Assembly: GCF_017743735.1 (NCBI RefSeq)
Contig: NZ_JAGHRO010000001.1
Span: 434,001-498,000 of the forward strand
Direction of reading: 5' to 3'
DNA length: 64,000 nt
Origin: Shimia sp. R9_2
Lineage (GTDB): Bacteria; Pseudomonadota; Alphaproteobacteria; Rhodobacterales; Rhodobacteraceae
The position numbers were made by a program, and so were the translations under genes. The notes beneath the pieces were generated by a model. That model saw only the letters and a list, made by a program, of their open reading frames with translations. It made no database searches and was not told where the DNA came from. Shown in pieces: positions 1-64,000 of the stretch. How positions within the stretch are numbered: the stretch's first letter is position 1; each line of letters starts with the position of its first letter.

Positions 1-1835
1 TGAACGTGGCGATGAACCGGATTGGCGCGAAGTCTGACTCCGGTGAGGGCGGCGAAGATCCGGCGCATTTTGTGCCAGAGCCAAATGGCGACAACCCCTC
101 TGCGAAGATCAAACAGGTGGCGTCGGGCCGGTTTGGTGTGACCGCGGAGTATCTGAACCAGTGTGAAGAGCTGGAGATCAAAGTGGCGCAGGGTGCAAAG
201 CCCGGTGAAGGCGGCCAGCTGCCGGGGATGAAGGTCACCGACCTGATCGCTCGTCTGCGCCACTCCACCAAAGGCGTGACGCTAATCTCCCCGCCGCCGC
301 ACCACGATATCTACTCCATCGAGGATCTGGCGCAGCTGATCTATGACCTCAAGCAGATCAATCCGCGCTGTAAGGTGACGGTGAAGCTGGTGGCCTCTTC
401 TGGTGTGGGCACGATTGCGGCCGGTGTGGCGAAGGCGAAGGCCGATATCATCCTGATCTCGGGTCACAATGGCGGGACCGGTGCAAGCCCGGCGACCTCG
501 ATCAAACATGCAGGTCTGCCGTGGGAGATGGGTCTCACCGAGGCGCATCAGGTGCTGGCGATGAACAACCTGCGCGAGCGGGTCACGCTGCGGACTGATG
601 GTGGTCTGCGCACGGGGCGTGACATCGTGATGGCGGCGATGATGGGCGCTGAAGAATATGGCATCGGCACCGCGGCGCTGATCGCGATGGGCTGCATCAT
701 GGTGCGTCAGTGTCAATCCAACACCTGCCCGGTCGGGGTTTGTACACAGGACGAAAGCCTGCGTGCGAAATACACCGGTTCTGCAGACAAAGTGGTGAAT
801 CTGATCACCTTCTATGCGCAGGAAGTGCGGGAAATCCTCGCCTCCATCGGGGCGCGCAGCCTCGATGAGGTGATTGGCCGTGCCGACCTTCTGGCGCAGG
901 TGAGCCGTGGCTCTGCCCATCTGGATGATCTGGATCTCAACCCGCTCCTGATCACCGTCGATGGCGCGCATGACATCGTCTACAACCGCGACAAAGACCG
1001 CAACTACGTGCCTGACACGCTGGATGCGGAGATCGTGCGGGATGCGGCGCGCTTCCTTCAGGAAGGCGAGAAGATGCAGCTCTCCTATGCGGTGCAGAAC
1101 ACGCACCGGACGGTGGGCACACGCACCTCAAGCCACATCGTGCGCAACTTCGGCATGCGCAACACGCTGCAGGAAGACCATCTGACCGTGAAGCTCACCG
1201 GCTCTGCGGGGCAGTCTCTGGGCGCCTTTGCGGCACCGGGCCTGAAGATCGAAGTGTCCGGAGATGCCAATGACTATGTGGGCAAGGGCCTGTCGGGCGG
1301 CACCGTGGTGGTGCGCCCGCCCATGGCGAGCCCGCTGACAGCAGCCGAGAACACCATCATCGGCAACACCGTGCTTTATGGCGCCACCGACGGGCACCTG
1401 TTTGCCGCGGGCCGCGCAGGCGAGCGCTTTGCGGTGCGAAACTCCGGTGCAAAAGTGGTGGTCGAGGGCTGTGGCGCCTGTGGCTGTGAATACATGACCG
1501 GCGGCGTGGCCGTGATCCTTGGCGAGATTGGCGCAAACTTCGGCGCAGGCATGACCGGCGGCATGGCCTATCTCTATGATCCGGAAGGCAAAGCCGAGGA
1601 CGTCATGAACATGGAAACGCTGGTGACCTGTCCGGTGACGGTGCAGCACTGGGAAGATCAGCTGAAAGGCCTGATCGAGCGCCATGTGGCCGAAACCGGC
1701 AGCGCCAAGGCGCGTGACATCCTGCAACACTGGGATGTGGAAAAAGCCAACTTCCTGCAGGTCTGCCCGAAAGAAATGCTGGTACACATCCCGCACCCTC
1801 TGACGGTTGAGGAAACAGCGGTTCCGGCGGAATAA
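1..1835 (+). CDS. gltB: Glutamate synthase large subunit, C-terminal part (5' truncated by window)
   Basis: This is the last ~611 residues of the NADPH-dependent glutamate synthase alpha chain, which transfers the amide nitrogen of glutamine to 2-oxoglutarate in the cytoplasm. The reading frame is already open at base 3, and a GTG at base 6 is internal, so the gene begins before the window. Visible landmarks are the FMN-domain stretch SGHNGGTGASPATS (about bases 450-495), the [3Fe-4S] cluster cysteines in CQSNTCPVGVC (about 712-745), and the glycine-rich C-terminal beta-helix with repeated GG/G-x-G turns from about 1200. The gene ends at a TAA followed directly by an intrinsic terminator. Family assignment is near certain. 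Confidence 0.97.
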   Translation, partial: NVAMNRIGAKSDSGEGGEDPAHFVPEPNGDNPSAKIKQVASGRFGVTAEYLNQCEELEIKVAQGAKPGEGGQLPGMKVTDLIARLRHSTKGVTLISPPPHHDIYSIEDLAQLIYDLKQINPRCKVTVKLVASSGVGTIAAGVAKAKADIILISGHNGGTGASPATSIKHAGLPWEMGLTEAHQVLAMNNLRERVTLRTDGGLRTGRDIVMAAMMGAEEYGIGTAALIAMGCIMVRQCQSNTCPVGVCTQDESLRAKYTGSADKVVNLITFYAQEVREILASIGARSLDEVIGRADLLAQVSRGSAHLDDLDLNPLLITVDGAHDIVYNRDKDRNYVPDTLDAEIVRDAARFLQEGEKMQLSYAVQNTHRTVGTRTSSHIVRNFGMRNTLQEDHLTVKLTGSAGQSLGAFAAPGLKIEVSGDANDYVGKGLSGGTVVVRPPMASPLTAAENTIIGNTVLYGATDGHLFAAGRAGERFAVRNSGAKVVVEGCGACGCEYMTGGVAVILGEIGANFGAGMTGGMAYLYDPEGKAEDVMNMETLVTCPVTVQHWEDQLKGLIERHVAETGSAKARDILQHWDVEKANFLQVCPKEMLVHIPHPLTVEETAVPAE

Positions 1836-1857
1836 GGCCGGGATAGAGACGAAAAAA

Positions 1858-1897
1858 GACCCCCGCTGGCGCTGGCTGGCGGGGGTTTTTGTTTTTT
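1858..1897 (+). terminator. Intrinsic terminator after gltB
   Basis: A GC stem (CCCCCGC / GCGGGGG, loop of 12) is followed by an almost unbroken T tract. It starts about 25 bases after the gltB stop codon. Confidence 0.9.
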
Positions 1898-2058
1898 AGT
1901 GGCGGTGCGACTTGCTGGAGGCTGTTTGCGAGACCAAAGCGGTTATTAGCACTTGGAGCGGCTGGAGGCGGAAAAGAGCCCAACCTGCCCGAAGTCGCAG
2001 AGCGCACCTAAGCTCGCTTTCCCGTCCTATACGCTGGCAGTCGATCTCAATAACTCCA

Positions 2059-3012
2059 TCAGAGTTCCCATTTGAACCCAACGGCTTGTTCGGACACGCG
2101 CCAGAGCCGCTTCATGATAGCTTTGTCATAGGCATGCGCGTTCAATGTGCCCTTGCCTACCGGGCCGACCATTTCCATACGACCCGTCGGACCATAGAGG
2201 GCGCGTTGCTCGGTCAGGGCCTCTTCGGTTGCGCACATGACTTCGGGGTATGAGCCTTGTTCTGCGGTCTGGACCATCGGTGTCTTGGTCATTAGCCACC
2301 AGATGAAACGCATTGCTCGGCTGCCGCTTGTTGTGATCAGTGATGTCGCCGATGAGCCGGGATGGCAGACGAAGACTTCTACATCTTTGCTCCCCGCAGC
2401 GGCCAGGCGATCTTGCAACTCATACGCAAACATCATCTGAGCCAGCTTGCTCTGCGAATAGGCGTTATTTGCGCCGTAACCCTCATTCCAATTCATGTCG
2501 TCGAACTTGATGGTCTTGAGCCCAAGGTTATAACCGAGGCTGGCGACGATCACGATGCGACCTTTGCTTTCGGCGATGCGGTCAAAGAGAAGACCATTGA
2601 GCAGAAAATGCCCGTAGTGGTTGGTGCCAAGCTGACTTTCGAACCCGTCGACAGTCAGCTTGCGCGTAGGCACCTGCGCGATGGCCGCGTTGTTTATCAG
2701 CGCGTCGATGCGTGGCAGGGTCTTCAAAACCTCTTCGGTCGCCTCGCGCACGCTTTCCAGAACGGACAGGTCCATGCGGATGAAGCTCACGTCAGCTTCC
2801 TCGCCGAATTCCTGTTTTAGGTTCGCGATTGCCGCCCCGGATTTTGCAGCTGAGCGGTTCAACATCACCACTTTGGCGTTCTTCTTCAGAAGACTGCGGG
2901 CGGCTTGAAAGCCTGCGCCTGCGTTGGCGCCGGTGATGATGTAGGTCTTGCCTGACTGGTCGGCGAGCTGCTCGGGTGTCCAGCCTTTGGGTCCGAATGT
3001 CGTGTCTGCCAT
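2059..3012 (-). CDS. SDR family NAD(P)-dependent oxidoreductase
   Basis: A 317-residue classical short-chain dehydrogenase of the retinol-dehydrogenase/protochlorophyllide-reductase-like branch. The Rossmann glycine motif TGANAGAGF lies at residues 27-35, NNAA at 107-110, and the catalytic YSQSK at 185-189. It would be a cytoplasmic NAD(P)H oxidoreductase of unknown substrate. The ATG start at 3012 is preceded by an AGGAG-like site. It is transcribed divergently from an AraC-type regulator at 3174, which suggests the regulator controls it; that is inferred from layout only. An inverted repeat at 3031-3047 sits just upstream of its ribosome binding site. Confidence 0.9.
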   Translation of the reverse strand: MADTTFGPKGWTPEQLADQSGKTYIITGANAGAGFQAARSLLKKNAKVVMLNRSAAKSGAAIANLKQEFGEEADVSFIRMDLSVLESVREATEEVLKTLPRIDALINNAAIAQVPTRKLTVDGFESQLGTNHYGHFLLNGLLFDRIAESKGRIVIVASLGYNLGLKTIKFDDMNWNEGYGANNAYSQSKLAQMMFAYELQDRLAAAGSKDVEVFVCHPGSSATSLITTSGSRAMRFIWWLMTKTPMVQTAEQGSYPEVMCATEEALTEQRALYGPTGRMEMVGPVGKGTLNAHAYDKAIMKRLWRVSEQAVGFKWEL

Positions 3013-3030
3013 TGTCTGTCTCCTGCCAGC

Positions 3031-3047
3031 TCAAACTGGTGGTTTGA
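3031..3047. promoter_or_regulatory. Inverted repeat in SDR/AraC divergent promoter region
   Basis: TCAAAC and GTTTGA form a perfect 6-bp dyad around a 5-base centre, about 20 bases upstream of the SDR start codon. It is a candidate operator for the divergent AraC-type regulator. No experimental evidence is available from sequence. Confidence 0.35.
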
Positions 3048-3173
3048 GGTATTGTTGCATGAAGGGACAGATAGAACCTGAATGGGCGCGCAAACAGGCG
3101 ATATCCTCTTGATTACTTGCCTAATCGTCTCAACTCCATTGCAAAGTTGAAAGTCCTCTGCCAGCTAGAGTGC

Positions 3174-4064
3174 ATGAGCAAAGAACAAATCAAAGACGCA
3201 ATCGAACGACGCCTGCCAGAGGCAGGTCTCGTAGATACCGTTTTGAAAGGCGTCCAGCTTTTCCGGGTGATAGAGGCGATGCCCTGCGTGCCTGCCGTCT
3301 ATGAGCCCACGGTGGTGGCTATACTCAGCGGCACCAAGGAAGCTGTTCTGGACGGTGAGCACCATATCTATGGCAGCGACAAATATCTGCTGTGCCCCAT
3401 GACTTTACCGGTGGAGGCGGGCACCCCACTGGCTTCCAAGGACAACCCTCTGATCGGCGTGGTGATTACGCTGGAGCCACGAATGATGCGGGAGCTCACG
3501 ATGGAGATCCAGACCGCCGCTGGTGGCAGCAGGCTTTCGCGGGTTGGAGCGTCGTCGGCTTTGGCATTGTCCTCTTGGGATATTGGGTTCACGCAGGCTT
3601 TGTTACGGCTTCTCGAGCTGCTGGAAAATCCGGTTGATCTGGAGGTGCTCGGGCAGGGGCGCATGCGTGAGTTGTGTTACGCTGTGCTCATGGGTGAAGC
3701 TGGAGCTGCCGCAAGACGGGCCTTCGGCGCCGACAATGAAATCGCGCGCACCATCGACTACCTTTCAACACACCTGAACGAACAGGTCACAATCGACGAA
3801 ATGGCCGATCACGTTGGCATGAGCCGCGCAGTATTCCATCGACGGTTCAAAGAAGCCACGACAATGTCCCCGATACAGTTCGTAAAGTCGATGCGATTGA
3901 ACAACGCCGCCATGAAAATCGCTGGAGGGAAGACTGTGTCGGAGGCGGCATGGGACGTAGGCTACCAAAGCGCCTCTCAGTTCAGCCGCGAGTTCAAAAG
4001 AATGTACGGCCATTCTCCCCGGCAGTGGAGCAATGCGGTGCAGTTGCCAGAACGATTGACCTAA
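3174..4064 (+). CDS. AraC family transcriptional regulator
   Basis: A 296-residue regulator with an N-terminal AraC_N-type sensor domain (about residues 15-170) and a C-terminal double helix-turn-helix (about 195-290), seen in the segments VTIDEMADHVGMSRAVFHR and TVSEAAWDVGYQSASQFSR. The frame is open further upstream to a TTG at 3117, but the ATG at 3174 fits the family better. It is divergent from the SDR gene, a common arrangement for this regulator subfamily, so local control of the SDR is the likeliest role. The ligand is unknown. Confidence 0.9.
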   Translation: MSKEQIKDAIERRLPEAGLVDTVLKGVQLFRVIEAMPCVPAVYEPTVVAILSGTKEAVLDGEHHIYGSDKYLLCPMTLPVEAGTPLASKDNPLIGVVITLEPRMMRELTMEIQTAAGGSRLSRVGASSALALSSWDIGFTQALLRLLELLENPVDLEVLGQGRMRELCYAVLMGEAGAAARRAFGADNEIARTIDYLSTHLNEQVTIDEMADHVGMSRAVFHRRFKEATTMSPIQFVKSMRLNNAAMKIAGGKTVSEAAWDVGYQSASQFSREFKRMYGHSPRQWSNAVQLPERLT

Positions 4065-4071
4065 AGCACGT

Positions 4072-4089
4072 CCGATAATTTATCGTTTT
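4072..4089 (+). terminator. Possible weak terminator after the AraC gene
   Basis: CGATAA-T-TTATCG forms an AT-rich perfect dyad followed by TTTT, ten bases after the AraC stop. The stem is weak, so this could be an operator-like palindrome instead. Confidence 0.35.
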
Positions 4090-4254
4090 GGAGAATGTTG
4101 GAATTGAGCGGTGGCACGTTCACTTAGTTCGCAGCACCGAATGACGGATTTGTCACGCGACGCCGTCGGCCACGTGGCAACTGTTCAAGTCCGCTAACTG
4201 CATCTTTCTGCAATTGACCATGTTCGAGACCAGCCGATCGGCTAACGGCTTTTC

Positions 4255-6030
4255 TTACGCCGACATTCGTTCTGGCGCGTCCTCCTCCACCGGACGGGTC
4301 TTGAATGTCCTCACCAGCTCGGTGAGCTGCACGGCATTGGTGTTCAGCAGATTGCTGGCCGCTGTGGTTTCCTCGACCATGGCGGCGTTTTCCTGGGTGA
4401 CGTTGTTGAGCTGATTGACCGAGGCGTTGATGTCGCCCAGCGAGGCGGCCTGTTCCTTGGCGGATTGGTGAATGTCGGCGACCATTTCCGCGATGCCTGA
4501 GACATGATCCACAATCGCGCCCAGTGACGCGCCGGTGCGGCCGACAAGCTCGACGCCTTTTTCCACATGGTGGCTGCTGGTTTCGACCTGTTCCTTGATC
4601 TCAGACGCCGAAGTGGCGGCGCGCAGAGCCAGCGCGCGGACCTCAGACGCCACAACCGCAAACCCATTCCCGGCATCACCTGCGCGGGCGGCTTCGACCC
4701 CGGCGTTGAGCGCCAGCAGGTTGGTCTGAAAGGCGATGTCTTCGATGGTGCCGATGAACTGGCTGATCTCGGCAAAGGAGCGCTCGATTTCGGCCATGGC
4801 CTGCACGGTTTCGCGCACGATGTGGCTGCTGTCTTCGGCGTCGGCGCGGGCGCCCATGGCGGCGTCTTTCACGGTGTCGACGTTGCGGGAGGTGGCTTTC
4901 ACACTGTCGGTGACCTGATCGATGCCGGTGGTGGTCTGTTCCAGCGTGGCGGCCTGACGTTCGGTGCGGTGGGCGAGCTCCTGCGTGGCGGTGTTGATCT
5001 CGGTGATCTCGGTCTGGATGTTTTCCGCCGCTTCGCCGACCTGCACCACCACATCGTTGAGGCCGATGAGGGCGTCGTTGATTTTGTAGCGCAGCTTTTT
5101 GTGGGCTTCGGGCAGGAAGATATTCACGTCGTTGCGGAAGTCGCCCTGGGCGAGATCGGTGAGCGCCTTGCTGAGCACATCCACCACCAGAGCGTTGCCG
5201 CGCTGGGATTCGGCCTCGCGTTCCTGCGCCTCGACACCGTCCTGCAGCCGGACGCGGAGCCGCTCCACGGTGCGGGCGATGTCGCCGATTTCGTCGCGGC
5301 GGCCGGTGTGCGGGGTTTGCTCGGTGAGCTGGTCTGCGCCGAGTTTGCCGATGGCGGTGTTGAGGTCGATGATGCTGCAGACGATGGAGCGGCGCAGGAC
5401 GTAACCGCCGCCCATGCTCAGCGCGATGGCGCCGATCATGATGAGGGCGGCGACCAAGAAGGCACGTTGTTTTGTGGCGGCAGCATCGGCGACAAAGGCG
5501 GCGGTGGAGGCGTCAGAGGCGGTGCGGATGGCGCTCAAGGCTTCGCGGATGTTGTCGAGCTGGGCCGGGCCGTGGGTGCGGAAGGCCTCATAGGCAAATT
5601 CATGGCCGCCGTTGGCCGCCATCTGGAACACGCCAAGCCAGAGAGGGCGCCAGTTTTCCACGGCGGCGCGCAGGTTGGCGATTTCTTCAGCGTTTGCGGG
5701 GGCGAGCTGTTCGATCTCTGTCAGGAGCGTGTTGATGAGTGCCTCGCTGGCCTGGGCATCCTCAAAAACGGCCTCATGGGTTTCTGCGGAGGTGTCGACA
5801 AGCGCTGTAAGCATGTCTCGGTTGATGGTCACGAGGTGAGTTTCGACTTCGCGCAGGGAGGCGGCGATCTGGTATTCTTTCTCAAACAGCGCTTCGGTGA
5901 AGCGGGTCAGCTGAGAGATTTCATAGGTCAGGGTTGCGCCGACAATGACGGTGGAGCACAGGCAAATGGTCATGACAGCGGTGAGCTTGGCGCTGAGCTT
6001 TGAAACAAACTTCGGGGCAGATAACTTCAT
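4255..6030 (-). CDS. Methyl-accepting chemotaxis protein
   Basis: A 591-residue transmembrane chemoreceptor. TM1 is at about residues 15-38 and TM2 at about 189-212, bracketing a mostly helical periplasmic sensor of about 150 residues. HAMP linkers (including NTAIGKLGADQL) follow, then a cytoplasmic coiled-coil signalling domain with the conserved tip FQTNLLALNAGVEAARAG near residue 435. It would signal to CheA through CheW. The ATG at 6030 is preferred over an upstream in-frame TTG at 6045 that has no better ribosome binding site. It stands alone with no che genes nearby. The ligand cannot be deduced. Confidence 0.95.
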   Translation of the reverse strand: MKLSAPKFVSKLSAKLTAVMTICLCSTVIVGATLTYEISQLTRFTEALFEKEYQIAASLREVETHLVTINRDMLTALVDTSAETHEAVFEDAQASEALINTLLTEIEQLAPANAEEIANLRAAVENWRPLWLGVFQMAANGGHEFAYEAFRTHGPAQLDNIREALSAIRTASDASTAAFVADAAATKQRAFLVAALIMIGAIALSMGGGYVLRRSIVCSIIDLNTAIGKLGADQLTEQTPHTGRRDEIGDIARTVERLRVRLQDGVEAQEREAESQRGNALVVDVLSKALTDLAQGDFRNDVNIFLPEAHKKLRYKINDALIGLNDVVVQVGEAAENIQTEITEINTATQELAHRTERQAATLEQTTTGIDQVTDSVKATSRNVDTVKDAAMGARADAEDSSHIVRETVQAMAEIERSFAEISQFIGTIEDIAFQTNLLALNAGVEAARAGDAGNGFAVVASEVRALALRAATSASEIKEQVETSSHHVEKGVELVGRTGASLGAIVDHVSGIAEMVADIHQSAKEQAASLGDINASVNQLNNVTQENAAMVEETTAASNLLNTNAVQLTELVRTFKTRPVEEDAPERMSA

Positions 6031-6045
6031 GAATGCGCATTCCAA

Positions 6046-6317
6046 ACTTAGGACGTTTCGACAAATCTCTCATTGAGACAGCAGAGTACTTTCTGCCTCA
6101 CGCTAGCTTAGGCCTACGGATTTCGTCCTAATTTCGGGTAAATGGGACTTTGGTGTTCAACCTAAAGGACGTCACGTGACAAAGCCTGCACGCCTTACTC
6201 AGGCATGTGTGTTGAGAGAATACGCCTTACCAAATCTTTACCGCATGAGGCCTAAGGTGGCCCAGTAAGTCCCGCGTGCACAGAATGTCGCGCCACCGTT
6301 GAAGATGGAGGTGACGC
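6046..6317. other. Intergenic region between receptor and DUF4189 genes
   Basis: A 272-base gap holding the divergent promoters. An 8-bp inverted pair, TTAGGACG near 6048 and CGTCCTAA near 6124, brackets the receptor promoter side. I see no RNA gene or open frame of note. Confidence 0.5.
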
Positions 6318-6689
6318 ATGATGAAGCCATGGGGTGTTCTGTCGCTGATGATCGCAAGTTTGACCTGCACAGTCCCAGTTGAGGCGCAGCAATGTGGCTT
6401 TGCGCGCTGTTGGGGGGCTGTGGGAGTCGGGCCGGAGGGCGCGCGCGGCTATGCCTATAGCCAGTATTCCGAGGACATGGCGCGAGAGCGGGTGCAGGCG
6501 ATCTGTGGTGACAACTGCGACACGGTGAAGACCTTTTTCAACGGCTGTGGAGCGATGGCGCAGGGTGACCGAGACCAATGGGGCTTTGGCGAGAGCCATT
6601 CGCGCATGGCCGCCGAGGATGTGGCGCTGGCCTTCTGTCAGAACTACGGCGCGGGCTGTGAGGTGCGGGCCTGGGCCTGCTCGCCATAG
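6318..6689 (+). CDS. Secreted DUF4189-like protein
   Basis: A 123-residue small protein with a hydrophobic signal peptide (about residues 1-23, predicted cleavage after VEA). The mature part carries eight cysteines, which suggests four disulfides in the periplasm or outside the cell. The spacing of aromatic, Gly and Cys residues and the C-terminal AxxxCQNYGAGCEV segment resemble the DUF4189 family, whose function is unknown. A strong GGAGGTGA ribosome binding site precedes the ATG at 6318; a second ATG follows immediately. It stands alone between the receptor and mtgA. Confidence 0.8.
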   Translation: MMKPWGVLSLMIASLTCTVPVEAQQCGFARCWGAVGVGPEGARGYAYSQYSEDMARERVQAICGDNCDTVKTFFNGCGAMAQGDRDQWGFGESHSRMAAEDVALAFCQNYGAGCEVRAWACSP

Positions 6690-6775
6690 GCGGCGCTTGG
6701 CAAAGCCTTGCGTGACTGACTTGTCAGGGCGGGGCCGAAGCTCTACTCCCTATGCGTAAAACACGTGGCAGGGTC

Positions 6776-7501
6776 ATGGCCAAGAGCAAGAAAAAGAGCA
6801 GCAAAAAGTCAGGCGCAGGGCTGATGCAGCGGCAGTGGAAACGGCTGCGCTATTGGGTGCGGCGTTTGGCGATCTGGGGCACCGCTTTTGTGGTGCTGTC
6901 CGTGCTGCTTTATGCTGTGGTGAACCCGCCTTTTACATGGACCATGGTTGGCGAGAAGCGGCGGCTGGGCAGCATTGATCGGCAATGGGTTCCGATTGAA
7001 GAGGTTGCGCCGGTGATGCGCCGGTCTGTGGTGGCGGCTGAGGATGCGAATTTCTGCCTGCACTGGGGCTTTGATATGCGCGCGATCCGCAGCGCAATCG
7101 AAGAGGGCGCAGGACGCGGGGCCAGCACGCTGAGCCAGCAGACCGTCAAAAACGTCTATTTCTGGCAAGGGCGCAATTGGCTGCGCAAATCGCTGGAAAC
7201 CTTGATGACGCCGCTGGTTGAGATGGCCTGGAGCAAGCGCCGTATCCTTGAAATCTATCTCAATGTGGCGGAGTTTGACGAAGGTGTCTTTGGCGTGGAA
7301 GCGGCCGCGCGGCATTACTTTGGTGTTGGCCCTGAAGATCTGACTGCGGTGCAGGCGGCGCGGCTGGCGGCGGTGTTGCCCAATCCGAAGGGGCGCTCTG
7401 CCAGCAAGCCCACGGCGGGGCTGCGCAAGCGGGCCGCTGCGATCCTGGATGGGGCGGCAACCATACGCGCAGACGGGCGGGATGCGTGTTTTGCGGATTG
7501 A
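6776..7501 (+). CDS. mtgA: Monofunctional peptidoglycan transglycosylase
   Basis: A 241-residue GT51-family glycosyltransferase that polymerises lipid II into glycan strands at the inner membrane. A lysine-rich N-terminus is followed by one TM (about residues 32-52). The catalytic motif AAEDANFCLHWGFD (about 85-98), GASTLSQQTVKN, and RILEIYLNVAEF are all present, and no transpeptidase domain follows, which identifies the monofunctional type. The ATG at 6776 is chosen; an in-frame ATG at 6752 would add eight residues and has no clearer ribosome binding site. Confidence 0.95.
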   Translation: MAKSKKKSSKKSGAGLMQRQWKRLRYWVRRLAIWGTAFVVLSVLLYAVVNPPFTWTMVGEKRRLGSIDRQWVPIEEVAPVMRRSVVAAEDANFCLHWGFDMRAIRSAIEEGAGRGASTLSQQTVKNVYFWQGRNWLRKSLETLMTPLVEMAWSKRRILEIYLNVAEFDEGVFGVEAAARHYFGVGPEDLTAVQAARLAAVLPNPKGRSASKPTAGLRKRAAAILDGAATIRADGRDACFAD

Positions 7502-7571
7502 AAAATGCGCCTTCGCAGGGCATTGAGGATCAAAGCCCAAAATCAGATTCAATTGCACTGTGACCTTGCTG

Positions 7572-8237
7572 ATGAACCGTTTGTTCCACGTTCCCCTGTC
7601 TCCGTTCTGTCGAAAAGTGCGCCTCTGCATGGGGGAAAAGCGGCTTGAGGTGGAGCTGGTCGAGGAGCGCTACTGGGAGCAGGATCCGGATTTTCTGCGC
7701 CGCAACCCGGCGGCCAAGGTGCCGGTTCTGAAGATGGACGGCAAGATGATGGCCGAGAGCGGGGCGATCTGTGAGTATCTGGAAGAGAAATATCCGGAGA
7801 CCGCGCTGATGCCCAAGGATGCGGACGGGCGTTATGAAGTGCGGCGTCTGGTGGCCTGGTTTGATGACAAGTTTCATCACGAGGTGACCTCCAAGCTGCT
7901 TTATGAGCGGGTCAACCGCAAGCTGATGGGCACAGGTTATCCTGACAGCACCAATGTGAAAGCCGGAGCCAAGGCGATCAAATATCACCTGGATTACATG
8001 CATTGGCTGCTGGATCACCGCCGCTGGCTGGCCGGGGATATGATGACGCTGGCGGATTTTGCCGCCGCTGCGCATCTGAGCGCGCTGGACTATATTTCCG
8101 ACGTGGACTGGAACCGCTCTGCCGTGGTGAAAGACTGGTATGCGACCATCAAGTCGCGCCCGGCGTTTCGGCCGATTCTGGCGGATCAGGTGCCCGGTTT
8201 CCCGCCCCCGGCGCATTATGCGGATCTGGATTTCTAA
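7572..8237 (+). CDS. Glutathione S-transferase family protein
   Basis: A 221-residue two-domain GST. The N-terminal thioredoxin-like fold begins NRLFHVPLSPFCRKVRL, with Ser/Cys near the active-site position, followed by the glutathione-contact segment KVPVLKMDG and the AESGAICEYLEEKYP turn. The C-terminal helical domain contains RRWLAGDMMTLADFAAAAH. It probably catalyses glutathione conjugation or reduction in the cytoplasm; the substrate is not predictable. The start is taken at the ATG at 7572 rather than the GTG at 7560. A repeat-containing spacer separates it from queG. Confidence 0.9.
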   Translation: MNRLFHVPLSPFCRKVRLCMGEKRLEVELVEERYWEQDPDFLRRNPAAKVPVLKMDGKMMAESGAICEYLEEKYPETALMPKDADGRYEVRRLVAWFDDKFHHEVTSKLLYERVNRKLMGTGYPDSTNVKAGAKAIKYHLDYMHWLLDHRRWLAGDMMTLADFAAAAHLSALDYISDVDWNRSAVVKDWYATIKSRPAFRPILADQVPGFPPPAHYADLDF

Positions 8238-8310
8238 GACCCGGGAGAAGGGGGCTGTCTGCCCCCTCGGCCTGACGGCCTCACCCCCGAGGATATTTGG
8301 CGAATGAGAA
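8238..8310 (+). repeat. GGATATTT-type intergenic repeat, copy A
   Basis: The spacer begins with a perfect GC hairpin (AGGGGGC at 8249-8255, GCCCCCT at 8261-8267), continues through GGCCTGACGGCC, and ends in CCCCGAGGATATTTGGCGA plus ATGAGAAAG. The same hairpin plus GGATATTT plus GAAnnGAG-type tail recurs near 25551, and related versions occur near 21460, 30497 and 30653. The hairpin could also stop transcripts from the GST gene. Confidence 0.75.
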
Positions 8311-8322
8311 AGCCACGCTGAC

Positions 8323-9366
8323 ATGTCCCATGAGCTGACAGACCGGATGAAGGCCGAAGCACAGGCGATGGGCTTTGATCTGGCGCGGGTGTGCCGTCCG
8401 GATGCTGTGGGGCATGTGGGCGCGGATCTCGCGAAGTTTCTGGACAAGGGCTATCACGGGCAGATGGGCTGGCTGGCTGAGCGCACCCATTGGCGCAGTG
8501 ACCCCAGCGTGCTCTGGCCTGAGGCGCGTTCGGTGATCATGCTGGGAGAGAGCTATACGCCCAAACATGATCCGACCGCCGTGCATGGGCAGGCTGACCG
8601 GGCGGCGATCTCGGTTTATGCGCAGAACAAAGACTATCACGACACGGTCAAAAAGCGGTTGAAGCGCTTGGCGAGGTGGCTGATTGCAGAAGCCGGGCCT
8701 GAGACGGAAGTGAAGGTTTTTGTGGACACGGCCCCGGTGCCGGAGAAGCCGCTGGGGCAGGCGGCGGGACTTGGCTGGCAAGGTAAGCACACCAATCTGG
8801 TGAGCCGCGATCTGGGCTCGTGGTTTTTTATTGGCTCGGTGTTCACAACCGCCGAATTAGAGACGGATAAGGCTGAAATCGATCATTGTGGCTCCTGCCG
8901 GGCCTGTCTGGATGCGTGCCCGACCAATGCCTTTCCCGCGCCGCATCAGATCGATGCGCGGCGTTGTATTTCTTATCTGACCATTGAATCCCATGGGCCG
9001 GTGGATGAGGCGCTGCGCCCGCTTTTGGGCAACCGGATTTACGGATGTGACGACTGTTTGGCGGCCTGCCCGTGGAACAAATTTGCCCAGGATGCGCGGG
9101 AGATGAAATACCACGCGCGCGACGCATTGGTGGCGCCGAAACTGGCGGAGTTGGTGCAGTTGCAGGATCAGGAGTTTCGGGCGTTTTTCTCAGGCTCGCC
9201 CATCAAGCGGATCGGGCGGAACCGTTTTGTGCGCAATGTGCTCTACGCCATTGGCAATTCGGGGGATGGCGCGTTTTGCCCGGTGATCGCTCCGCTGGCG
9301 GAGGACGCGGATGAGACCGTTGCGGATGCGGCGCGCTGGGCGCTGGCGCAGCTGCAGGCGGAGTGA
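8323..9366 (+). CDS. queG: Epoxyqueuosine reductase
   Basis: A 347-residue iron-sulfur and cobalamin enzyme that reduces epoxyqueuosine to queuosine in tRNA, the last step of Q synthesis, in the cytoplasm. The catalytic-region motif [20 protein letters not shown] is followed by two bacterial ferredoxin-type clusters, [12 protein letters not shown] and [10 protein letters not shown]. The C-terminus has HEAT-like helices ([20 protein letters not shown]). Length and domain order are normal. It lies downstream of the GST gene, separated by a repeat, and may have its own promoter. Confidence 0.96.
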
Positions 9367-9546
9367 GGCGCTGAGCGGGCATTGAAGGGCCGGAACGCTC
9401 AGGAGATGTGCGCCTTTGGCCGTCGGTGCCCTTTGGCGTGCGTTGCCTCTAGATCACCTTATGTGAGGCTGTTGCGGGTAACTTTCTCTTAGAAAAATCG
9501 TGGTTCGGTGGCGCCAATGATTAGACCCAAGAGGAAAGGAACGCCG

Positions 9547-10254
9547 ATGCGCGCTTCGAAACTGGTATTCTCGTTGGCGGTTGCGGCTTTTGCTGCGCCT
9601 GCGGTTCACGCGGAAGCCCTGAAACTGACCACACTGGAGTGGCCGCCTTATGTGATGGCGGATGGCAGCGGGGCGAGCACTGAGGCGGTGGTTGGTGCCT
9701 TTGCAGCGGCGGGGGATGAGGCCACCGTGCAGGTGTTTCCCTGGAACCGCGCGGTGAATCTGGCGGCGAAGGATCCTGCCTGGGTCGGTGTGTATCCGGA
9801 ATATTATGACACGGGCTCTGATGCGGATGCGGGCGGAGACCGGTGCCTCTATTCGGCGTCTTTTGGCACCAGTCCAGTGGGGTTCATCTATCGCACCGAC
9901 AGCGGGTTTGACTGGGCCAGCCATGAGGACCTGAAGGCCTATAAGATTGGCGTGGTGCAGGGCTATGTGAATGAGGCCACGTTTGATGCGATGGCGGTTG
10001 AGGGGGCGCTGACTGTGGATGCGGGGCCGACGGATGCCAGCAACGTCAGCAAAGTGGCGGCGGGCCGGATTGATGCGGCGGTGATTGACCGCAACGTGTT
10101 TGAGCATCTGGTGACGACCGAGGCGAATCTGGCGAGCCACGCCGGGGCATTGGCGTTCCATGAGGTGGTGCTGGAGGATCACAGCCTGCATGTGTGCTTT
10201 GAAAACAGCGACAATGGCCGCGCGGCGCGGGATCGGTTTAACGGCGCGCTGTAA
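9547..10254 (+). CDS. Orphan periplasmic solute-binding protein (SBP_bac_3-like)
   Basis: A 235-residue exported protein with a clear signal peptide (MRASKLVFSLAVAAFAAPAVHA) and an amino-acid-binding-protein-like fold. LTTLEWPPYVMADGSG starts lobe 1, and YKIGVVQGYV marks lobe 2. There is no permease or ATPase nearby, so it may be a stand-alone sensor or scavenging protein. The ATG at 9547 is chosen because AGGAAAGGAA lies at the right distance; an upstream in-frame start at 9508 would spoil the signal peptide. It ends at a good terminator. The ligand is unknown. Confidence 0.8.
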   Translation: MRASKLVFSLAVAAFAAPAVHAEALKLTTLEWPPYVMADGSGASTEAVVGAFAAAGDEATVQVFPWNRAVNLAAKDPAWVGVYPEYYDTGSDADAGGDRCLYSASFGTSPVGFIYRTDSGFDWASHEDLKAYKIGVVQGYVNEATFDAMAVEGALTVDAGPTDASNVSKVAAGRIDAAVIDRNVFEHLVTTEANLASHAGALAFHEVVLEDHSLHVCFENSDNGRAARDRFNGAL

Positions 10255-10278
10255 GGTGAGCTGACCTGAAAATGAGAG

Positions 10279-10310
10279 CCCCGTACATCTGAAGGTGTGC
10301 GGGGTTTTTC
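10279..10310 (+). terminator. Intrinsic terminator after the solute-binding protein gene
   Basis: CCCCGTACA pairs with TGTGCGGGG (one wobble) and is followed by TTTTT. Confidence 0.85.
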
Positions 10311-10411
10311 TGTGTCAGGCACACCAGCGTGCGGTGGTGTCAGGAAGTGTTTATCTCTCTTGCGCAGGGTTTGGGCAGTTTTGGCCACAACTGCCTGAGA
10401 AGGACCGCGCG

Positions 10412-11740
10412 ATGCCCCAGAGATCCCCGAACCTCGATATGCCTTATATTCAGCCGTCGCAGGCGCAGAAGCATGTCACCCACAATGAGGCGATAGAGCA
10501 GCTGGATGCGCTGGTCGGGCTGTCGGTGAAGGCTTTTGATGCGGTGGAGCCGCCTGCCAATCCGGCGGAAGGGGAGCGCTATGCGCTTGGGGCAGGCGCG
10601 AATGGGGATTGGGTCGGGCAGGACGGGATGCTGGCGGTCTGGGCCAATGGCGGCTGGCTGTATTTGACCCCGCAAGAAGGCTGGCGTGCCTTTGGCGAGG
10701 CGGAGCAGGCGTTGCGGATTTATCGTGGCGGGCAATGGACCGGGCTGTCCTTTGACCAGCTGGGGCTGGGGGCGACGCCGGATGCGGTGAACCGGCTTTC
10801 GGTGGCGGCAGAGGCGACGCTGTTCTCGCATGACGGGGCAGGGCATCAGCTGAAGCTGAACAAGGCATCCGCTGGCGACACAACCTCGCTGTTGTTTCAA
10901 TCCAATTGGACCGGCCATGCGGAGATGGGGCTGGCGGGGGAGAACGATTGGTCGATCAAAGTCTCGCCGGATGGGAGCAATTGGACAACAGCGCTCAAGG
11001 TTGCGGCGTCGACGGGGCATTTGAGTGGGAGTGCGGTGCAGGCGGATGCGCTGGATGCCACTGAGGGACGGCTGCTGACGGTGGGTGGCTTTGGGCTTGG
11101 AAGCGGTGCAGCACCGGAGGTGACGGATCTGAATGCAGCAAGTTCAGGTGGAATAGTCTCTGTCAATGCTGACACTGCCACCAATGTGCCGACAGGGTTG
11201 AGCGGGCGGCATGCGGTTTTGGTGGCGAAATCAGAATCCGATGGCGGGTTTCAGATGTTGTGTGATCAGGGTGGTGGGGCGCTTTATCTGCGGCGGCTTG
11301 ATGGTGGTGTTTGGGGCGCGTGGCAGCGGCTTTGGGACAGTGGGTCGCTGGTGGGCAGCGTCTCAGAGAGCGGCGGCATGCCCACGGGAGCGGTGATCGA
11401 GCAGGGGAGCGGTGCCAATGGGGCTTTCACCAAATGGGCGGATGGGACGATGATCTGTGCGCATGCGCTGGACCTGAGCTTTGATGCTGTGCATCGGCTG
11501 GCCGCTGACTGGAGCTACCCAGCGGGTTTTGCCGCACCACCGGCGGTGACTGCGACGCTGGATGGGGACGATCTGGCCGCCAATGCCACGCCGGTTGCAA
11601 GCGAGGTTGGCGCCGTGGGGATGGAAGCGGTGGGCGCTAGTTCCGCGCGGGCGGCGCTGCACCGGATCAGTGGGCTGACAGATTTTGCGACTGGAGATAG
11701 CGCACGGGTCTATCTGAGCGCGCAGGGGCGATGGCTTTAA
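10412..11740 (+). CDS. DUF2793 protein, phage-tail/GTA-spike-like
   Basis: A 442-residue protein with an N-terminal DUF2793 domain (PYIQPSQAQKHVTHNEAIEQ at about residues 11-30, then the repeated G-W-x-W pattern to about residue 115). The middle is Gly/Ala-rich and beta-structured. Around residues 270-320 it has a pyocin-knob-like stretch (GALYLRRLDGGVWGAWQRLW), then a tail-fibre-like end (GANGAFTKWADGTMIC). DUF2793 proteins are phage or gene-transfer-agent surface components, and I recall related head-spike proteins in Rhodobacter capsulatus. No phage or GTA genes flank it here. The start at 10412 is set by AGAAGGA upstream; the open frame extends to 10295 without a site. Confidence 0.75.
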   Translation: MPQRSPNLDMPYIQPSQAQKHVTHNEAIEQLDALVGLSVKAFDAVEPPANPAEGERYALGAGANGDWVGQDGMLAVWANGGWLYLTPQEGWRAFGEAEQALRIYRGGQWTGLSFDQLGLGATPDAVNRLSVAAEATLFSHDGAGHQLKLNKASAGDTTSLLFQSNWTGHAEMGLAGENDWSIKVSPDGSNWTTALKVAASTGHLSGSAVQADALDATEGRLLTVGGFGLGSGAAPEVTDLNAASSGGIVSVNADTATNVPTGLSGRHAVLVAKSESDGGFQMLCDQGGGALYLRRLDGGVWGAWQRLWDSGSLVGSVSESGGMPTGAVIEQGSGANGAFTKWADGTMICAHALDLSFDAVHRLAADWSYPAGFAAPPAVTATLDGDDLAANATPVASEVGAVGMEAVGASSARAALHRISGLTDFATGDSARVYLSAQGRWL

Positions 11741-11744
11741 ACAA

Positions 11745-11769
11745 AAGCCCCGGCGCATGGCCGGGGCTT
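11745..11769. terminator. Bidirectional terminator between DUF2793 gene and msrA
   Basis: GCCCCGGC at 11747-11754 pairs perfectly with GCCGGGGC at 11760-11767. It lies between convergent genes. The T-rich flank is better for the minus strand, that is for msrBA. Confidence 0.8.
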
Positions 11770-11787
11770 GGAATGTTACGCTGAACT

Positions 11788-12288
11788 TTACCCTGCGCGT
11801 TTGGGCAGGACCCAGTCGGGGCGGGCGAAGTGGCAGGTGTAGCCGCCTTTGTTTTTCTCCAGATAGTCCTGATGATACTCTTCGGCTTCCCAGAAGTCGC
11901 TGACGGCTGTGACTTCGGTGACGACTTTGCCGGGCCAGAGACCGGAGGCTTCGACGTCCTTGATGGTGTCAATCGCCATCTCTTTCTGCGCCTCATCCAC
12001 ATAGAAGATGGCGGAGCGGTAGGAGGTGCCGATGTCGTTGCCCTGACGGTTCACCGTGGTCGGGTCATGGATCTGGAAGAAGAACTCCAGCAGTTTGCGG
12101 AAAGAGGTCTTTGCCGGATCAAAGGTGATTTCGATGGCCTCGGCATGGGTGCCGTGATTTTTGTAAGTCGCATTGGGGACATCGCCGCCGGTGTAGCCTA
12201 CGCGGGTTGCCAGAACCCCATCCATCTTCCGGATCAGGTCTTCCATGCCCCAGAAGCAGCCGCCTGCCAGTACTGCGCGTTCGCTCAT
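11788..12288 (-). CDS. msrA: Peptide methionine (S)-S-oxide reductase
   Basis: A 166-residue MsrA that reduces the S epimer of methionine sulfoxide in proteins. The catalytic motif GGCFWGMED places the nucleophile at Cys11; VGYTGG, NPTY-like NATYKNH and HAEAIEI are typical. A C-terminal GGYTCHF cysteine is present. No signal peptide is visible, so it acts in the cytoplasm. Its ATG overlaps the msrB stop by four bases (ATGA), so the two are co-translated. Confidence 0.97.
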
Positions 12289-12737
12289 TGGTCGATCTCC
12301 TTTACTTGGTCGAGATAGGCGCCATAGCCCTCTGCCTCCATATCGTCGCGATGCACGAAACGCAAAGAGGCGGAGTTGATGCAGTAGCGCAGCCCGCCGC
12401 GGTCGCGGGGACCGTCAGGGAACACATGGCCCAGATGGCTGTCGCCGTGCTTGGAGCGCACTTCGGTGCGGATCATGCCGTGGGTGCTATCATGATGTTC
12501 GGTGACAAAGGCCGCTTCCACCGGTTTGGTGAAGCTGGGCCAGCCGCAGCCGCTTTCATATTTGTCAGAGCTGACAAAGAGCGGCTCGCCAGAGACAACA
12601 TCCACATAGAGGCCGGGTTCTTTATTATACAAAAGCTTGCCGGAGCCCGGGCGCTCTGTCCCGTTTTCCTGTGTGACCCAGAATTGTTCGTCATTCAGGG
12701 CTGCAATGGCATCCATATCACGTCTGTAGGTGGTCAT
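12285..12737 (-). CDS. msrB: Peptide methionine (R)-S-oxide reductase
   Basis: A 150-residue MsrB that reduces the R epimer of methionine sulfoxide, first gene of the msrB-msrA operon. The catalytic cysteine is in RYCINSASL (Cys119) and a likely resolving cysteine is in SGCGWPSF (Cys64). The two CxxC pairs that bind structural zinc in many MsrBs are not seen ([11 protein letters not shown] replaces the usual CxxC site), so this is the zinc-less form. It has no signal peptide. Confidence 0.96.
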
Positions 12738-12873
12738 TGGCCTCTCCTTCCCGCGCTGCGACTTTGCAGCGGCGTGTCTCTTTTCTCCCTTGGAATATGG
12801 GAGATATGGAGGTGATGAAAAGGGGGATCACGCCAGCGTCATGATAACCGAGGCTGGCGTGGCGTTTGCGAGA

Positions 12874-13281
12874 TCAGGCGTTTGCGGCGCTGAGGGCGGT
12901 GTCCAGCAGGCCTTTGATCTGGGATTTGGAGGTGCCTGCAACGATGCGACCAAGCTCTTGATCACCTTTCAGCACCACCAATGTAGAGCGGCGCGGGATC
13001 TTGAGGCTCTTGGTCAGCTCCGCCTTGCGGTAGGTGTCCCAGTCGACCTTGATGAAGGTGATGGTCTCGCCATAGGCCGGGTTTTCGTCGATCAGTTCGT
13101 TTACCACGCGCTCTTGCGTGGCGCAGGTGGCGCACCAGGTCGCGGAGAAATCAAGGAAGACGATGTCTCCCTTGGCGAGGTGCTGCTTCACGAGGCCGGG
13201 GGTGTAGTCGGTGGCGGCGCGGCTGGCAAAAGGCGCCAGAAGCGACGCGGCTGCGGCGGTCAGGAATGTGCGGCGGTGCAT
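12874..13281 (-). CDS. Exported thioredoxin-family protein
   Basis: A 135-residue thioredoxin-like protein with an N-terminal twin-arginine-like signal (MHRRTFLTAAAASLLAPFASRA) and the active site WCATC (Cys50, Cys53) preceded by LDFSATWC. The cis-proline-equivalent region is PRRSTLVV. It would work as a periplasmic reductase. It lies 15 bases downstream of a CcdA-type membrane protein on the same strand, the natural electron donor, so the pair looks like a split DsbD. Its target protein is not evident. Confidence 0.9.
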   Translation of the reverse strand: MHRRTFLTAAAASLLAPFASRAATDYTPGLVKQHLAKGDIVFLDFSATWCATCATQERVVNELIDENPAYGETITFIKVDWDTYRKAELTKSLKIPRRSTLVVLKGDQELGRIVAGTSKSQIKGLLDTALSAANA

Positions 13282-13296
13282 GGAAAACTCCTTTGA

Positions 13297-14010
13297 TTAA
13301 ACGGATACAGACAAGTCGATGAGCCATGCCGGCATGATGCTGAGCAGCCAGCCTTCGATCACGTGATGCAGGCTGAAGAAGAGCGCGAGGCCGGTGGCAA
13401 GGAAGATGGCGCCCATGATGGGGCGGGATTTTGCGGCGATGGCGCGCATGGTGGCCTGATGGCGGCCGATGGTGGAGCGCGCGCCGTAGCCAAGGCCCAA
13501 GATCAGCGTGGAGACACCGGCGGCAAAAGCGACCATGATCAGCGCGGCAAAGCCGAGGTTTTCCCCTTGGCTCGCCAGAGAAATGGCGCCGCCCAGTGTT
13601 GGGCCAATGCAGGGGGACCAGACCGCCCCCAAGAGCAGGCCACCAAGGAACTGGCCGCGCAGGGTGGAATTGTCCACCGCGTCCATGCCGCTGTCTGCCT
13701 TGGCGGCAACACCGGCGGTGGCGGTGGAAAACGCCATGGAGAAGCGCGGAACCAGCAGGATGGCCCCGAAGACGATCATCAGAACCGCACCGGCCTGAGA
13801 CAGGGTTTCCGGTGTCAGACCGATGGCATAGCCAAAGGTGGTCACGAGCATGCCCAGCACCACGAAGCTGATGCTCATCCCAAGGGCGAGCGCGGCAGGG
13901 CCATGTTTGGAGGCCTGAAGGGCGGTGGCCAGAACAATCGGCAACACGGGCACCACACAGGGGTTGATCAGGGTCAGCAGCCCTGCGGCATATGCAAAGA
14001 CAAATTCCAT
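13297..14010 (-). CDS. CcdA-family cytochrome c biogenesis/thiol transport membrane protein
   Basis: A 237-residue polytopic membrane protein, about six TM helices, with the two conserved cysteine motifs of the CcdA/DsbD core: NPCVVP (Cys18) and SPCIGPTLG (Cys134). This family passes reducing equivalents from cytoplasmic thioredoxin to the periplasm. Start ATG 14010 is preferred over a GTG at 14016. It is directly followed by the exported thioredoxin gene, which would accept the electrons. Confidence 0.92.
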   Translation of the reverse strand: MEFVFAYAAGLLTLINPCVVPVLPIVLATALQASKHGPAALALGMSISFVVLGMLVTTFGYAIGLTPETLSQAGAVLMIVFGAILLVPRFSMAFSTATAGVAAKADSGMDAVDNSTLRGQFLGGLLLGAVWSPCIGPTLGGAISLASQGENLGFAALIMVAFAAGVSTLILGLGYGARSTIGRHQATMRAIAAKSRPIMGAIFLATGLALFFSLHHVIEGWLLSIMPAWLIDLSVSV

Positions 14011-14067
14011 GGCCACCTTTTGCCAAGGCGGCGCTGTTCTGTCATGTGAAACCCGTCTGACAGGTGA

Positions 14068-14952
14068 TCACGTGGTCGTGTGAATTTGTTTCGTCTGTTT
14101 GGAGAGTTGCACCGCGAGGATGCCTGCGCAAATGACGATCACGCCGATGATGTCGGTCATCTGGAGCCGCTCACCCAGCACAAAGGCGGCGATGGCGACA
14201 CCGAAAAACGGGTTTAGAAAATGAAAGGTAGAGGCTTTGACGGCGCCGATGCGGCCCACCAGCGCAAACCAGATCCAGGTGGCGAGCAGGCCGGGGACGA
14301 GCACGGTGTAGGCAAAAGCGGTGATCATCGCAGGGTTCCAGTTGAACGCCCAGGTTTCAAATATCAGCGATGCAAAAAACAGCGTTATGGAGCCGACAAA
14401 CATCTGCAGGCCAACGATCATCAGGACATTGCCACCACCGGAGGCATTGCGCACGGTGAGCGTGGCCACTGCGAGGGCCAGCGCGGCGATGACACAGAGC
14501 AGCACGCCAAAGAGATCCACACCCTGTTGCAGGCGGCCCGCCATGATCAGGATCACGCCGCCAAAGCCGACGATCAACCCGATGGCAGCAACAGGTGTCA
14601 GGCGCTCGCCCAGCACCGACCAGCCCAGAAGCGCCACGATGAGCGGCATGGTGGAGGCGATGATGGAGGCCAGCGAGGCTTCGACCGTGGTCATGGCGGT
14701 AAAATTCAGACCCAGATACAGCGCGTTCTGGCAGAGGCCAAAGATCAGGGTTGCGCGCCATTGAGAGGGGGTAAGCTTCCAGCTTTGCCCCAGCGCGCGG
14801 GCGATCAGCACGCCGATTGTGCCCGCCAGTGCAAACCGCAGAGACGAAATCGCAAGCGGCGGGGCGTCAGCCACAATAATGCGGGCGGAGGTGAAGGCTG
14901 AGGACCAGATCAGGGCAAACAGCAGCCCCATGCCTATTGCGCGAAAGTCCAT
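14068..14952 (-). CDS. EamA family DMT-superfamily transporter
   Basis: A 294-residue inner-membrane protein with ten predicted TM helices in two EamA repeats. Typical features are PPLAISSLRFALAG in the first repeat and the second repeat beginning near GVLLCVIAALALAV. Proteins of this family usually export metabolites or amino acids. The substrate is not predictable. It is monocistronic and divergent from the potassium channel gene. Confidence 0.88.
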   Translation of the reverse strand: MDFRAIGMGLLFALIWSSAFTSARIIVADAPPLAISSLRFALAGTIGVLIARALGQSWKLTPSQWRATLIFGLCQNALYLGLNFTAMTTVEASLASIIASTMPLIVALLGWSVLGERLTPVAAIGLIVGFGGVILIMAGRLQQGVDLFGVLLCVIAALALAVATLTVRNASGGGNVLMIVGLQMFVGSITLFFASLIFETWAFNWNPAMITAFAYTVLVPGLLATWIWFALVGRIGAVKASTFHFLNPFFGVAIAAFVLGERLQMTDIIGVIVICAGILAVQLSKQTKQIHTTT

Positions 14953-15010
14953 CCAGCCGGTCTCAACTTATTGTATTGTGTGTAGGTTTTTTCGATGTAA
15001 CCCCATCAGA

Positions 15011-15102
15011 GGTTGTGTCGCAACCAGACAGTTGGCAGAGGATTGAGGCGTAGGGTTGCAACGAGCTTGGCAGCACGGGCCTCGCGGCGGCGCTTGCCAA
15101 GC
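15011..15102 (+). promoter_or_regulatory. Two inverted repeats in the leader of the channel gene
   Basis: GGTTG-TGTCG-CAACC is a perfect dyad at 15011-15025. Further on, GCTTGGCA (15065-15072) pairs with TGCCAAGC (15095-15102), and a T-rich GGCTTTTCTT follows. The second is terminator-like and lies upstream of the channel start, so it could be an attenuator or the end of a small RNA. The evidence is structural only. Confidence 0.35.
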
Positions 15103-15178
15103 GGCTTTTCTTGCGCGGGACGTTGCGACTAGGGTGAGGAAACGCCGACATTTGGGGCGTGAATTTGAGGGCAGACAG

Positions 15179-15835
15179 GTGAGTGAAACGACGGATATTC
15201 CGGCCCCGACTGGCTTTATTCAGACCCATCGATGGTCGATCCTGCTGGCGTTGCTGGTGGCGCTGATCCTTCTGGACGGGTTTGAAGACCGCGTGCATTG
15301 GGCGGATACCGCGGGGCTTTGGGGGCTGAGCCTGTTGTTTCTGGGCGTTGTTGGGGCCACCGGGCGCAACACGGTTCTGCGCTTTGTCATCGGCGTGCCA
15401 GTGCTGATCTGGATCGCGCTGATCGTGCTAAACGAATTTGCCGGTGTCAGAGTGGACGGCAGCCTGGCCATTCTGGCAGGGATTTTGCTGTTTGGGTCGA
15501 TGCTCACCAGTTTCTGGCAGCTGATTGGGCCGGTGCATTCCGAATATGAGCGGCTGTCCAGCGGGGTGTTTGGCTATCTGTTGATGGCGATGCTGTGGGG
15601 CGTGATTTACTGGCGGATCGAGGCGGTGCATCCCGGGTCTTTCAACTTGCCGGGGGATGTTGGGGACGAGCGCGCGCCGTTTGTCTATTTCTCGATGATC
15701 ACCATGACAACGGTGGGCTATGGCGAGATGACCCCGGCGGCGAGCCTGCCGCGGGTGTTGACCGGATTGCAGGCGATTGTGGGCACGATGTTTGTGGCGA
15801 TCTTTATCGGGCGGATTGTGGGGCGGCTGAAATGA
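15179..15835 (+). CDS. Potassium channel family protein (Ion_trans_2)
   Basis: A 218-residue membrane protein with about four N-terminal TM segments, a further TM (GVFGYLLMAMLWGVIYW), a pore loop with the potassium selectivity filter TVGYGE at residues 178-183, and a last TM (LQAIVGTMFVAIFIGRIVG). No cytoplasmic RCK or cyclic-nucleotide domain is present. The GTG at 15179 follows a purine-rich stretch and gives a sensible N-terminus; the frame is open back to 15056. Its TGA overlaps the next ATG. Confidence 0.88.
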   Translation: MSETTDIPAPTGFIQTHRWSILLALLVALILLDGFEDRVHWADTAGLWGLSLLFLGVVGATGRNTVLRFVIGVPVLIWIALIVLNEFAGVRVDGSLAILAGILLFGSMLTSFWQLIGPVHSEYERLSSGVFGYLLMAMLWGVIYWRIEAVHPGSFNLPGDVGDERAPFVYFSMITMTTVGYGEMTPAASLPRVLTGLQAIVGTMFVAIFIGRIVGRLK

Positions 15836-16200
15836 AGGGTGTGCAGTATCAGATCACCTGGGTTTATACCGAGGCGCTTGCGCCCTGTGTGACCTTCTAT
15901 CGCGACACGCTGGGGCTGCCGGTTGCACATGATGCGGGCAGCGCGATGATATTTGAGAAAGCGCCCGGTGCGCGCATTGGTGTGTGCGAGGCTTTTGGGG
16001 ATCGGGTGGTGCAGCCCGAAGGCAGCATGATCACACTTGTGGTGGAGGATCGCACCGCCGTGGATAGAGCCTATACCACCCTAAAAGCGGCCAAAGTCGC
16101 CCTGCGGGGCGCACCGGAAGAGATGGCGCGCTTTGGCATCTACAGCTTTTTCTGCACCGATCCGAACGGGTATCAGATCGAGGTGCAGTGTTTTCTTTAG
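15832..16200 (+). CDS. VOC family (glyoxalase/bleomycin-resistance fold) protein
   Basis: A 122-residue vicinal-oxygen-chelate protein. The core shows FYRDTLGLPVAHD, then a second repeat ending FFCTDPNGYQIEVQCFL, which is the usual glyoxalase/dioxygenase C-terminal signature with the metal-binding Glu. It is translationally coupled to the channel gene through an ATGA overlap. The substrate is unknown. Confidence 0.9.
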   Translation: MKGVQYQITWVYTEALAPCVTFYRDTLGLPVAHDAGSAMIFEKAPGARIGVCEAFGDRVVQPEGSMITLVVEDRTAVDRAYTTLKAAKVALRGAPEEMARFGIYSFFCTDPNGYQIEVQCFL

Positions 16201-16272
16201 GATAGGGTTGCGAGAGTCTCCTTCCCCATAGCGCGCATTCTGTTTAAAGGTGCCACAAACAGGAGCCTGCGC

Positions 16273-17379
16273 ATGTCGATGAATAGCTTTGGACACCTTT
16301 TCCGCGTCACCACCTGGGGTGAGAGCCATGGGCCTGCGCTGGGCGCGACCGTGGATGGCTGCCCTCCCGGTGTGCCTGTGGATGAGGCGATGCTGCAGCA
16401 TTGGCTGGACAAGCGCCGCCCGGGCCAGAACAAGAACACCACCCAGCGCAATGAGCCGGATGCGGTGAAAATCTTGTCGGGCGTGTTTGAGGGCAAGACC
16501 ACAGGCACCTCGATCCAGTTGATGATCGAAAACACCGATCAGCGCAGCCGCGATTATGGCGAGATCAGCCAGACGTTTCGCCCGGGCCACGCCGACATCA
16601 CCTATCATCTGAAATACGGCAATCGCGACTACCGCGGTGGCGGTCGCAGCTCTGCGCGCGAAACGGCGGCGCGTGTGGCCGCGGGCGGCATCGCGCGTGA
16701 AGCGATCAAGGCGCTGGCCCCCGATCTTGAGATCAAGGGCTACATGACCAAGATGGGCGCGCTTGAGATCGACCGCGAGAATTTCCAGTGGGATGCGATT
16801 GACCGCAATGATTTCTGGATTCCGCAGTCAGCCGATGTGGCGCAGGAGTGGGAAGACTACCTGCAGGCGCTGCGCAAGGAGCACGACAGTGTCGGCGGCG
16901 TGATTGAGGTGGTGGCGCGTAATGTGCCTGCCGGGATCGGTGCGCCGATTTACAGCAAGCTCGACACAGATCTGGCCGCAGCGATGATGTCGATCAACGC
17001 CGTCAAAGGTGTGGAGATCGGTGAAGGTATGGCCGCCGCCGGGCTGAAAGGCTCGGAAAATGCGGATGAGATTTTCATGGGCAATGACGGCCAGCCGGTG
17101 TTCTCCTCCAACCATGCGGGCGGCATTCTGGGTGGCATTTCCACGGGTCAGGACGTTGTGGTGCGTTTTGCGGTGAAGCCGACAAGCTCTATCCTCACCC
17201 CGCGCAAGTCGATCCGCAAAGATGGCAGCCCCACCGAAGTGATCACCAAAGGGCGGCACGATCCTTGTGTGGGCATCCGCGCGGTGCCGGTGGGCGAGGC
17301 GATGATGGCCTGTGTGATTCTGGATCACCTGCTGCTGCATCGCGGTCAGGTCGGAGAAAATCAGGGTAAGATTGGCTGA
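16273..17379 (+). CDS. aroC: Chorismate synthase
   Basis: A 368-residue FMN-dependent enzyme converting 5-enolpyruvylshikimate 3-phosphate to chorismate, the last shared step of aromatic amino acid synthesis. All three family signatures are visible: [18 protein letters not shown] near the start, the [19 protein letters not shown] loop near residue 120, and [17 protein letters not shown] near residue 325. AGGAG lies eight bases before the ATG. Its TGA shares one base with the start of the following HD gene. Confidence 0.98.
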
Positions 17380-18050
17380 TGCTGGACGGGACGGAATTGC
17401 AGGAGCTGAGAACGGCGCTGCGAGACGTCGCCGCAGAGCGCATGGCACAGGACAGCGGCCATGATCTGGCGCATCTGGATCGTGTCTGGTCCAATGCGCA
17501 ACGGCTGGCCCGTTCCGAAGGCGAAGTGGATCTGAAAATCCTTCTGGGTGCGGCCTATCTGCATGATCTGGTGAACCTGCCCAAAAACGCCCCGAACCGC
17601 TCCAAGGCCAGCACTTTGGCAGCTGCTGCGGCCGCGCCGGTTCTGCGCGAACTGGGGTTTGACAATCATCAAGTTGCCGCCACGCAGCATGCGATTGCGG
17701 CACATAGCTTTTCAGCCGGACTTGCACCCAAATCCAAAGAGGCACGGATATTGCGGGATGCGGACAGGCTGGATGCGCTGGGCATGATCGGGATTGCCCG
17801 CACTTTTGCGGTGAGCGGGGCTTTGGGCACGCCGCTTTATGATCCTCAGGATCCGTTTGCCACATCGCGGGACTTGGATGATGGCGCCTTTGCGCTGGAT
17901 CATTGGCCGGTGAAGCTGTTCCGTTTGCCGGAAGACATGTTAACCCAGGCAGGCAAAGCCATCGCAAAAGAGCGTGTCGCCAATATGCGCCGTTATGCAG
18001 CGGTTTTGGCGAGTGAGCTGGGCATCGTTCTGCCAGACAGCTGGAGCTGA
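17379..18050 (+). CDS. HD domain-containing hydrolase
   Basis: A 223-residue HD-superfamily protein related to YedJ-type phosphohydrolases. The metal ligands are seen as HDLAHLDRVWSNA (His), AAYLHDL (HD) and RDADRLDALG (Asp). It probably hydrolyses a phosphate ester or nucleotide. It is coupled to aroC by a one-base stop/start overlap, but no link to aromatic synthesis is evident beyond that. Confidence 0.88.
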   Translation: MLDGTELQELRTALRDVAAERMAQDSGHDLAHLDRVWSNAQRLARSEGEVDLKILLGAAYLHDLVNLPKNAPNRSKASTLAAAAAAPVLRELGFDNHQVAATQHAIAAHSFSAGLAPKSKEARILRDADRLDALGMIGIARTFAVSGALGTPLYDPQDPFATSRDLDDGAFALDHWPVKLFRLPEDMLTQAGKAIAKERVANMRRYAAVLASELGIVLPDSWS

Positions 18051-18122
18051 GAGCGCGCCGGCGTTCGCGGGGTTATCCACTGGACGTGGAACTTACCAAG
18101 GCAGTTTTGTCGATAGGCTTGG

Positions 18123-19046
18123 TTATCCCTGCGGTGTGATGCCGGGGCGTGCTTTGCCGCGCTTGAGGCCAAGCTGGCGTTCCCGCCAGATGATCAGGAA
18201 GCCGGCAAGGATCACCACAGCCGCGCCAATCAGCATCTGCGGTGTGGGCACTTCGGCGAACCAGACGTAGCCGATGAGCAGGGCAAACAGCATGGCAACA
18301 TAGTCAAACGGGGCCACCACGGAGGCGGGGGCAAAGCGGTAGCAGGAGGTGAGCAGGATTTGTGCAAACCCGCCGATGAGGCCCGCGATTGTGAGCATGA
18401 TGGCCTGCTCCCATGTGGGGATCACCCAACCAAAGGGCACCGTGAGCAGGGACAGGCAGGTCGCCGTGAGCGAGAAGTAAAACACAATCGCCGAGGTCTG
18501 GTCGGTCTGCACAAGTTTGCGGATGTGGATCTGGGCAAGCGCGCGGAAGGCGGCAGAGCCGAGCACCAGCATGACCCCCAACGTGGCCAGCGTGGCTGCC
18601 TGACTTTCGTCAAAGATGGTGATGCGGGGCCAGAGAACGATGGTCACCCCCACAAGGCCCAGACCGACCGCGGACAGTCGGAAAGCGCGTACCTCTTCGC
18701 CCAGGAACATGGCGGCAAAAATCACTGTGAGCAGCGGGGCGGCAAAGCCGATGGCGGTGACTTCGGGCAGCGGCAAAAGGCCAAGGGCGGCGAAGTTCAT
18801 CCCCATGGAGGTGGTGCCGATCACCCCGCGCCAGACATGCCCCATGCCGTTTTTGACACGCAGGCCCTGTGGCATCTCTCCCCGGTAGATCAGCCAGCCA
18901 AAAATCACGAAGAGGGCAAAGAAGGAGCGGAAAAACACCGCTTGGCCAGCGGGGACATCAGAGGCGGTGGCTTTGATCAGCGCGGCCATGACGGAAAACA
19001 GCGCGATGGCGCAGATTTTCAGGGCGATGCCTTTGAGAGGGTTCAT
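18123..19046 (-). CDS. EamA family DMT-superfamily transporter
   Basis: A 307-residue inner-membrane transporter with two EamA repeats (PAGQAVFFRSFFALFVIFG; LPEVTAIGFAAPLLTVIFAA; VAPFDYVAMLFALLIGY), about ten TM helices. The ATG at 19046 (MNPLKG) is preferred; the frame is open to 19082 but the extra twelve residues are polar and lack a site. It is not closely similar by eye to the EamA gene at 14068. The substrate is unknown. Confidence 0.88.
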   Translation of the reverse strand: MNPLKGIALKICAIALFSVMAALIKATASDVPAGQAVFFRSFFALFVIFGWLIYRGEMPQGLRVKNGMGHVWRGVIGTTSMGMNFAALGLLPLPEVTAIGFAAPLLTVIFAAMFLGEEVRAFRLSAVGLGLVGVTIVLWPRITIFDESQAATLATLGVMLVLGSAAFRALAQIHIRKLVQTDQTSAIVFYFSLTATCLSLLTVPFGWVIPTWEQAIMLTIAGLIGGFAQILLTSCYRFAPASVVAPFDYVAMLFALLIGYVWFAEVPTPQMLIGAAVVILAGFLIIWRERQLGLKRGKARPGITPQG

Positions 19047-19116
19047 GGGGATGTCCGACGCTGACGTAAGGTGCGGCAACACTGGACCGGAGGCTCTGGG
19101 ATGGCAAGGCAGAGGC

Positions 19117-19149
19117 CCAAAACAAATCAGAGGCCCGCAGGCCCCTGAT
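19117..19149 (-). terminator. Intrinsic terminator after ilvE
   Basis: On the minus strand ATCAG-G-GGCC pairs with GGCC-T-CTGAT (one internal mismatch) and is followed by TTGTTTT. It lies just after the ilvE stop. Confidence 0.75.
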
Positions 19150-19170
19150 CATTTCGCAGATTGTGTCGCC

Positions 19171-20040
19171 TTAGGAGCGAACAAGCTTTTCGTAGGATTC
19201 CGCGATGTCGCGGGTGATGTCGCCAACCTCAAAGGTGTAGTCGCCAATCTGGCCCACCGGGGTCACTTCGGCGGCGGTGCCGGTTAGCCAGCACTGCTCA
19301 AAGTCGGCCAGCTCTTCGGGCATGATGTGGCGCTCGATCACGTTGATGCCTTTGTCTTTCAGCATGCCGATCACGGTCTGACGGGTGATGCCGTTGAGGA
19401 AGCAATCAGGCGTCGGTGTGTGCACTTCGCCGTCTTTCACAAAGAAGATGTTTGCGCCGGTCGCCTCCGCCACATAGCCGCGGTAATCCATGAAGAGCGC
19501 GTCAGAGCAGCCTTTGGCTTCGGCTTTGTGCTTGGAGATGGTGCAGATCATATAGAGACCTGCGGCCTTGGCGTGCACCGGAATGGTTTCCGGGCTGGGG
19601 CGTTTCCACTCTGCGATGTCGAGCTTGGCGCCCTGCATCTTGGCGTCGCCGTAGTAAGCGCCCCAGGGCCAAACCGCGATGGCCACGCGCACCGGGTTGG
19701 CCGCTGAGGCGACACCCATGTCGTCACCGGAGCCGCGCCACACAACCACGCGCACATAGGCGTCTTGCAGGCCGGACTTCCTCAGGGTTTCCTGCTTGGC
19801 CGCTTCCAGCTCCTCAAGGGAGAGTGGCATCGGCATGTCCAGCGCCTCAGCGCTTTTGAACAGGCGTTCGTTGTGCTCGCGGCTTTTGAAGATTTTGCCG
19901 TTGTAGGCGCGCTCGCCCTCAAACACGGAGCTGGCGTAATGCAGCGCGTGGCTCAGGACGTGGACCTTGGCCTCGCGCCAGTCCACAAATTCGCCATCCA
20001 TCCAGATGACGCCGTCACGATCGTCATATGCACCCGCCAT
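19171..20040 (-). CDS. ilvE: Branched-chain amino acid aminotransferase
   Basis: A 289-residue class IV PLP aminotransferase that interconverts branched-chain 2-oxo acids and Val/Leu/Ile using glutamate. Features include HALHYASSVFEGERAY near the N-terminus, the PLP-lysine region IPVHAKAAGLYMI (Lys about 158), and EATGANIFFVKDG followed by FLNGITRQTVIGML. Length is normal. It is divergent from the MarR-type gene at 20219. Confidence 0.96.
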   Translation of the reverse strand: MAGAYDDRDGVIWMDGEFVDWREAKVHVLSHALHYASSVFEGERAYNGKIFKSREHNERLFKSAEALDMPMPLSLEELEAAKQETLRKSGLQDAYVRVVVWRGSGDDMGVASAANPVRVAIAVWPWGAYYGDAKMQGAKLDIAEWKRPSPETIPVHAKAAGLYMICTISKHKAEAKGCSDALFMDYRGYVAEATGANIFFVKDGEVHTPTPDCFLNGITRQTVIGMLKDKGINVIERHIMPEELADFEQCWLTGTAAEVTPVGQIGDYTFEVGDITRDIAESYEKLVRS

Positions 20041-20218
20041 GGTCGTTCCTTTCGCCTTTCAGAGCTCATCTCAGTTTTCATTTGTTGCGTCGTAAATGGC
20101 CGATCCGGTCATAATGTTGCGCAAATCCTGCGATTCGCTATCAGTTAGGACTTGGAGTGTCAACAAAGCTGACGTATTGTGACGGTCAAAGCGGTCAATT
20201 GTGATCTCAGGAGGTATC

Positions 20219-20716
20219 ATGGGCGAGGGCATACGCAGCGAAAGCTTGCTCTATCTCACCGACGAGCAGCTGCGTCAGGGCATTGAGGCGATGTATTTCG
20301 CCTATCGAGGTTTTACCGCGGATCCGGACCGTATTCTGGAGAGCATGGCCTACGGGCGGGCGCATCATCGGGCGATCCATTTCATCAACCGCGCGCCGGG
20401 CACCACGGTGACCAACCTGCTGGCGATGCTGGGAGTGACCAAGCAGTCCCTCAACCGTGTGTTGCGCACCCTGATCGAGGATGGGCTGGTGGAGAGCCGG
20501 GTGGGTACCTCCGACCGGCGTGAGCGCAACCTCTATTTAACCGAGGCTGGTGTAGCCTTGGAAAACCGTCTGTCGGACTCCCAGCGCACCCGGATGCGCA
20601 GCGCGTTTCGCGATGCCGGCCCGGAGGCAGTCGCGGGGTTCCGCCGTGTGCTTGAGTCGATGATGGACGGCGAGCTGCGTCGGCAGTATTTGTCGTTGCG
20701 GGAAACTGGTCAATAA
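20219..20716 (+). CDS. petP: MarR family regulator, PetP-like
   Basis: A 165-residue winged helix-turn-helix protein: TTVTNLLAMLGVTKQSLNRVLRTLIEDGLVE is the recognition region and SDRRERNLYLTEAG the wing. The ATG at 20219 is set by a perfect CAGGAGGT site; an upstream in-frame GTG at 20201 is not. It lies 24 bases before an OmpR-type response regulator. A MarR-like PetP next to PetR is the arrangement described in Rhodobacter capsulatus, so the name is inferred from order and family. Confidence 0.75.
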   Translation: MGEGIRSESLLYLTDEQLRQGIEAMYFAYRGFTADPDRILESMAYGRAHHRAIHFINRAPGTTVTNLLAMLGVTKQSLNRVLRTLIEDGLVESRVGTSDRRERNLYLTEAGVALENRLSDSQRTRMRSAFRDAGPEAVAGFRRVLESMMDGELRRQYLSLRETGQ

Positions 20717-20740
20717 TTGGGCCGATGAGGAAACCAGAGC

Positions 20741-21442
20741 ATGAATGACATTGCCCCGCATTTGCTGATTGTGGATGACGATGAACGCATCCGCACCTTG
20801 CTGCGTAAATTTTTGATGCGGCACGGATTTCTGGTGACCGCCGCGCGGGACGCAGATCACGCGCGCCGCATTTTGTCGGGGCTGGATTTTGATCTGCTTG
20901 TGCTGGATGTGATGATGCCGGGCGAAGATGGCGTGAGCTTGACGCGTAGCATCCGCGAGGACTCCGAAACCCCTGTGTTGCTGTTGACCGCGAAGGGTGA
21001 GACAGAAGACCGGATCGCCGGTCTGGAAGCAGGGGCGGATGATTATCTGGCCAAGCCGTTTGAACCCAAAGAGCTGTTGCTGCGCATCAACGCGATTTTG
21101 CGGCGCATGCCGGAGGTCGATGAAGCGGCGACGGTGCCCAAGGTGCTGCATCTGGGCGACATCCGCTATGACATTGATCGCGGGGAGATGTGGCAGGGCG
21201 AGGAGCCCGTGCGCCTGACAGCCACCGAAAGCCAATTGATGCGCATTTTCTCCAAAACGCCGGGCGAGCCGATCAGCCGGAGCACATTGGTAGAAGAGCT
21301 TGGCCGCGACAAAGGTCAGGCGCAGGAGCGGGCGGTGGATGTGCAGATCACCCGGTTGCGGCGCAAGATTGAAGAAGATCCAAAGCAGCCTCGCTATCTG
21401 CAGACGGTGCGCGGTGCGGGCTATATGCTGGCGCCAGATTGA
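20741..21442 (+). CDS. petR: OmpR-family response regulator, PetR-like
   Basis: A 233-residue response regulator. The receiver domain has acidic residues 12-14, the phospho-acceptor Asp56 (LLVLDVMMPGEDG) and Lys105 (DDYLAKPF). The C-terminal OmpR winged helix has ATESQLMRIF and the DVQITRLRRKIEEDP recognition helix, with TVRGAGYML at the end. No histidine kinase is adjacent, so it is an orphan locally. PetR of R. capsulatus lies near the cytochrome bc1 genes; those genes are not in this window. Confidence 0.85.
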   Translation: MNDIAPHLLIVDDDERIRTLLRKFLMRHGFLVTAARDADHARRILSGLDFDLLVLDVMMPGEDGVSLTRSIREDSETPVLLLTAKGETEDRIAGLEAGADDYLAKPFEPKELLLRINAILRRMPEVDEAATVPKVLHLGDIRYDIDRGEMWQGEEPVRLTATESQLMRIFSKTPGEPISRSTLVEELGRDKGQAQERAVDVQITRLRRKIEEDPKQPRYLQTVRGAGYMLAPD

Positions 21443-21459
21443 AGCGTTTGAGCATAAGA

Positions 21460-21497
21460 TTTTAGGCCTCCGGCGGGGATATTTAGAGCAAGAGGAA
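21460..21497 (+). repeat. GGATATTT-type intergenic repeat, copy B
   Basis: TTTTAGGCCTCCGGCGGGG is followed by ATATTTAGAGCAAGAGGAAG. It closely matches copy D at 30497-30534. The GAGGAAG tail doubles as the ribosome binding site of the gene starting at 21508. No GC hairpin precedes this copy. Confidence 0.75.
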
Positions 21498-21507
21498 GGG
21501 GGCAGTG

Positions 21508-22443
21508 ATGACAACAGCGCTTTTTGGTCACGAGAGTTCATTGGGGCATGTGACGCCAAGCGGGCATCCGGAACAGGTGGCGCGGATTGAGCACATCATG
21601 GCGGCGCTGAAGGGGCCGAGTTTTGCGGCGCTGGATCGTCGGGACGCGCCTGCCTGCAGCGATGATGATATTCTGCTGTGCCATCCCCAAACACATCTTG
21701 ATGCCATTGCGGCGGCTGCCCCAGCAAACGGTACTGTGGCGTTGGACGCTGATACGCATATGTCGCCGGGGTCGCTGGCAGCGGCGCGTCATGCGGTTGG
21801 CGGCTGTATTGCTGCGGTGGATGCGGTGCTTGCGAGAGAAGTGGGCAATGCTTTTGTGGCCTGTCGTCCTCCGGGGCATCATGCCGAGACATCCACACCC
21901 ATGGGGTTTTGCCTGTTTGGCAATGCGGCCATCGCGGCGAAACATGCGCTGGAGCGCCATGGGTTAAGCCGTGTGGCGGTGGTGGATTTTGACGTTCACC
22001 ACGGCAATGGCACGCAGGATCTGTTGTGGAATGAGAGCCGCAGCCTGTTTGTTGGCAGTCATCAGAACCCGCTTTGGCCCGGCACAGGTATGCCGGAAGA
22101 GACCGGCGGTCATAACAATGTGATGAACCTGCCGTTGCCGCCACACAGCGACGGACGGCTGATGCGTGCCACCTACGAAGCGGAGGTGTTTCCCGCGCTG
22201 GCGCGGTTTGAGCCCGAGCTGGTGATCATTTCGGCAGGCTTTGACGCCCATGCGGACGATCCTTTGGCGCAGCTTAATTGGCGGGAAGACGACTTTGCCT
22301 GGTTGACAGAGCGGCTCTGTGATGTGGCGGATCAACATGCCGAAGGTCGGGTGGTCTCGACTTTGGAAGGGGGATATGATCTGAACGCGCTTGCGGCCTC
22401 GGTGGCCGCACATGTCAGCGTTTTGATGGAGAGAGCCGGATGA
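21508..22443 (+). CDS. Histone deacetylase / acetylpolyamine amidohydrolase family protein
   Basis: A 311-residue zinc hydrolase of the HDAC superfamily. Catalytic and zinc-binding segments are CRPPGHHAE, VVDFDVHHGNGTQ and SAGFDAHADDPL. Bacterial members remove acetyl groups from polyamines or other small amines. The ATG at 21508 is used rather than GTG 21505; its ribosome binding site comes from repeat copy B. Its stop overlaps xseB by ATGA, which starts a run of genes through to dxs. Confidence 0.93.
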   Translation: MTTALFGHESSLGHVTPSGHPEQVARIEHIMAALKGPSFAALDRRDAPACSDDDILLCHPQTHLDAIAAAAPANGTVALDADTHMSPGSLAAARHAVGGCIAAVDAVLAREVGNAFVACRPPGHHAETSTPMGFCLFGNAAIAAKHALERHGLSRVAVVDFDVHHGNGTQDLLWNESRSLFVGSHQNPLWPGTGMPEETGGHNNVMNLPLPPHSDGRLMRATYEAEVFPALARFEPELVIISAGFDAHADDPLAQLNWREDDFAWLTERLCDVADQHAEGRVVSTLEGGYDLNALAASVAAHVSVLMERAG

Positions 22444-22682
22444 GTGACACGCCTGTGGAAGAGATGAGCTTTGAAGCGGCCATGCGGGAGCTGGAGCAGG
22501 TTGTGGGCCAGCTGGAACGCGGCGACGTGGAGTTGGAGAAATCCATTGCCCTTTATGAGCGTGGCGCGGCGTTGAAGGCGCGTTGTGAGGCCAAGCTCAA
22601 AGAGGCTGAGGAAAAGGTGGCGGCGATCACCTTGGATGGCAACGGAAATCCGGCCGGTTTGACCCCGGTTGAGGGGATGTGA
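22440..22682 (+). CDS. xseB: Exodeoxyribonuclease VII small subunit
   Basis: An 80-residue, helical, Glu/Lys-rich protein with the family pattern SFEAAMRELEQVVGQLERGD followed by LEKSIALYERG. It is the small subunit of the single-strand exonuclease that degrades DNA to acid-soluble oligomers with XseA, which is not in this window. It is coupled to the upstream gene by ATGA and sits before ispA, its usual place in proteobacteria. Confidence 0.95.
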   Translation: MSDTPVEEMSFEAAMRELEQVVGQLERGDVELEKSIALYERGAALKARCEAKLKEAEEKVAAITLDGNGNPAGLTPVEGM

Positions 22683-22717
22683 GGCCGCTGCGCCTTTGAT
22701 AAAGGACTCGCCGGATC

Positions 22718-23587
22718 ATGTTTGAGACCAGATTGAAAGAGGCCGCCCAGCAGGTTGAGGCCCATTTGCAGCATGTGATGGCGCCTTTGGGCGATTTGCC
22801 GGTGGTGGAGGCCATGCGCTATGCCAGCGCGGGCGGAAAGCGGCTGCGGGCGTTTCTGGTGCTGGAAAGCGCGCGCCTGCATGGTGTGGCTGCCGAGCAC
22901 GCGATCTGGCCTGCCACGGCGATTGAGGCGATCCATGCCTATTCGCTTGTGCATGATGATCTGCCCTGCATGGACGATGACGACATGCGCCGGGGGCTGC
23001 CCACCACCCATGTGAAATGGGATGAGTGTACCGCTGTTCTGGCGGGAGACGCGCTGCAGACGCTCGGGTTTGAATGTGTGAGCCGGCAGGAATGCCACCC
23101 GGAGGCGGTGGTGCGCGCAGAGTTGACTGTGACGCTGGCCCGAGCGGCAGGCGCGCAGGGGATGGTTTTGGGGCAGGCGCTTGATATTGCGGCTGAAACG
23201 GCACCTGCGCCTTTGACGCTTGAAGAGATCACCCGATTGCAGGCCGGTAAGACCGGTGCGTTGATTGCCTGGTCCGCCACCGCAGGCGCGGTGATGGCGC
23301 AGGCGGAGACTACGCCGCTGATGCGCTATGCCAACGACCTTGGGCTGGCGTTCCAGATTGCCGATGACATTCTGGATGTGGAAGGCGACGCGGCCAAAGT
23401 TGGCAAGGCGGTTGGCAAAGATGCGGATGCTGGCAAGGCGACCTTTGTCTCGCTTTTGGGTCTGGAAGGCGCCAAAGCGCGTGCCCGCGACCTTGTGGCA
23501 GATGCCTGTGACGCGCTTTCCTCCTATGGTAAGGATGCTGATGCCTTGCGGGAGGCGGCGCGCTTCGTTATCTCGCGGGACAGCTAA
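22718..23587 (+). CDS. ispA: Farnesyl/geranyl diphosphate synthase (polyprenyl synthetase)
   Basis: A 289-residue trans-prenyltransferase that condenses isopentenyl diphosphate with allylic diphosphates. The first Asp-rich motif is [14 protein letters not shown] (the two-residue insertion typical of bacterial FPP synthases) and the second is DDILDVEGD. It lies between xseB and dxs in the classic xseB-ispA-dxs order, supplying precursors for ubiquinone, carotenoids and undecaprenyl phosphate. Confidence 0.96.
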
Positions 23588-23601
23588 GCGGAGGACGCCC
23601 C

Positions 23602-25530
23602 ATGTCAGCCAGACCACAGACGCCACTCCTGGATCAGGTCACCCATCCGGAAGACCTGAAACGGTTTTCTGACAGCGAGTTGACGGCGCTGGCCCATGAG
23701 CTGCGCGCGGAGACCATCTCTGCGGTCAGTGAGACCGGCGGGCACCTTGGTGCGGGTCTTGGTGTTGTGGAGCTGACTGTTGCGCTGCATTCGGTGTTTG
23801 AGACACCACGTGACAAGATCATCTGGGACGTGGGCCACCAGTGCTATCCGCATAAGATCCTGACCGGGCGGCGGGACCGCATTCGCACCCTGCGCCAGCA
23901 GGACGGCCTGTCGGGTTTCACCAAGCGCAGCGAAAGTGTCTATGACCCCTTTGGTGCGGCGCATTCCTCTACATCGATTTCTGCGGCGCTCGGCTTTGCC
24001 ACGGCGCGCGATCTTGGCGGGCAATGTGACGGCGGGCTGGGCGATGCGATTGCGGTGATCGGCGATGGCTCGATCACGGCGGGCATGGCTTATGAGGCGA
24101 TGAACAACGCAGGTCATCTGGGCAAGCGGATGTTTGTGGTGCTGAACGACAATGACATGTCGATTGCGCCGCCTGTGGGGGCGATGAGCGAATATCTTTC
24201 ACGCCTCTATGCGGGAGAGCCGTTTCAGGAATTCAAATCCGCCGCCAAAGGCGCTGTGAGCCTGTTGCCAGAGCCGTTCCGCGAAGGGGCGAAACGCGCT
24301 AAGGATATGCTGAAGGGCATGGCTGTGGGCGGTACGTTGTTTGAACAGCTCGGCTTTAGCTATGTGGGGCCGATTGATGGCCACGACATGGGCCAGCTGT
24401 TGCCGCTTCTGCGGACCTTGCGCCAACGGGCGACCGGGCCGGTGATGCTGCATGTGATCACCAAGAAGGGCAAAGGCTATGCCCCGGCGGAGGCCGCGCG
24501 CGACAAAGGCCATGCCACGGCGAAATTTGACGTGGTGACCGGCAAACAGTTCAAAGCGCCGTCCAATGCGCCGAGCTATACCTCTGTCTTTGGCGAAGCG
24601 CTGGTGCAGGAGGCCGCAGAGGACAGCCGGATTTGTGCGGTGACCGCCGCGATGCCGGATGGCACCGGGCTGAACCTTTTTGCCGAGCGCTATCCCAGCC
24701 GCTGTTTTGATGTGGCGATTGCCGAGCAGCACGGGGTGACTTTTTCCGCGGCTCTGGCGGCGGGCGGGATGAAACCGTTCTGTGCGATGTATTCGACTTT
24801 CTTGCAGCGTGGCTATGATCAGGTTGTACATGATGTGGCGATTCAGCGCCTTCCGGTGCGTTTTGCGATTGACCGTGCCGGGCTTGTGGGCGCCGATGGG
24901 GCGACACATGCGGGCAGCTTTGACGTGGCCTTTATGGCAAACCTGCCGGGCATGGTGGTGATGGCTGCGGCGGATGAGGCGGAGCTGAAACATATGGTGG
25001 CCACGGCTGCGGCGCATGACGAGGGGCCGATTGCCTTCCGTTATCCGCGCGGTGAAGGCGTGGGCGTGGATGTGCCGGAGCGCGGCGAGATTCTTGAGAT
25101 CGGCAAGGGCCGGATGGTGCAGGAGGGTAGCCGGGTGGCGCTTCTGTGCTTTGGCACGCGCCTGGAAGAGGCCAAGAAAGCCGCCGAGGCACTTTCGGCC
25201 AAGGGCATCACGCCAACCATCGCGGATGCACGGTTTGCCAAGCCGCTTGATAAGGCGCTGATCCTGGAGCTGGCAGCCAATCATGAAGCGTTGATCACCA
25301 TCGAAGAGGGCGCAGTGGGCGGCTTTGGCAGCCATGTGGCGCAGCTTTTGGCCGAGGAAGGCGTCTTTGATGAGGGGCTGAAATACCGCTCTATGGTGCT
25401 GCCGGATATTTTCATCGATCAGGCGAGCCCAAAGACGATGTATGACATCGCTGCGATGAATGCGGAGCACATTGAGGCCAAAGTGCTGGATGTGCTGGGT
25501 GTGGCGTCGCTGGGCAGCAAACGGGCCTGA
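23602..25530 (+). CDS. dxs: 1-deoxy-D-xylulose-5-phosphate synthase
   Basis: A 642-residue thiamine-diphosphate enzyme that joins pyruvate and glyceraldehyde 3-phosphate in the first step of the MEP isoprenoid pathway. N-terminal [36 protein letters not shown], and the TPP motif [18 protein letters not shown] are present, then the pyrimidine domain with DIAEQH-like [16 protein letters not shown] and a transketolase C-terminal domain ([12 protein letters not shown]). GGAGGA precedes the ATG. Length is normal. Confidence 0.98.
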
Positions 25531-25550
25531 ATTACTTCCTGAACGCGGAT

Positions 25551-25612
25551 AGGGGCGCTGCCCCTGCCACCGCAAGCGGTGGCCACCCCAGGATATTTGC
25601 CGAATGAGAAGA
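25551..25612 (+). repeat. GGATATTT-type intergenic repeat, copy C
   Basis: Two perfect hairpins in a row (AGGGGC-GCT-GCCCCT at 25551-25565 and GCCACCGC-AA-GCGGTGGC at 25566-25583) are followed by CACCCCAGGATATTTGCCG and AATGAGAAG. The tail is nearly identical to copy A. It lies between the convergent dxs and epimerase genes and may also end the dxs transcript. Confidence 0.75.
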
Positions 25613-25678
25613 CGTTTGAGCGCCGGGGCCGGCAAACGAGCCGGGCGGCGCTCTGAGTATGTCGCTTTGGCGCGCGTG

Positions 25679-26533
25679 TTAGCGTTGCTCTTCTTCCAGC
25701 ATGGCTTTGAGCGCATCCCGGTAGTTGGGGTATTTCAACGCAACGCCGAGTTCTTCTTTGATGCGGGTGTTGCGCACGCGTTTGCTGTCTGAATAAAAAC
25801 TGCGCGCCATCGGGCTCATATCCGCTTCTTCAAACGGGATTTCCGGAGGCGGATCCATTCCAAGCAATTCGGCGGCGTAGGCGAGAATATCCTGTGGCGG
25901 GGCGGGGGTGTCGTCACAGACGTTGTAGATGCGCCCGGGATTTGGGGCCAGCATTGACGCCTCAAGAACCCGTGCGATGTCGTCTACATGGGCGCGGGAA
26001 AACACCTGATTTTTCTTGATGATCCGGCGCGCGGTGCCGCGGCGGAGTTTTGCAAACGGGCCGCGGCCGGGGCCGTAGATGCCTGCGAGGCGGAAAATAT
26101 GCAGCGGCAGATCCGGCACAGAGGACCATTCAGCCTCTGCTTTCACACGCATCTGGCCGCGGATGCCGCCGGGATCAAGCGGGGTCTCTTCGTCCACCCA
26201 GCCGCCGTCCATATCGCCGTAAACCCCTGTGGTGGAGAGGTAGCCAACCCATTCCAGCCGTTGCGAGGCTGCCTGAAGCGCATATCGGCCAATCTGCAGC
26301 ACGGGATCGCCGTCATCATCCGGACGGATCGAGCTGAGAACATGGGTGACGTTTTGCAGCGCATCGTCAAAATTGATCGGCCAATGCAGAGGCGTGACCC
26401 CTTGGGCGCGCAGCTTGTCAGCCTGATCCGGGTCGCGGTAGGTGCCAAGGATGGTCCAACCCTGGGGCAGCAAACGCTTTGCCAGTGCCTGGGCGGAGTA
26501 TCCGTGACCTAGGGAGAGGAGGGTTTTGCTCAT
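25679..26533 (-). CDS. NAD-dependent epimerase-like SDR protein (YeeZ-like)
   Basis: A 284-residue extended/atypical SDR. The N-terminal nucleotide motif is LSLGHGYSAQALAKRL, and YLSTTGVYGDMDGGWVDE holds the Ser and Tyr typical of epimerase-like SDRs. FRLAGIYGPGRGPF and RAHVDDIARVLEAS follow. Similar proteins are annotated as YeeZ-type NAD(P)-binding proteins with no settled substrate. It is convergent with dxs. Confidence 0.88.
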   Translation of the reverse strand: MSKTLLSLGHGYSAQALAKRLLPQGWTILGTYRDPDQADKLRAQGVTPLHWPINFDDALQNVTHVLSSIRPDDDGDPVLQIGRYALQAASQRLEWVGYLSTTGVYGDMDGGWVDEETPLDPGGIRGQMRVKAEAEWSSVPDLPLHIFRLAGIYGPGRGPFAKLRRGTARRIIKKNQVFSRAHVDDIARVLEASMLAPNPGRIYNVCDDTPAPPQDILAYAAELLGMDPPPEIPFEEADMSPMARSFYSDSKRVRNTRIKEELGVALKYPNYRDALKAMLEEEQR

Positions 26534-26613
26534 GGGGGCACAGTGCCTTTCCCTGTCAGGAGGAGCAAGGGGGCGGGGTTGATTTTAGACATGATGATGG
26601 GGTGAGATAACGC

Positions 26614-27246
26614 ATGTGTGCAAAATCGAAACCTGATCTGGACGCGGCCTATGCGCTTAAAACGCCGGAGGATTCCCGACGCCTCTATGCTGCATGGGCG
26701 GAAACCTATGATGCCGGGTTCGCAGAGGCGTCTGATTATGTATTGCCCAAAAAAGTGGCGGAGCAGTTTGTCGATGCAGGCGGAGGTGGGGCAGTTTTGG
26801 ATATTGGTGCGGGAACCGGGTTATGTGGCCAGGCGCTCGCAGTGCTTGGGGTGACGCAGGTTGATGGCACCGATATTTCGCCTGAAATGTTAGAGGTCGC
26901 ACAGAAAAAGCGAGTCTATTCCACCCTATTTACTGCGGATGTGACCCTCGGGTTACCGGTTTCGGACGGTCATTATGATGGGGTTGTCAGCTCCGGCACT
27001 TTTACAAATGGTCATGTGGGACCTGGCGCTCTGGATGAGCTGTTGCGGGTTACGCGGGCAGGTGGGCTTTTGGCGTTGTCGATCAATGGAGTGCATTTTG
27101 AGACATGGGGATTTGCGCAAAAACTAGACGCCCTTGCAGGGCAGATAGTGGACCTGCGTTTGCCGGAGATACGGTTTTACGGGGCGCATGCCACCGGCGC
27201 ACATAAGGATGATACGGGTTATGTAGCGTTGTTTCGAAAGCGCTGA
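26614..27246 (+). CDS. Class I SAM-dependent methyltransferase
   Basis: A 210-residue methyltransferase with motif I LDIGAGTGLCGQALA, motif II VDGTDISPEML, and a motif IV-like YDGVVSSGTFTNGHV. The N-terminal ALKTPEDSRRLYAAWAETYDA matches small-molecule methyltransferases. Its substrate is unknown. Its 3' end overlaps the DUF1810 gene tail-to-tail by 28 bases. Confidence 0.88.
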   Translation: MCAKSKPDLDAAYALKTPEDSRRLYAAWAETYDAGFAEASDYVLPKKVAEQFVDAGGGGAVLDIGAGTGLCGQALAVLGVTQVDGTDISPEMLEVAQKKRVYSTLFTADVTLGLPVSDGHYDGVVSSGTFTNGHVGPGALDELLRVTRAGGLLALSINGVHFETWGFAQKLDALAGQIVDLRLPEIRFYGAHATGAHKDDTGYVALFRKR

Positions 27247-27668
27247 ACATGAGCCTCGGTTTCGGGGCATTTTTGCCCGCCGTAGAACATCGTGAGCACT
27301 TCGGTAAACGCCGGGTCGGCATTGTCGATGGAAGCAAAGAGCGTCGCCGTGCTGCGGACCTTGAGCTCGTCCACCGGCCCCAATATGTCGACGATGGGTG
27401 TGGTACGGTGCCGGAGCAGGGCGTTGCACATCTCGATGAGGCGGGGGCCCAACAGCGGATGTTTGAGGTAGGCGGTGGCCTCTCTGAGATCTGCCAGACC
27501 GTAGTCGTGGGCGCGTTGTGAACGGCCCAAAATGCGCAGCTGCGGCATTTCCCACCAGATCCAATGGGTGACTTTGTGCCCGGCAGTGAGTTCGGCCAAA
27601 GCCTGCGTGTGGGTCTCTGCCTGTTGGGGCAGAAACCGCGCGAGATCATGGATGTCCGGTCGGCTCAC
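27219..27668 (-). CDS. DUF1810 family protein
   Basis: A 149-residue protein with the family core KVTHWIWWEMPQLRILGRS and the C-terminal LTMFYGGQKCPET. DUF1810 proteins are small, helical and calpastatin-like; their function is unknown. The start is a GTG at 27668 overlapping the TGA of the upstream enoyl-CoA hydratase gene (GTGA), so it is the last cistron of that minus-strand operon. Its end runs into the convergent methyltransferase gene. Confidence 0.9.
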   Translation of the reverse strand: MSRPDIHDLARFLPQQAETHTQALAELTAGHKVTHWIWWEMPQLRILGRSQRAHDYGLADLREATAYLKHPLLGPRLIEMCNALLRHRTTPIVDILGPVDELKVRSTATLFASIDNADPAFTEVLTMFYGGQKCPETEAHVQRFRNNAT

Positions 27669-28450
27669 TTGCCTTTCCAGACAGGGTCACGTTTTTCGGC
27701 AAAGGCACGGGCGCCTTCGAGCTGATCCTCGCTGTCGTAAAGTACATCAACGCTGCGCAGCTGGCGCTGGGTGATGCGGTTCATCGCGTCTTGGAATTTG
27801 GCATCCTCCGCGTCGCGCACGATCTCCTTGATCGCGGCATAGACCAGCGGTGGGCCGGAGGCGAGCAGGCGGGCCTGCTCCCATGCGCGGTCCATAAGGC
27901 TCGCTGCTGGCACAATTTCATTCACGAGCCCCCAGCGGTGGGCCTCTTCGGCATCAAACCAGCGCCCCGTCAGAAGGAGCTCCATGGCGATGTGATACGG
28001 GATGCGTTTGGGCAGTTTCACAGAGGCCGCATCCGCGACAGTGCCGGAGCGGATTTCGGGCAGCGCAAAGGAGGCGTGGTCGGCCGCGATGATGATGTCG
28101 GCGGACAAAGCGAGCTCCAGCCCGCCACCGCAGGCAATACCGTTCACGGCGGCAATCACCGGCTTGTTCATGTCGCGCAGCTCTTGCAGGCCGCCAAAGC
28201 CGCCAACGCCGTAGTCGCCATCCACCGCGTCGCCATCTGCGGCGGCTTTCAGATCCCAACCTGGGCAGAAGAATTTCTCGCCGCCGCCTGTAAGAATGGC
28301 CACGCGCAGGTCGGGGTCATCGCGGAAGTCGCGGAAGACCTCGCCCATGATCCGACTGGTGACAAGGTCGATGGCGTTGGCTTTGGGGCGGTCCAAGGTG
28401 ACCTCAAGGATGGCACCGTCGCGCCGGGTTTTTACGGGACTGTCGGTCAT
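27665..28450 (-). CDS. caiD: Enoyl-CoA hydratase family, carnitinyl-CoA dehydratase-like
   Basis: A 261-residue crotonase-fold enzyme. The oxyanion-hole segment AVNGIACGGGLELALSADI and the second active-site region FALPEIRSGTVAD are clear. The sequence, with GWDLKAAADGD and FRDDPDLRVAILTGGG, resembles CaiD, which hydrates crotonobetainyl-CoA to carnitinyl-CoA. Neighbours (an acyl-CoA ligase and an acyl-CoA dehydrogenase) fit a betaine-type CoA pathway, but the exact substrate is inferred. It overlaps the ligase gene by ATGA. Confidence 0.8.
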   Translation of the reverse strand: MTDSPVKTRRDGAILEVTLDRPKANAIDLVTSRIMGEVFRDFRDDPDLRVAILTGGGEKFFCPGWDLKAAADGDAVDGDYGVGGFGGLQELRDMNKPVIAAVNGIACGGGLELALSADIIIAADHASFALPEIRSGTVADAASVKLPKRIPYHIAMELLLTGRWFDAEEAHRWGLVNEIVPAASLMDRAWEQARLLASGPPLVYAAIKEIVRDAEDAKFQDAMNRITQRQLRSVDVLYDSEDQLEGARAFAEKRDPVWKGK

Positions 28451-30474
28451 GACATCTCCTTTCGTATCAGCGCATCTGCAGCCACAGCACGTGTGGGCGT
28501 GCAGATCAGCGGGTTGATTTCAACCTCTTCCAAGGTGGAAGCATTGGCAAGAACATAGGCTTGAAGCGCCTCTGTTGCGTCGAGAATGGCGTCTATGTTC
28601 GCAGCATCGCCTCCACGATAGCCAGTGAGTAATTTGGCCGATTTCAGCTGCATTAGAGACTGATATAGGTGATCTCGGTTTGCTGGAACGAGAAGTGATA
28701 CGCTGTCTTCCATCAGTTCCGTGAGCACGCCGCCTGCTGCCAGTGTGAGCACAAAACCATGTGCCGGATCACGGGTGATGCCGATCAAAAGCTCAGCCAC
28801 CCCGCCATTGACCATCTCTTCGATCAGGAAGTGATCGGTTGGCATGGCAGCGGCCGCAGTATCGAGATCTTCCGGTGTCAGGTTGAGTTTGACGGCCCCG
28901 ACTTCGGTTTTGTGGGCGATGCCCTGACCTTTGAGCACGAGAGGAGGCGAAAAGTTTTTCGCGAGCTTGGTGAGATTGCCAATGTCCTCGCGGGAGGCTG
29001 ATTGGTGCGCCGGGATATCCAGCCCATGTTCGGCGAGTGCGCGCTTTGCTTCCAATTCACTGAGCACGGTGGCATTTGTTGGTGCGCCTGGCAGTGCGAG
29101 AGGGAGGGGTTCTGGAGCAGTTATGCTGGCAGCCGCATCTGTTGCTGCAAGCGCTTCGTGCAGGCCATGAAAAGGCACAACTTCACCTGAAATCAGTTCT
29201 TCAGCCACATCGGCAGGCATGAGTTCAGGCAGGCTAGCGACCACGGCGATGGAGCCTCCTGTGCGTTTGCGTGCGCCAATGGCTGCTGCGGTTGCGCAAT
29301 CCCAATCCGTGCGGTTTTCATGCGGGTAGTCGACCACGGTGAACGTCATGGCGGTGTCGGGCGTCATCATGGCAGACCAGGCGCGTGTCATCGCCGCTTC
29401 GTCGCGCCAGATGTAGGTGTGGTAGTCCAACGGATTGGCCAGGGCGACCATTGGGCCAAGCACGTCGCGTAGCTCTCGGGTTTGGTCTTGCGTGAGCGGG
29501 GCGAAGCGCAGTTTTGTGCCAAGCGCGGTGTCGGCCATCAGGCTGGCCTCGCCGCCCGAACAGCTAATCGAGGCAATGTTGCGCCCTTTCGGCACGCCGA
29601 CCATATGCAGGAGCTTGAGGGTTTCGAGAAACACGGGAAGCTCTGCCACGCGGGCAAAGCCAAGTCGGGAGAGCAAGGCGCGCGCGCCGGCGTCACTTCC
29701 GGCCAAAGAGGCGGTGTGAGAGATGGTTGCGGCTTGTGCCTCGTCGCTGGCCCCCACTTTGAGCGCGACAACCGGGACGCCTTTTTTATAGGCCTTGTGC
29801 GCAAACGCCTCCCAGGCGCGCAGATCGGTGAAACCCTCGATATGGAGGCCAATTGCTGTGACGCGCGGGTCATCCAGAAAAGCAGAGGCAATTTCCGCCT
29901 GATTGAGCTGCGCCATGTTTCCGCAGGTGGCGACATAGGCGATGGGCAGGCCGCGGCGCTGGTTGGTGAGATTGATGGCGATGTTTGAGCTTTGTGTGAG
30001 GATGGCCACACCCTTGTCGACAGGGCGGCATCCGTGTTGGTCGGGCCAAAGCGCGGCCCCATCCAGCGCGTTGATAAGCCCGTAGCAGTTGGGGCCAAGA
30101 ATGGGCATATCGCCCGCGGCCGTGATCAGAGCATCCTGAAGGTTGGCTCCCGTGGCGTCCTCGGACGCGGCTTCGGAAAAGCCAGAGGCAAAGCAGACCG
30201 CGCCGCCTGCGCCCAACTTTGAGAGCGCGGCAACCGTTTGGATGGTGGCGTGGCGATTGATGCCAATGAAGGTGGCGTCAGGTGGTGCTGGCAGGGCGGC
30301 GATGTCAGGGTAGGCGCGCAGGCCCAACACAGACGCGGCTTTGGGATGGACCGGCCAGATGTCTCCGGAGAAGCCAATTTTCTCGCACTGGCGAATGACC
30401 TCAGCGCACCATGCGCCGCCGCCGATCACTGCGATGGATTTCGGGCGGATCAGTCTTGAGAGATCGCGGGTCAT
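28447..30474 (-). CDS. Acetate--CoA ligase (ADP-forming) family protein
   Basis: A 675-residue NDP-forming acyl-CoA synthetase. It has the CoA-binding domain at the N-terminus (LIRPKSIAVIGGG), a succinyl-CoA-ligase-like domain with the ILGPNCYGLIN and SHTASLAGSD motifs (the His is the likely phosphohistidine), and a C-terminal ATP-grasp half (LVLKGQGIAHKTEVGAVKL; VEINPLICTPT). It would activate a carboxylic acid to its CoA thioester. The ATG at 30474 is preferred over a start at 30492. The cluster suggests a carnitine/crotonobetaine-like acid as substrate, which is inference. Confidence 0.88.
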   Translation of the reverse strand: MTRDLSRLIRPKSIAVIGGGAWCAEVIRQCEKIGFSGDIWPVHPKAASVLGLRAYPDIAALPAPPDATFIGINRHATIQTVAALSKLGAGGAVCFASGFSEAASEDATGANLQDALITAAGDMPILGPNCYGLINALDGAALWPDQHGCRPVDKGVAILTQSSNIAINLTNQRRGLPIAYVATCGNMAQLNQAEIASAFLDDPRVTAIGLHIEGFTDLRAWEAFAHKAYKKGVPVVALKVGASDEAQAATISHTASLAGSDAGARALLSRLGFARVAELPVFLETLKLLHMVGVPKGRNIASISCSGGEASLMADTALGTKLRFAPLTQDQTRELRDVLGPMVALANPLDYHTYIWRDEAAMTRAWSAMMTPDTAMTFTVVDYPHENRTDWDCATAAAIGARKRTGGSIAVVASLPELMPADVAEELISGEVVPFHGLHEALAATDAAASITAPEPLPLALPGAPTNATVLSELEAKRALAEHGLDIPAHQSASREDIGNLTKLAKNFSPPLVLKGQGIAHKTEVGAVKLNLTPEDLDTAAAAMPTDHFLIEEMVNGGVAELLIGITRDPAHGFVLTLAAGGVLTELMEDSVSLLVPANRDHLYQSLMQLKSAKLLTGYRGGDAANIDAILDATEALQAYVLANASTLEEVEINPLICTPTRAVAADALIRKEMS

Positions 30475-30496
30475 GATACCGCCCTCTCGCACTGAC

Positions 30497-30534
30497 TTTT
30501 GGCCTCCGGCAGGGATATTTGTAGCAAGAGGAAG
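30497..30534 (+). repeat. GGATATTT-type intergenic repeat, copy D
   Basis: TTTTGGCCTCCGGCAGGG is followed by ATATTTGTAGCAAGAGGAAG, nearly identical to copy B. It lies just upstream of the ligase gene but points the other way, and faces the inverted copy E 120 bases away. Confidence 0.75.
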
Positions 30535-30652
30535 TAAGGTTTTGTTAACCAGTTTTGCGCAGATTTTTGGGGCGGTACAGGCTGGGAAGCCGATGACCGT
30601 GCAAGGGGAAGCCCGAGAGGGTCTTTCTGGAGGGGGTGGCCGCGCGTCGCCC

Positions 30653-30707
30653 CCTTTCCTCTTGTTCTAAATATCCCGGGGGTGCGGGGGCTGGCCCCCG
30701 CTGCGCC
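30653..30707 (-). repeat. GGATATTT-type intergenic repeat, copy E
   Basis: Read on the minus strand, a perfect hairpin (GCGGGGGC-CA-GCCCCCGC, 30684-30701) is followed by ACCCCCGGGATATTTAGAAC and AAGAGGAAAGG. It lies a few bases after the stop of the SelT/SelW/SelH-like gene and may end or process its transcript before the ligase gene. Confidence 0.75.
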
Positions 30708-30715
30708 ATTTGCGT

Positions 30716-30991
30716 CTAGCGATCCGAGTGGCCGAGATCCCTTTCCGGTTCGATCACGTCGCGCAGGCGTTGTTTCAACTCTTTGGCTTCCGGAAAGCCG
30801 CCCTCGCGTTTGCGATCCCACAGGAGCGTGCCGTCCACAGTGATCTTGAAAGTCCCCGGAACCTCGGCTGGGGCAATGGTCACGCCGCCGAGGGTTTCGC
30901 CAAATGTCTGCAACAGTTCCTGCGCCATCCAGCCGGCGCGCAGAAGCCATTTGCAGCCAACGCAATAGGTAATTGTGACGACAGGTTTCAT
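30716..30991 (-). CDS. SelT/SelW/SelH (Rdx) family selenoprotein-like protein, Cys form
   Basis: A 91-residue thioredoxin-fold protein with the redox motif YCVGCKW (Cys10, Cys13), followed by GTFKITVDGTLLWDRKREGG and FPEAKELKQRLRD, typical of the Rdx family. Eukaryotic relatives use selenocysteine; here both positions are cysteine codons. The ATG at 30991 is chosen; the frame extends to 31048 without a site. It sits between the acyl-CoA dehydrogenase and ligase genes on the same strand, which suggests a shared transcript. A role there is not known. Confidence 0.9.
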   Translation of the reverse strand: MKPVVTITYCVGCKWLLRAGWMAQELLQTFGETLGGVTIAPAEVPGTFKITVDGTLLWDRKREGGFPEAKELKQRLRDVIEPERDLGHSDR

Positions 30992-31057
30992 GTGGCTTTC
31001 CCCTCGGATCTTTTCCGAGGTTGTGCCGCAGCCGGGAAGGCAACACAACGCTTTCCA

Positions 31058-32218
31058 TCATGCCCCGAGTGGCCGTAGAAGATCGCGGCTGATGATGTGG
31101 CGCTGGATTTCGCTGGTGCCATCCCAGATGCGTTCCACACGCGCGTCGCGCCAGAAACGCTCGATGGGGAAGTCGTCCATCAGACCCATGCCGCCAAAGA
31201 TCTGCAGGGTGGTGTCGGTGACACGTGCAAGTGCCTCCGAGGCGTAGAGTTTGGCGGAGGCGATTTCGCGGTTGGAGGGCAGGTTGTTGTCCAGACGCCA
31301 GGCGGCCGCGAGGGTGAGCCAGTCGGCAGCGTCAATTTCGGTGATCATATCGGCGATCTGAAAGCTGACGCCCTGGAATTTACCGATGGGCTGGCCGAAT
31401 TGTTTGCGCTCAGCCGCATAATTTAAGGCGTAGTCAAAACAGCGGCGCGCACGGCCCACGGAGAAGGCGGCGACGGTGAGACGGGTGGCGTAGAGCCATT
31501 CGTTCATCACGGCGAAACCGCCATCGACCTCGCCGAGCACCTGCGCATTGGGCAGGCGGCAATCGTCAAAGGAGAGGATGTAGTTTTTGTAGCCCTTGTG
31601 GCTGACGGAATTGTAGCCCTCGCGCACTTCAAAGCCGGGCGTGCCGCGATCCACGAGGAAGGTGGTGATGCGCTTTTTGGGGCCTTTGGGGGTGTCATCG
31701 ACACCGGTTGCGATGAAGACGATGAAGAAATCCGCATGCTCCGCGCCGGAGATGAAATGTTTGGAGCCGTTGATGACCCAATCCCCTCCGTCGCGCTGGG
31801 CCTGACACTTCATGCCGCGCACATCGGAGCCCGCATCAGGCTCTGTCATGGCCAAAGCGTCCATTTTTTCGCCGCGCACCGCCGGGAGTAAATAGCGTTC
31901 GCGCTGTTCATCGTTGCAGGCCATCAGGATGTTTTGCGGGCGGCCAAAGAAATGGGTGAGCGCCATGGAGCCACGCCCCAGTTCGCGTTCAACCAGAGTG
32001 AAATCCAGATGAGACAGTCCGGCGCCGCCGACCTCCTCAGGGAAGTTGCAGGCGTAAAAGCCAAGGTCGATGCACTTCTGTTTGATCGTCTCGCCGAGCT
32101 CATGTGGCACCTGGCCTGTGCGTTCAACCTCTGCCTCATGGGGGTAGATCTCGTTTTCCACAAAGCTGCGGACGGTGGAGACAATCATCTCCTGTTCTTC
32201 GGTCAGGCCAAATTGCAT
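31058..32218 (-). CDS. Acyl-CoA dehydrogenase family protein
   Basis: A 386-residue FAD enzyme of acyl-CoA dehydrogenase type. Signatures are AMTEPDAGSDVRGM (family signature 1) and QIFGGMGLMDDFPIERFWRDAR (signature 2), ending with the DGTSEIQRHIISRDLL FAD-contact helix. The start at 32218 (MQFGLTEEQ) is set by homology; the open frame extends far upstream over the divergent gene and that part is spurious. In its cluster with a CaiD-like hydratase and an acyl-CoA ligase it may act as a crotonobetainyl-CoA reductase/dehydrogenase. That role is inferred. Confidence 0.9.
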   Translation of the reverse strand: MQFGLTEEQEMIVSTVRSFVENEIYPHEAEVERTGQVPHELGETIKQKCIDLGFYACNFPEEVGGAGLSHLDFTLVERELGRGSMALTHFFGRPQNILMACNDEQRERYLLPAVRGEKMDALAMTEPDAGSDVRGMKCQAQRDGGDWVINGSKHFISGAEHADFFIVFIATGVDDTPKGPKKRITTFLVDRGTPGFEVREGYNSVSHKGYKNYILSFDDCRLPNAQVLGEVDGGFAVMNEWLYATRLTVAAFSVGRARRCFDYALNYAAERKQFGQPIGKFQGVSFQIADMITEIDAADWLTLAAAWRLDNNLPSNREIASAKLYASEALARVTDTTLQIFGGMGLMDDFPIERFWRDARVERIWDGTSEIQRHIISRDLLRPLGA

Positions 32219-32296
32219 GTGCCACGCTCCAATCCTGTTTCGCAGAAATCGTCCTTTGGCTTGACGGAGAGTATCATGCAGAAATATCCCTAAATC

Positions 32297-33241
32297 ATGC
32301 GAACTTGGGAAAATCATCACGCCGCAGCGCAGAAGGTCGGGGTCCTTCTGTTTGATGGATTTTCCAATCACTGCCTTGCCAATGCGATTGAGCCTATGCG
32401 TGCGGCCAATATGCTTTCCGGCAAGGCGCTGTTCCTGTGGCAGTTTTTCTCTCTGGAAGGGGCGCCGGTGGAGAGCTCCTCTGGCCTGTCCGTCGCGCCG
32501 CAGGGGCGTATCGCGGAGGCCACGGGGGATATGCTGATTGTGATGCCCTCTTACGGGTTTCGCGATCTCGGTGGGTGGGCCACGCAGGCGGCCTTGAGGG
32601 CGGCGGACAAACGCTTTCCGGTCATCACGGCCATGGATACGGGCAGTTGGCTGTTGGCGGAGGCCGGGTTGCTGGAAGGGCGGCGTGCCACGATCCACTG
32701 GGAGGAGCTGACGCCCTTTGAGGAGCGGTTTCCGGATGTTGAGGCGGTGCGCGAGCGGTTTGTGATTGACGGCAATCGCATCACCTGTTCGGGGGCAATG
32801 GCGGCGTTTGATCTGGTGTTGCACCTGATTGGGCAGGCGCACGGGCAGGCCTTGGCGCTGGAGGTGGCGCAGCTGTTCATGACGCGCGACAGCGCGCGCT
32901 CTCACAGCGGGGGCGCCAGCCCGGCGGGGCGGTTGGTGAGCCGCGCGCTGGGGGTCATGCAGGAGCATCTGGAAGCGCCGCTCAGCATCGGGCAGTTGGC
33001 GGCGCGGGCTGGAGCCACACAGAAGACACTTGAGAGCCGGATGCGCGCAGAATTGGGTGCGCCACCGACGGCGGTATATCGGCGTATGCGGCTCAATCTG
33101 GCGCGCAAGCTGGTTGCAGAGACAGACCTGAGCGTGGCTGAAATCGCCCTGCGCGCGGGTTATCAGACTCCGGCGGCGATGACGCGAGCCTTCAAAGAGA
33201 CCTTTGGCACAACGCCGCGCGCGGTGCGCCAGAGCGGCTGA
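32297..33241 (+). CDS. GlxA family AraC-type transcriptional regulator
   Basis: A 314-residue regulator with an N-terminal DJ-1/PfpI amidotransferase-like domain (KVGVLLFDGFSNHCLANAIEP, MLIVMPSYGF, ITAMDTGSWLLAEAGLL; no catalytic Cys at the elbow) and a C-terminal AraC helix-turn-helix (SIGQLAARAGATQKTLESRM; SVAEIALRAGYQTPAAMTRAF). Related regulators (CdhR, GbdR) control carnitine and glycine-betaine catabolism. It is divergent from the acyl-CoA dehydrogenase cluster, its probable target. Confidence 0.92.
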   Translation: MRTWENHHAAAQKVGVLLFDGFSNHCLANAIEPMRAANMLSGKALFLWQFFSLEGAPVESSSGLSVAPQGRIAEATGDMLIVMPSYGFRDLGGWATQAALRAADKRFPVITAMDTGSWLLAEAGLLEGRRATIHWEELTPFEERFPDVEAVRERFVIDGNRITCSGAMAAFDLVLHLIGQAHGQALALEVAQLFMTRDSARSHSGGASPAGRLVSRALGVMQEHLEAPLSIGQLAARAGATQKTLESRMRAELGAPPTAVYRRMRLNLARKLVAETDLSVAEIALRAGYQTPAAMTRAFKETFGTTPRAVRQSG

Positions 33242-34237
33242 CTAGCGAGTGTACATCTGCTTTTTGTGAGCACGCGTGCGGCGGGTGCCTTCGGCGGAGC
33301 CGTCATGGAAGGTGCCAAACCACTTATCAAACGGGATCTCAGAGGTGCCGTAGTTGCATTCAAAATAGCGGTGGTGCAGCTGATGAAAGAAGTCTCCGGA
33401 TTTGGCGACCTCGGCGTCTTTGGCGATCAGCTTTTCAAAACCGCAATGGGAAAACACCGGGCTGATTTGCTGGAAGTAGCTGTGAAATAGCAGGTGCAGC
33501 GGGCCTGACGGGATGATCAGATGAATGAAATATGTGGTGAAATAGAGACTGTTTTCATACCAGTGATTGGAAATGCCGGACCATGGGCCGACGTTGACAT
33601 TGCGGTGGTGCACCGCGTGCACGTGTTTGTAGAGCTTGGGATGGTGCTCGAGCCTGTGGACCCAATAAAAGTGCAGGCCGGACCACATGGGGATCAGCGC
33701 GAGCCAGAGCACAAAGAGCACGGGGGCCTGGGCGAAGCTGAGGGTTGGCACCCATCCATTGGCCATGACCCAGAAAATTATACACTGATACACGGTCGCG
33801 ACGGTCATGGCGCTGCCCAATGTCCACCAGATGTTGTCGAGCACCTGATTGTTGAAGGTGAAGGTGCCGTTTTTGCGGGTGAGGTCGCGCTTGTCGAACT
33901 TTTTGCGCATGCCCTGGCCTTTGCGCATGTAGAGCCACCAATGCAGTCCGCCCGCAACCACAGTTTGAGGGATCACGTTCATGAGCCAGACGGTGAGCAC
34001 CCAGGACCAATGGAACTGTGCCATGTCTGCGAGCGGTGGGAGCACCATCACATAAATGAGCACTGCGATCAGGAAGGGCACCGTGAGCGCGGTGAGCATG
34101 AGCCATGCGCCGCGATACCATTGCAGGATGGCGCGCGGTTTGGATGGCCATTCAAACAGCGGGTTCAGACGCACCGGCTGTGGCGGGCGGTAGTGCCAGC
34201 GTTGGGCTTCATCATCAGTGGCGTAGTCATGTGGCAT
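33242..34237 (-). CDS. Sterol desaturase / fatty acid hydroxylase family protein
   Basis: A 331-residue membrane di-iron enzyme. Three or four hydrophobic segments alternate with the histidine boxes HFYWVHRLEHH, HAVHHRN and QLHHRYFECNYG. The family hydroxylates or desaturates lipids. The ATG at 34237 follows GGGAGCC; the frame extends to 34264. It lies 30 bases after a class II aldolase gene on the same strand and may be co-transcribed. The lipid substrate is unknown. Confidence 0.9.
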   Translation of the reverse strand: MPHDYATDDEAQRWHYRPPQPVRLNPLFEWPSKPRAILQWYRGAWLMLTALTVPFLIAVLIYVMVLPPLADMAQFHWSWVLTVWLMNVIPQTVVAGGLHWWLYMRKGQGMRKKFDKRDLTRKNGTFTFNNQVLDNIWWTLGSAMTVATVYQCIIFWVMANGWVPTLSFAQAPVLFVLWLALIPMWSGLHFYWVHRLEHHPKLYKHVHAVHHRNVNVGPWSGISNHWYENSLYFTTYFIHLIIPSGPLHLLFHSYFQQISPVFSHCGFEKLIAKDAEVAKSGDFFHQLHHRYFECNYGTSEIPFDKWFGTFHDGSAEGTRRTRAHKKQMYTR

Positions 34238-34267
34238 GGCGCTGGCTCCCTTTGATTTTAGCAAGGT

Positions 34268-35023
34268 TCAGGTGGCGTAGGGATCGCCCTCTCCGTCCAG
34301 AATGGCTTTGAGTTCCTGCAGATGGCGCACATCCTGCTCCGGGTAGGCTTCCAGCTCCTCTGCGGTTTTCTCGGCAATCTCGTCTGACAGAACCCGCAAG
34401 GGCTGACCGGTTTGCAGTGCGCGGATGTAGGTTTCGGCGGCGCGTTCGAAATAATAGAGCCTGTTGAAGGTGTCTGCGACTGTGTCGCCAATCACCAGGA
34501 CACCATGGTTGCCCATGATCATGACCTTCTGTTTCGGGTCGGTCAGCAGCGCGGCGCAGCGGGCGCCTTCGTCCTCAAAGGCCAGACCGCCGTAGCCGTC
34601 ATCAATCACATAGCGGTTGAAGAAGGTGGCGCAGTTCTGGTCGATTGGCGGCAGGCGGGAGTCGGCCAGGCTGGCCAAGACGGTGGCGAAGATCGAATGC
34701 ACATGCATGACGCAACGCGCGTGCGGGCAGGCGCGGTGGATGCCGCCGTGCAGGCCCCAGGCGGTGGGGTCCGGCGCATCAGGGCCGGTCAGCGCATCTG
34801 GGTCATTGGCGTCGACTTCGATCAGATCACTGGCGTTGATCCGCGCGAAGTGGTGCTGGTTCGGGTTCATAAGAAAGCGGGTGCCGTCCTCGTTGATGGC
34901 GAGGCTGAAATGATTGGCGACGCCTTCGTGCATGTTGAAGCGGGCCGTCCAGCGGAAGGCGGCGGCGAGATCCACCCGCGCCTGCCAATGTTCCATGTTG
35001 GGTCGAATGTTGGTGATGGCCAT
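34268..35023 (-). CDS. Class II aldolase/adducin family protein
   Basis: A 251-residue protein of the class II aldolase fold. Zinc-ligand histidines are visible in HVHSIFATVLA and a later MGNHGVLVIGD. The N-terminal FNMHEGVANHFSLAINEDG is a family pattern. Members cleave sugar phosphates or decarboxylate related acids; this one lacks an assigned substrate. It shares a divergent promoter region, holding a 20-bp palindrome, with ade. Confidence 0.88.
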   Translation of the reverse strand: MAITNIRPNMEHWQARVDLAAAFRWTARFNMHEGVANHFSLAINEDGTRFLMNPNQHHFARINASDLIEVDANDPDALTGPDAPDPTAWGLHGGIHRACPHARCVMHVHSIFATVLASLADSRLPPIDQNCATFFNRYVIDDGYGGLAFEDEGARCAALLTDPKQKVMIMGNHGVLVIGDTVADTFNRLYYFERAAETYIRALQTGQPLRVLSDEIAEKTAEELEAYPEQDVRHLQELKAILDGEGDPYAT

Positions 35024-35077
35024 GATGTCTCTCTCCCTAAGGTCACCTCAGCATGGCACAAATTTGCCGGTCTAAGA

Positions 35078-35097
35078 CATTTGCGACGTCGCAAATG
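35078..35097. promoter_or_regulatory. Perfect 20-bp palindrome in the aldolase/ade divergent region
   Basis: The left half CATTTGCGAC is followed without a spacer by its exact reverse complement. Further ATTTGC half-sites lie close by (AATTTGCC near 35061 and AATTTGCG near 35140). The position, 55 bases upstream of the aldolase start and about 100 before ade, fits an operator for a dimeric repressor or activator acting on both genes. Confidence 0.6.
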
Positions 35098-35199
35098 CAC
35101 CTTGAGCGCAGGTAAATTGCGCGTGAGGGTTTCAAAATTTGCGAGAAACATCTTTTACAAAAGCTTCAAACGACAGCCGCTTGAACCTGCTGAACACGC

Positions 35200-37023
35200 A
35201 TGGCACCTTGGGCCATGGAACATATGCAATTTCAAAGCTGGGCTGATGTGGCCCCACAGCTTGTCGCCGTCGCCGCAGGGCGCTCCCCTGCAGATCTCGT
35301 TATTCGCAAAGGCCAGTGGGTGAATGTGCACACCCGCGAAGTGCTGTCGGATCATGACATTGCGGTCATTGCCGGACGCATTGCCTATGTCGGGCCGGAT
35401 GCCAGCCATTGCATCGGCGCAGATACAGAGATCATTGAGGCGGAAGGGCGCTTTATGATCCCCGGTCTGTGTGACGGGCATATGCACATCGAAAGCGGTA
35501 TGCTGACGCCAGCGGAGTTTGCCCGCGCGGTGATTGGGCATGGCACCACAACGATGTTCACCGACCCACATGAGATTGCCAATGTGCTGGGTCTTGAAGG
35601 TGTGAAAATGATGCATGATGAGGCGCTGATGCAGCCCATCAACATCTTCACGCAGATGCCAAGCTGCGCGCCTTCCGCCCCCGGGCTTGAGACCACAGGC
35701 TATGAGATTGGCCCCGATGATGTGGCGGAGGCGATGAGCTGGCCGGGGATTATCGGGCTTGGGGAGATGATGAACTTCCCGGGGGTGATCAACGGCAGCC
35801 AGCAGATGCTGGCCGAGATCGCCGCCACGCAGAAGGCGGGTAAGACCGTGGGCGGGCATTATGCCTCTCCTGATCTGGGCAAAGATTTCCATGCCTATGC
35901 GGCGGGTGGGTCTGCGGATGATCATGAAGGCACCTGTGAGGCGGATGCGATTGCACGGGTGCGTCAGGGTATGCGCATTATGATGCGGCTCGGCAGCGCT
36001 TGGTATGATGTTGAGACACAGATCACGGCAGTGACCGAGAAGGGTCTGGATCCGCGCAGCTTCATTCTGTGCACCGATGATTGCCATTCCGGCACCCTGG
36101 TGAATGACGGGCATATGAACCGCGTGGTGCGCCATGCGATCGACTGTGGATGTGATCCGGTGGTGGCGTTGCAGATGGCCACCATCAACACTGCCACACA
36201 CTTTGGCTTGGAACGTGATTTAGGCTCTATTGCACCTGGAAGGCGGGCAGATGTGATCCTGACAAGCGATCTGAAGACGCTGCCGATTGAACATGTGATC
36301 GCGCGGGGCGTGACGGTTGCCAAGGCGGGTGAAGTGCTTGTGGAGTGCCCGCATTATGATTGGCCCGCCCATGCGCGCCAGACCGTGAATCTTGGCCGGG
36401 CGCGCGGAGCGGAAGACTTTGTGGTCAGCGCTCCGGATGGTGCGTCCCAAGTCACGGCCAATGTGATTGGTGTGATCGAGAACCAAGCCCCAACCAAGGC
36501 GCTGACCGCGGAGCTTTCCGTGGTTGACGGTGTGGTGGAAGGTGATCTCGCGCAGGATGTCTGTCAGATTGCTTTGGTGGAGCGTCACCTTGGCACCGGC
36601 GGCGTGACCAACGGCTTTGTGTCTGGCTTTGGCTATAAGGGCAAAATGGCGATGGCTTCGACAGTGGCGCATGACAGCCACCATATGATCGTGGTCGGAA
36701 CTGACCGCGAGATGATGGCGAAAGCGGCCAACCGACTGGGCGAAGTTGGCGGCGGTGTCACCGTTTTCAAAGATGGCGAAGAGATTGCCTTGGTCGAGCT
36801 GCCCATCGCTGGTTTGATGTCAGATGCCCCTGCGGTCGAAGTTGCTGCCAAGGCGCAGAATATGGTTGAGGCGATGGAGGCTTGCGGCTGTACGCTCAAC
36901 AACGCTTATATGCAGCATTCGCTATTGGCTTTGGTGGTGATCCCGGAACTCAGGATCTCTGACCTCGGGCTGGTGGATGTGACCAAATTTGAAATGACCG
37001 ACGTGATTAAGGCTGCGCAATGA
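35200..37023 (+). CDS. ade: Adenine deaminase
   Basis: A 607-residue metal-dependent amidohydrolase that deaminates adenine to hypoxanthine and ammonia. The metal-binding motif GLCDGHMHIES, HGTTTMFTDPHEIAN, and DDCHSGTLVNDGHMNRVVR are characteristic, as is the long C-terminal Ade domain (LGTGGVTNGFVSGFGYKGK). Three ATGs are possible at 35200, 35215 and 35224, none with a strong ribosome binding site; the first is listed. It overlaps amn by ATGA. Confidence 0.95.
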   Translation: MAPWAMEHMQFQSWADVAPQLVAVAAGRSPADLVIRKGQWVNVHTREVLSDHDIAVIAGRIAYVGPDASHCIGADTEIIEAEGRFMIPGLCDGHMHIESGMLTPAEFARAVIGHGTTTMFTDPHEIANVLGLEGVKMMHDEALMQPINIFTQMPSCAPSAPGLETTGYEIGPDDVAEAMSWPGIIGLGEMMNFPGVINGSQQMLAEIAATQKAGKTVGGHYASPDLGKDFHAYAAGGSADDHEGTCEADAIARVRQGMRIMMRLGSAWYDVETQITAVTEKGLDPRSFILCTDDCHSGTLVNDGHMNRVVRHAIDCGCDPVVALQMATINTATHFGLERDLGSIAPGRRADVILTSDLKTLPIEHVIARGVTVAKAGEVLVECPHYDWPAHARQTVNLGRARGAEDFVVSAPDGASQVTANVIGVIENQAPTKALTAELSVVDGVVEGDLAQDVCQIALVERHLGTGGVTNGFVSGFGYKGKMAMASTVAHDSHHMIVVGTDREMMAKAANRLGEVGGGVTVFKDGEEIALVELPIAGLMSDAPAVEVAAKAQNMVEAMEACGCTLNNAYMQHSLLALVVIPELRISDLGLVDVTKFEMTDVIKAAQ

Positions 37024-38498
37024 CACCACAGAGTATTCCTGTACATTCCCCCGCTGTGCCAGCTCATGAAACCTTCACTGATGCCAAGGCGGCGGTGGAT
37101 CGGTTGGAGGAGCTGTATACCATTGCGACCACATATCTGTGTGACCAGTTTCGCCGCGCGCTGCACAAGGGGCCGGACGGGCATCGCATCCGTGCGTTTT
37201 ATCCGGAAATCCGCATTACCACGACAAGCTTTGCGCAGGTGGACAGCCGTCTGAGTTTCGGCCACGTGGCGGAACCCGGTGTGCATGCGGCGACGATCAC
37301 GCGGCCTGATTTGTTCCGGCACTATCTGGAGCAGCAGATTGCGCTGTTGTTGAGCAATCACAAAGTGGGCGTGATGGTGGGTGTTTCCAGCACGCCCATA
37401 CCGGTGCATTTCGCCGTGGCGGCGCGGACCGATATGACCGTGCCACAGGACGGGGCTGCGGATTTCACCCTGCGCGACATCTTTGATGTGCCCGATTTGT
37501 CGACCACCAATGATGACATTGTGAATGGCACCGCCGGGCCCGACGAAAACGGCGTTGGGCATCTGGCCCCGTTTACGGCGCAGCGCGTGGATTACTCGCT
37601 GGCGCGTCTGAGCCATTACACGGCGACGGACCCGGAGCATTTTCAGAACCATGTGTTGTTCACCAACTACCAGTTCTATGTGACCGAGTTTGAAGCCTAT
37701 GCGCGCGCTATGCTGGCGGATGAAAAGAGCGGCTACACCAGCTTTGTCAGCACCGGAAATGTGGAGATCTCTGATGCGGAGACCCCAATTGCGCCGGTTG
37801 ATAAGCAGCCGCAAATGCCGACCTATCACCTGAAGCGCGCGGATGGCTCTGGCATCACACTGGTGAATATCGGGGTTGGCCCGTCAAATGCAAAGACGGC
37901 CACCGACCATATCGCCGTTTTGCGTCCGCACGCCTGGATCATGGTGGGGCATTGTGCGGGTCTGCGCAATTCGCAGAGCCTTGGGGATTTTGTGCTGGCG
38001 CATGCCTATCTGCGTGAAGATCACGTGCTGGATGACGACCTGCCGGTATGGGTGCCCATTCCCGCGCTGGCGGAGGTGCAGACCTCTTTGGAAGAGGCGG
38101 TGGCCAATGTCACCAAACTGTCCGGTTATGAGCTGAAGCGTGTGATGCGGACGGGCACCGTGGCGACAATCGACAACCGCAATTGGGAGTTGCGTGAGCA
38201 TACCGGGCCGGTGCAGCGTCTGAGCCAGAGCCGTGCGATTGCCCTGGACATGGAAAGTGCCACAATTGCTGCGAATGGGTATCGCTTTCGCGTGCCATAT
38301 GGGACATTACTGTGCGTGAGTGACAAACCTCTGCACGGCGAATTGAAGCTTCCCGGAATGGCCAGTGACTTCTATAAGACGCAGGTGGCGCGCCATTTGC
38401 TGATTGGAATTCGTGCAATGGAGCGTTTGAGAGAAATGCCACTTGAGCGGTTGCATTCGCGGAAATTGCGGTCATTTGACGAGACTGCCTTCCTTTGA
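37020..38498 (+). CDS. amn: AMP nucleosidase
   Basis: A 492-residue enzyme that hydrolyses AMP to adenine and ribose 5-phosphate. The N-terminal AMP-nucleosidase domain (residues about 15-180) is followed by a phosphorylase-fold domain with NIGVGPSNAKTATDHIAVLRP, MVGHCAGLR and ALDMESATIAANGYRFRVPYG. Translational coupling to ade means the product adenine can be deaminated at once, so the pair forms a purine-salvage route. Confidence 0.96.
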   Translation: MTPQSIPVHSPAVPAHETFTDAKAAVDRLEELYTIATTYLCDQFRRALHKGPDGHRIRAFYPEIRITTTSFAQVDSRLSFGHVAEPGVHAATITRPDLFRHYLEQQIALLLSNHKVGVMVGVSSTPIPVHFAVAARTDMTVPQDGAADFTLRDIFDVPDLSTTNDDIVNGTAGPDENGVGHLAPFTAQRVDYSLARLSHYTATDPEHFQNHVLFTNYQFYVTEFEAYARAMLADEKSGYTSFVSTGNVEISDAETPIAPVDKQPQMPTYHLKRADGSGITLVNIGVGPSNAKTATDHIAVLRPHAWIMVGHCAGLRNSQSLGDFVLAHAYLREDHVLDDDLPVWVPIPALAEVQTSLEEAVANVTKLSGYELKRVMRTGTVATIDNRNWELREHTGPVQRLSQSRAIALDMESATIAANGYRFRVPYGTLLCVSDKPLHGELKLPGMASDFYKTQVARHLLIGIRAMERLREMPLERLHSRKLRSFDETAFL

Positions 38499-38526
38499 CC
38501 CTACGGAAACCTGTGGAAAACCCATA

Positions 38527-38560
38527 AAAAACACGGTTTTTGGCATCACAATTTGTTGTG
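38527..38560 (+). terminator. Possible terminator after amn
   Basis: AAAAAC-ACG-GTTTTT (38527-38541) and CACAA-TTTG-TTGTG (38547-38560) are two small AT-rich dyads just after the amn stop. They are weak as terminators and may instead belong to the HU promoter region. Confidence 0.35.
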
Positions 38561-38630
38561 TTCATCCACCATATCCCGTTAAATGCCCGCCATGAGGCCC
38601 AATATTCGGGCAGACTAATGGAGACCTGAA

Positions 38631-38918
38631 ATGGCAAAACCGATGACCAAGACCCAACTCGTTGCTGCTCTGGCCGAAGACATGGGCTCTGACAAGAAAT
38701 CCGCAGGCGCAGCTCTGGAAGCCGTTTGCGCGTTGATCACCCGCGAAGTTTCCGCAGGTGGCGCAGTGACTCTGCCGGGTGTTGGCAAAATCTACTGCCG
38801 CGAGCGTCCTGAGCGTATGGTTCGCAACCCAGCGACCGGCGAGCAGATCAAGAAAGAAGCCGACAAGGTTGTGAAAATGACCATCGCCAAAGCGCTGAAA
38901 GACAGCGTGAACGGCTGA
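38631..38918 (+). CDS. HU family DNA-binding protein
   Basis: A 95-residue nucleoid protein. The N-terminal helical part (TKTQLVAALAEDMGSDKKSAGAALEAV) is followed by the DNA-binding arm with GAVTLPGVGKIYCRERPERMVRNPATGE, where the RNPATGE segment contains the intercalating proline. A ribosome binding site GGAGA precedes the ATG. It stands alone and ends at a strong terminator, as expected for a highly expressed gene. Confidence 0.95.
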   Translation: MAKPMTKTQLVAALAEDMGSDKKSAGAALEAVCALITREVSAGGAVTLPGVGKIYCRERPERMVRNPATGEQIKKEADKVVKMTIAKALKDSVNG

Positions 38919-38940
38919 TCGCTTCGATCACTGATTACGG

Positions 38941-38974
38941 AAAGGGTCGCCCCGATGGAGCGGCCCTTTTTGTT
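38941..38974 (+). terminator. Intrinsic terminator after the HU gene
   Basis: AAAGGGTCGC pairs with GCGGCCCTTT (one wobble), and TTTTTGTTTG follows. Confidence 0.9.
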
Positions 38975-39004
38975 TGTGCGGTTCGATGTGCGAGGTCTTA
39001 GATT

Positions 39005-40069
39005 TCAGAGCTGTGCGCTGGGCGTGGATTTGGAGATTTCGATCTCCGCTTCACTCATCTCCTCGGCAATGCCGTCAAAGAGGGGTGTGGACAGATAGCG
39101 CTCTCCGGTGTCGGGCAGCATGACGAGAATGTTTGCGCCTTCGGGGGCATCTTTGGCAGCCTCAATCGCTGCGGCCAAAGTGGCGCCGGCGGAGATGCCT
39201 GTGAAGATCCCCTCTTCAGCTGCGAGGCGCTGAGACCATTTGATGCCATCCGGCCCTGACACTTTGATCAGCTGATCAAAGCCATTGTTGTCGAGCGCTT
39301 CCTGCAACACCCATGGAATGAAATCAGGGGTCCAGCCCTGGATCGGATGCGGCTCAAAGGATGGGTGGCTTTCGGTGGCCTGATGGGCGTCGTTGCGGGT
39401 GTTCACATAGCCGGAGTCCACCAGCGCGGCGTTGGTTGGCTCAGACAGGATGATCTTGGTCTGCGGGCTTTCGCGGCGCAGTACGCGGGACACCCCGGCA
39501 ACCGTGCCGCCGGTGCCGTAGCCTGTGACCCAATAATCAAGCTGCTCCCCGGCAAAGTCATTGAGGATTTCGCGCGCGGTGGTGTTTTTGTGCATGTTGG
39601 CGTTGTCTGCGGTCTCAAACTGACTGGCTAGGAACCAGCCGTTTGCCTCTGCCAGTTCTTTGGCTTTGGTGTACATGCCAAAGCCTTTTTGCGCCTTTGG
39701 GGTCAGCACAACTTTTGCGCCCAGGAACCGCATCAGACGGCGGCGCTCAACCGAGAAAGCCTCGGACATGGTGATCACCAACGGATATCCTTTGGCGGCA
39801 CAGACCATGGCGAGACCAATGCCGGTGTTGCCGGAGGTCGCCTCAACAACGGTTTGCCCGGGCTGCAGACGGCCGTCTTTCTCTGCGGCTTCAATGATAT
39901 TGAGGGCCAGACGGTCCTTCACGGAGCCCGCCGGGTTTGCGGCTTCAAACTTGACGAACATGTTCACATGGTCTGGCGCGATGCGATTGAGGCGCACCAC
40001 CGGGGTATCGCCCACCGTGTCCAGAATGCTGTTATATCGCTGTCCGCGTCCTTTGGTTTGTCGGGTCAT
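39005..40069 (-). CDS. cysK: Cysteine synthase A family protein
   Basis: A 354-residue PLP enzyme making cysteine from O-acetylserine and sulfide. The PLP lysine is in NPAGSVKDRLAL, and EATSGNTGIGLAMVCAAKGY and VTGYGTGGTVAGVSRVLR follow. It is about 40 residues longer than the common CysK because of extra segments near ALVDSGYVNTRNDAHQA. The start at 40069 follows AGGAGAGG; an upstream ATG at 40099 is not needed. It is divergent from the tup operon across a long spacer. Confidence 0.92.
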   Translation of the reverse strand: MTRQTKGRGQRYNSILDTVGDTPVVRLNRIAPDHVNMFVKFEAANPAGSVKDRLALNIIEAAEKDGRLQPGQTVVEATSGNTGIGLAMVCAAKGYPLVITMSEAFSVERRRLMRFLGAKVVLTPKAQKGFGMYTKAKELAEANGWFLASQFETADNANMHKNTTAREILNDFAGEQLDYWVTGYGTGGTVAGVSRVLRRESPQTKIILSEPTNAALVDSGYVNTRNDAHQATESHPSFEPHPIQGWTPDFIPWVLQEALDNNGFDQLIKVSGPDGIKWSQRLAAEEGIFTGISAGATLAAAIEAAKDAPEGANILVMLPDTGERYLSTPLFDGIAEEMSEAEIEISKSTPSAQL

Positions 40070-40481
40070 GGGCCTCTCCTCGGGTTTGAACCATGCCAAA
40101 AAGGTAGGCTCTGACTGCGCAGAGCGGTAGGCGTGTTGCGGTGATCACCCAAATTATGGACGCAAACGGCGAAGCCCCGACAGAGCCGCGACGGCATTCC
40201 ACCACGCGCCACAGAAGTGGAACCCTGCGATGTGTTTGCGGGCAGATCAGGGCGATTGTTTTGCCGGCAGGCAGGACCGTTTTGGACACAAGGACAAAAT
40301 GACGGGATGCCCGCACTGTACTGAGACATTTTGGGTCGAATTTCCCAAAGGTCGCAGGTGGCGGGTATTTTACTTTCGCTCGGACTTGCCAACCCGTAAA
40401 AATGCTCAGATCAACACAAAATTCCGAATTGGCGGTACCTAGCGCTGTGTTGAGTGAGGGAGGCGGTCTCAGACCGGGCGG
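40070..40481. other. Long cysK-tupB intergenic region
   Basis: A 412-base spacer between divergent genes. It holds both promoters. A 70-codon open frame at 40230-40442 with a CPHC motif has no ribosome binding site or recognisable family and I do not call it. A perfect dyad at 40464-40476 lies directly upstream of the tupB start. A Mo/W cofactor-type leader is conceivable, but I recognise no known riboswitch. Confidence 0.5.
40464..40476. promoter_or_regulatory. Dyad just upstream of tupB
   Basis: CGGTCT-C-AGACCG is a perfect 6-bp inverted repeat ending six bases before the tupB ATG, overlapping the place of its ribosome binding site. It could be an operator or a translation-blocking hairpin. 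Confidence 0.4.
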
Positions 40482-41186
40482 ATGAACGACATTCTGGCAG
40501 GGCTGTTGCATGCAGCCCATCTGATTTTCACCTTGGATGCGGATCTCATCGAGATCTCTTTGCGCTCTCTGCGGGTCACGCTGAGTGCTGTTTTGGTGTC
40601 TTCGTTGATTGGCTTGCCGCTGGGATGCTGGTTGGCTGTGCAGCGCTTCCGCTTTCGCCGTTTGGTGATTGCCACACTCAATGCATTGATGGGATTGCCG
40701 CCGGTTGTGGTGGGGCTGATCGTATATCTGCTGCTGTCACGCTCCGGGCCATTTGGCGTCTTTGGGTTGTTGTTCACACCAACCGCAATGATCATTGCGC
40801 AGGTCGTCATTCTGACCCCGCTGATCGCCTCGATTTCACATCAAGCGATCCGCGATCTCTGGGCGGAATACCATGACTTGTTGATTTCGCTGAACACCAC
40901 GCGGCGTCAACGCATTATGACCTTGCTGTGGGACGGGCGTCGGGCCTTGTTGACGGCGTCGCTTGCTGGCTTTGGCCGGGGCATCGGCGAGGTGGGGGCA
41001 ATCATGATTGTGGGCGGCAATATCGACCATGCCACACGGGTTCTGACCACGGCGATCTCCCTTGAGACAGGCAAAGGCAACTTTGCGCTGGCGTTGGCGC
41101 TTGGCTTCATTCTGATCGGCTTGGCGGTGGCGGTGAACCTGATCATCCACAGCCTTTCACGCACGGAGGTGAGTGGACGATGGTAG
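40482..41186 (+). CDS. tupB: Tungstate ABC transporter permease
   Basis: A 234-residue inner-membrane permease with about five to six TM helices and the EAA-type loop GRGIGEVGAIMIVGGNI. It resembles TupB of tungstate importers and also the ModB group. It is the first gene of tupB-tupC-tupA and overlaps tupC by seven bases. The import role is supported by the adjacent TupA-like binding protein. Confidence 0.88.
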   Translation: MNDILAGLLHAAHLIFTLDADLIEISLRSLRVTLSAVLVSSLIGLPLGCWLAVQRFRFRRLVIATLNALMGLPPVVVGLIVYLLLSRSGPFGVFGLLFTPTAMIIAQVVILTPLIASISHQAIRDLWAEYHDLLISLNTTRRQRIMTLLWDGRRALLTASLAGFGRGIGEVGAIMIVGGNIDHATRVLTTAISLETGKGNFALALALGFILIGLAVAVNLIIHSLSRTEVSGRW

Positions 41187-41899
41187 AGACGATCCTGCCT
41201 CTCAGCGTGGAGAATGCAGTTGTGCGCCGCCGTGGCAAAGTGCTGGTTGGCCCGATCAATGCCGAAGTATCCGAGACCGGGCTGACCATCGTTATGGGGC
41301 CAAATGGCGCGGGTAAAACAACGCTGTTGCGGCTGTTGCACGGCATGGAGCGATTGGCGTCCGGGGGGCAGCTCAAATGGCAGGTGCCAGAGCCGCAGGC
41401 GCGGGGGCAGCAGGGGTTTCTGTTTCAGGCGCCAATCATGATGCGCCGCAGTGCGCTTGAGAATGTGGCCTATCCTTTGACAGTGCATGGTGTGTCCCGA
41501 AAGGACGCGCGGAAGCAAGCAGCGGAGTGGCTTGCTCGTGTTGGTTTGCAGGACAGTGCAGACAAACAGGCGACGGTGCTTTCAGGAGGCGAGCGGCAAA
41601 AGCTGGCGCTGGCCCGCGCTTTGATTCGGCAACCGCAAATTCTGTTCTTGGATGAACCCTGTGCCAACCTTGACGGGCGCGCGACGCGCGAGTTTGAGGC
41701 CTTGCTGCACAGCGTGCATGAAGAGGGCACACGGATCGTGATGTCGACACATGACATCGGACAGGCCCGCAGACTGGCGCAAGACGTCTGGTTCATACAT
41801 CATGGCCAGATATTAGAAGCGACTTCTGCAGAGTTATTTTTTGAAGACCCAAAATCCAAGGAAGCGCGCGCTTTCCTTAAAGGAGACATTATCGAATGA
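41180..41899 (+). CDS. tupC: Tungstate ABC transporter ATP-binding protein
   Basis: A 239-residue ABC ATPase. Walker A GPNGAGKTT, signature LSGGERQKLALA, Walker B ILFLDEPCANLD and the H-loop STHDIGQ are intact. There is no extra C-terminal TOBE domain, unlike ModC. It overlaps tupB (ATGGTAG) and tupA (ATGA), so the three genes are translated together. Confidence 0.9.
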   Translation: MVETILPLSVENAVVRRRGKVLVGPINAEVSETGLTIVMGPNGAGKTTLLRLLHGMERLASGGQLKWQVPEPQARGQQGFLFQAPIMMRRSALENVAYPLTVHGVSRKDARKQAAEWLARVGLQDSADKQATVLSGGERQKLALARALIRQPQILFLDEPCANLDGRATREFEALLHSVHEEGTRIVMSTHDIGQARRLAQDVWFIHHGQILEATSAELFFEDPKSKEARAFLKGDIIE

Positions 41900-42705
41900 A
41901 AATGGGACCACTTCTTGCGCTGACACTCTGGGCATTGAGCACCGTGTCCGCGCAAGCCGAGAGCCTGAAAATGGCTGTCACAACGTCTTTCCACAATTCC
42001 GGTTTGGCCGAGGTGCTGCTGCCGGAAATTCAGAAAGACACCGGGATCGAAGTGCAATTGCTCGTGGTGGGGACCGGGCAGGCTTTGCGTCTTGGGGAAG
42101 CCGGAGACGTGGATGCCATTTTGGTGCATTCCAAAGCGGCGGAAGAGGAATTTGTTCTTGGCGGGTTCGGCGTGCATCGCCGCGAAATCATGTTCAATGA
42201 TTTTGTGTTTGTTGGCCCGTCTGCTGATCCGGCCGGGATTGCCGGCGCGGCTTCGGCAACGGAAGCGCTTGGCCTGATTGCACAAAACGGCGCATCGTTT
42301 GTGAGCCGAGGGGATGACAGCGGCACCCATAAGAAAGAGCTGGGGCTTTGGGCAGATGCTGGTATCGATGCCGAGGCGCGGGCCGTATCCTGGTACAAAG
42401 AGGCCGGTGCGGGCATGGGGGCTTCGCTGAACACGGCCTCAGGGCTGAACGCCTATATCATGACGGATCGCGCCAGCTGGTTGAAGTTTGGCAACAAAGG
42501 CGATCTTGCACTGCTTTATGCGGGCGATCCTGCTCTGTTCAACCAATATGCCTACCTGCCGGTGAGCCCGGAGATGCACGGCCATGTGAAGGCGGAGCTG
42601 GCGCTCCAGCTTGAGGATTGGCTGGTCAGTGACCGCGCACGTGACCTGATTGATGGGTATGTGCTGGAAGGCGGGCGGCTGTTCGTTTTCAACGCCAAAC
42701 GCTGA
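41896..42705 (+). CDS. tupA: Tungstate-binding protein
   Basis: A 269-residue exported binding protein with a signal peptide ending near AQA. The oxyanion-binding N-terminal segment MAVTTSFHNSGL, then GTGQALRLGEAGDVDAILVH and SRGDDSGTHKKELGLW match TupA rather than ModA. The C-terminal lobe-1 return is LEDWLVSDRARDLIDGY. Tungstate selectivity is a family inference; molybdate cannot be excluded. It lies upstream of a formate dehydrogenase locus, an enzyme class that often uses tungsten. Confidence 0.9.
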   Translation: MKMGPLLALTLWALSTVSAQAESLKMAVTTSFHNSGLAEVLLPEIQKDTGIEVQLLVVGTGQALRLGEAGDVDAILVHSKAAEEEFVLGGFGVHRREIMFNDFVFVGPSADPAGIAGAASATEALGLIAQNGASFVSRGDDSGTHKKELGLWADAGIDAEARAVSWYKEAGAGMGASLNTASGLNAYIMTDRASWLKFGNKGDLALLYAGDPALFNQYAYLPVSPEMHGHVKAELALQLEDWLVSDRARDLIDGYVLEGGRLFVFNAKR

Positions 42706-42713
42706 GTATGTTC

Positions 42714-42734
42714 GGGGGCTTTGATCAAGCCCCC
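42714..42734. terminator. Hairpin between convergent tupA and DUF6505 genes
   Basis: GGGGGCTT pairs perfectly with AAGCCCCC across a 5-base loop. The stop codon of the minus-strand DUF6505 gene is inside the hairpin. There is no T tract on either side, so termination is uncertain. Confidence 0.5.
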
Positions 42735-43210
42735 TCATCCGGCACGGAATGTATTGCAAACTGCTCCAGTTCAGCCTCTGCCGGGGCGATGGAGCGGAAT
42801 TGTTCGCGCACGCCAGCTTCGGTCAGCTCGCGCACCACTGTCAGCAGGGTGTTGGGGCTGTGATCGGCGCAAAGGTCAGCCATATGCGCGAGCTCTTCGG
42901 CAGCCACAGGTCGGGCGGCTTCCAGCGATGGGGCGCCGTAGATCTCGACAAAATGCTGCGCAAGGGCATCTGTAAGGGCTTCGAGTTCCGCGGGTTCGAT
43001 GGCTGTTACGGCCACGAAAGTCACGCGCCCGAAAGTTTCGACACCCAGCCAGCCATTGGTGAAAGCCTGACGGGCCTTGCCGGTGAGATCCGCGTCTGAC
43101 CAATTGGAGAATTCAAAGCCGCCGCTGATGGCCCATTCGCCGGTGCGGGCGGGGCTGTGGTAGACTCTCTGGTCGCTTTCATCAAAGTGGATGGCGCGTG
43201 CGAGCAGCAT
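42725..43210 (-). CDS. DUF6505 family protein
   Basis: A 161-residue soluble protein without signal peptide or cysteine motifs other than one Cys. It starts MLLARAIHFDESDQRVYHSPA and contains GEWAISGGFEFSNW and an acidic C-terminal half. I recall this family only from roseobacter formate dehydrogenase neighbourhoods. It shares one base with the upstream ligase-like gene, so it is the last cistron of the DUF6494-mrp-ligase-like-DUF6505 operon. Function unknown. Confidence 0.8.
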   Translation of the reverse strand: MLLARAIHFDESDQRVYHSPARTGEWAISGGFEFSNWSDADLTGKARQAFTNGWLGVETFGRVTFVAVTAIEPAELEALTDALAQHFVEIYGAPSLEAARPVAAEELAHMADLCADHSPNTLLTVVRELTEAGVREQFRSIAPAEAELEQFAIHSVPDEGA

Positions 43211-43935
43211 CAGGTGTTTCCTTCCAAAAGCGTTGTCAGCGGGAGCAGGCGGGTGTCTTCATCGCTGCGCAGCATGGCGCCGAAATGTTCATCTGTGCCG
43301 ACAAATGTGCCGGTCTCTGAGGTGTCACCAATCGTCCAGCTCACGTCTTCTCCAAGGTTATGTGCAAGGCCACGCCACTCGTTGTTGAGCGGCTTGAGGC
43401 CGTCTTCTTCCATGCGGTTGACCCAGACCAGCGTGTGGCGCACCCAGGCGCTGAGCAGGTCTTCGGGTGGGATATCGACACAGCCTTCCTCATAGAGCGC
43501 GGTTTGATCAGGTGTGTCCCCAGGCGTGTCTGCGTTGGCCGGGATCAGGGGCAGTTCGAGGCCGACCACAATCCAGTCGGGCATGGCGTTGGCATCTTCT
43601 GTTGAGGCCGCCACGCGCAGTTGACCGCAGCGTGCACCGTTCACCAAAATGCCGCCCGGCCATTCCAAGTGTACGGCGACCTCCGGCGGGGCCAGGGCAC
43701 CAAGTGCATTCTGAAAGCCGATGGCGCAGCTGATCAGCACGGGCATGGCTTCGTTCAAGGAAACCTCAGGGGCAAAGACAATCGCTGCGCGCAGCTGGTC
43801 GGCGGCCAGATTGTAGACCACCAATCCCGCGTCGCAGCCCATGATGGCCTGCGTCTGCGCCTTGGCAAAGGGGTCCGCCGCGCCCGAAAGCGCAAGGCCT
43901 TCAAAGAGCGGCGGGAATTGCGGTGCTGCCCTCAT
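43210..43935 (-). CDS. Biotin/lipoate-protein ligase-like protein with DUF4444-type C-terminus
   Basis: A 241-residue protein with a BPL/LplA-type core at residues 1-170 and a C-terminal SH3-like/DUF4444 part (residues about 175-240). The catalytic features of true ligases look eroded: the GRGRRG biotinoyl-AMP loop is replaced by GCDAGLVVYN, KWPND by LEWPGG, and the K of the GRKxxGIL segment by NGARCGQL. It may bind a ligand or partner rather than catalyse. Its stop overlaps DUF6505, and it follows the Mrp gene by a 4-base overlap. Confidence 0.8.
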   Translation of the reverse strand: MRAAPQFPPLFEGLALSGAADPFAKAQTQAIMGCDAGLVVYNLAADQLRAAIVFAPEVSLNEAMPVLISCAIGFQNALGALAPPEVAVHLEWPGGILVNGARCGQLRVAASTEDANAMPDWIVVGLELPLIPANADTPGDTPDQTALYEEGCVDIPPEDLLSAWVRHTLVWVNRMEEDGLKPLNNEWRGLAHNLGEDVSWTIGDTSETGTFVGTDEHFGAMLRSDEDTRLLPLTTLLEGNT

Positions 43936-44996
43936 GCGGTGCCATCCGCAATCAGTTGACGCGCCAATTTGCGGAAGACCTGTGCTTGCGGTGAGTCCGG
44001 CTTGGAGACAACAATCGGTGCCCCGCCATCCGCTGCCAGACGGATGTCCATCGCCAGAGGAATTTCCGCCAGGAGCGGCACGTTCAGCTTCTCAGCTTCC
44101 GCTGCGACGCCGCCATGGCCAAAGACATGTTCCTCATGCCCGCAGTTGGAGCAGATATGGGTGCTCATGTTTTCGATCATGCCCACGATTGGCGTGCCGA
44201 GTTTTTCAAACATGTTGATGCCTTTGCGGGCATCCAAGAGCGCGATGTCCTGCGGGGTGGAGACCACAAGCGCACCGGTGAGTTCTGCTTTTTGCGCCAG
44301 CGTCATCTGCACGTCGCCGGTGCCGGGTGGCAGATCGACGATCAGCACGTCAAGCGCGCCCCATTGCACCTGATTGAGCATCTGTTGCAAAGCGCCCATC
44401 AGCATGGGGCCACGCCAGACCACAGCCTCTTCTTCGCGGGTCATGAGGCCAATGGACATCATGGTCACCCCGTGGTTGCGCATGGGGAGAATGGTTTTGC
44501 CATCCGGGCTTGCCGGACGGCCAGAGACGCCAAGCATGCGCGGCTGAGACGGGCCGTAGACATCTGCATCCAGCAGACCAACACGCCGGCCTTCGGCGGC
44601 CAAAGCGGCGGCCAGATTCGCTGAGACCGTGGATTTGCCCACGCCGCCTTTGCCTGAGGCGACGGCAAGAATACGGTCAATGCCGGGAATTTTTTGCGGG
44701 CCTTGTGGTTTGCTTGGACGGGATGGTTTGAGATCGGGCGGCGGGGATTTCGCCTCATGTGCGGTCATGACAATGGCCACTTTGGAAACCCCTTCAAGCG
44801 CGTTCAGGCGGCTTTCAATGTCGGCCTTGATCGGCTGCATTGCCTGAGCGCGCGATGGATCGATTTCCATCACAAACCGCACCTCGCCATTGTCGACGGA
44901 AAGCGCGCGCACCATGCCCGAGGCGACCAGATCGCTGCCGGAGGCGGGATCAGTGAAGTCTTTGAGAATATTCAGAATGTCGTCGCGGTTGGCCAT
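43932..44996 (-). CDS. apbC: Mrp/NBP35 (ApbC) family iron-sulfur carrier ATPase
   Basis: A 354-residue protein with an N-terminal MIP18/DUF59 domain (residues about 1-85), a proline-rich linker, and a P-loop NTPase starting AVASGKGGVGKSTVSANLA. The bridging [4Fe-4S] site is the CxxC in HICSNCGHEEHVFG. The family assembles and delivers Fe-S clusters. Position in the formate dehydrogenase locus suggests it serves the many clusters encoded nearby, although it may be the general housekeeping copy. Confidence 0.94.
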   Translation of the reverse strand: MANRDDILNILKDFTDPASGSDLVASGMVRALSVDNGEVRFVMEIDPSRAQAMQPIKADIESRLNALEGVSKVAIVMTAHEAKSPPPDLKPSRPSKPQGPQKIPGIDRILAVASGKGGVGKSTVSANLAAALAAEGRRVGLLDADVYGPSQPRMLGVSGRPASPDGKTILPMRNHGVTMMSIGLMTREEEAVVWRGPMLMGALQQMLNQVQWGALDVLIVDLPPGTGDVQMTLAQKAELTGALVVSTPQDIALLDARKGINMFEKLGTPIVGMIENMSTHICSNCGHEEHVFGHGGVAAEAEKLNVPLLAEIPLAMDIRLAADGGAPIVVSKPDSPQAQVFRKLARQLIADGTA

Positions 44997-45197
44997 TCAT
45001 TCGCGTCCTTTGATATCGCCGGTGACCACATGCTCCATCTCCAACCCGTCGATGGTGAGCACCACTTTGGCATTGAAGGTTTTTCCCGCGGTGGCCTCAG
45101 CCCCCGCCGCGCGCATGGCTTCCTCGATGGCTTGCTGGCTTGTCACGCCAACCTGCTTGAGGAACTTGCGCATACTCATGTTGAAATCGTCGCTCAT
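44997..45197 (-). CDS. DUF6494 family small protein
   Basis: A 66-residue protein: MSDDFNMSMRKFLKQVGVTS, then QQAIEEAMRAAG and a beta hairpin with TFNAKVVLTIDGLEMEH. It has no cysteines or signal. It is the first cistron, immediately abutting the Mrp gene with no gap. Function unknown. The start at 45197 is chosen because a purine-rich AGGACACCG precedes it; the frame extends further. Confidence 0.8.
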   Translation of the reverse strand: MSDDFNMSMRKFLKQVGVTSQQAIEEAMRAAGAEATAGKTFNAKVVLTIDGLEMEHVVTGDIKGRE

Positions 45198-45216
45198 TGC
45201 GGTGTCCTTTGCTAAA

Positions 45217-45264
45217 ACGCGCGTCTTAGGCGCGCGTGTTGACGCGGGCTGTGGGCCGCGCCTA
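45217..45264. promoter_or_regulatory. Overlapping inverted repeats between DUF6494 and the cytochrome c gene
   Basis: ACGCGCG (45217-45223) pairs with CGCGCGT (45231-45237), and TAGGCGCG (45227-45234) pairs with CGCGCCTA (45257-45264). They share a middle arm, so the two structures exclude each other. They lie in the 77-base divergent promoter region. Confidence 0.4.
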
Positions 45265-45274
45265 GGTTTGCTAC

Positions 45275-46039
45275 ATGGTGATATCTCGGATGGCACGATG
45301 GGTTTTGGCAATGGCGATCAGCATCGCCGCCATGGCTGGTACCGCTTTGGCGCAGGGGAAAACCACCACGCTCTACGTCTCGCCGGACCTGATCGAAACC
45401 GGTGTGATCAAATTCATGATGCCGCGGTTCATGCTTAAGCACGGGGTGCGGGTCACGCTTGTGGAGGATGCCAGCGCGGGCGCGGCGGCGCTGGTCGAAG
45501 ATGGTCAGCGCGCGGTTTTTTCCAAAGATGGCGTGACCTATGGGCTGACCGTTTCCAACGCAGATGACGTGCATATGGCCACTTTTGCCAAATGGTTGAC
45601 CGGAGAGGTCGGTCAGCGCACGGTGCTGACGTACAAACGCGATGGCGCAGAGATTTTTGCGCCCCCGCTTGTCACAGAAGCTGCGGTTGAGGCGACGGTG
45701 TTTGACGGAGACGCCACGCGCGGGGCGGATCTGGCGCTCACGGCCTGTGGCCGCTGTCATGTGGTGGGCGACGCCAACCGGATGTCGGGTATCGGCTCCA
45801 CCCCCAGCTTTGCCGTGCTGCGCAGCTTGGCGGATTGGGAGGAGCGTTTCGCGGCCTTCTATGCGCTGAACCCGCATCCGGCGTTCACGGTGATCCCGGA
45901 TTTGACCGAGCCGTTTGACGAAACCCGCCCGTCGCCCATCAGCCCGGTCACTCTCAGCCTTGAGGAGCTGGAGAACATCCTGGCCTATGCCGCGACGGTG
46001 GTCCCGGCAGATTTGGGCAAGCCGATTGCGCATCAGTGA
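45275..46039 (+). CDS. Cytochrome c with N-terminal binding-protein-lobe-like domain
   Basis: A 254-residue exported protein with a signal peptide ending GTALAQ. Residues about 28-130 resemble the first lobe of a TupA-like binding protein joined directly to its C-terminal return (TTLYVSPDLIETGVIKFMM; then FAKWLTGEVGQRTVLTY and GAEIFAP), with the second lobe absent. Residues about 145-250 are a class I cytochrome c with heme motif CGRCH (158-162). It is likely a periplasmic electron carrier of the formate dehydrogenase locus. It ends tail-to-tail with the poly-ferredoxin gene, overlapping by seven bases. Confidence 0.8.
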   Translation: MVISRMARWVLAMAISIAAMAGTALAQGKTTTLYVSPDLIETGVIKFMMPRFMLKHGVRVTLVEDASAGAAALVEDGQRAVFSKDGVTYGLTVSNADDVHMATFAKWLTGEVGQRTVLTYKRDGAEIFAPPLVTEAAVEATVFDGDATRGADLALTACGRCHVVGDANRMSGIGSTPSFAVLRSLADWEERFAAFYALNPHPAFTVIPDLTEPFDETRPSPISPVTLSLEELENILAYAATVVPADLGKPIAHQ

Positions 46040-48006
46040 TCCCGGCGCTTGCTGAAGTAGTCCTCAGATGTGCGAACGCGCGGGCGATCTGCGGCGGCGA
46101 AGGGATTGCTGGGCTGATGGAACTGCGCGTTCACTCGGCAATCATCACACATCTGGATCATCCGCGCCGCATCTGAGGTGGCGAACATGGCGTGTTTGCC
46201 CGCGAGTTTGTCCATGATGCGTTCGATGGTGGATTTCACTCCAAATGGTGTGCCGCATTCCACGCATTCAAAGGGCTCTTCTTCATGCACAACCTGTTGG
46301 GTAAGCGCGGCATCAGACGTGTCAAACTGGGGCACCAGCGAAATCGCATTTTCCGGGCAGGCATTGGCGCAGAGACCGCATTGCAGGCAGGCGTCCTCCT
46401 GAAAGCGCAGCTGTGGCTTATCGGGGTTGTCCCCAAGTGCGCCCGCCGGACAGAGTGACGCGCAGGACAGGCACAATGTGCAGGCGTCTTTGTTCACCAG
46501 TACGGCACCGTATGGTGCCTGCTCCGGCAGAGCGATGGGAGCTTCTACACTTGGCTGTAGAGCTTTCACCGCAAGACGGGTGACCTGCCTGCGGTTGCCA
46601 AGCGGCAGGATGGGGTTTGCCAATGCGGTTTGCGGCGCGGTGTTATAGAGCATGTCGCATAGCGCCGAAGGCTCTTGCGGCTCCAAAAGGCGAAGCGTGT
46701 TATCCCCGCCGCTTAGGACTTGCGCCAGCGCAAGCTCGCTTTCCAAAGCGCTGCGATCTGTGGTGGGAGACACCAGAACGTCCACGCTGGCAAAGCCGCT
46801 GGCGAGGCTTGCGAGCATTTCGGCGTGGCCAAATCCGCTGACACGTTCGAGATCCATCGGGATCACATCCGCAGGCAGGCCGCGATCAAATCGTGCGGCG
46901 AGGGCGATCATCTCTGCGCCGAAACTGCGGTCATGCACCATAAGGCGCGGCGCGGTGCCGCCCGCGGAGCGATAGGCCTCCGCCAGAGCGTTGATGCGTG
47001 CAAAGAGCGCGCTGACGGGCGGGTCATCGTAGGTGATTGCGCCAGAGGGGCAAAGGGCGGCACAGGCACCGCATCCGGCGCAGATATTGGGATCGATATC
47101 CACATGATCGCCGGACGGATGGATCGCAGACGTAGGGCAGGCATCCAGACATTTGGTGCAAGCGGTCTGCTCTGCGCGTGAGTGGGCACAGAGGCTTGGC
47201 TCAAGCGCCAGATAGAGAGGTTTCTCAAATGTCCCAACAAGGTGGGAGGCTTCGAGGATCGCGGCGTGCACGGCGGGCAAGCTGTTTGGATCCGCTCTCA
47301 GGTAGCCTTCACGCTTTTCCGGAGCGGGAACCAGCGCGGGTTCACCACGCAGATCAAGGATGATGTCGCAGGTGGTTTGTGCGCCGTTTCGGGCATCGCC
47401 AAACTGTAGCGGGCCACGCCCGCCGGGTTCCAATTGCTGCAGGGCGTCGATGTAAACGTCAAACTGTCCAAGCGCACCGGTGACACGTTTGATGCGCCCG
47501 GCGATGACATCGCATCCACGCTCGATCGGGGCTTCGGCACCGCTTGGAACAAGCACCGTGACGCTCAGGAACTCTGAAAGCTGCTGCGCGGCCTCCATGG
47601 CCACATCCGGTGCGCCCAGGATCAGGCACTGGCCGTCAGAGATAATGTCATAGGTTTTGGTTTCTGGCGTCGGGCGCAGCGCATCGGCGAGAAGCGCGGC
47701 CATTTTGGGGGCGGCTTGATCTGCATTCTCGGACCAGCCGGCGCGGTCGCGTAGGTCCACACAAAGGGGGCTGTCCACCTCAAGATCTTCGGCCAGTTCG
47801 ACAAAGAAATCCTGTTCCTGCTGACAGGCGATGACCGTATTTTCACCGCCGCCTGTTGCATTCAAAAGTTCGGCGGCCGCAGAAGCGTCTTTGGTGCAAA
47901 GGCCGTTGTGGACTTTAGAGCAGCTCAGACCGCTGGTTGCGGACAATTGCTCTGCGTCCAGAGTCATGCTGTCAGAACAATTACATAGAATCAAAGTCTT
48001 GGACAC
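46033..48006 (-). CDS. Multi-[4Fe-4S] ferredoxin-like protein
   Basis: A 657-residue soluble iron-sulfur protein. An N-terminal Cys-containing region (ILCNCSDSM, SGLSCSKVHNGLC) is followed by a ferredoxin pair at residues about 273-320 (CTKCLDACP; CAGCGACAALCP) and another near 535-580 (CTLCLSCASLCP; CLQCGLCANACP). CVECGTPFG and CDDCRV follow near the C-terminus. The start is a GTG at 48006 with an excellent GGAGGAA site; the frame reaches 48090 but that extension is spurious. It probably passes electrons to or from formate dehydrogenase, or helps load clusters. No signal peptide is seen. Confidence 0.88.
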   Translation of the reverse strand: MSKTLILCNCSDSMTLDAEQLSATSGLSCSKVHNGLCTKDASAAAELLNATGGGENTVIACQQEQDFFVELAEDLEVDSPLCVDLRDRAGWSENADQAAPKMAALLADALRPTPETKTYDIISDGQCLILGAPDVAMEAAQQLSEFLSVTVLVPSGAEAPIERGCDVIAGRIKRVTGALGQFDVYIDALQQLEPGGRGPLQFGDARNGAQTTCDIILDLRGEPALVPAPEKREGYLRADPNSLPAVHAAILEASHLVGTFEKPLYLALEPSLCAHSRAEQTACTKCLDACPTSAIHPSGDHVDIDPNICAGCGACAALCPSGAITYDDPPVSALFARINALAEAYRSAGGTAPRLMVHDRSFGAEMIALAARFDRGLPADVIPMDLERVSGFGHAEMLASLASGFASVDVLVSPTTDRSALESELALAQVLSGGDNTLRLLEPQEPSALCDMLYNTAPQTALANPILPLGNRRQVTRLAVKALQPSVEAPIALPEQAPYGAVLVNKDACTLCLSCASLCPAGALGDNPDKPQLRFQEDACLQCGLCANACPENAISLVPQFDTSDAALTQQVVHEEEPFECVECGTPFGVKSTIERIMDKLAGKHAMFATSDAARMIQMCDDCRVNAQFHQPSNPFAAADRPRVRTSEDYFSKRRDH

Positions 48007-48329
48007 GATTTCCTCCCCTGTTCGGCGGCAATTGGTGCGGTCGAACGCACCTAGGAATGCATGAATCTTTGATGCCGTAAAGCCCTGCAAATACGCGAGA
48101 GGCTCAGGAGAATCGGAAGGCTAAAGCCTAGTGATTCTCTTGGTTTTGACCTCAGGTGGACAATCTGACCTAACGTCAGAATGTCGCAGCGTCTCTCGGA
48201 TCAAAATGTCCAGTTTTGAGAGCGGATTGTCGGATTTGTGCGTTTTTCTTTGGCAAACGGAGGTGTTGGGGGGATCATATCTGTGCCTGCAAAAAAAATT
48301 TGTAGGCATGGGAGGAGAACTAGAGCCGC
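48007..48329. promoter_or_regulatory. Divergent control region of the formate dehydrogenase locus
   Basis: A 323-base region between the poly-ferredoxin gene and DUF3305 with several dyads: GAGAATC...GATTCTC with an inner AGGCT/AGCCT (48108-48139), TCTGAC-CTAAC-GTCAGA (48164-48180), ACCT-C-AGGT (48149-48157), and TCAAAA...TTTTGA (48201-48219). I find no clear sigma-54 (GG-N10-GC) promoter, and no TTGAT-N4-ATCAA Fnr box. The dyads are candidate sites for the locus's own response regulator. Confidence 0.5.
48284..48308 (+). promoter_or_regulatory. Hairpin immediately before the DUF3305 ribosome binding site
   Basis: TGCCTGCAAA pairs with TTTGTAGGCA (one wobble) across an A-rich loop and is followed at once by GGGAGGAG. 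It is placed to affect translation start or mRNA stability of the operon. Confidence 0.5.
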
Positions 48330-48887
48330 ATGCGCCAAGCGCCGGTTTCATTGCCACTGGGCATCGTTATTCGCAGGACACCCTCGGCCAGCCGTTGGGT
48401 GCCTTTTGCGTGGCAGGCTGTTGCTGTCTTGCCGGGAGCGGCGCAGGCCGACTGGCAGGTGCTGCGCGAGGAGGGAGATGCGGTGGAGTTTCATGCGGCC
48501 ACGGTATCGCTGGAACTTTGGCACACGGATACGGAGGCGTATCTGACCACGCTGTCATCGCGCGTGCCGTCAATCGGTGTGGTGATGCGGGAGAACGAAG
48601 ACCCGGATGCAGATCATCCCTACGATATCCTGCTGGCAACGGCCTCCGCCTACGAGTTTCAGGATTACGCGGACAGCGGCGAAGAGCTTCTGGAGCTTGT
48701 GCCGATGCCCGAAGGGTTGATCGCCTTCTTGCGCGACTTTGTTCAGGCCCACCACGAGGAAGAGGTTTTTGTGAAGCGGCGCCGGGACAAGAAGCGCACC
48801 GACCTGACGGAAGATGGCCGCGGGGACGCACGGATTTCGCAGCTGAGCGATGTGTACCGCGCGCCGCGCACGGGGAGGCCAAATTGA
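48330..48887 (+). CDS. DUF3305 family protein
   Basis: A 185-residue protein with the family opening MRQAPVSLPLGIVIRRTPSAS and SRWVPFAWQAVAVLPGA, then AVEFHAATVSLELWHTDTEAY. It lacks a signal peptide and cysteines. It is found with DUF3306 upstream of formate dehydrogenases and is thought to help their assembly; its activity is unknown. It has GGAGGAG upstream. Its TGA overlaps the TTG start of DUF3306. Confidence 0.9.
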   Translation: MRQAPVSLPLGIVIRRTPSASRWVPFAWQAVAVLPGAAQADWQVLREEGDAVEFHAATVSLELWHTDTEAYLTTLSSRVPSIGVVMRENEDPDADHPYDILLATASAYEFQDYADSGEELLELVPMPEGLIAFLRDFVQAHHEEEVFVKRRRDKKRTDLTEDGRGDARISQLSDVYRAPRTGRPN

Positions 48888-49567
48888 GCCGGGGTGGAGA
48901 TTTCTGGGCACGCCGCAAGGCGGCCGTTGCAGAGGAAGCTGCTGCGGAGGCGCTGGCTGTTGAGAAAGAAGTACTGGCAGAAGAGCACGCAGTGCTTGAG
49001 GAAAAGACGGACGCAGAGGTGCTGGCGGAACTGAAATTACCGGATCCTGATGAGTTGGATCAGGGCGACGATTTCTCGGTCTTTTTGGCCAAAGCCGTGC
49101 CGGAACGCATTCGTCGCCGCGCACTGCGCAAACTTTGGCTGACCAATCCGGTCTTGGCCAATCTGGATGAGCTGGTCGATTATGGTGAGGACTTCACCGA
49201 CAGCGCCATGGTGATCGAAGGCATGCAGACCGCTTATCAGGTGGGCAAAGGCATGTTGAAACATGTGGAAGAAATGGCCCGTCAAGCGGCGGAGAAAGAG
49301 GCCGCTGAGGTCAATTCTCTCGCCGAAGCTGAGGCTGCCGATGAAGCGGGCGAAGAGGTGACTGCCGTTGCACTCACTGAGGCGGAAGAAGCACAGGACG
49401 GCGGCTTGGAAGATGCCCCTGCCGCCACATTGTTTGAGGGTCAAGACACAGAGACTGCAGGTGAGATGGCCGAAACCGAGGAGCCGGAGCCTGTAGCGCC
49501 CGTGCGCCGCCGTTTGCGATTTGCTTTCGCCGCACAAGAACAGACTGGGGAGATGACACAGGGATGA
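48884..49567 (+). CDS. DUF3306 family protein
   Basis: A 227-residue acidic protein that begins LSRGGDFWARRKAAVAEE at a TTG codon, preceded by GGGGAGG and overlapping the DUF3305 stop (TTGA). The conserved middle reads RIRRRALRKLWLTNPVLANLD and LVDYGEDF; the tail is a low-complexity, Glu/Ala-rich stretch. The frame is open upstream to 48131 but only as a shadow of the DUF3305 gene. Function is unknown beyond formate dehydrogenase association. Confidence 0.88.
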   Translation: MSRGGDFWARRKAAVAEEAAAEALAVEKEVLAEEHAVLEEKTDAEVLAELKLPDPDELDQGDDFSVFLAKAVPERIRRRALRKLWLTNPVLANLDELVDYGEDFTDSAMVIEGMQTAYQVGKGMLKHVEEMARQAAEKEAAEVNSLAEAEAADEAGEEVTAVALTEAEEAQDGGLEDAPAATLFEGQDTETAGEMAETEEPEPVAPVRRRLRFAFAAQEQTGEMTQG

Positions 49568-50172
49568 GTGAAGTCGTCAAAGACATCGTGATTGCCGAGG
49601 AGGATCTGCTGCGAGCGGATCTATATGATTTTCTGGCGGCGCTTTTGGCGAACCCGCCGGACAGTGGGCTTTTGCAGCGTGCAAGCAGCCTGGGCGGAGA
49701 CGACAGCGCGCTTGGTCAGGCGATCAGCACTTTGGCGCGTGTAGCCAAGGCCATGAAAGAGCCAGCGGTCGAGCGCGAGTTCAATGCGCTGTTCATTGGC
49801 CTAGGGCGTGGCGAATTGATGCCCTTTGCCTCTTATTACCTCACCGGGTTTCTCAACGAAAAACCGCTTGCCACCCTGCGAGCCGACATGGCGGGGCTGC
49901 GTATCACCCGCGCGCCCAATGTTTATGAGCCGGAAGACAATATCGCCAGCCTGCTTGAGATGATGGCGGGGATGATCCGTGGGCGTTTTGGCGAACCGAC
50001 GCCGCTGACACGTCAGAAGGATTTCTATTTCACCCACATCGCCCCGTGGGCCGAGCACTTCTTCACAGATTTGGAGGGAGCTCAGAACTCGGTGTTCTAC
50101 GCCCCTGTCGGCACTGTGGGCAAAGCCTTCCTTGAGATTGAGACACAAGCGTTCCGCATGGGGGCGGAGTAA
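49564..50172 (+). CDS. TorD-family molecular chaperone
   Basis: A 202-residue, all-helical redox-enzyme maturation protein. The family core EREFNALFIGLGRGELMPFASYY and the turn LTRQKDFYFTHIAPWAEHFF are present. TorD-type chaperones bind the Tat signal of a molybdo- or tungstoenzyme and keep it in the cytoplasm until cofactor is inserted. The client is most likely the catalytic subunit 350 bases downstream. It overlaps the DUF3306 stop by ATGA. Confidence 0.93.
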   Translation: MSEVVKDIVIAEEDLLRADLYDFLAALLANPPDSGLLQRASSLGGDDSALGQAISTLARVAKAMKEPAVEREFNALFIGLGRGELMPFASYYLTGFLNEKPLATLRADMAGLRITRAPNVYEPEDNIASLLEMMAGMIRGRFGEPTPLTRQKDFYFTHIAPWAEHFFTDLEGAQNSVFYAPVGTVGKAFLEIETQAFRMGAE

Positions 50173-50221
50173 GCGCAAAACGAAACGTCGGGCCCCAACC
50201 GACATGAAGAAGGAGCAGACC

Positions 50222-50413
50222 ATGAGCCAGCCAGAGGAAAAAGGCGCCAGCCGGCGCGACTTTCTGAAGCTCGCCACGACGGCAGCCCCAGCTGCAGCCG
50301 CAGTGGTGGCCCTTTCGCCTGACACGGCGGAAGCCCAACCGGCTGACCTGTCCAGCAACAAGATGCAGGACACTGCGCACACCCGCGCTTACCTCGACAG
50401 CGCCCGGTTCTGA
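50222..50413 (+). CDS. Small twin-arginine-signal protein, FdhX-like
   Basis: A 63-residue protein with a classic Tat signal (SRRDFLK at residues 10-16, then AAPAAAAVVALSP) and a short polar tail ending YLDSARF. Similar small Tat proteins (FdhX in Shewanella) are encoded before the catalytic formate dehydrogenase subunit; their role is unclear. The ATG at 50222 has AAGGAG upstream; an in-frame ATG at 50204 is possible. It is too small to hold a cofactor. Confidence 0.88.
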   Translation: MSQPEEKGASRRDFLKLATTAAPAAAAVVALSPDTAEAQPADLSSNKMQDTAHTRAYLDSARF

Positions 50414-50431
50414 TCGGACGTTATCCCCGCC

Positions 50432-50466
50432 CCCGACCACCGGTTGCGTGACGCCCACCGGTCGGG
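50432..50466 (+). promoter_or_regulatory. Hairpin between the small Tat protein gene and the catalytic subunit gene
   Basis: CCCGACC (50432-50438) pairs with GGTCGGG (50460-50466); ACCGGT is directly repeated inside. It lies in the 105-base gap before the catalytic subunit and could adjust downstream expression or stabilise processed mRNA. Confidence 0.4.
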
Positions 50467-50518
50467 ATCAGAGAGTTACCTAGCAAGTTCCCGTTAAGGG
50501 ACAGCAAGGGAGGAAACT

Positions 50519-53413
50519 ATGCTTAGGAAAAAGACCAACGGGGTTGCGCGACGCCCCCAGCGGACAAGTATCCTGTCTGTTGCAGCTGAAAAAGCTGTAG
50601 ACCGCCGCACATTCCTGCGCGGATCCGGCCTCGCCATTGGCGGGCTGGCAGCAATTGGTGCCACAGGAGGCACCGTCACTCAGGCGCAAGCCCAAGACGC
50701 CGCAAACACCGCCGTTGAAACTGTCAAATCCGTCTGCACCCACTGCTCTGTGGGCTGTACGGTTGTGGCAGAGGTTCAGAGCGGCGTTTGGGTCGGTCAG
50801 GAACCAGGTTGGGACAGCCCGTTCAACCTCGGTGCACATTGCGCCAAAGGCGCTTCGGTACGCGAGCACGCCCATGGCGAACGCCGTCTGAAGTATCCGA
50901 TGAAAAAAGAAGGTGGTGAGTGGAAACGCATCAGCTGGGAACAGGCGATCAACGAGATCGGCGACGGCATGATGAAGATCCGCGAAGAAAGCGGCCCGGA
51001 CAGCGTTTATTGGCTCGGCTCTGCCAAGCACAACAACGAACAGGCCTATCTGTTCCGTAAGTTTGCTGCCTATTGGGGCACAAACAACGTGGATCACCAG
51101 GCGCGTATCTGTCACTCCACCACTGTTGCAGGTGTTGCGAACACATGGGGCTACGGCGCCATGACCAACTCCTACAATGACATCCACAACTCCAAAGCCA
51201 TCTTCATCATTGGCGGCAACCCGGCCGAAGCCCACCCGGTTTCGCTGTTGCACGTGCTGCGCGCGAAAGAGCGCAACAACGCGCCTCTGATCGTATGTGA
51301 CCCGCGCTTTACGCGCACGGCGGCCCATGCAGATGAATATGTGCGTTTCCGTCCCGGCACCGATGTGGCGCTGGTTTGGGGCATCCTGTGGCACATCTTC
51401 GAAAACGGTTGGGAAGACAAAGAGTTCATCCGCACCCGTGTTTGGGGGATGGACCAGATCAAGGAAGAAGTGGCCAAGTGGAACCCGGAAGAAGTTGAAC
51501 GCGTCACAGGCGCGCCGGGTGAACAGCTGCGCCGCGTTGCACGCCAGATGGTGAACAACCGTCCCGGCACCGTGATCTGGTGCATGGGTGGCACGCAGCA
51601 CACCAACGGCAATAACAATACGCGTGCGTATTGTGTGCTGCAGTTGGCGCTGGGCAACATGGGCACAGAGGGGGGCGGTACCAACATCTTCCGCGGCCAC
51701 GACAACGTGCAAGGCGCAACGGACCTTGGCGTTCTGTCCCACACGCTGCCGGGCTATTATGGCCTGTCTGCAGGCGCATGGGCGCACTGGGGCCGTGTCT
51801 GGGGTGAAGATGGCGATTGGCTGAAAGGCCAGTTTGCGACCACCACAGGTGCTGACGGCAAAGAGAAGTCGCTTCAGAATCTCACCGGTATTCCGGTGTC
51901 GCGTTGGATCGACGGTGTGCTGGAAGATCCAGAGAACATGGACAACCCCGACAAAGTGCGGGCCATGGTGCTTTGGGGCCACGCGCCAAACTCGCAGACG
52001 CGCGGTAAGGAAATGAAAACAGCGATGGAGAAGCTGGACATGCTGGTCGTTGTCGACCCGTTCCCAACCGCTTCTGCTGTTATGCAAGACCGCACCGATG
52101 GCGTGTATCTTCTGCCGGCCTGTACGCAGTTTGAGACCCGCGGGTCCGCGACCGCGTCCAACCGCTCTTTGCAATGGCGTGATCAGATCATTGATCCGCT
52201 GTTTGAGAGCAAGCCGGACCATGAGATCATGGGCCTCTTTGCCAACAAGTTTGGCTGGGCAGACCGTTTCTTCCGCAACATCGAAATGGAAGACGAGAAC
52301 ACCCCGAATGTGGAAAGCATCACCCGGGAGTTCAACGCAGGTCTGTGGACGATTGGCTACACTGGTCAGTCGCCTGAGCGCATCAAGCTGCACATGGCAA
52401 ACCAGCACACCTTTGACCGCACCACGCTGAAAGCGAATGGTGGTCCGGCTGATGGTGACTACTACGGTATGCCGTGGCCATGCTGGGGCACGCCAGAGAT
52501 GAAGCACCCGGGCACGCCAAACCTCTATGACATGTCCAAACGTGTCTCTGAGGGTGGTTTGACCTTCCGCGCCCGCTTTGGTGTGGAACGTGACGGTGAC
52601 AACCTTCTGGCCGAAGGTGTGGCAAGCCTCGATTCCGAGATTCAGGATGGCTATCCGGAATTCACAATGCAGATGCTGATGGATCTGGGTTGGGATGGCG
52701 ATCTGACGGATGAAGAGCGTGCTGCGATTGATGCGGTGGCCGGACCCAAGACCAACTGGAAAACCGACCTGTCAGGCGGCATCCAGCGGGTGGCGATCAA
52801 GCACGAATGTGCTCCATTTGGGAACGCGAAAGCCCGTGCTGTGGTTTGGACCTTCCCGGATCCGATCCCGCTGCACCGCGAGCCGCTCTACACCAACCGT
52901 CGTGATCTGGTGGCGGATTATCCGACCTATGAGGACCGGAAATTCTATCGTCTGCCAACCATGTACGCCTCGATCCAGAAACAGGACTTCAGCAAGGACT
53001 ATCCGCTGATCCTGACCTCTGGTCGTCTGGTGGAATACGAGGGTGGCGGGGATGAAACCCGTTCCAACCCGTGGCTGGCCGAGCTGCAGCAGGACATGTT
53101 TGTCGAGATCAACCCGCGTGATGCGAACAATCTCGGTGTGCGTGATCAGGCGCAGGTGTGGGTCGAAGGTGCCGAAGGGGCCAAGGTCAAAGTGATGGCC
53201 ATGGTGACCGAACGCGTCGGCGAAGGTGTGGTCTTCATGCCGTTCCACTTTGCGGGTCATTTCGAAGGGGAGGACCTGCGGAGCAAGTATCCGGCAGGGG
53301 CCGATCCATATGTGTTGGGCGAAGCCACCAACACGGCGCAGACATATGGCTATGACAGCGTGACCCAGATGCAGGAGACCAAAGCGACTCTCTGCAAAAT
53401 CTGGGCAGCATAA
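50519..53413 (+). CDS. fdhA: Formate dehydrogenase catalytic subunit (Mo/W-bis-pyranopterin)
   Basis: A 964-residue exported molybdopterin oxidoreductase that oxidises formate to CO2. A Tat signal has RRTFLRGS at residues 29-36. The [4Fe-4S] site is Cys73, Cys76, Cys80 and Cys108 (CTHCSVGC; AHCAKG). The metal ligand position is Cys198 (TGT codon) in QARICHSTTV, followed by the catalytic His; there is no UGA, so this is not a selenoenzyme. The molybdopterin-binding C-terminal domain has LTSGRLVEYEGGGDETRSNP. It forms a periplasmic complex with the next two products. GGAGGAAACT precedes the ATG. Confidence 0.95.
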   Translation: MLRKKTNGVARRPQRTSILSVAAEKAVDRRTFLRGSGLAIGGLAAIGATGGTVTQAQAQDAANTAVETVKSVCTHCSVGCTVVAEVQSGVWVGQEPGWDSPFNLGAHCAKGASVREHAHGERRLKYPMKKEGGEWKRISWEQAINEIGDGMMKIREESGPDSVYWLGSAKHNNEQAYLFRKFAAYWGTNNVDHQARICHSTTVAGVANTWGYGAMTNSYNDIHNSKAIFIIGGNPAEAHPVSLLHVLRAKERNNAPLIVCDPRFTRTAAHADEYVRFRPGTDVALVWGILWHIFENGWEDKEFIRTRVWGMDQIKEEVAKWNPEEVERVTGAPGEQLRRVARQMVNNRPGTVIWCMGGTQHTNGNNNTRAYCVLQLALGNMGTEGGGTNIFRGHDNVQGATDLGVLSHTLPGYYGLSAGAWAHWGRVWGEDGDWLKGQFATTTGADGKEKSLQNLTGIPVSRWIDGVLEDPENMDNPDKVRAMVLWGHAPNSQTRGKEMKTAMEKLDMLVVVDPFPTASAVMQDRTDGVYLLPACTQFETRGSATASNRSLQWRDQIIDPLFESKPDHEIMGLFANKFGWADRFFRNIEMEDENTPNVESITREFNAGLWTIGYTGQSPERIKLHMANQHTFDRTTLKANGGPADGDYYGMPWPCWGTPEMKHPGTPNLYDMSKRVSEGGLTFRARFGVERDGDNLLAEGVASLDSEIQDGYPEFTMQMLMDLGWDGDLTDEERAAIDAVAGPKTNWKTDLSGGIQRVAIKHECAPFGNAKARAVVWTFPDPIPLHREPLYTNRRDLVADYPTYEDRKFYRLPTMYASIQKQDFSKDYPLILTSGRLVEYEGGGDETRSNPWLAELQQDMFVEINPRDANNLGVRDQAQVWVEGAEGAKVKVMAMVTERVGEGVVFMPFHFAGHFEGEDLRSKYPAGADPYVLGEATNTAQTYGYDSVTQMQETKATLCKIWAA

Positions 53414-53425
53414 GGAGGAAGAGAA

Positions 53426-54019
53426 ATGGCACGAGCGAAATTTCTCTGCGACGCGGAACGCTGCATCGAATGCAACGCCTGCGTGACGGCCTGTAAGAAC
53501 GAGCACGAGGTGCCTTGGGGCATCAACCGGCGTCGCGTTGTGACAATCAACGACGGCACACCGGGTGAACGTTCGATTTCTGTGGCATGCATGCACTGTT
53601 CAGATGCGCCTTGTATGGCGGTCTGTCCGGTGGATTGCTTCTATCAGAACGAAGAAGGTGTGGTACTGCACTCCAAAGACCTGTGCATTGGCTGTGGCTA
53701 TTGCTTCTACGCGTGTCCGTTCGGCGCGCCGCAATATCCGCAGGCAGGCAACTTTGGCAGCCGCGGCAAGATGGACAAATGCACCTTCTGTGCAGGTGGT
53801 CCGGAAGAGAACCACTCCACTGCGGAATTCGCCAAATATGGCCGCAACCGCATCGCAGAGGGCAAGCTGCCGATCTGCGCGGAGATGTGTTCAACCAAAG
53901 CCCTTCTGGCGGGTGACGGGGATGTTGTCTCCGCGATTTACCGTGAACGCGTTGTGGCGCGCGGTTTTGGCACCGGCGCTTGGGGCTGGGGCACCGCTTA
54001 TGAGCAAAAAGGCGGCTGA
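53426..54019 (+). CDS. fdh3B: Formate dehydrogenase iron-sulfur (beta) subunit
   Basis: A 197-residue four-cluster ferredoxin: CIECNACVTACKNEHEVPWG, CMHCSDAPCMAVCPVDC, CIGCGYCFYACPFGAPQYP, and a split last site CTFCAGG with CAEMC. The protein has no signal peptide of its own, so it is probably carried across the membrane with the Tat-borne catalytic subunit. It passes electrons from the catalytic subunit to the cytochrome b subunit. It starts 12 bases after fdhA. Confidence 0.95.
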   Translation: MARAKFLCDAERCIECNACVTACKNEHEVPWGINRRRVVTINDGTPGERSISVACMHCSDAPCMAVCPVDCFYQNEEGVVLHSKDLCIGCGYCFYACPFGAPQYPQAGNFGSRGKMDKCTFCAGGPEENHSTAEFAKYGRNRIAEGKLPICAEMCSTKALLAGDGDVVSAIYRERVVARGFGTGAWGWGTAYEQKGG

Positions 54020-54032
54020 TACCGTCAAAATC

Positions 54033-54060
54033 ACCGGCGGCGGGTTTCCTTGCCGCCGGT
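54033..54060 (+). promoter_or_regulatory. Intercistronic stem-loop after the beta subunit gene
   Basis: ACCGGCGGC pairs perfectly with GCCGCCGGT across a 10-base loop, in the 117-base gap before the cytochrome b subunit gene. A T tract is lacking (TTGATGTTTC follows), so partial termination or mRNA protection is more likely than full termination. Confidence 0.5.
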
Positions 54061-54139
54061 TTGATGTTTCTAAGAACTCTTTCATGCGCGGTTATGGGCA
54101 GAGCCCTGACCCCATGGTTTCAGATGATATGAGGATGTG

Positions 54140-55336
54140 ATGCGCGCGCTTCTCTGGATGGCTCTTTCGTTCATGTTGGCATGGCCAGCTTTGGCTCAAG
54201 ACACGGCACCTGATCGCAGTTCAACGGGCGGCGCTCAGACGCTGGAAGATATCATGGCGCGACAGCGTGGTGAGAAACTGGACGACAGTTTCCGGCGCGA
54301 TGCGACCGGGCAGGGCAATGTCGAAGCGTTGATTGGCCAGCTGGGCACGCGCGGCGTAGCGTCAGATTCCGAAGTGTTTCGTGCATTGCGCTATGGCAGT
54401 GCCAACACCACCACGCAGGCCAGCGGGCCAACCAGCACATTGCTCATTCAAGACAGTGGTATGGCCTGGCTGACGTTCCGCGAAGGGCCGCTGCTCACTT
54501 ATGGGCTTTATCTGCTGGGAGGCATGACGGCTGTTATTGCACTGTTTTGGCTGATCCGCGGCAGGATCATGATCGAAGGGGCCAAGACCGGGCGGAATAT
54601 CATCCGCTTCCTGGCGATTGAACGGTTTGCTCATTGGCTGATGGGCGTGTCCTTCATTGTCCTTGGGATCACCGGCCTTGTGCTGATCGCCGGTCGTAAG
54701 TTTATCCTGCCCTGGATGGGGCTCGAAGCCTATGCCACCATCGCACTGGCCGGCAAATGGGTGCACAACAACATCGCCTGGGCCTTTATGCTGGGACTGG
54801 CGATGGTCTTTGTCATGTGGGTGCATCACAACATTCCGGATCGCACGGACATCAAGTGGCTGGCCAAAGGCGGTGGGCTGTTTTCCAAAGGCGTGCATCC
54901 GCCTGCCAAAAAATTCAACGCAGGGCAGAAGATCATTTTCTGGTCTGTGATTGTGCTGGGCGTTTCGATCTCGGCATCCGGTCTCGCGCTGCTGTTCCCG
55001 TTTGAGCTGCCGATGTTTGCCAAGACGTTCAATATTTTGAACATGACTGGTCTGCCGCAGTTGGTCACGGGCGGTGCGTTGCCGGAAGTGCTCTCCCCTT
55101 ATGAAGAAATGCAGCTCAGCCAGCTTTGGCATGGGATCGTGGCCTTTGTCTTTATCGCCATCATCGTGGCGCACATCTATCTTGGGTCCGTGGGCATGGA
55201 AGGCGCGATTGAGACCATGGCGACCGGTGAGGTGGATGAGCAATGGGCGAAGGAGCACCATTCAATCTGGTATGAGGAGGAGCTTGCCAAAGCGCAGGCA
55301 AAATCTGGCGCTGATCGAGCGACACCAGCGGAGTAA
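54140..55336 (+). CDS. Formate dehydrogenase cytochrome b (gamma) subunit
   Basis: A 398-residue membrane protein. A signal peptide (to about LAQD) and a ~100-residue N-terminal extension precede the di-heme cytochrome b domain. TM segments include YGLYLLGGMTAVIALFWLI, FAHWLMGVSFIVLGITGLVL, the histidine-bearing KWVHNNIAWAFMLGLAMVF and WHGIVAFVFIAIIVAHIYLG. It would pass electrons to quinone or a cytochrome. ATG 54140 is used; the frame also has a GTG at 54137. The long N-terminal part is absent from many homologues. Confidence 0.92.
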   Translation: MRALLWMALSFMLAWPALAQDTAPDRSSTGGAQTLEDIMARQRGEKLDDSFRRDATGQGNVEALIGQLGTRGVASDSEVFRALRYGSANTTTQASGPTSTLLIQDSGMAWLTFREGPLLTYGLYLLGGMTAVIALFWLIRGRIMIEGAKTGRNIIRFLAIERFAHWLMGVSFIVLGITGLVLIAGRKFILPWMGLEAYATIALAGKWVHNNIAWAFMLGLAMVFVMWVHHNIPDRTDIKWLAKGGGLFSKGVHPPAKKFNAGQKIIFWSVIVLGVSISASGLALLFPFELPMFAKTFNILNMTGLPQLVTGGALPEVLSPYEEMQLSQLWHGIVAFVFIAIIVAHIYLGSVGMEGAIETMATGEVDEQWAKEHHSIWYEEELAKAQAKSGADRATPAE

Positions 55337-55338
55337 TC

Positions 55339-56634
55339 ATGCGGGCTGTCGCGCTGTTTCTTGGTTTCCTGTTTTGGGCCACCGGTGCTGTGGCTGGGGA
55401 GTTCTTTCAACTGACCGGCCACGGCGGCCCGATCAAAGGCATCGCTGTCTCCCCGGACGGCCGTCAGATCCTGACCGCAAGTTTCGACAATTCCCTTGGT
55501 CTTTGGCGAGATCAGGAACCGCTGTGGCTGGAAGGGCATGAGGCAGCGGTCAACGCGGTGGTTTTTGTGACTGACACTCTGGCGGTTTCCGCCGGGGATG
55601 ATTTTGCCGTGCGGCTGTGGGATCTGAGTGCTGGAACGTCGCAGATTCTGGGGCAGCACAAGGGCAAGGTGATGGCGCTGCGAGTGGCGCCTGATGGGCG
55701 CAGTGTCGCAAGCGCCAGTTGGGATGGATCGGTTGGCATCTGGCCGCTGAGCGGTGACGCGTCGCGTCTTATTCAAGTCGGCAGCAATGTGAATGACGTT
55801 GCCTTTGCACAGGACGGTGCCGCGCTGTTTTCCGCCTCTGCAGACGGCAAGATACGGCTCTATGACACCGCGACTGGCGATTTGAGGCAGCTTTTCCTGA
55901 CCAATGGTTTCGGTGTGAACACTTTGGTTTTGCGTGAGGATCTTGGTTGGCTGGCTTTTGGCGCGGTGGATGGCGTCACAAAAATTGTCACCCCTGACAC
56001 TGCGGAGCTGATCAAGGACATCACGCTTGAGCGGCGGCCGATATTGGCCATGACCAGCAGCCGGGATGGCCGTCACCTCGCTGTGGGTGATGGCGAAGGT
56101 TATATTCTGATGCTGAACACTGAGAATTGGTCGATTGCCAATGACATCAGGGCCACCCATCGCGGGCCGATCTGGGCGTTGGCTTTTTCGGCTGATGGGG
56201 AAAATATTCATGCGGGTGGCCTTGATGAGGCGATGTTCAGCTGGCCGCTGTCTGATCCGGATGACACCCCCCGGATGGTGGCGGAAGGTCGCGCGTTTCT
56301 GAACGGCAATGACAGCGCATCCAATGGCGAGCGCCAGTTTCAGCGCAAATGCTCCATTTGCCATACGCTCACCGGAGACAGTGCCAGACGAGCTGGGCCG
56401 ACGCTCAAGGATGTTTTTGGGCGCGAAGCGGGCACGGTTTCTGACTACAGCTACTCCGACACTTTGCTGACATCTGATGTGATTTGGACAAGCCAAACCA
56501 TTGATGCGCTTTTTGATTTGGGGCCGGACGTGTATATTGCGGGAACCAAAATGCCGGTTCAACGCATCACCCGCGCCGAAGACCGCGCAGATTTGATCGC
56601 CTATCTGCGCCTTTACAGCGACTTTGAGGACTAA
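55339..56634 (+). CDS. WD40 repeat-cytochrome c fusion protein
   Basis: A 431-residue exported protein. After a signal peptide (to about AVAG), at least six WD40-type repeats occupy residues about 22-310, for example SPDGRQILTASFDNSLGLW, APDGRSVASASWDGSVGIW and AQDGAALFSASADGKIRLY. A C-terminal cytochrome c domain carries the heme motif CSICH at residues 338-342 and a probable distal Met in AGTKMPV. It follows the gamma subunit by two bases, so it is part of the formate dehydrogenase operon and may be a periplasmic electron acceptor or docking protein. Confidence 0.9.
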   Translation: MRAVALFLGFLFWATGAVAGEFFQLTGHGGPIKGIAVSPDGRQILTASFDNSLGLWRDQEPLWLEGHEAAVNAVVFVTDTLAVSAGDDFAVRLWDLSAGTSQILGQHKGKVMALRVAPDGRSVASASWDGSVGIWPLSGDASRLIQVGSNVNDVAFAQDGAALFSASADGKIRLYDTATGDLRQLFLTNGFGVNTLVLREDLGWLAFGAVDGVTKIVTPDTAELIKDITLERRPILAMTSSRDGRHLAVGDGEGYILMLNTENWSIANDIRATHRGPIWALAFSADGENIHAGGLDEAMFSWPLSDPDDTPRMVAEGRAFLNGNDSASNGERQFQRKCSICHTLTGDSARRAGPTLKDVFGREAGTVSDYSYSDTLLTSDVIWTSQTIDALFDLGPDVYIAGTKMPVQRITRAEDRADLIAYLRLYSDFED

Positions 56635-56638
56635 AGAT

Positions 56639-56764
56639 ATGAGAGTGTTTTTCCTGGCCTGCGCAGCGGTGGCTGCCATTTCCGTGGGCGCCTACTATGG
56701 GCTGCACGCCATCGGGTTTTCTGCCAGCGATGTTGCCAGTGGAACAGCCGTAAGGTTGGATTGA
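56639..56764 (+). CDS. 41-residue membrane microprotein
   Basis: A short open frame four bases after the WD40-cytochrome gene and four bases before the regulator gene. It encodes MRVFFLACAAVAAISVGAYY, then GLHAIGFSASDVASGTAVRLD: a single hydrophobic helix or signal anchor and a short polar tail. The tight spacing on both sides and the plausible codon use support translation, but I recognise no family. It could be a subunit-stabilising peptide of the formate dehydrogenase. Confidence 0.6.
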   Translation: MRVFFLACAAVAAISVGAYYGLHAIGFSASDVASGTAVRLD

Positions 56765-56768
56765 CCAC

Positions 56769-58151
56769 ATGAACCAAATAGACCGTGCGTCTGCGCAAAC
56801 CAAACGTCCTTCTGAATTTGGCATTGGCCTGTCGACAGCTTCGGTGCTGGTGGTGGATGACGAGCCGGGCATCCGCAACTTCATCGTCAAAATTCTCGAC
56901 CCGGTGGTCGGACGCATAGAGCAGGCGGCCAATACGGATGTGGCTAGCCGCCTGTTGGATCAGAACCATTTTGACATCGTCATTCTTGATAATGTGATGC
57001 CCGGAACCTCGGGGCTTGAGTGGCTGAGCGAGCAGCGCAAGCTTGGGTTCTTTGCTGACACCATTTTGATCACCGCATTTGCAGATATGGACACCGCGAT
57101 TGAAGCGATGCGCGCGGGGGCCGTCGACTTTGTTTTGAAGCCTTTCCGCTCCAACCAGATTTTGAACGCGGTGGCACGCTGTGTGGATCGGGTGAACCTG
57201 CGGCGGGAGAATTACCTGCTGAAGTATGAGCTTGCTGCGGGCAACGAGCATGTGCGCGCGCGCCTGCTTGGCAGTTCGCCGCAGATTGAGACCATACGCT
57301 CCACGATGGCCCGTGCCGCGCCTTTGCCAACGCCGGTCTTGCTGACGGGGGATACCGGTACGGGCAAAGAGGTCGCCGCGCGTGCGTTGCACATGATGTC
57401 ACCGCGCGCCGACAAACCTTTTGTGCCAATCAATTGCGCGACCATTGCCGGTGACATGATTGAGCATGAGCTTTTTGGGCATATCCGTCAGGACGCGGGC
57501 GGGCGCACGGTACGTCATGATGGTGTGTTCATGAATGCCAATGGCGGCACGCTCTACCTCGATGAGATCGTGGAACTGCCGCTTCCGGTGCAGGCGGCAC
57601 TGCTGCGTGTGGTGGAACATCAGAAAATCCGGCCTGTGGGCTCCTCTCGGGAAGTGCCGCTGGACCTGCGGTTTCTCTTTGCCACCAACGCCGATCTTGA
57701 AGCGGCGGTCAAAGATGGCCGCCTAAGAGAAGACCTGTATCACCGCATCAATGTGCTGAACATTCAGATGCCACCTTTGCAAAACCGCGAGGGGGATTTG
57801 AAAGAGCTGGCTTTGATGTTCTTGCAGCAGATCTCAAAGTCGCTCGGTGTGCCGCCACTGACCCTGTCTGAGGGGGTGCTTTTGAATTTGGCGCGGTATG
57901 ACTGGCCGGGGAATGTGCGCGAGTTGCGCAACCTGATTGAGCGGTCGCTGATTGTGGGCGAATGGCCGGCGGAGTTTGCGGCCAACGGCGCCGAAGAAGA
58001 GGTTGCAGCGGTGGACAGCCTCGCGGCGGTGGAGCGTCGGCATATTCTGACGGTGCTGGCCGCCTGCGATGGCAATCGTGCGGAGGCCGCACGGCGATTG
58101 GGGATTTCCCGTAAAACCATCGATCGCAAATGCGCAATGTGGAATGACTGA
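56769..58151 (+). CDS. NtrC-type response regulator lacking the GAFTGA loop
   Basis: A 460-residue regulator. The receiver has Asp30, Asp31, phospho-acceptor Asp74 (ILDNVMPGTSG) and Lys124. The AAA+ domain has Walker A GDTGTGKE at 194-201, ELFGH at 234-238 and Walker B GTLYLDE at 260-266. A Fis-type helix-turn-helix ends the protein (GNRAEAARRLGISRKTIDRK). The sigma-54 contact loop GAFTGA, expected right after ELFGH, is replaced by QDAGGR. R. capsulatus HupR and NtrC are known precedents that work without sigma-54. It overlaps the kinase gene by eight bases. Confidence 0.93.
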   Translation: MNQIDRASAQTKRPSEFGIGLSTASVLVVDDEPGIRNFIVKILDPVVGRIEQAANTDVASRLLDQNHFDIVILDNVMPGTSGLEWLSEQRKLGFFADTILITAFADMDTAIEAMRAGAVDFVLKPFRSNQILNAVARCVDRVNLRRENYLLKYELAAGNEHVRARLLGSSPQIETIRSTMARAAPLPTPVLLTGDTGTGKEVAARALHMMSPRADKPFVPINCATIAGDMIEHELFGHIRQDAGGRTVRHDGVFMNANGGTLYLDEIVELPLPVQAALLRVVEHQKIRPVGSSREVPLDLRFLFATNADLEAAVKDGRLREDLYHRINVLNIQMPPLQNREGDLKELALMFLQQISKSLGVPPLTLSEGVLLNLARYDWPGNVRELRNLIERSLIVGEWPAEFAANGAEEEVAAVDSLAAVERRHILTVLAACDGNRAEAARRLGISRKTIDRKCAMWND

Positions 58152-60180
58152 CACAAGCGCCAAAGGGTCATCTTCGGCATCAAGGCCAACCTGGGCCTGG
58201 CTGCCACGTCGCCGCTCCGCCTCTGTGCGGATGCGGCTGTTGGCCATCGCGCTTTTGCCAACGCTGGTCATCATGCCGCTGTTCTTTATCATTACGGCGG
58301 TGAATTGGTCCTCGCGGTTTGATAACTTGCTGATTGCCAAAGTGAATGGCGAGCTGACCATTGCGGATCAGTACCTGTCTCAGCTGCTTGAAAACAGTGA
58401 TCTGCGGATGCAGGCCTTGGCGGCCTCGGCGGATTTTGTGGATCATGTCCGGTCCGACGATCAGGATGGCATCGCGCGCCTTCTGCAGGTGCAGCGGGTC
58501 CAGCTTGGGTTGGATTTCCTTTATTACCTTGCCGCGGATGGCTCTGTGATCTCCTCTCCCCGCTTGGTGGATGACAGAAATCTGGCGCGGTGGCCTGTTG
58601 TCTCTCAGGCGCTGGCCGGGTTTGGTTCTGCCCAGATTGACGTCTTTTCAGGTGAGGATCTGGCCGAGGTCTCCTCCGATCTGGCTGAGCTTGCACGTAT
58701 TAAACTGGTGCCGACACAGGCTGCGGTGCCGACAGAACGTGTCGAGGAGACCCGGGGCATGATGGTGCATGCGGCCACGCCGGTGTCAGAAGACGGACGG
58801 CACGGTGCTTTGGTTGGGGGCGTTCTGCTCAATCGCAATCTCCCGTTTATTGATACGATCAACGATCTGGTCTATCCGACCGCGAGCTTGACCGAAGGCA
58901 GCCAAGGCACCGCGACGCTGTTTTTGGATGATGTGCGCATCTCCACCAATGTGCGCCTCTTTCAGGATGAGCGTGCCTTGGGCACCCGTGTATCTGCTGT
59001 GGTACGTGAGGCTGTGTTGGATCGGGGTGAGGTCTGGCTCGATCGCGCTTTTGTGGTGAACGATTGGTACATCTCAGCTTATGAGCCGGTCACGGATAGC
59101 TTTGGTAATCGCGTCGGGATGCTCTACGTCGGCTTTCTGGATCAGCCATTTCGAGATGCAAAGTTCTCGACCATCCTGACTTTTGCGGTCGCGTTTGCGG
59201 TGATTGTGCTGATTTCTGTCCCGATCTTTTTGCGCTGGGCGCGGCAGATTTTTGCGCCGCTGGAGCGGATGTTGCGCACGATCACGCGGGTGGAAGGGGG
59301 TGATCTGGGGGCGCGTACTGGCGTTGAAAACAGCGATGAGGAGATCGCGCGCGTGGCGGCGCAGATGGATGCGCTGCTTGAGCAAATTCAGGAGCGCGAT
59401 CGGGAGTTGAACCGGCGGGTGGCCGCAAGGACGCAAGATTTGGCAGAAGCAAACCGGCGGCTGGAAGCCACGACGCGGCAGCTGGTTGTGTCCGAAAAAC
59501 TGGCGGCAGTTGGTGAAATCGCGGCGGGCATCGCGCATGAGATCAACAATCCCATTCAGGTGATCCAGGGGAATCTGGATGTGATACGCGTGCAGCTTGG
59601 GGATCGGATTGAGGATATTCGCACCGAGCTGAAACTGATTGATGAACAGACGCATTCGATTTTTCTGATTGTGAACAAGCTTTTGCAGTTCACCCGACCA
59701 GATGAATACGCGCAAGGCAGCGAACTTCATCAACCCTCGGCGGTGATGGTGGATACCGTGCCGCTGGTGCAGCATTTGCTGAACACCGGCGACATTGCGT
59801 TGCAGTTGGAGCTGGAAAGCGAAGGGGCGGTTGCGATCAACCGTACGGAGCTGCAGCAGGTGTTGATCAATCTGATCGTCAACGCCATTCACGCGATGCC
59901 TGAGGGGGGATCATTGCGGGTCTCTACCAAGGACGACACGCGAGACGATCAGGCTGGTGTGTTGATCGAGGTGGCGGACACAGGTGTCGGCATGACAGAC
60001 GCGCATCTGAGCCGGATTTTCGACCCGTTTTTCACCACCAAACAGGGGGAGGGCACCGGGTTGGGGCTGTCGATCTCGCGCAAACTGGTGGAGCTTTATG
60101 ATGGCGCCATAGAGGCGGACAGCACCATTGGTGAAGGCACGGTGTTCCGCCTGTGGTTCCCATGCGCAGATCAAGGTTAG
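58144..60180 (+). CDS. Membrane sensor histidine kinase
   Basis: A 678-residue kinase. TM1 is at about residues 30-54, a periplasmic double-Cache-like sensor follows, and TM2 is near 343-365, then HAMP and a coiled coil. The phospho-acceptor His465 is in IAAGIAHEINNPIQVI; the catalytic domain has NLIVNAIHAMPEG, DTGVGM and GTGLGLS. It is the cognate kinase of the NtrC-like regulator. The start at 58144 gives MTDTSAKG; an earlier start at 58069 lies in the regulator gene. The Cache-type sensor suggests a small organic acid signal, perhaps formate. Confidence 0.93.
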   Translation: MTDTSAKGSSSASRPTWAWLPRRRSASVRMRLLAIALLPTLVIMPLFFIITAVNWSSRFDNLLIAKVNGELTIADQYLSQLLENSDLRMQALAASADFVDHVRSDDQDGIARLLQVQRVQLGLDFLYYLAADGSVISSPRLVDDRNLARWPVVSQALAGFGSAQIDVFSGEDLAEVSSDLAELARIKLVPTQAAVPTERVEETRGMMVHAATPVSEDGRHGALVGGVLLNRNLPFIDTINDLVYPTASLTEGSQGTATLFLDDVRISTNVRLFQDERALGTRVSAVVREAVLDRGEVWLDRAFVVNDWYISAYEPVTDSFGNRVGMLYVGFLDQPFRDAKFSTILTFAVAFAVIVLISVPIFLRWARQIFAPLERMLRTITRVEGGDLGARTGVENSDEEIARVAAQMDALLEQIQERDRELNRRVAARTQDLAEANRRLEATTRQLVVSEKLAAVGEIAAGIAHEINNPIQVIQGNLDVIRVQLGDRIEDIRTELKLIDEQTHSIFLIVNKLLQFTRPDEYAQGSELHQPSAVMVDTVPLVQHLLNTGDIALQLELESEGAVAINRTELQQVLINLIVNAIHAMPEGGSLRVSTKDDTRDDQAGVLIEVADTGVGMTDAHLSRIFDPFFTTKQGEGTGLGLSISRKLVELYDGAIEADSTIGEGTVFRLWFPCADQG

Positions 60181-60186
60181 GGCGCT

Positions 60187-61857
60187 TTAGCCCTTCAAGT
60201 ATTCCTCATAGGGTTTGGCTTTCAGGCCGCGATATTTCACCGTCAGTTCAAGCGGCGCGTCGCTTTCATCATAGATCCCGATCACAACACCTTTGCCTCC
60301 AGATTTGGTGCGCATCTCGTTGAGCTGTTCCTCTGAGCGGGTTGTGCGTTGGGATTGGCGGCGGGTCCAAGTGAAGAGGTGGTCATACATCGTCGCGATG
60401 ATCTCGGCATGCTCCGCGCTTTGTCCGAGATCGGTGAGCTCATTGGGGTCGTTGACCAGATCGAACAGCAGCGGGGGATAACCGCCCTCGCAGTGGATGA
60501 GTTTCCAGTCTTTCGTGGCGACCATGAACAGTACCGCATCCCGAACCGAAGCGTTGAGCCGCGTGGCGATGGGGCTGGCGGAGTAGTCGTATTCGCAAAT
60601 TACAAATGCGCGGTCTGTTGTCTCCTTTTGCCCATGGATAATGGGCAGCAGGCTTTCGCCTTCCAGTATGTGATAGGCTGGCTGCTCGCCTGTGACGTCG
60701 ACAAATGTAGGGGCAAGGTCAATGGACTCTACCAATGCGTCACATACGGTGCCGCGTGTGGCATCTGCCTCCGGGCTTGGATCATAAATGATCAGAGGCA
60801 CCTTCGTGGCAGCGTCCTGAAAGAAAGTCTTTTCTCCCATCCAGTGATCGCCCAGGAAATCGCCGTGATCTGATGTCAGCACAATCATTGTATCCTCCAT
60901 CCGGCCCGTTTCCTCCAGCCATAAAAAGAGGCGTCCCATCTGGTCATCGGCCTGTTTGATCAAGCCCATATAGGCAGGGATGACGGCGTCGCGGACATCT
61001 TGGCGTGAGAAGGTTTCTCCAATTTTGGTGTCCATGAAAGCTTTTAGAACCGGGTGGGCGTTTTGCCGCTCGCTGTCGGAGCGGACAACAGGCATGACGT
61101 GTTCAGGGCCAAACAGGGAGGCGTAGGGCTCCGGGACGATATAGGGCCAATGGGGCTTGATGTAGCTGAGATGACAGCACCAGGGCCCGTCAGTTTGGGC
61201 GATGAAGTCCATGCCGCGAGTGGTCAGATAAGGCGTTTCGCTATCCTCTTCGGCGATATTCGCCGCCTCAGAAGAGTTCTTCAGGAACCAGCCAGAGAGG
61301 ACGTTGCCTTCTTCATCCAAACCGGAGTTTGCGAAGTCATGCCAAGGGTTGTCGCTCTCGTATCCCTTGTCTTGCAGATAGGCGTTGTAGGCCTTGGCGC
61401 CGTCAGGGTCATAGCTGCCTTCGGGACCTTCGGGCTTCATTCCGTCATCGCGTTCAAAGACATCAAAGCCGCATTCGGCAACACGGGCGCCAATCAGACT
61501 GTCAGGTTCCAAACCCAGTCGCGCCATGCCTTCGGCGTCTGCGCGCATGTGGGTTTTGCCCACCAACCAGCAATCCATGCCCGCCTTGCGCAGGTGATCC
61601 CCCATGGTCATTTCGCCAACTTTCAGTGGAATGCCGTTCCAACTTGCACCGTGGCTGTGGACGTAGCGCCCTGTGTAAGTGGACATGCGGGAGCTGCCGC
61701 AGATTGGAGACTGGATATAGGCGCGTGTGAAGCGGACTCCTTGGGAAGCCAGACGGTCGATATGCGGGGTTCGCAGGTGCGGATGGCCATAGCAGCTGAG
61801 GTAGTCCCAACGGAGCTGGTCAAACATGATGAATAGGATGTTTTTGGCTTTTGCCAT
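60187..61857 (-). CDS. Sulfatase / phosphonate monoester hydrolase family protein
   Basis: A 556-residue alkaline-phosphatase-superfamily hydrolase. Cys53 in SPICGSSRMS is the residue that would become formylglycine; the canonical motif is CxPSR, and here Pro is replaced by Ser. Metal ligands are MFDQLRWD (Asp13) near the N-terminus and TSDHGDFLGDH. No signal peptide is present, suggesting a cytoplasmic enzyme, as for choline sulfatase or phosphonate monoester hydrolases. The ATG at 61857 follows GGGGAG. It is tail-to-tail with the kinase gene. Confidence 0.88.
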   Translation of the reverse strand: MAKAKNILFIMFDQLRWDYLSCYGHPHLRTPHIDRLASQGVRFTRAYIQSPICGSSRMSTYTGRYVHSHGASWNGIPLKVGEMTMGDHLRKAGMDCWLVGKTHMRADAEGMARLGLEPDSLIGARVAECGFDVFERDDGMKPEGPEGSYDPDGAKAYNAYLQDKGYESDNPWHDFANSGLDEEGNVLSGWFLKNSSEAANIAEEDSETPYLTTRGMDFIAQTDGPWCCHLSYIKPHWPYIVPEPYASLFGPEHVMPVVRSDSERQNAHPVLKAFMDTKIGETFSRQDVRDAVIPAYMGLIKQADDQMGRLFLWLEETGRMEDTMIVLTSDHGDFLGDHWMGEKTFFQDAATKVPLIIYDPSPEADATRGTVCDALVESIDLAPTFVDVTGEQPAYHILEGESLLPIIHGQKETTDRAFVICEYDYSASPIATRLNASVRDAVLFMVATKDWKLIHCEGGYPPLLFDLVNDPNELTDLGQSAEHAEIIATMYDHLFTWTRRQSQRTTRSEEQLNEMRTKSGGKGVVIGIYDESDAPLELTVKYRGLKAKPYEEYLKG

Positions 61858-62049
61858 TGTTCCGCTCCCCCAAAGTCTTTGCGCTATCTTGAGGGGCAGG
61901 GCAGCTGGGTCAACCAAAGAAGCGGGCAAGGCCTGATCTTCGGCGTCGCCTAAAATGCCACGTTGTCTATTGGCAGTATCGGGATGGTATTGCGTCGGTG
62001 CCGTTTTCCGGGTGAAAAGCGGTCGAGGGGACCGGATTGACCGGCGTAA

Positions 62050-63777
62050 GTGAACTGTGTGAGCATCAAAGCCAAGACCAATACCGCGTCTCAGACGGCG
62101 GAACCTGATGGAGCCTTTGCCCGTCGCCTTGAGGTCGTGAGCTTTCTATTGGATGCGGGTGCTGGCATGCGCGATCCCATTGTCTTTCTCACGCTGATAT
62201 CCGGATTGAGCCGCGCTGGGATGATCTTTGCGATCAATGAAACCGCGCAGCGCTATAGCGAAGGACCTGGATGGTCGGTCGCGATGCTACTGATCTGTGC
62301 CGCGGCGATGGTGGTATCGGGCTATTTTCAGAAGGTCCGCGCCTTTACCCTCATCACCCGGATTGAAGCGCAGATGCGCAATCGGCTTTCCGCACTTTTG
62401 CTGCGTGCCAACATCGATTTTCTGATCTCGCGCCGCCATGGCAAAGTCTATGGTGCGATGACGGCAGAGGTGAACCAGCTTGCGCAGGCGGTGATCCATC
62501 TGGTGGAGGCCATTGGGGCAGCATTGGTTTTGCTGTTTGCCATCCCGTATCTGTTTTATGTGAGCTGGATTGCTGGCGTCGCGGCCGTGGCGGCGATTGG
62601 TTTGGGGGGCATCGGCTTTGCCCTGATGGATGGCCCTGCAAGGCGCTGGGCGATCAAGGCCTCAGAGTCCTTTGCGGCGTATTGCGACCGTGTGACGGAT
62701 ATGCTGAGCGGCTGGAAGGAACTGCGCTTGCGTGGCAGCCGCCGCGATGCGCTGGAGGGTGAAACCAAAGCCGTGATCGCAGCGCAGGTGGCTCACAAGA
62801 TGCGCTCAGAGCGCTTGTTTGCTGCGAGCACCGGTGGTGGGCAACTGGCTGTCGCGCTGCTCATGTGTTTTGTGGTGATCATTTTGCCGATGCTCTCTGG
62901 CGGCGATGCGATCGTGATGTTTCAGGTGCTGACCATCATCTTCTTGGTCAATGGCCCGACCGAACTCGTTTTCAACACTCTGCCGATTTTGAGCCGCGCG
63001 GAGGCGAGCTACTACAAGATCAAAGGGGTCGAGGCCGAATTGGCTGAGGCGCAGAGCCAGGCGCTGCATGCGGTGTCCAAACCATTGGACCGGTTTGACA
63101 GTATTGCGCTGCGCGGTGTGGAGGCCAATGTCGGTGAAATCGGGCGAGCGGATGTGACGCCGTTTCACCTTGGGCCGATTGATCTGACGTTTCACCCCGG
63201 GGAGACGGTGTTCATCTGCGGGGGCAATGGCTCGGGCAAAACCACTTTGCTGTCTTTGATCACGGGCATGCGCCATCCGGAAACAGGAGACATCCTGCTC
63301 AATGGTGCGCCACTGACGGATGACACGACCGCAATGTATCGCGAGCTGTTTTCTGCGGTCTTTGCGCAGTTCCATCTGTTTGAACATGCCTATGGCATGC
63401 CGGAAACGGAGTTGGCTGCCTTGGAAAGCCGGATTGCGCAGCTTGGGCTGGCAGAGCGGGTTCAGTTGTTAGGGGATAAGTTCTCCAACACTTCGCTCTC
63501 TGCAGGGCAGAGCCGCCGCCTCGCACTGGCAGTGGCCCTTGCAGAGCAAAGGCCGATCATTGTGCTGGATGAGTTTGCTGCGGATCAGGATCCGGCCAAT
63601 CGCGCGTTTTTCTATGATGTGCTGATGCCGGAGCTGTCAGCATCTGGTCGGTTGGTGCTGGCGGTGACACATGATGATCATCAATTTGGCAAATGTGATC
63701 GCTTGATCAAAATGGAGGCGGGGCGCATCGTGTCGGACGAGCGCATGCGCGCACGTAAAGAGGCTTTGGGCAGATGA
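62050..63777 (+). CDS. SyrD/PvdE-like ABC exporter (cyclic peptide export type)
   Basis: A 575-residue fused permease-ATPase. Six TM helices occupy residues about 35-320. The ATPase domain has Walker A CGGNGSGKTT, a modified signature LSAGQSRRLALA, Walker B IIVLDEFAAD and H-loop VTHDDHQF. The order and motifs match the cyclic-peptide/siderophore exporter group. The start is a GTG at 62050 or 62059, with a weak site. The next gene overlaps by four bases. No peptide synthetase is visible here; the substrate is unknown. Confidence 0.85.
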   Translation: MNCVSIKAKTNTASQTAEPDGAFARRLEVVSFLLDAGAGMRDPIVFLTLISGLSRAGMIFAINETAQRYSEGPGWSVAMLLICAAAMVVSGYFQKVRAFTLITRIEAQMRNRLSALLLRANIDFLISRRHGKVYGAMTAEVNQLAQAVIHLVEAIGAALVLLFAIPYLFYVSWIAGVAAVAAIGLGGIGFALMDGPARRWAIKASESFAAYCDRVTDMLSGWKELRLRGSRRDALEGETKAVIAAQVAHKMRSERLFAASTGGGQLAVALLMCFVVIILPMLSGGDAIVMFQVLTIIFLVNGPTELVFNTLPILSRAEASYYKIKGVEAELAEAQSQALHAVSKPLDRFDSIALRGVEANVGEIGRADVTPFHLGPIDLTFHPGETVFICGGNGSGKTTLLSLITGMRHPETGDILLNGAPLTDDTTAMYRELFSAVFAQFHLFEHAYGMPETELAALESRIAQLGLAERVQLLGDKFSNTSLSAGQSRRLALAVALAEQRPIIVLDEFAADQDPANRAFFYDVLMPELSASGRLVLAVTHDDHQFGKCDRLIKMEAGRIVSDERMRARKEALGR

Positions 63778-64000
63778 CCAATACGCAATGGACGCCGTTA
63801 CGCGGCACAGGATTGGCGATGTTGATTTCGCTGATCTGCACCGGGTTTGTCACGCTGGTGGTGAATGCACAGATTTACCCGGCGCGTTGGCAATACGCTC
63901 TGTTCTACCCTGAAAAGACCGCCGAGCGCCCCTATACCATCAGCGAATCCATTGGAGATCCGCGCATTGGCGAACCGTTTGCGGATTGGATGCTTTTGTG
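63774..64000 (+). CDS. Hypothetical membrane protein (3' truncated by window)
   Basis: The frame opens with MTNTQWTPLRGTGLAMLISL and continues for 75 codons to the window end with no stop. One strong hydrophobic helix lies at about residues 13-31, and a soluble part follows (IYPARWQYALFYPEK). It overlaps the exporter stop by ATGA, so it is translated with it and probably works with it. I recognise no family. Confidence 0.7.
   Translation, partial: MTNTQWTPLRGTGLAMLISLICTGFVTLVVNAQIYPARWQYALFYPEKTAERPYTISESIGDPRIGEPFADWMLL

Follow-up and report, generated by a model that had tools for sequence, protein, structure and literature searches.

Comparison with described systems

The closest described counterparts of the locus analyzed here are operons of the type DUF3305/DUF3306-TorD-fdh tat-fdhGHI (PMC4464133), which have the same core genes and in which the chaperone is associated with formate dehydrogenase (FDH). 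The DUF3305/3306-TorD-FdhX-FDH gene core is thus already published, whereas the accessible part of that article does not mention the ligase, DUF6505, DUF6494, Mrp, the chimeric cytochrome, or the microprotein described below. A further relative is the moeA1-mobB-tupBCA cluster of Methylorubrum extorquens, where, according to the accessible part of PMC13197769, the importer is likewise linked to the maturation of a tungsten FDH (W-FDH) in an aerobic alphaproteobacterium; its enzyme, MeFDH1, differs in being a two-subunit FDH1-type protein with other maturation genes. The same text describes the insertion of tungsten over molybdenum in aerobic bacteria as poorly understood. A third system is XoxGJ of Methylacidiphilum, the redox partner of a rare-metal (lanthanide) methanol dehydrogenase, in which a c-type cytochrome is also fused to a periplasmic binding protein and a separate binding-protein gene is kept (PMC8498564, accessible part).

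The window (the whole analyzed stretch of 64,000 nucleotides from Shimia sp. R9_2) contains such an FDH locus at positions 40482 to 60180. Relative to these systems, three elements are new: (i) the chimeric cytochrome, (ii) a ligase-like protein lacking the ligase motifs, and (iii) the distribution of TupA across FDH types. The part of a survey of molybdenum and tungsten use that was accessible (PMC6147048) does not treat this locus, and in the open-licence literature we found nothing that evidently ties DUF6505, DUF6494, DUF4444, BPL_LplA_LipB_2, or 3BFM to FDH.

Gene content and order of the locus

All genes named in the original prediction are present in this segment; corrections concern the scores of tupA, tupB, FdhX, and FdhA and the gene called cytochrome c. 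The features are as follows.

40482 to 41186, forward: tupB, tungstate-type ABC permease (NF038017, 264 bits; NF041773 TupB, 173 bits, cut-off 320)
41180 to 41899, forward: tupC, ABC ATPase (PF00005, 2.1e-26)
41896 to 42705, forward: tupA, tungstate-binding protein (PF12849, 6e-37; NF041772, 196 bits, cut-off 400)
42725 to 43210, reverse: DUF6505 (PF20115, 3.4e-82)
43210 to 43935, reverse: FDH-linked probable pseudo-ligase (BPL_LplA_LipB_2, 3.3e-74, plus DUF4444)
43932 to 44996, reverse: Mrp/NBP35-type Fe-S carrier P-loop protein (PF10609, Mrp/ParA, 6e-100; PF01883)
44997 to 45197, reverse: DUF6494 small protein (PF20104, 4.3e-30)
45275 to 46039, forward: chimeric cytochrome (signal peptide, TupA lobe A only at about residues 29 to 125, c-type haem domain)
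46033 to 48006, reverse: cytoplasmic poly-ferredoxin, PFD (Fer4 families; start codon assigned by eye)
48330 to 48887, forward: DUF3305 (PF11749, 8.9e-36)
48884 to 49567, forward: DUF3306 (PF11748, 7.7e-18; TTG start by eye, overlapping the DUF3305 stop)
49564 to 50172, forward: TorD/NarJ-type chaperone (TorD-like, PF02613, 3.1e-28)
50204 to 50413, forward: FdhX, small Tat-signal protein (TIGR02811, 35 bits, cut-off 48.45)
50519 to 53413, forward: FdhA, catalytic subunit (PF00384 Molybdopterin, 1.5e-51; 9vap_A, 1400.8 bits)
53426 to 54019, forward: FdhB, ferredoxin-type iron-sulfur subunit (Fer4 families; 9vap_B, 2.7e-98)
54137 to 55336, forward: FdhC, cytochrome b subunit (TIGR01583, 144.9 bits, cut-off 115.85)
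55339 to 56634, forward: WD40 propeller fused to cytochrome c (PF00400, 6.1e-35; PF00034, 1.4e-8 at 328 to 424)
56639 to 56764, forward: 41-aa single-pass microprotein (motif GFSsxxxxSGxxVRLD)
56769 to 58151, forward: sigma-54-type response regulator (PF00158, PF00072)
58144 to 60180, forward: sensor histidine kinase with sCache domain (start by eye)

FdhABC belongs to the type of the solved enzyme 9vap, since FdhA and FdhB are closest to this FDH and FdhC scores above the TIGR01583 cut-off. FdhA carries a Tat signal and a Cys-His pair, identified by eye, with no selenocysteine codon; because it reaches 480 bits against a cut-off of 666 for the Fdh-alpha equivalog TIGR01591, it was not filed under that family. 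The DUF3305 protein also matches positions 222 to 369 of the MobA model NF011058, which includes a DUF3305 domain. A Foldseek search with the DUF6505 model (pLDDT 80) gave no match, the best E value being 1.0.

Co-occurrence with the periplasmic FDH

The original prediction read the block as one functional system and named as its weak point that the unknown genes might be found mostly without FDH. The outcome was the opposite. Among 149 genomes of the order, the FDH-type ligase (strong matches only, with an E value of about 1e-45 or better) was present in 80 of the 80 genomes with the periplasmic FDH and in 0 of the 69 without it; the figures were 78/80 and 0/69 for DUF6505 and 66/80 and 2/69 for DUF6494, one of the two latter matches being weak. 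The proposed gene-order comparison across Rhodobacterales likewise gave an order conserved well beyond chance in 43 loci from relatives, each taken as a slice around FdhA. PFD, DUF3305, DUF3306, TorD, and FdhABC each occur in all 43 of these loci, the ligase and Mrp in 40 each, and DUF6505 in 39. In 80 named loci found by means of the chimeric cytochrome, which come partly from the same genomes and many of which lie on contigs that end early, we counted PFD in 78, Mrp in 77, the ligase in 76, DUF6505 in 75, and DUF6494 in 73. Some of the absences coincide with contig ends. Within the contig of L142, however, both Mrp and DUF6494 are missing, and no DUF6494 was detected in L098, L106, L122, and L137.

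Since the listed genomes of the order all come from a single family, these counts share ancestry and are not independent. Co-inheritance inflates them, and one may ask whether the clustering reflects shared descent only, the unknown genes having separate roles and being kept together by chance or co-regulation. We consider this very improbable on three grounds: (i) the ligase and DUF6505 also accompany FDH in a second clade of the enzyme, where the genes are arranged differently (L014, L020, L029, L041, and L043), (ii) neither occurs in any of the 69 genomes without FDH, and (iii) in G052 and G122 the locus is split, the ligase/Mrp block lying apart from FDH, and yet ligase and DUF6505 co-occur with the enzyme. 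G082, in which both pieces of the locus stop at contig ends, was counted as a contig break and not as a split. Conserved order and co-occurrence thus support reading the block as a single functional unit that serves a periplasmic FdhABC anchored in the membrane. The locus offers a list of FDH-bound parts, in which the pseudo-ligase and DUF6505 show near-perfect co-occurrence in the order, and DUF6494 and the microprotein are linked.

The ligase-like protein lacks ligase motifs

An RGRRG-type nucleotide loop and the sequence KWPND are the signature motifs of biotin/lipoate protein ligases. The ligase-like protein shares with the biotin protein ligase BirA a homologous domain and a C-terminal small domain, and it has a solved relative, 3bfm, annotated as of unknown function. 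It differs from BirA in that neither motif was found within the ligase domain of any of 120 sequences (0/120 for either), whereas BirA-like paralogues, scanned over the whole protein, had both in seven of seven cases. Up to 10 of the 120 open frames matched the motifs, all outside the ligase domain, and these frames probably start too early. By this motif test the protein falls outside the biotin/lipoate protein ligases and is probably a pseudo-ligase. Weaker matches in the order (E values of 1e-8 to 4e-14) were left out of the counts; the seven that were fetched proved BirA-like. The absence of the motifs did not form part of the original prediction.

At class level the ligase was present in 31/36 FDH genomes and 8/214 others at E ≤ 1e-20, and in 26/36 and 1/214, respectively, with a cut near 1e-28 (both tallied by eye). 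The link between ligase and FDH is looser in the class than in the order.

A chimeric cytochrome with a single TupA lobe

The gene at 45275 to 46039 had been called cytochrome c. The haem domain stood, with its CxxCH motif, but half of the protein is related to TupA and had been overlooked. It has no Pfam or NCBIfam match of its own, and single-sequence searches returned no significant relative. A profile of its N-terminal half retrieved, among 27,409 ORFs, 107 chimera and 68 TupA ORFs (103 and 68 distinct genes, as a few lie in two loci) and nothing else, with no match in the reversed sequences. The lobe profile matched 31 of the 68 TupA proteins in two ordered pieces, with 120 to 167 residues skipped between them; the other 37 lacked this two-part pattern, and 11 of 79 TupA ORFs were not matched by it. 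The top four hits of a PDB profile search were 3muq, 3lr1, 5my5, and 3cvg, a putative metal-binding protein; the first three are TupA-type proteins (PMC5517513, accessible part). Foldseek with the model of the chimera placed the same three at ranks 1, 2, and 4 with probabilities of 0.99 to 1.00, at weak E values (best, 0.016) and in a list that also holds LysR domains and other binding proteins. The limits of the lobe agree with those given for TupA lobe A in the accessible part of PMC5517513. An hhalign alignment with TupA covered 50 N-terminal columns only (91%, E value of 1e-6), and the C-terminal part of the homology rests on HMMER. On profile homology, then, the protein joins a c-type cytochrome to lobe A of a TupA-type protein and has no lobe B. 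Neither Pfam nor NCBIfam describes this architecture, which is open to direct testing.

The chimera thus shares sequence and fold of lobe A with TupA (5my5, 3lr1; PMC5517513), of which a full copy is also present in the locus; it differs in the absence of lobe B and of the tungstate ligands and in the added haem domain. The TupA label does not apply, as it requires two lobes with ligands from both, and those of lobe A, TTS and His, are replaced, with no counterpart found by eye. In the haem part, C158-x-x-C161-H162 and H201 are invariant (60/60 rows) and M170 is found in 45/60; PF00034 matches just 19 of the 60 rows. Its architecture resembles that of XoxGJ in that a binding-protein domain is fused to cytochrome c, and the FDH partnership is putative. 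The likeness is drawn from architecture; here, lobe A of TupA alone makes up the binding part, and FDH is the neighbor.

Within the order, 46 of the 80 FDH genomes contain the chimera. It is absent from the other 34 (33 without a match, plus G110 with the cytochrome half only) and is therefore not essential. Elsewhere in the class, in other orders, separate genes encode the two halves, and some of these lie beside FDH. In G243 a cytochrome without the lobe occupies the same slot, and the cytochrome is therefore the constant part. This argues against a role of the chimera as sensor or adaptor of the tungstate supply, in which lobe A would dock on TupB or TupA and the haem would report the redox state, linking import to FDH. 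Such a role would fit the derivation of lobe A from the TupA family and the TupA match in all 80 FDH genomes, but it is unlikely given the missing lobe B and the ligands without counterpart, and in G052 and G122 the chimera stands beside the ligase/Mrp block, at a distance from FDH and in slices that contain no tupA.

The TupABC-like importer and the question of tungsten

Because TupA and TupB score below the NCBIfam equivalog cut-offs NF041772 and NF041773, the importer was filed as TupABC-like only. The predicted ligand residues of TupA, mapped by eye onto PMC5517513, are kept (T29, T30, S31, H78, R138, T144, and D191) and invariant in 20 aligned rows; the published TTTS begins here with Val instead of the first Thr.

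In the 149 genomes, TupA tracks the periplasmic FDH and the W-FDH1-like enzymes and not the Fds-type FDH. These two types were told apart by TIGR01591 score group (717 to 756 bits for FDH1-like, 905 to 962 for Fds-like), so that counts of FDH1-like enzymes refer to the matches listed and any scoring below 717 bits would escape; G060 and G065 were assigned to FDH1-like by best E value, their scores lying outside the matches listed. The group labels derive from one PDB search each, in which a representative FDH1-like protein matched the W-FDH 7vw6 at 1307 bits and a representative Fds-like one 6tg9 at 1754 bits. Among the matches listed, TupA was found in 111 of 112 genomes with periplasmic FDH or an FDH1-like enzyme (the exception, G138, has the latter) and in 0 of 37 with neither. 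This distribution amounts to a natural experiment in favor of tungsten in the marine FDH, and the enzyme is probably tungsten-dependent, as originally proposed.

The notion that tup tracks only this periplasmic FDH was rejected, as FDH1-like enzymes are tracked too.

It had further been proposed that the locus has its own metal importer, a claim that would suffer if tup occurred mainly elsewhere. This holds in part: tupA lies within 15 kb of FdhA in 57 of the 80 FDH genomes, and 31 of the 111 TupA genomes lack this FDH; tup is therefore not dedicated to it everywhere. The importer might thus serve mainly the cytosolic NAD-linked W-FDH1, with the periplasmic enzyme using molybdenum and tup being a mere neighbor. 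Among the matches listed, FDH1-like enzymes accompany the periplasmic FDH in 72 of its 80 genomes, and 29+2 genomes have TupA and an FDH1-like enzyme without it, both as this alternative would predict. The remaining genomes speak for tungsten in the periplasmic enzyme: where it occurs with Fds-type FDH and no listed FDH1-like enzyme, TupA is present in 8/8 genomes, within 16 kb of the periplasmic FDH, compared with 0/36 for Fds-type alone. Four of the eight (G020, G039, G066, and G078) have a third TIGR01591 match outside the matches listed, and with these dropped the contrast is 4/4 versus 0/36. We regard the molybdenum alternative as unlikely.

Electron route and proposed mechanism

FdhC, a quinone-type cytochrome b subunit, is found in all 43 loci; quinone is therefore likely the main electron acceptor, with the cytochromes as accessories. 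The original prediction had the enzyme feeding a c-type cytochrome pool, and two cytochrome c genes do flank FDH here. As the main route, this is highly improbable in view of the constant FdhC, set against a chimera limited to 46/80 FDH genomes and a WD40-cytochrome limited to 24/43 loci; 11 of the 43 slices show neither cytochrome, one of which (G122) has the chimera elsewhere. The two cytochromes were also considered as mutual replacements, which was rejected, since 15 slices contain both, 8 the chimera only, and 9 the WD40-cytochrome only.

Taken together, we favor, with a probability of roughly 60%, a single FDH unit, most likely tungsten-dependent, with its own maturation genes and a chimera that would dock a haem on the enzyme. 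TupBCA would import tungstate, and FdhABC would most likely carry the metal. In the cytoplasm, PFD, Mrp, DUF3305/DUF3306, TorD, the pseudo-ligase, DUF6505, and DUF6494 may act in the loading or checking of clusters and cofactor ahead of Tat export, and FdhX may be exported together with FdhA. In the periplasm, formate would be oxidized by FdhA, and electrons would pass via FdhB and FdhC to quinone. To this, 46 of the 80 FDH genomes add the secreted chimera, with its lobe lacking tungstate ligands and a haem with two invariant histidines as putative ligands. The lobe could offer a surface for docking, by which a His/His haem of low potential is kept in contact with FDH or with the partners in its assembly. 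The fusion would then be comparable in kind to the XoxGJ of methanol dehydrogenase, and the docked haem might provide a second electron outlet or a route of reductive activation.

A more far-reaching version is unlikely in our view: that a TupA cut to one lobe became the haem partner of a tungsten enzyme and a dead biotin ligase an obligatory maturation factor, in a system dedicated to building and wiring W-FDH in aerobic marine bacteria, with the lobe physically linking the TupA/TupB supply to the enzyme.

Genes at the downstream end

The two-component genes had been counted as part of the system and appear only loosely linked to the FDH locus: the response regulator was found in 12/43 loci and the kinase in 9/43, in 20-kb slices that can cut these genes off. 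Sigma-54 promoter-like sites gave no signal, as 39 matches with up to 2 mismatches were observed in the window against 48.75 expected by chance. The microprotein has no Pfam match; a profile built for it matched in 36 of the 43 FDH loci, each time no more than 700 nt from FdhC or from the WD40-cytochrome.

Conservation of the FDH block

The region 40482-60180 had been proposed to carry a formate dehydrogenase (FDH) with its own metal importer, maturation genes, electron carriers and regulators, together forming one functional system. Annotation of the window recovered every named gene in the proposed order, and conserved order and co-occurrence indicate that the block is real and most likely a single system; the proposals on electron route and on regulators (kinase in 9 and response regulator in 12 of 43 loci) have weaker backing. 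The genes discussed here include:

41896-42705 (+), tupA
43210-43935 (-), FDH-linked ligase-like protein (BPL_LplA_LipB_2 and DUF4444 domains)
45275-46039 (+), chimeric cytochrome
55339-56634, WD40 propeller-cytochrome c fusion (GTKMP sequence, read by eye)

FdhA is a Tat-signal molybdopterin enzyme whose nearest solved FDH is 9vap chain A (1400.8 bits); chain B is the nearest structure to FdhB, and FdhC scores above the TIGR01583 cut-off. Reading the FdhA sequence by eye, we found a Cys-His pair that we take to be the active-site motif. The block is flanked by apparently unrelated genes, cysteine-synthase-like (39005-40099) and sulfatase-like (60187-61929), as judged by eye from translations. 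The window occupies positions 434001-498000 of contig C11 in a source genome (G000) of 4.47 Mb.

A close FdhA (E<=1e-150) was found in 80 of 149 genomes of the order, leaving 69 without one. One genome carries it twice (G144:C42 and G144:C36).

Co-occurrence with FdhA in the order; all listed genomes belong to one family, so the 149 are not independent tests
Gene; FdhA-positive (of 80); FdhA-negative (of 69); genomes with gene <=15 kb from FdhA
Ligase; 80; 0; 77
DUF6505; 78 (absent from G020 and G023, which have the ligase); 0; 75
DUF6494; 66; 2 (G117, and G143 at E 7.8e-5 only); 63
TupA; 80; 31; 57
Chimera; 46 (G110 additionally has the cytochrome half alone); 0; 43

In the 43 FDH loci fetched, the poly-ferredoxin (PFD), DUF3305, DUF3306, TorD and FdhABC were each present in all, followed by the ligase and Mrp (40 each), DUF6505 (39), FdhX (37), the WD40-cytochrome (24; also seen in class-level FDH loci) and the chimera (23). 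Three loci lack the ligase: G052 and G122 carry a DUF6505-ligase-Mrp-DUF6494-chimera block elsewhere in the genome, and in G082 a contig end falls between the two parts of the locus. Since a second FDH clade (FdhA ~60% identical) has another layout, ligase-DUF6505-DUF3305-DUF3306-TorD-FdhABC-Mrp, the association with FDH has outlived rearrangement. Among 250 genomes of the class, 36 contain FdhA; tallied by eye, the ligase occurs in 31/36 of these versus 8/214 others at E<=1e-20, and in 26/36 versus 1/214 with a cut near 1e-28.

Parts of this system are known: PMC4464133 already ties fdhGHI to "fdh tat", DUF3305, DUF3306 and TorD or DmsD, and PMC13197769 describes W-FDH1 maturation and moeA1-mobB-tupBCA. 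What the present analysis chiefly adds is the TupA-lobe cytochrome, the probable pseudo-ligase and a natural experiment in TupA distribution.

A cytochrome c fused to one lobe of TupA

The gene at 45275-46039 is 97% identical to that of the closest named locus (Shimia sp. R10_1), which makes a Shimia the probable host. It matched nothing in Pfam or NCBIfam, and over 60 relatives Pfam returned cytochrome c families alone (Cytochrom_C in 19). The best four PDB matches of the chimera profile (E 1.3e-4 to 3.2e-3) were 3muq and 3lr1, aligned at the chain start with profile positions 21-71, and 3cvg and 5my5, aligned at the chain end with about 85-126; lower matches were mostly cytochromes c at about 136-162. 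5my5 is titled TupA, and PMC5517513 treats 3muq, 3lr1 and 3kn3 as TupA.

Against 27,409 ORFs from 183 records, a profile of the N-terminal half gave 175 matches, namely, 107 chimeras and 68 TupA and nothing else, with none among the reversed ORFs; it left 11 further TupA ORFs unmatched. Of these TupA, 31 align with the profile in two ordered segments, 120-167 residues being left out between them (best E 3.6e-16). By the published lobe limits (lobe A, A2-R76 and Y201-E251; lobe B, A91-Q200; PMC5517513), the chimera has retained lobe A but has no lobe B. The TupA that match best are about 45-51% identical to that of the window, whose own subtype matches weakly. TupA subtypes (set A4) comprise a VTTS type, 60-78% identical to the window protein, and an STTS type (48-51%).

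In the AlphaFold2 model (pLDDT 88.5, lobe about 97), a compact alpha/beta domain precedes a helical one; with a pTM of only 0.58, the placing of the two relative to each other is uncertain. Foldseek ranked 3muq first, 3lr1 second and 5my5 fourth (probability 0.99-1.00, E just 0.016-0.05); the remaining matches include other binding proteins and LysR effector domains. TupA holds tungstate through TTTS and His59 in lobe A and Arg118, Thr124 and Asp170 in lobe B (PMC5517513); these ligands had no counterparts in the chimera when sought by eye, so tungstate binding in the TupA manner is unlikely.

In the class, the chimera profile matched 21/250 genomes: full-length in three, all from the window's own family; by the cytochrome half in eight (G260 very weakly); and by the lobe half in ten others plus G254, all eleven places being TupA genes. 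The lone cytochromes adjoin FDH in G254 (beside tupA and the WD40-cytochrome), G149, G333 and G243, and lie away from it in G226, G330 and G379. Because a lobe-less cytochrome of 144 residues fills the exact chimera slot in G243, between DUF6494 and PFD, it is the cytochrome that stays constant, the lobe having been gained (or lost). All 60 relatives share C158, C161, H162 and H201, M170 is present in 45/60, and seven lone cytochromes retain the Pro-His pair at H201, which suggests His/His haem ligation and a low potential. The closest working analogy is XoxGJ, in which a cytochrome c and a periplasmic binding protein are fused and a separate xoxJ is retained (PMC8498564).

An FDH-linked BirA homologue without the RGRRG and KWPND motifs

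A profile built from 21 FDH-linked ligases retrieved seven BirA-like paralogues of the same order (E 1e-19 to 1e-26), and on this evidence the FDH-linked ligase is homologous to BirA. BirA needs its RGRRG-type and KWPND motifs for catalysis. The paralogues carry (G/A)RGRRG and KWPND in 7/7 whole proteins (6/7 and 7/7 within the matched envelope), versus 0/120 FDH-linked ligases for either within the ligase domain; in the alignment, the loop is deleted and KWPND is replaced by forms such as EWPGG. The FDH-linked protein is therefore a probable pseudo-ligase. A solved relative, 3bfm, bears the title "Biotin protein ligase-like protein of unknown function"; the ligase's strict company with FDH supplies a likely role for this orphan structure.

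TupA distribution and tungsten

The order has two further FDH types, whose listed TIGR01591 scores are 717-756 (FDH1-like) and 905-962 bits (Fds-like). In searches with one representative each, the first type matched 7vw6, a tungsten FDH, and the second 6tg9, the Mo enzyme of Rhodobacter capsulatus. Among the matches listed, TupA occurs (i) in 111/112 genomes with periplasmic FDH or the first type, (ii) in 0/37 with neither, (iii) in 0/36 with the second type only, and (iv) in 8/8, from six genera, with periplasmic FDH and the second type only, tupA starting <=16 kb from the FdhA start in each; in G020, G039, G066 and G078 a third TIGR01591 match lies beyond those listed, so absence of the FDH1-like type is doubtful there, and G022, G023, G125 and G134 have at most two matches. 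Of six genomes sampled from one genus (g6), G022 is the only one with periplasmic FDH and also the only one with TupA. This distribution, a correlation, is the best evidence in our analysis for tungsten in the periplasmic FDH; alternatively, TupA may serve in a molybdate role.

The sole exception among the 112, G138, is FDH1-like positive. The window genome also encodes an FDH1-like enzyme matching 7vw6 (L002, G000:C11:135608-137653). Among the matches listed, the two types are nearly exclusive: of the 149 genomes, 104 have the FDH1-like type, 46 the Fds-like type and only 2 both. At locus L029 (G067:C31:76384-78432), an FDH1-like gene adjoins the periplasmic FDH locus and DUF6494; at L055, tupA and DUF6494 lie side by side in G117, which is FDH1-like positive and lacks periplasmic FDH.

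DUF3305 and the microprotein

DUF3305 matches positions 222-369 of NF011058 (MobA with DUF3305 domain) at 60 bits, far under the cut-off of 820; this partial match is a hint that it might act near cofactor guanylylation or insertion. Directly after the WD40-cytochrome lies a gene for a 41-residue microprotein that Pfam does not recognise; it has a single hydrophobic stretch, and its tail is a conserved GFS...SGxxVRLD. Profile searches placed its family in 0/14 loci without periplasmic FDH (L054-L067) and in 36/43 FDH loci, each time <=700 nt from FdhC or the WD40-cytochrome. The microprotein might plausibly be a small subunit of the FDH. The family also occurs in 5/10 class-level FDH loci (L150, L151, L153, L155 and L165).
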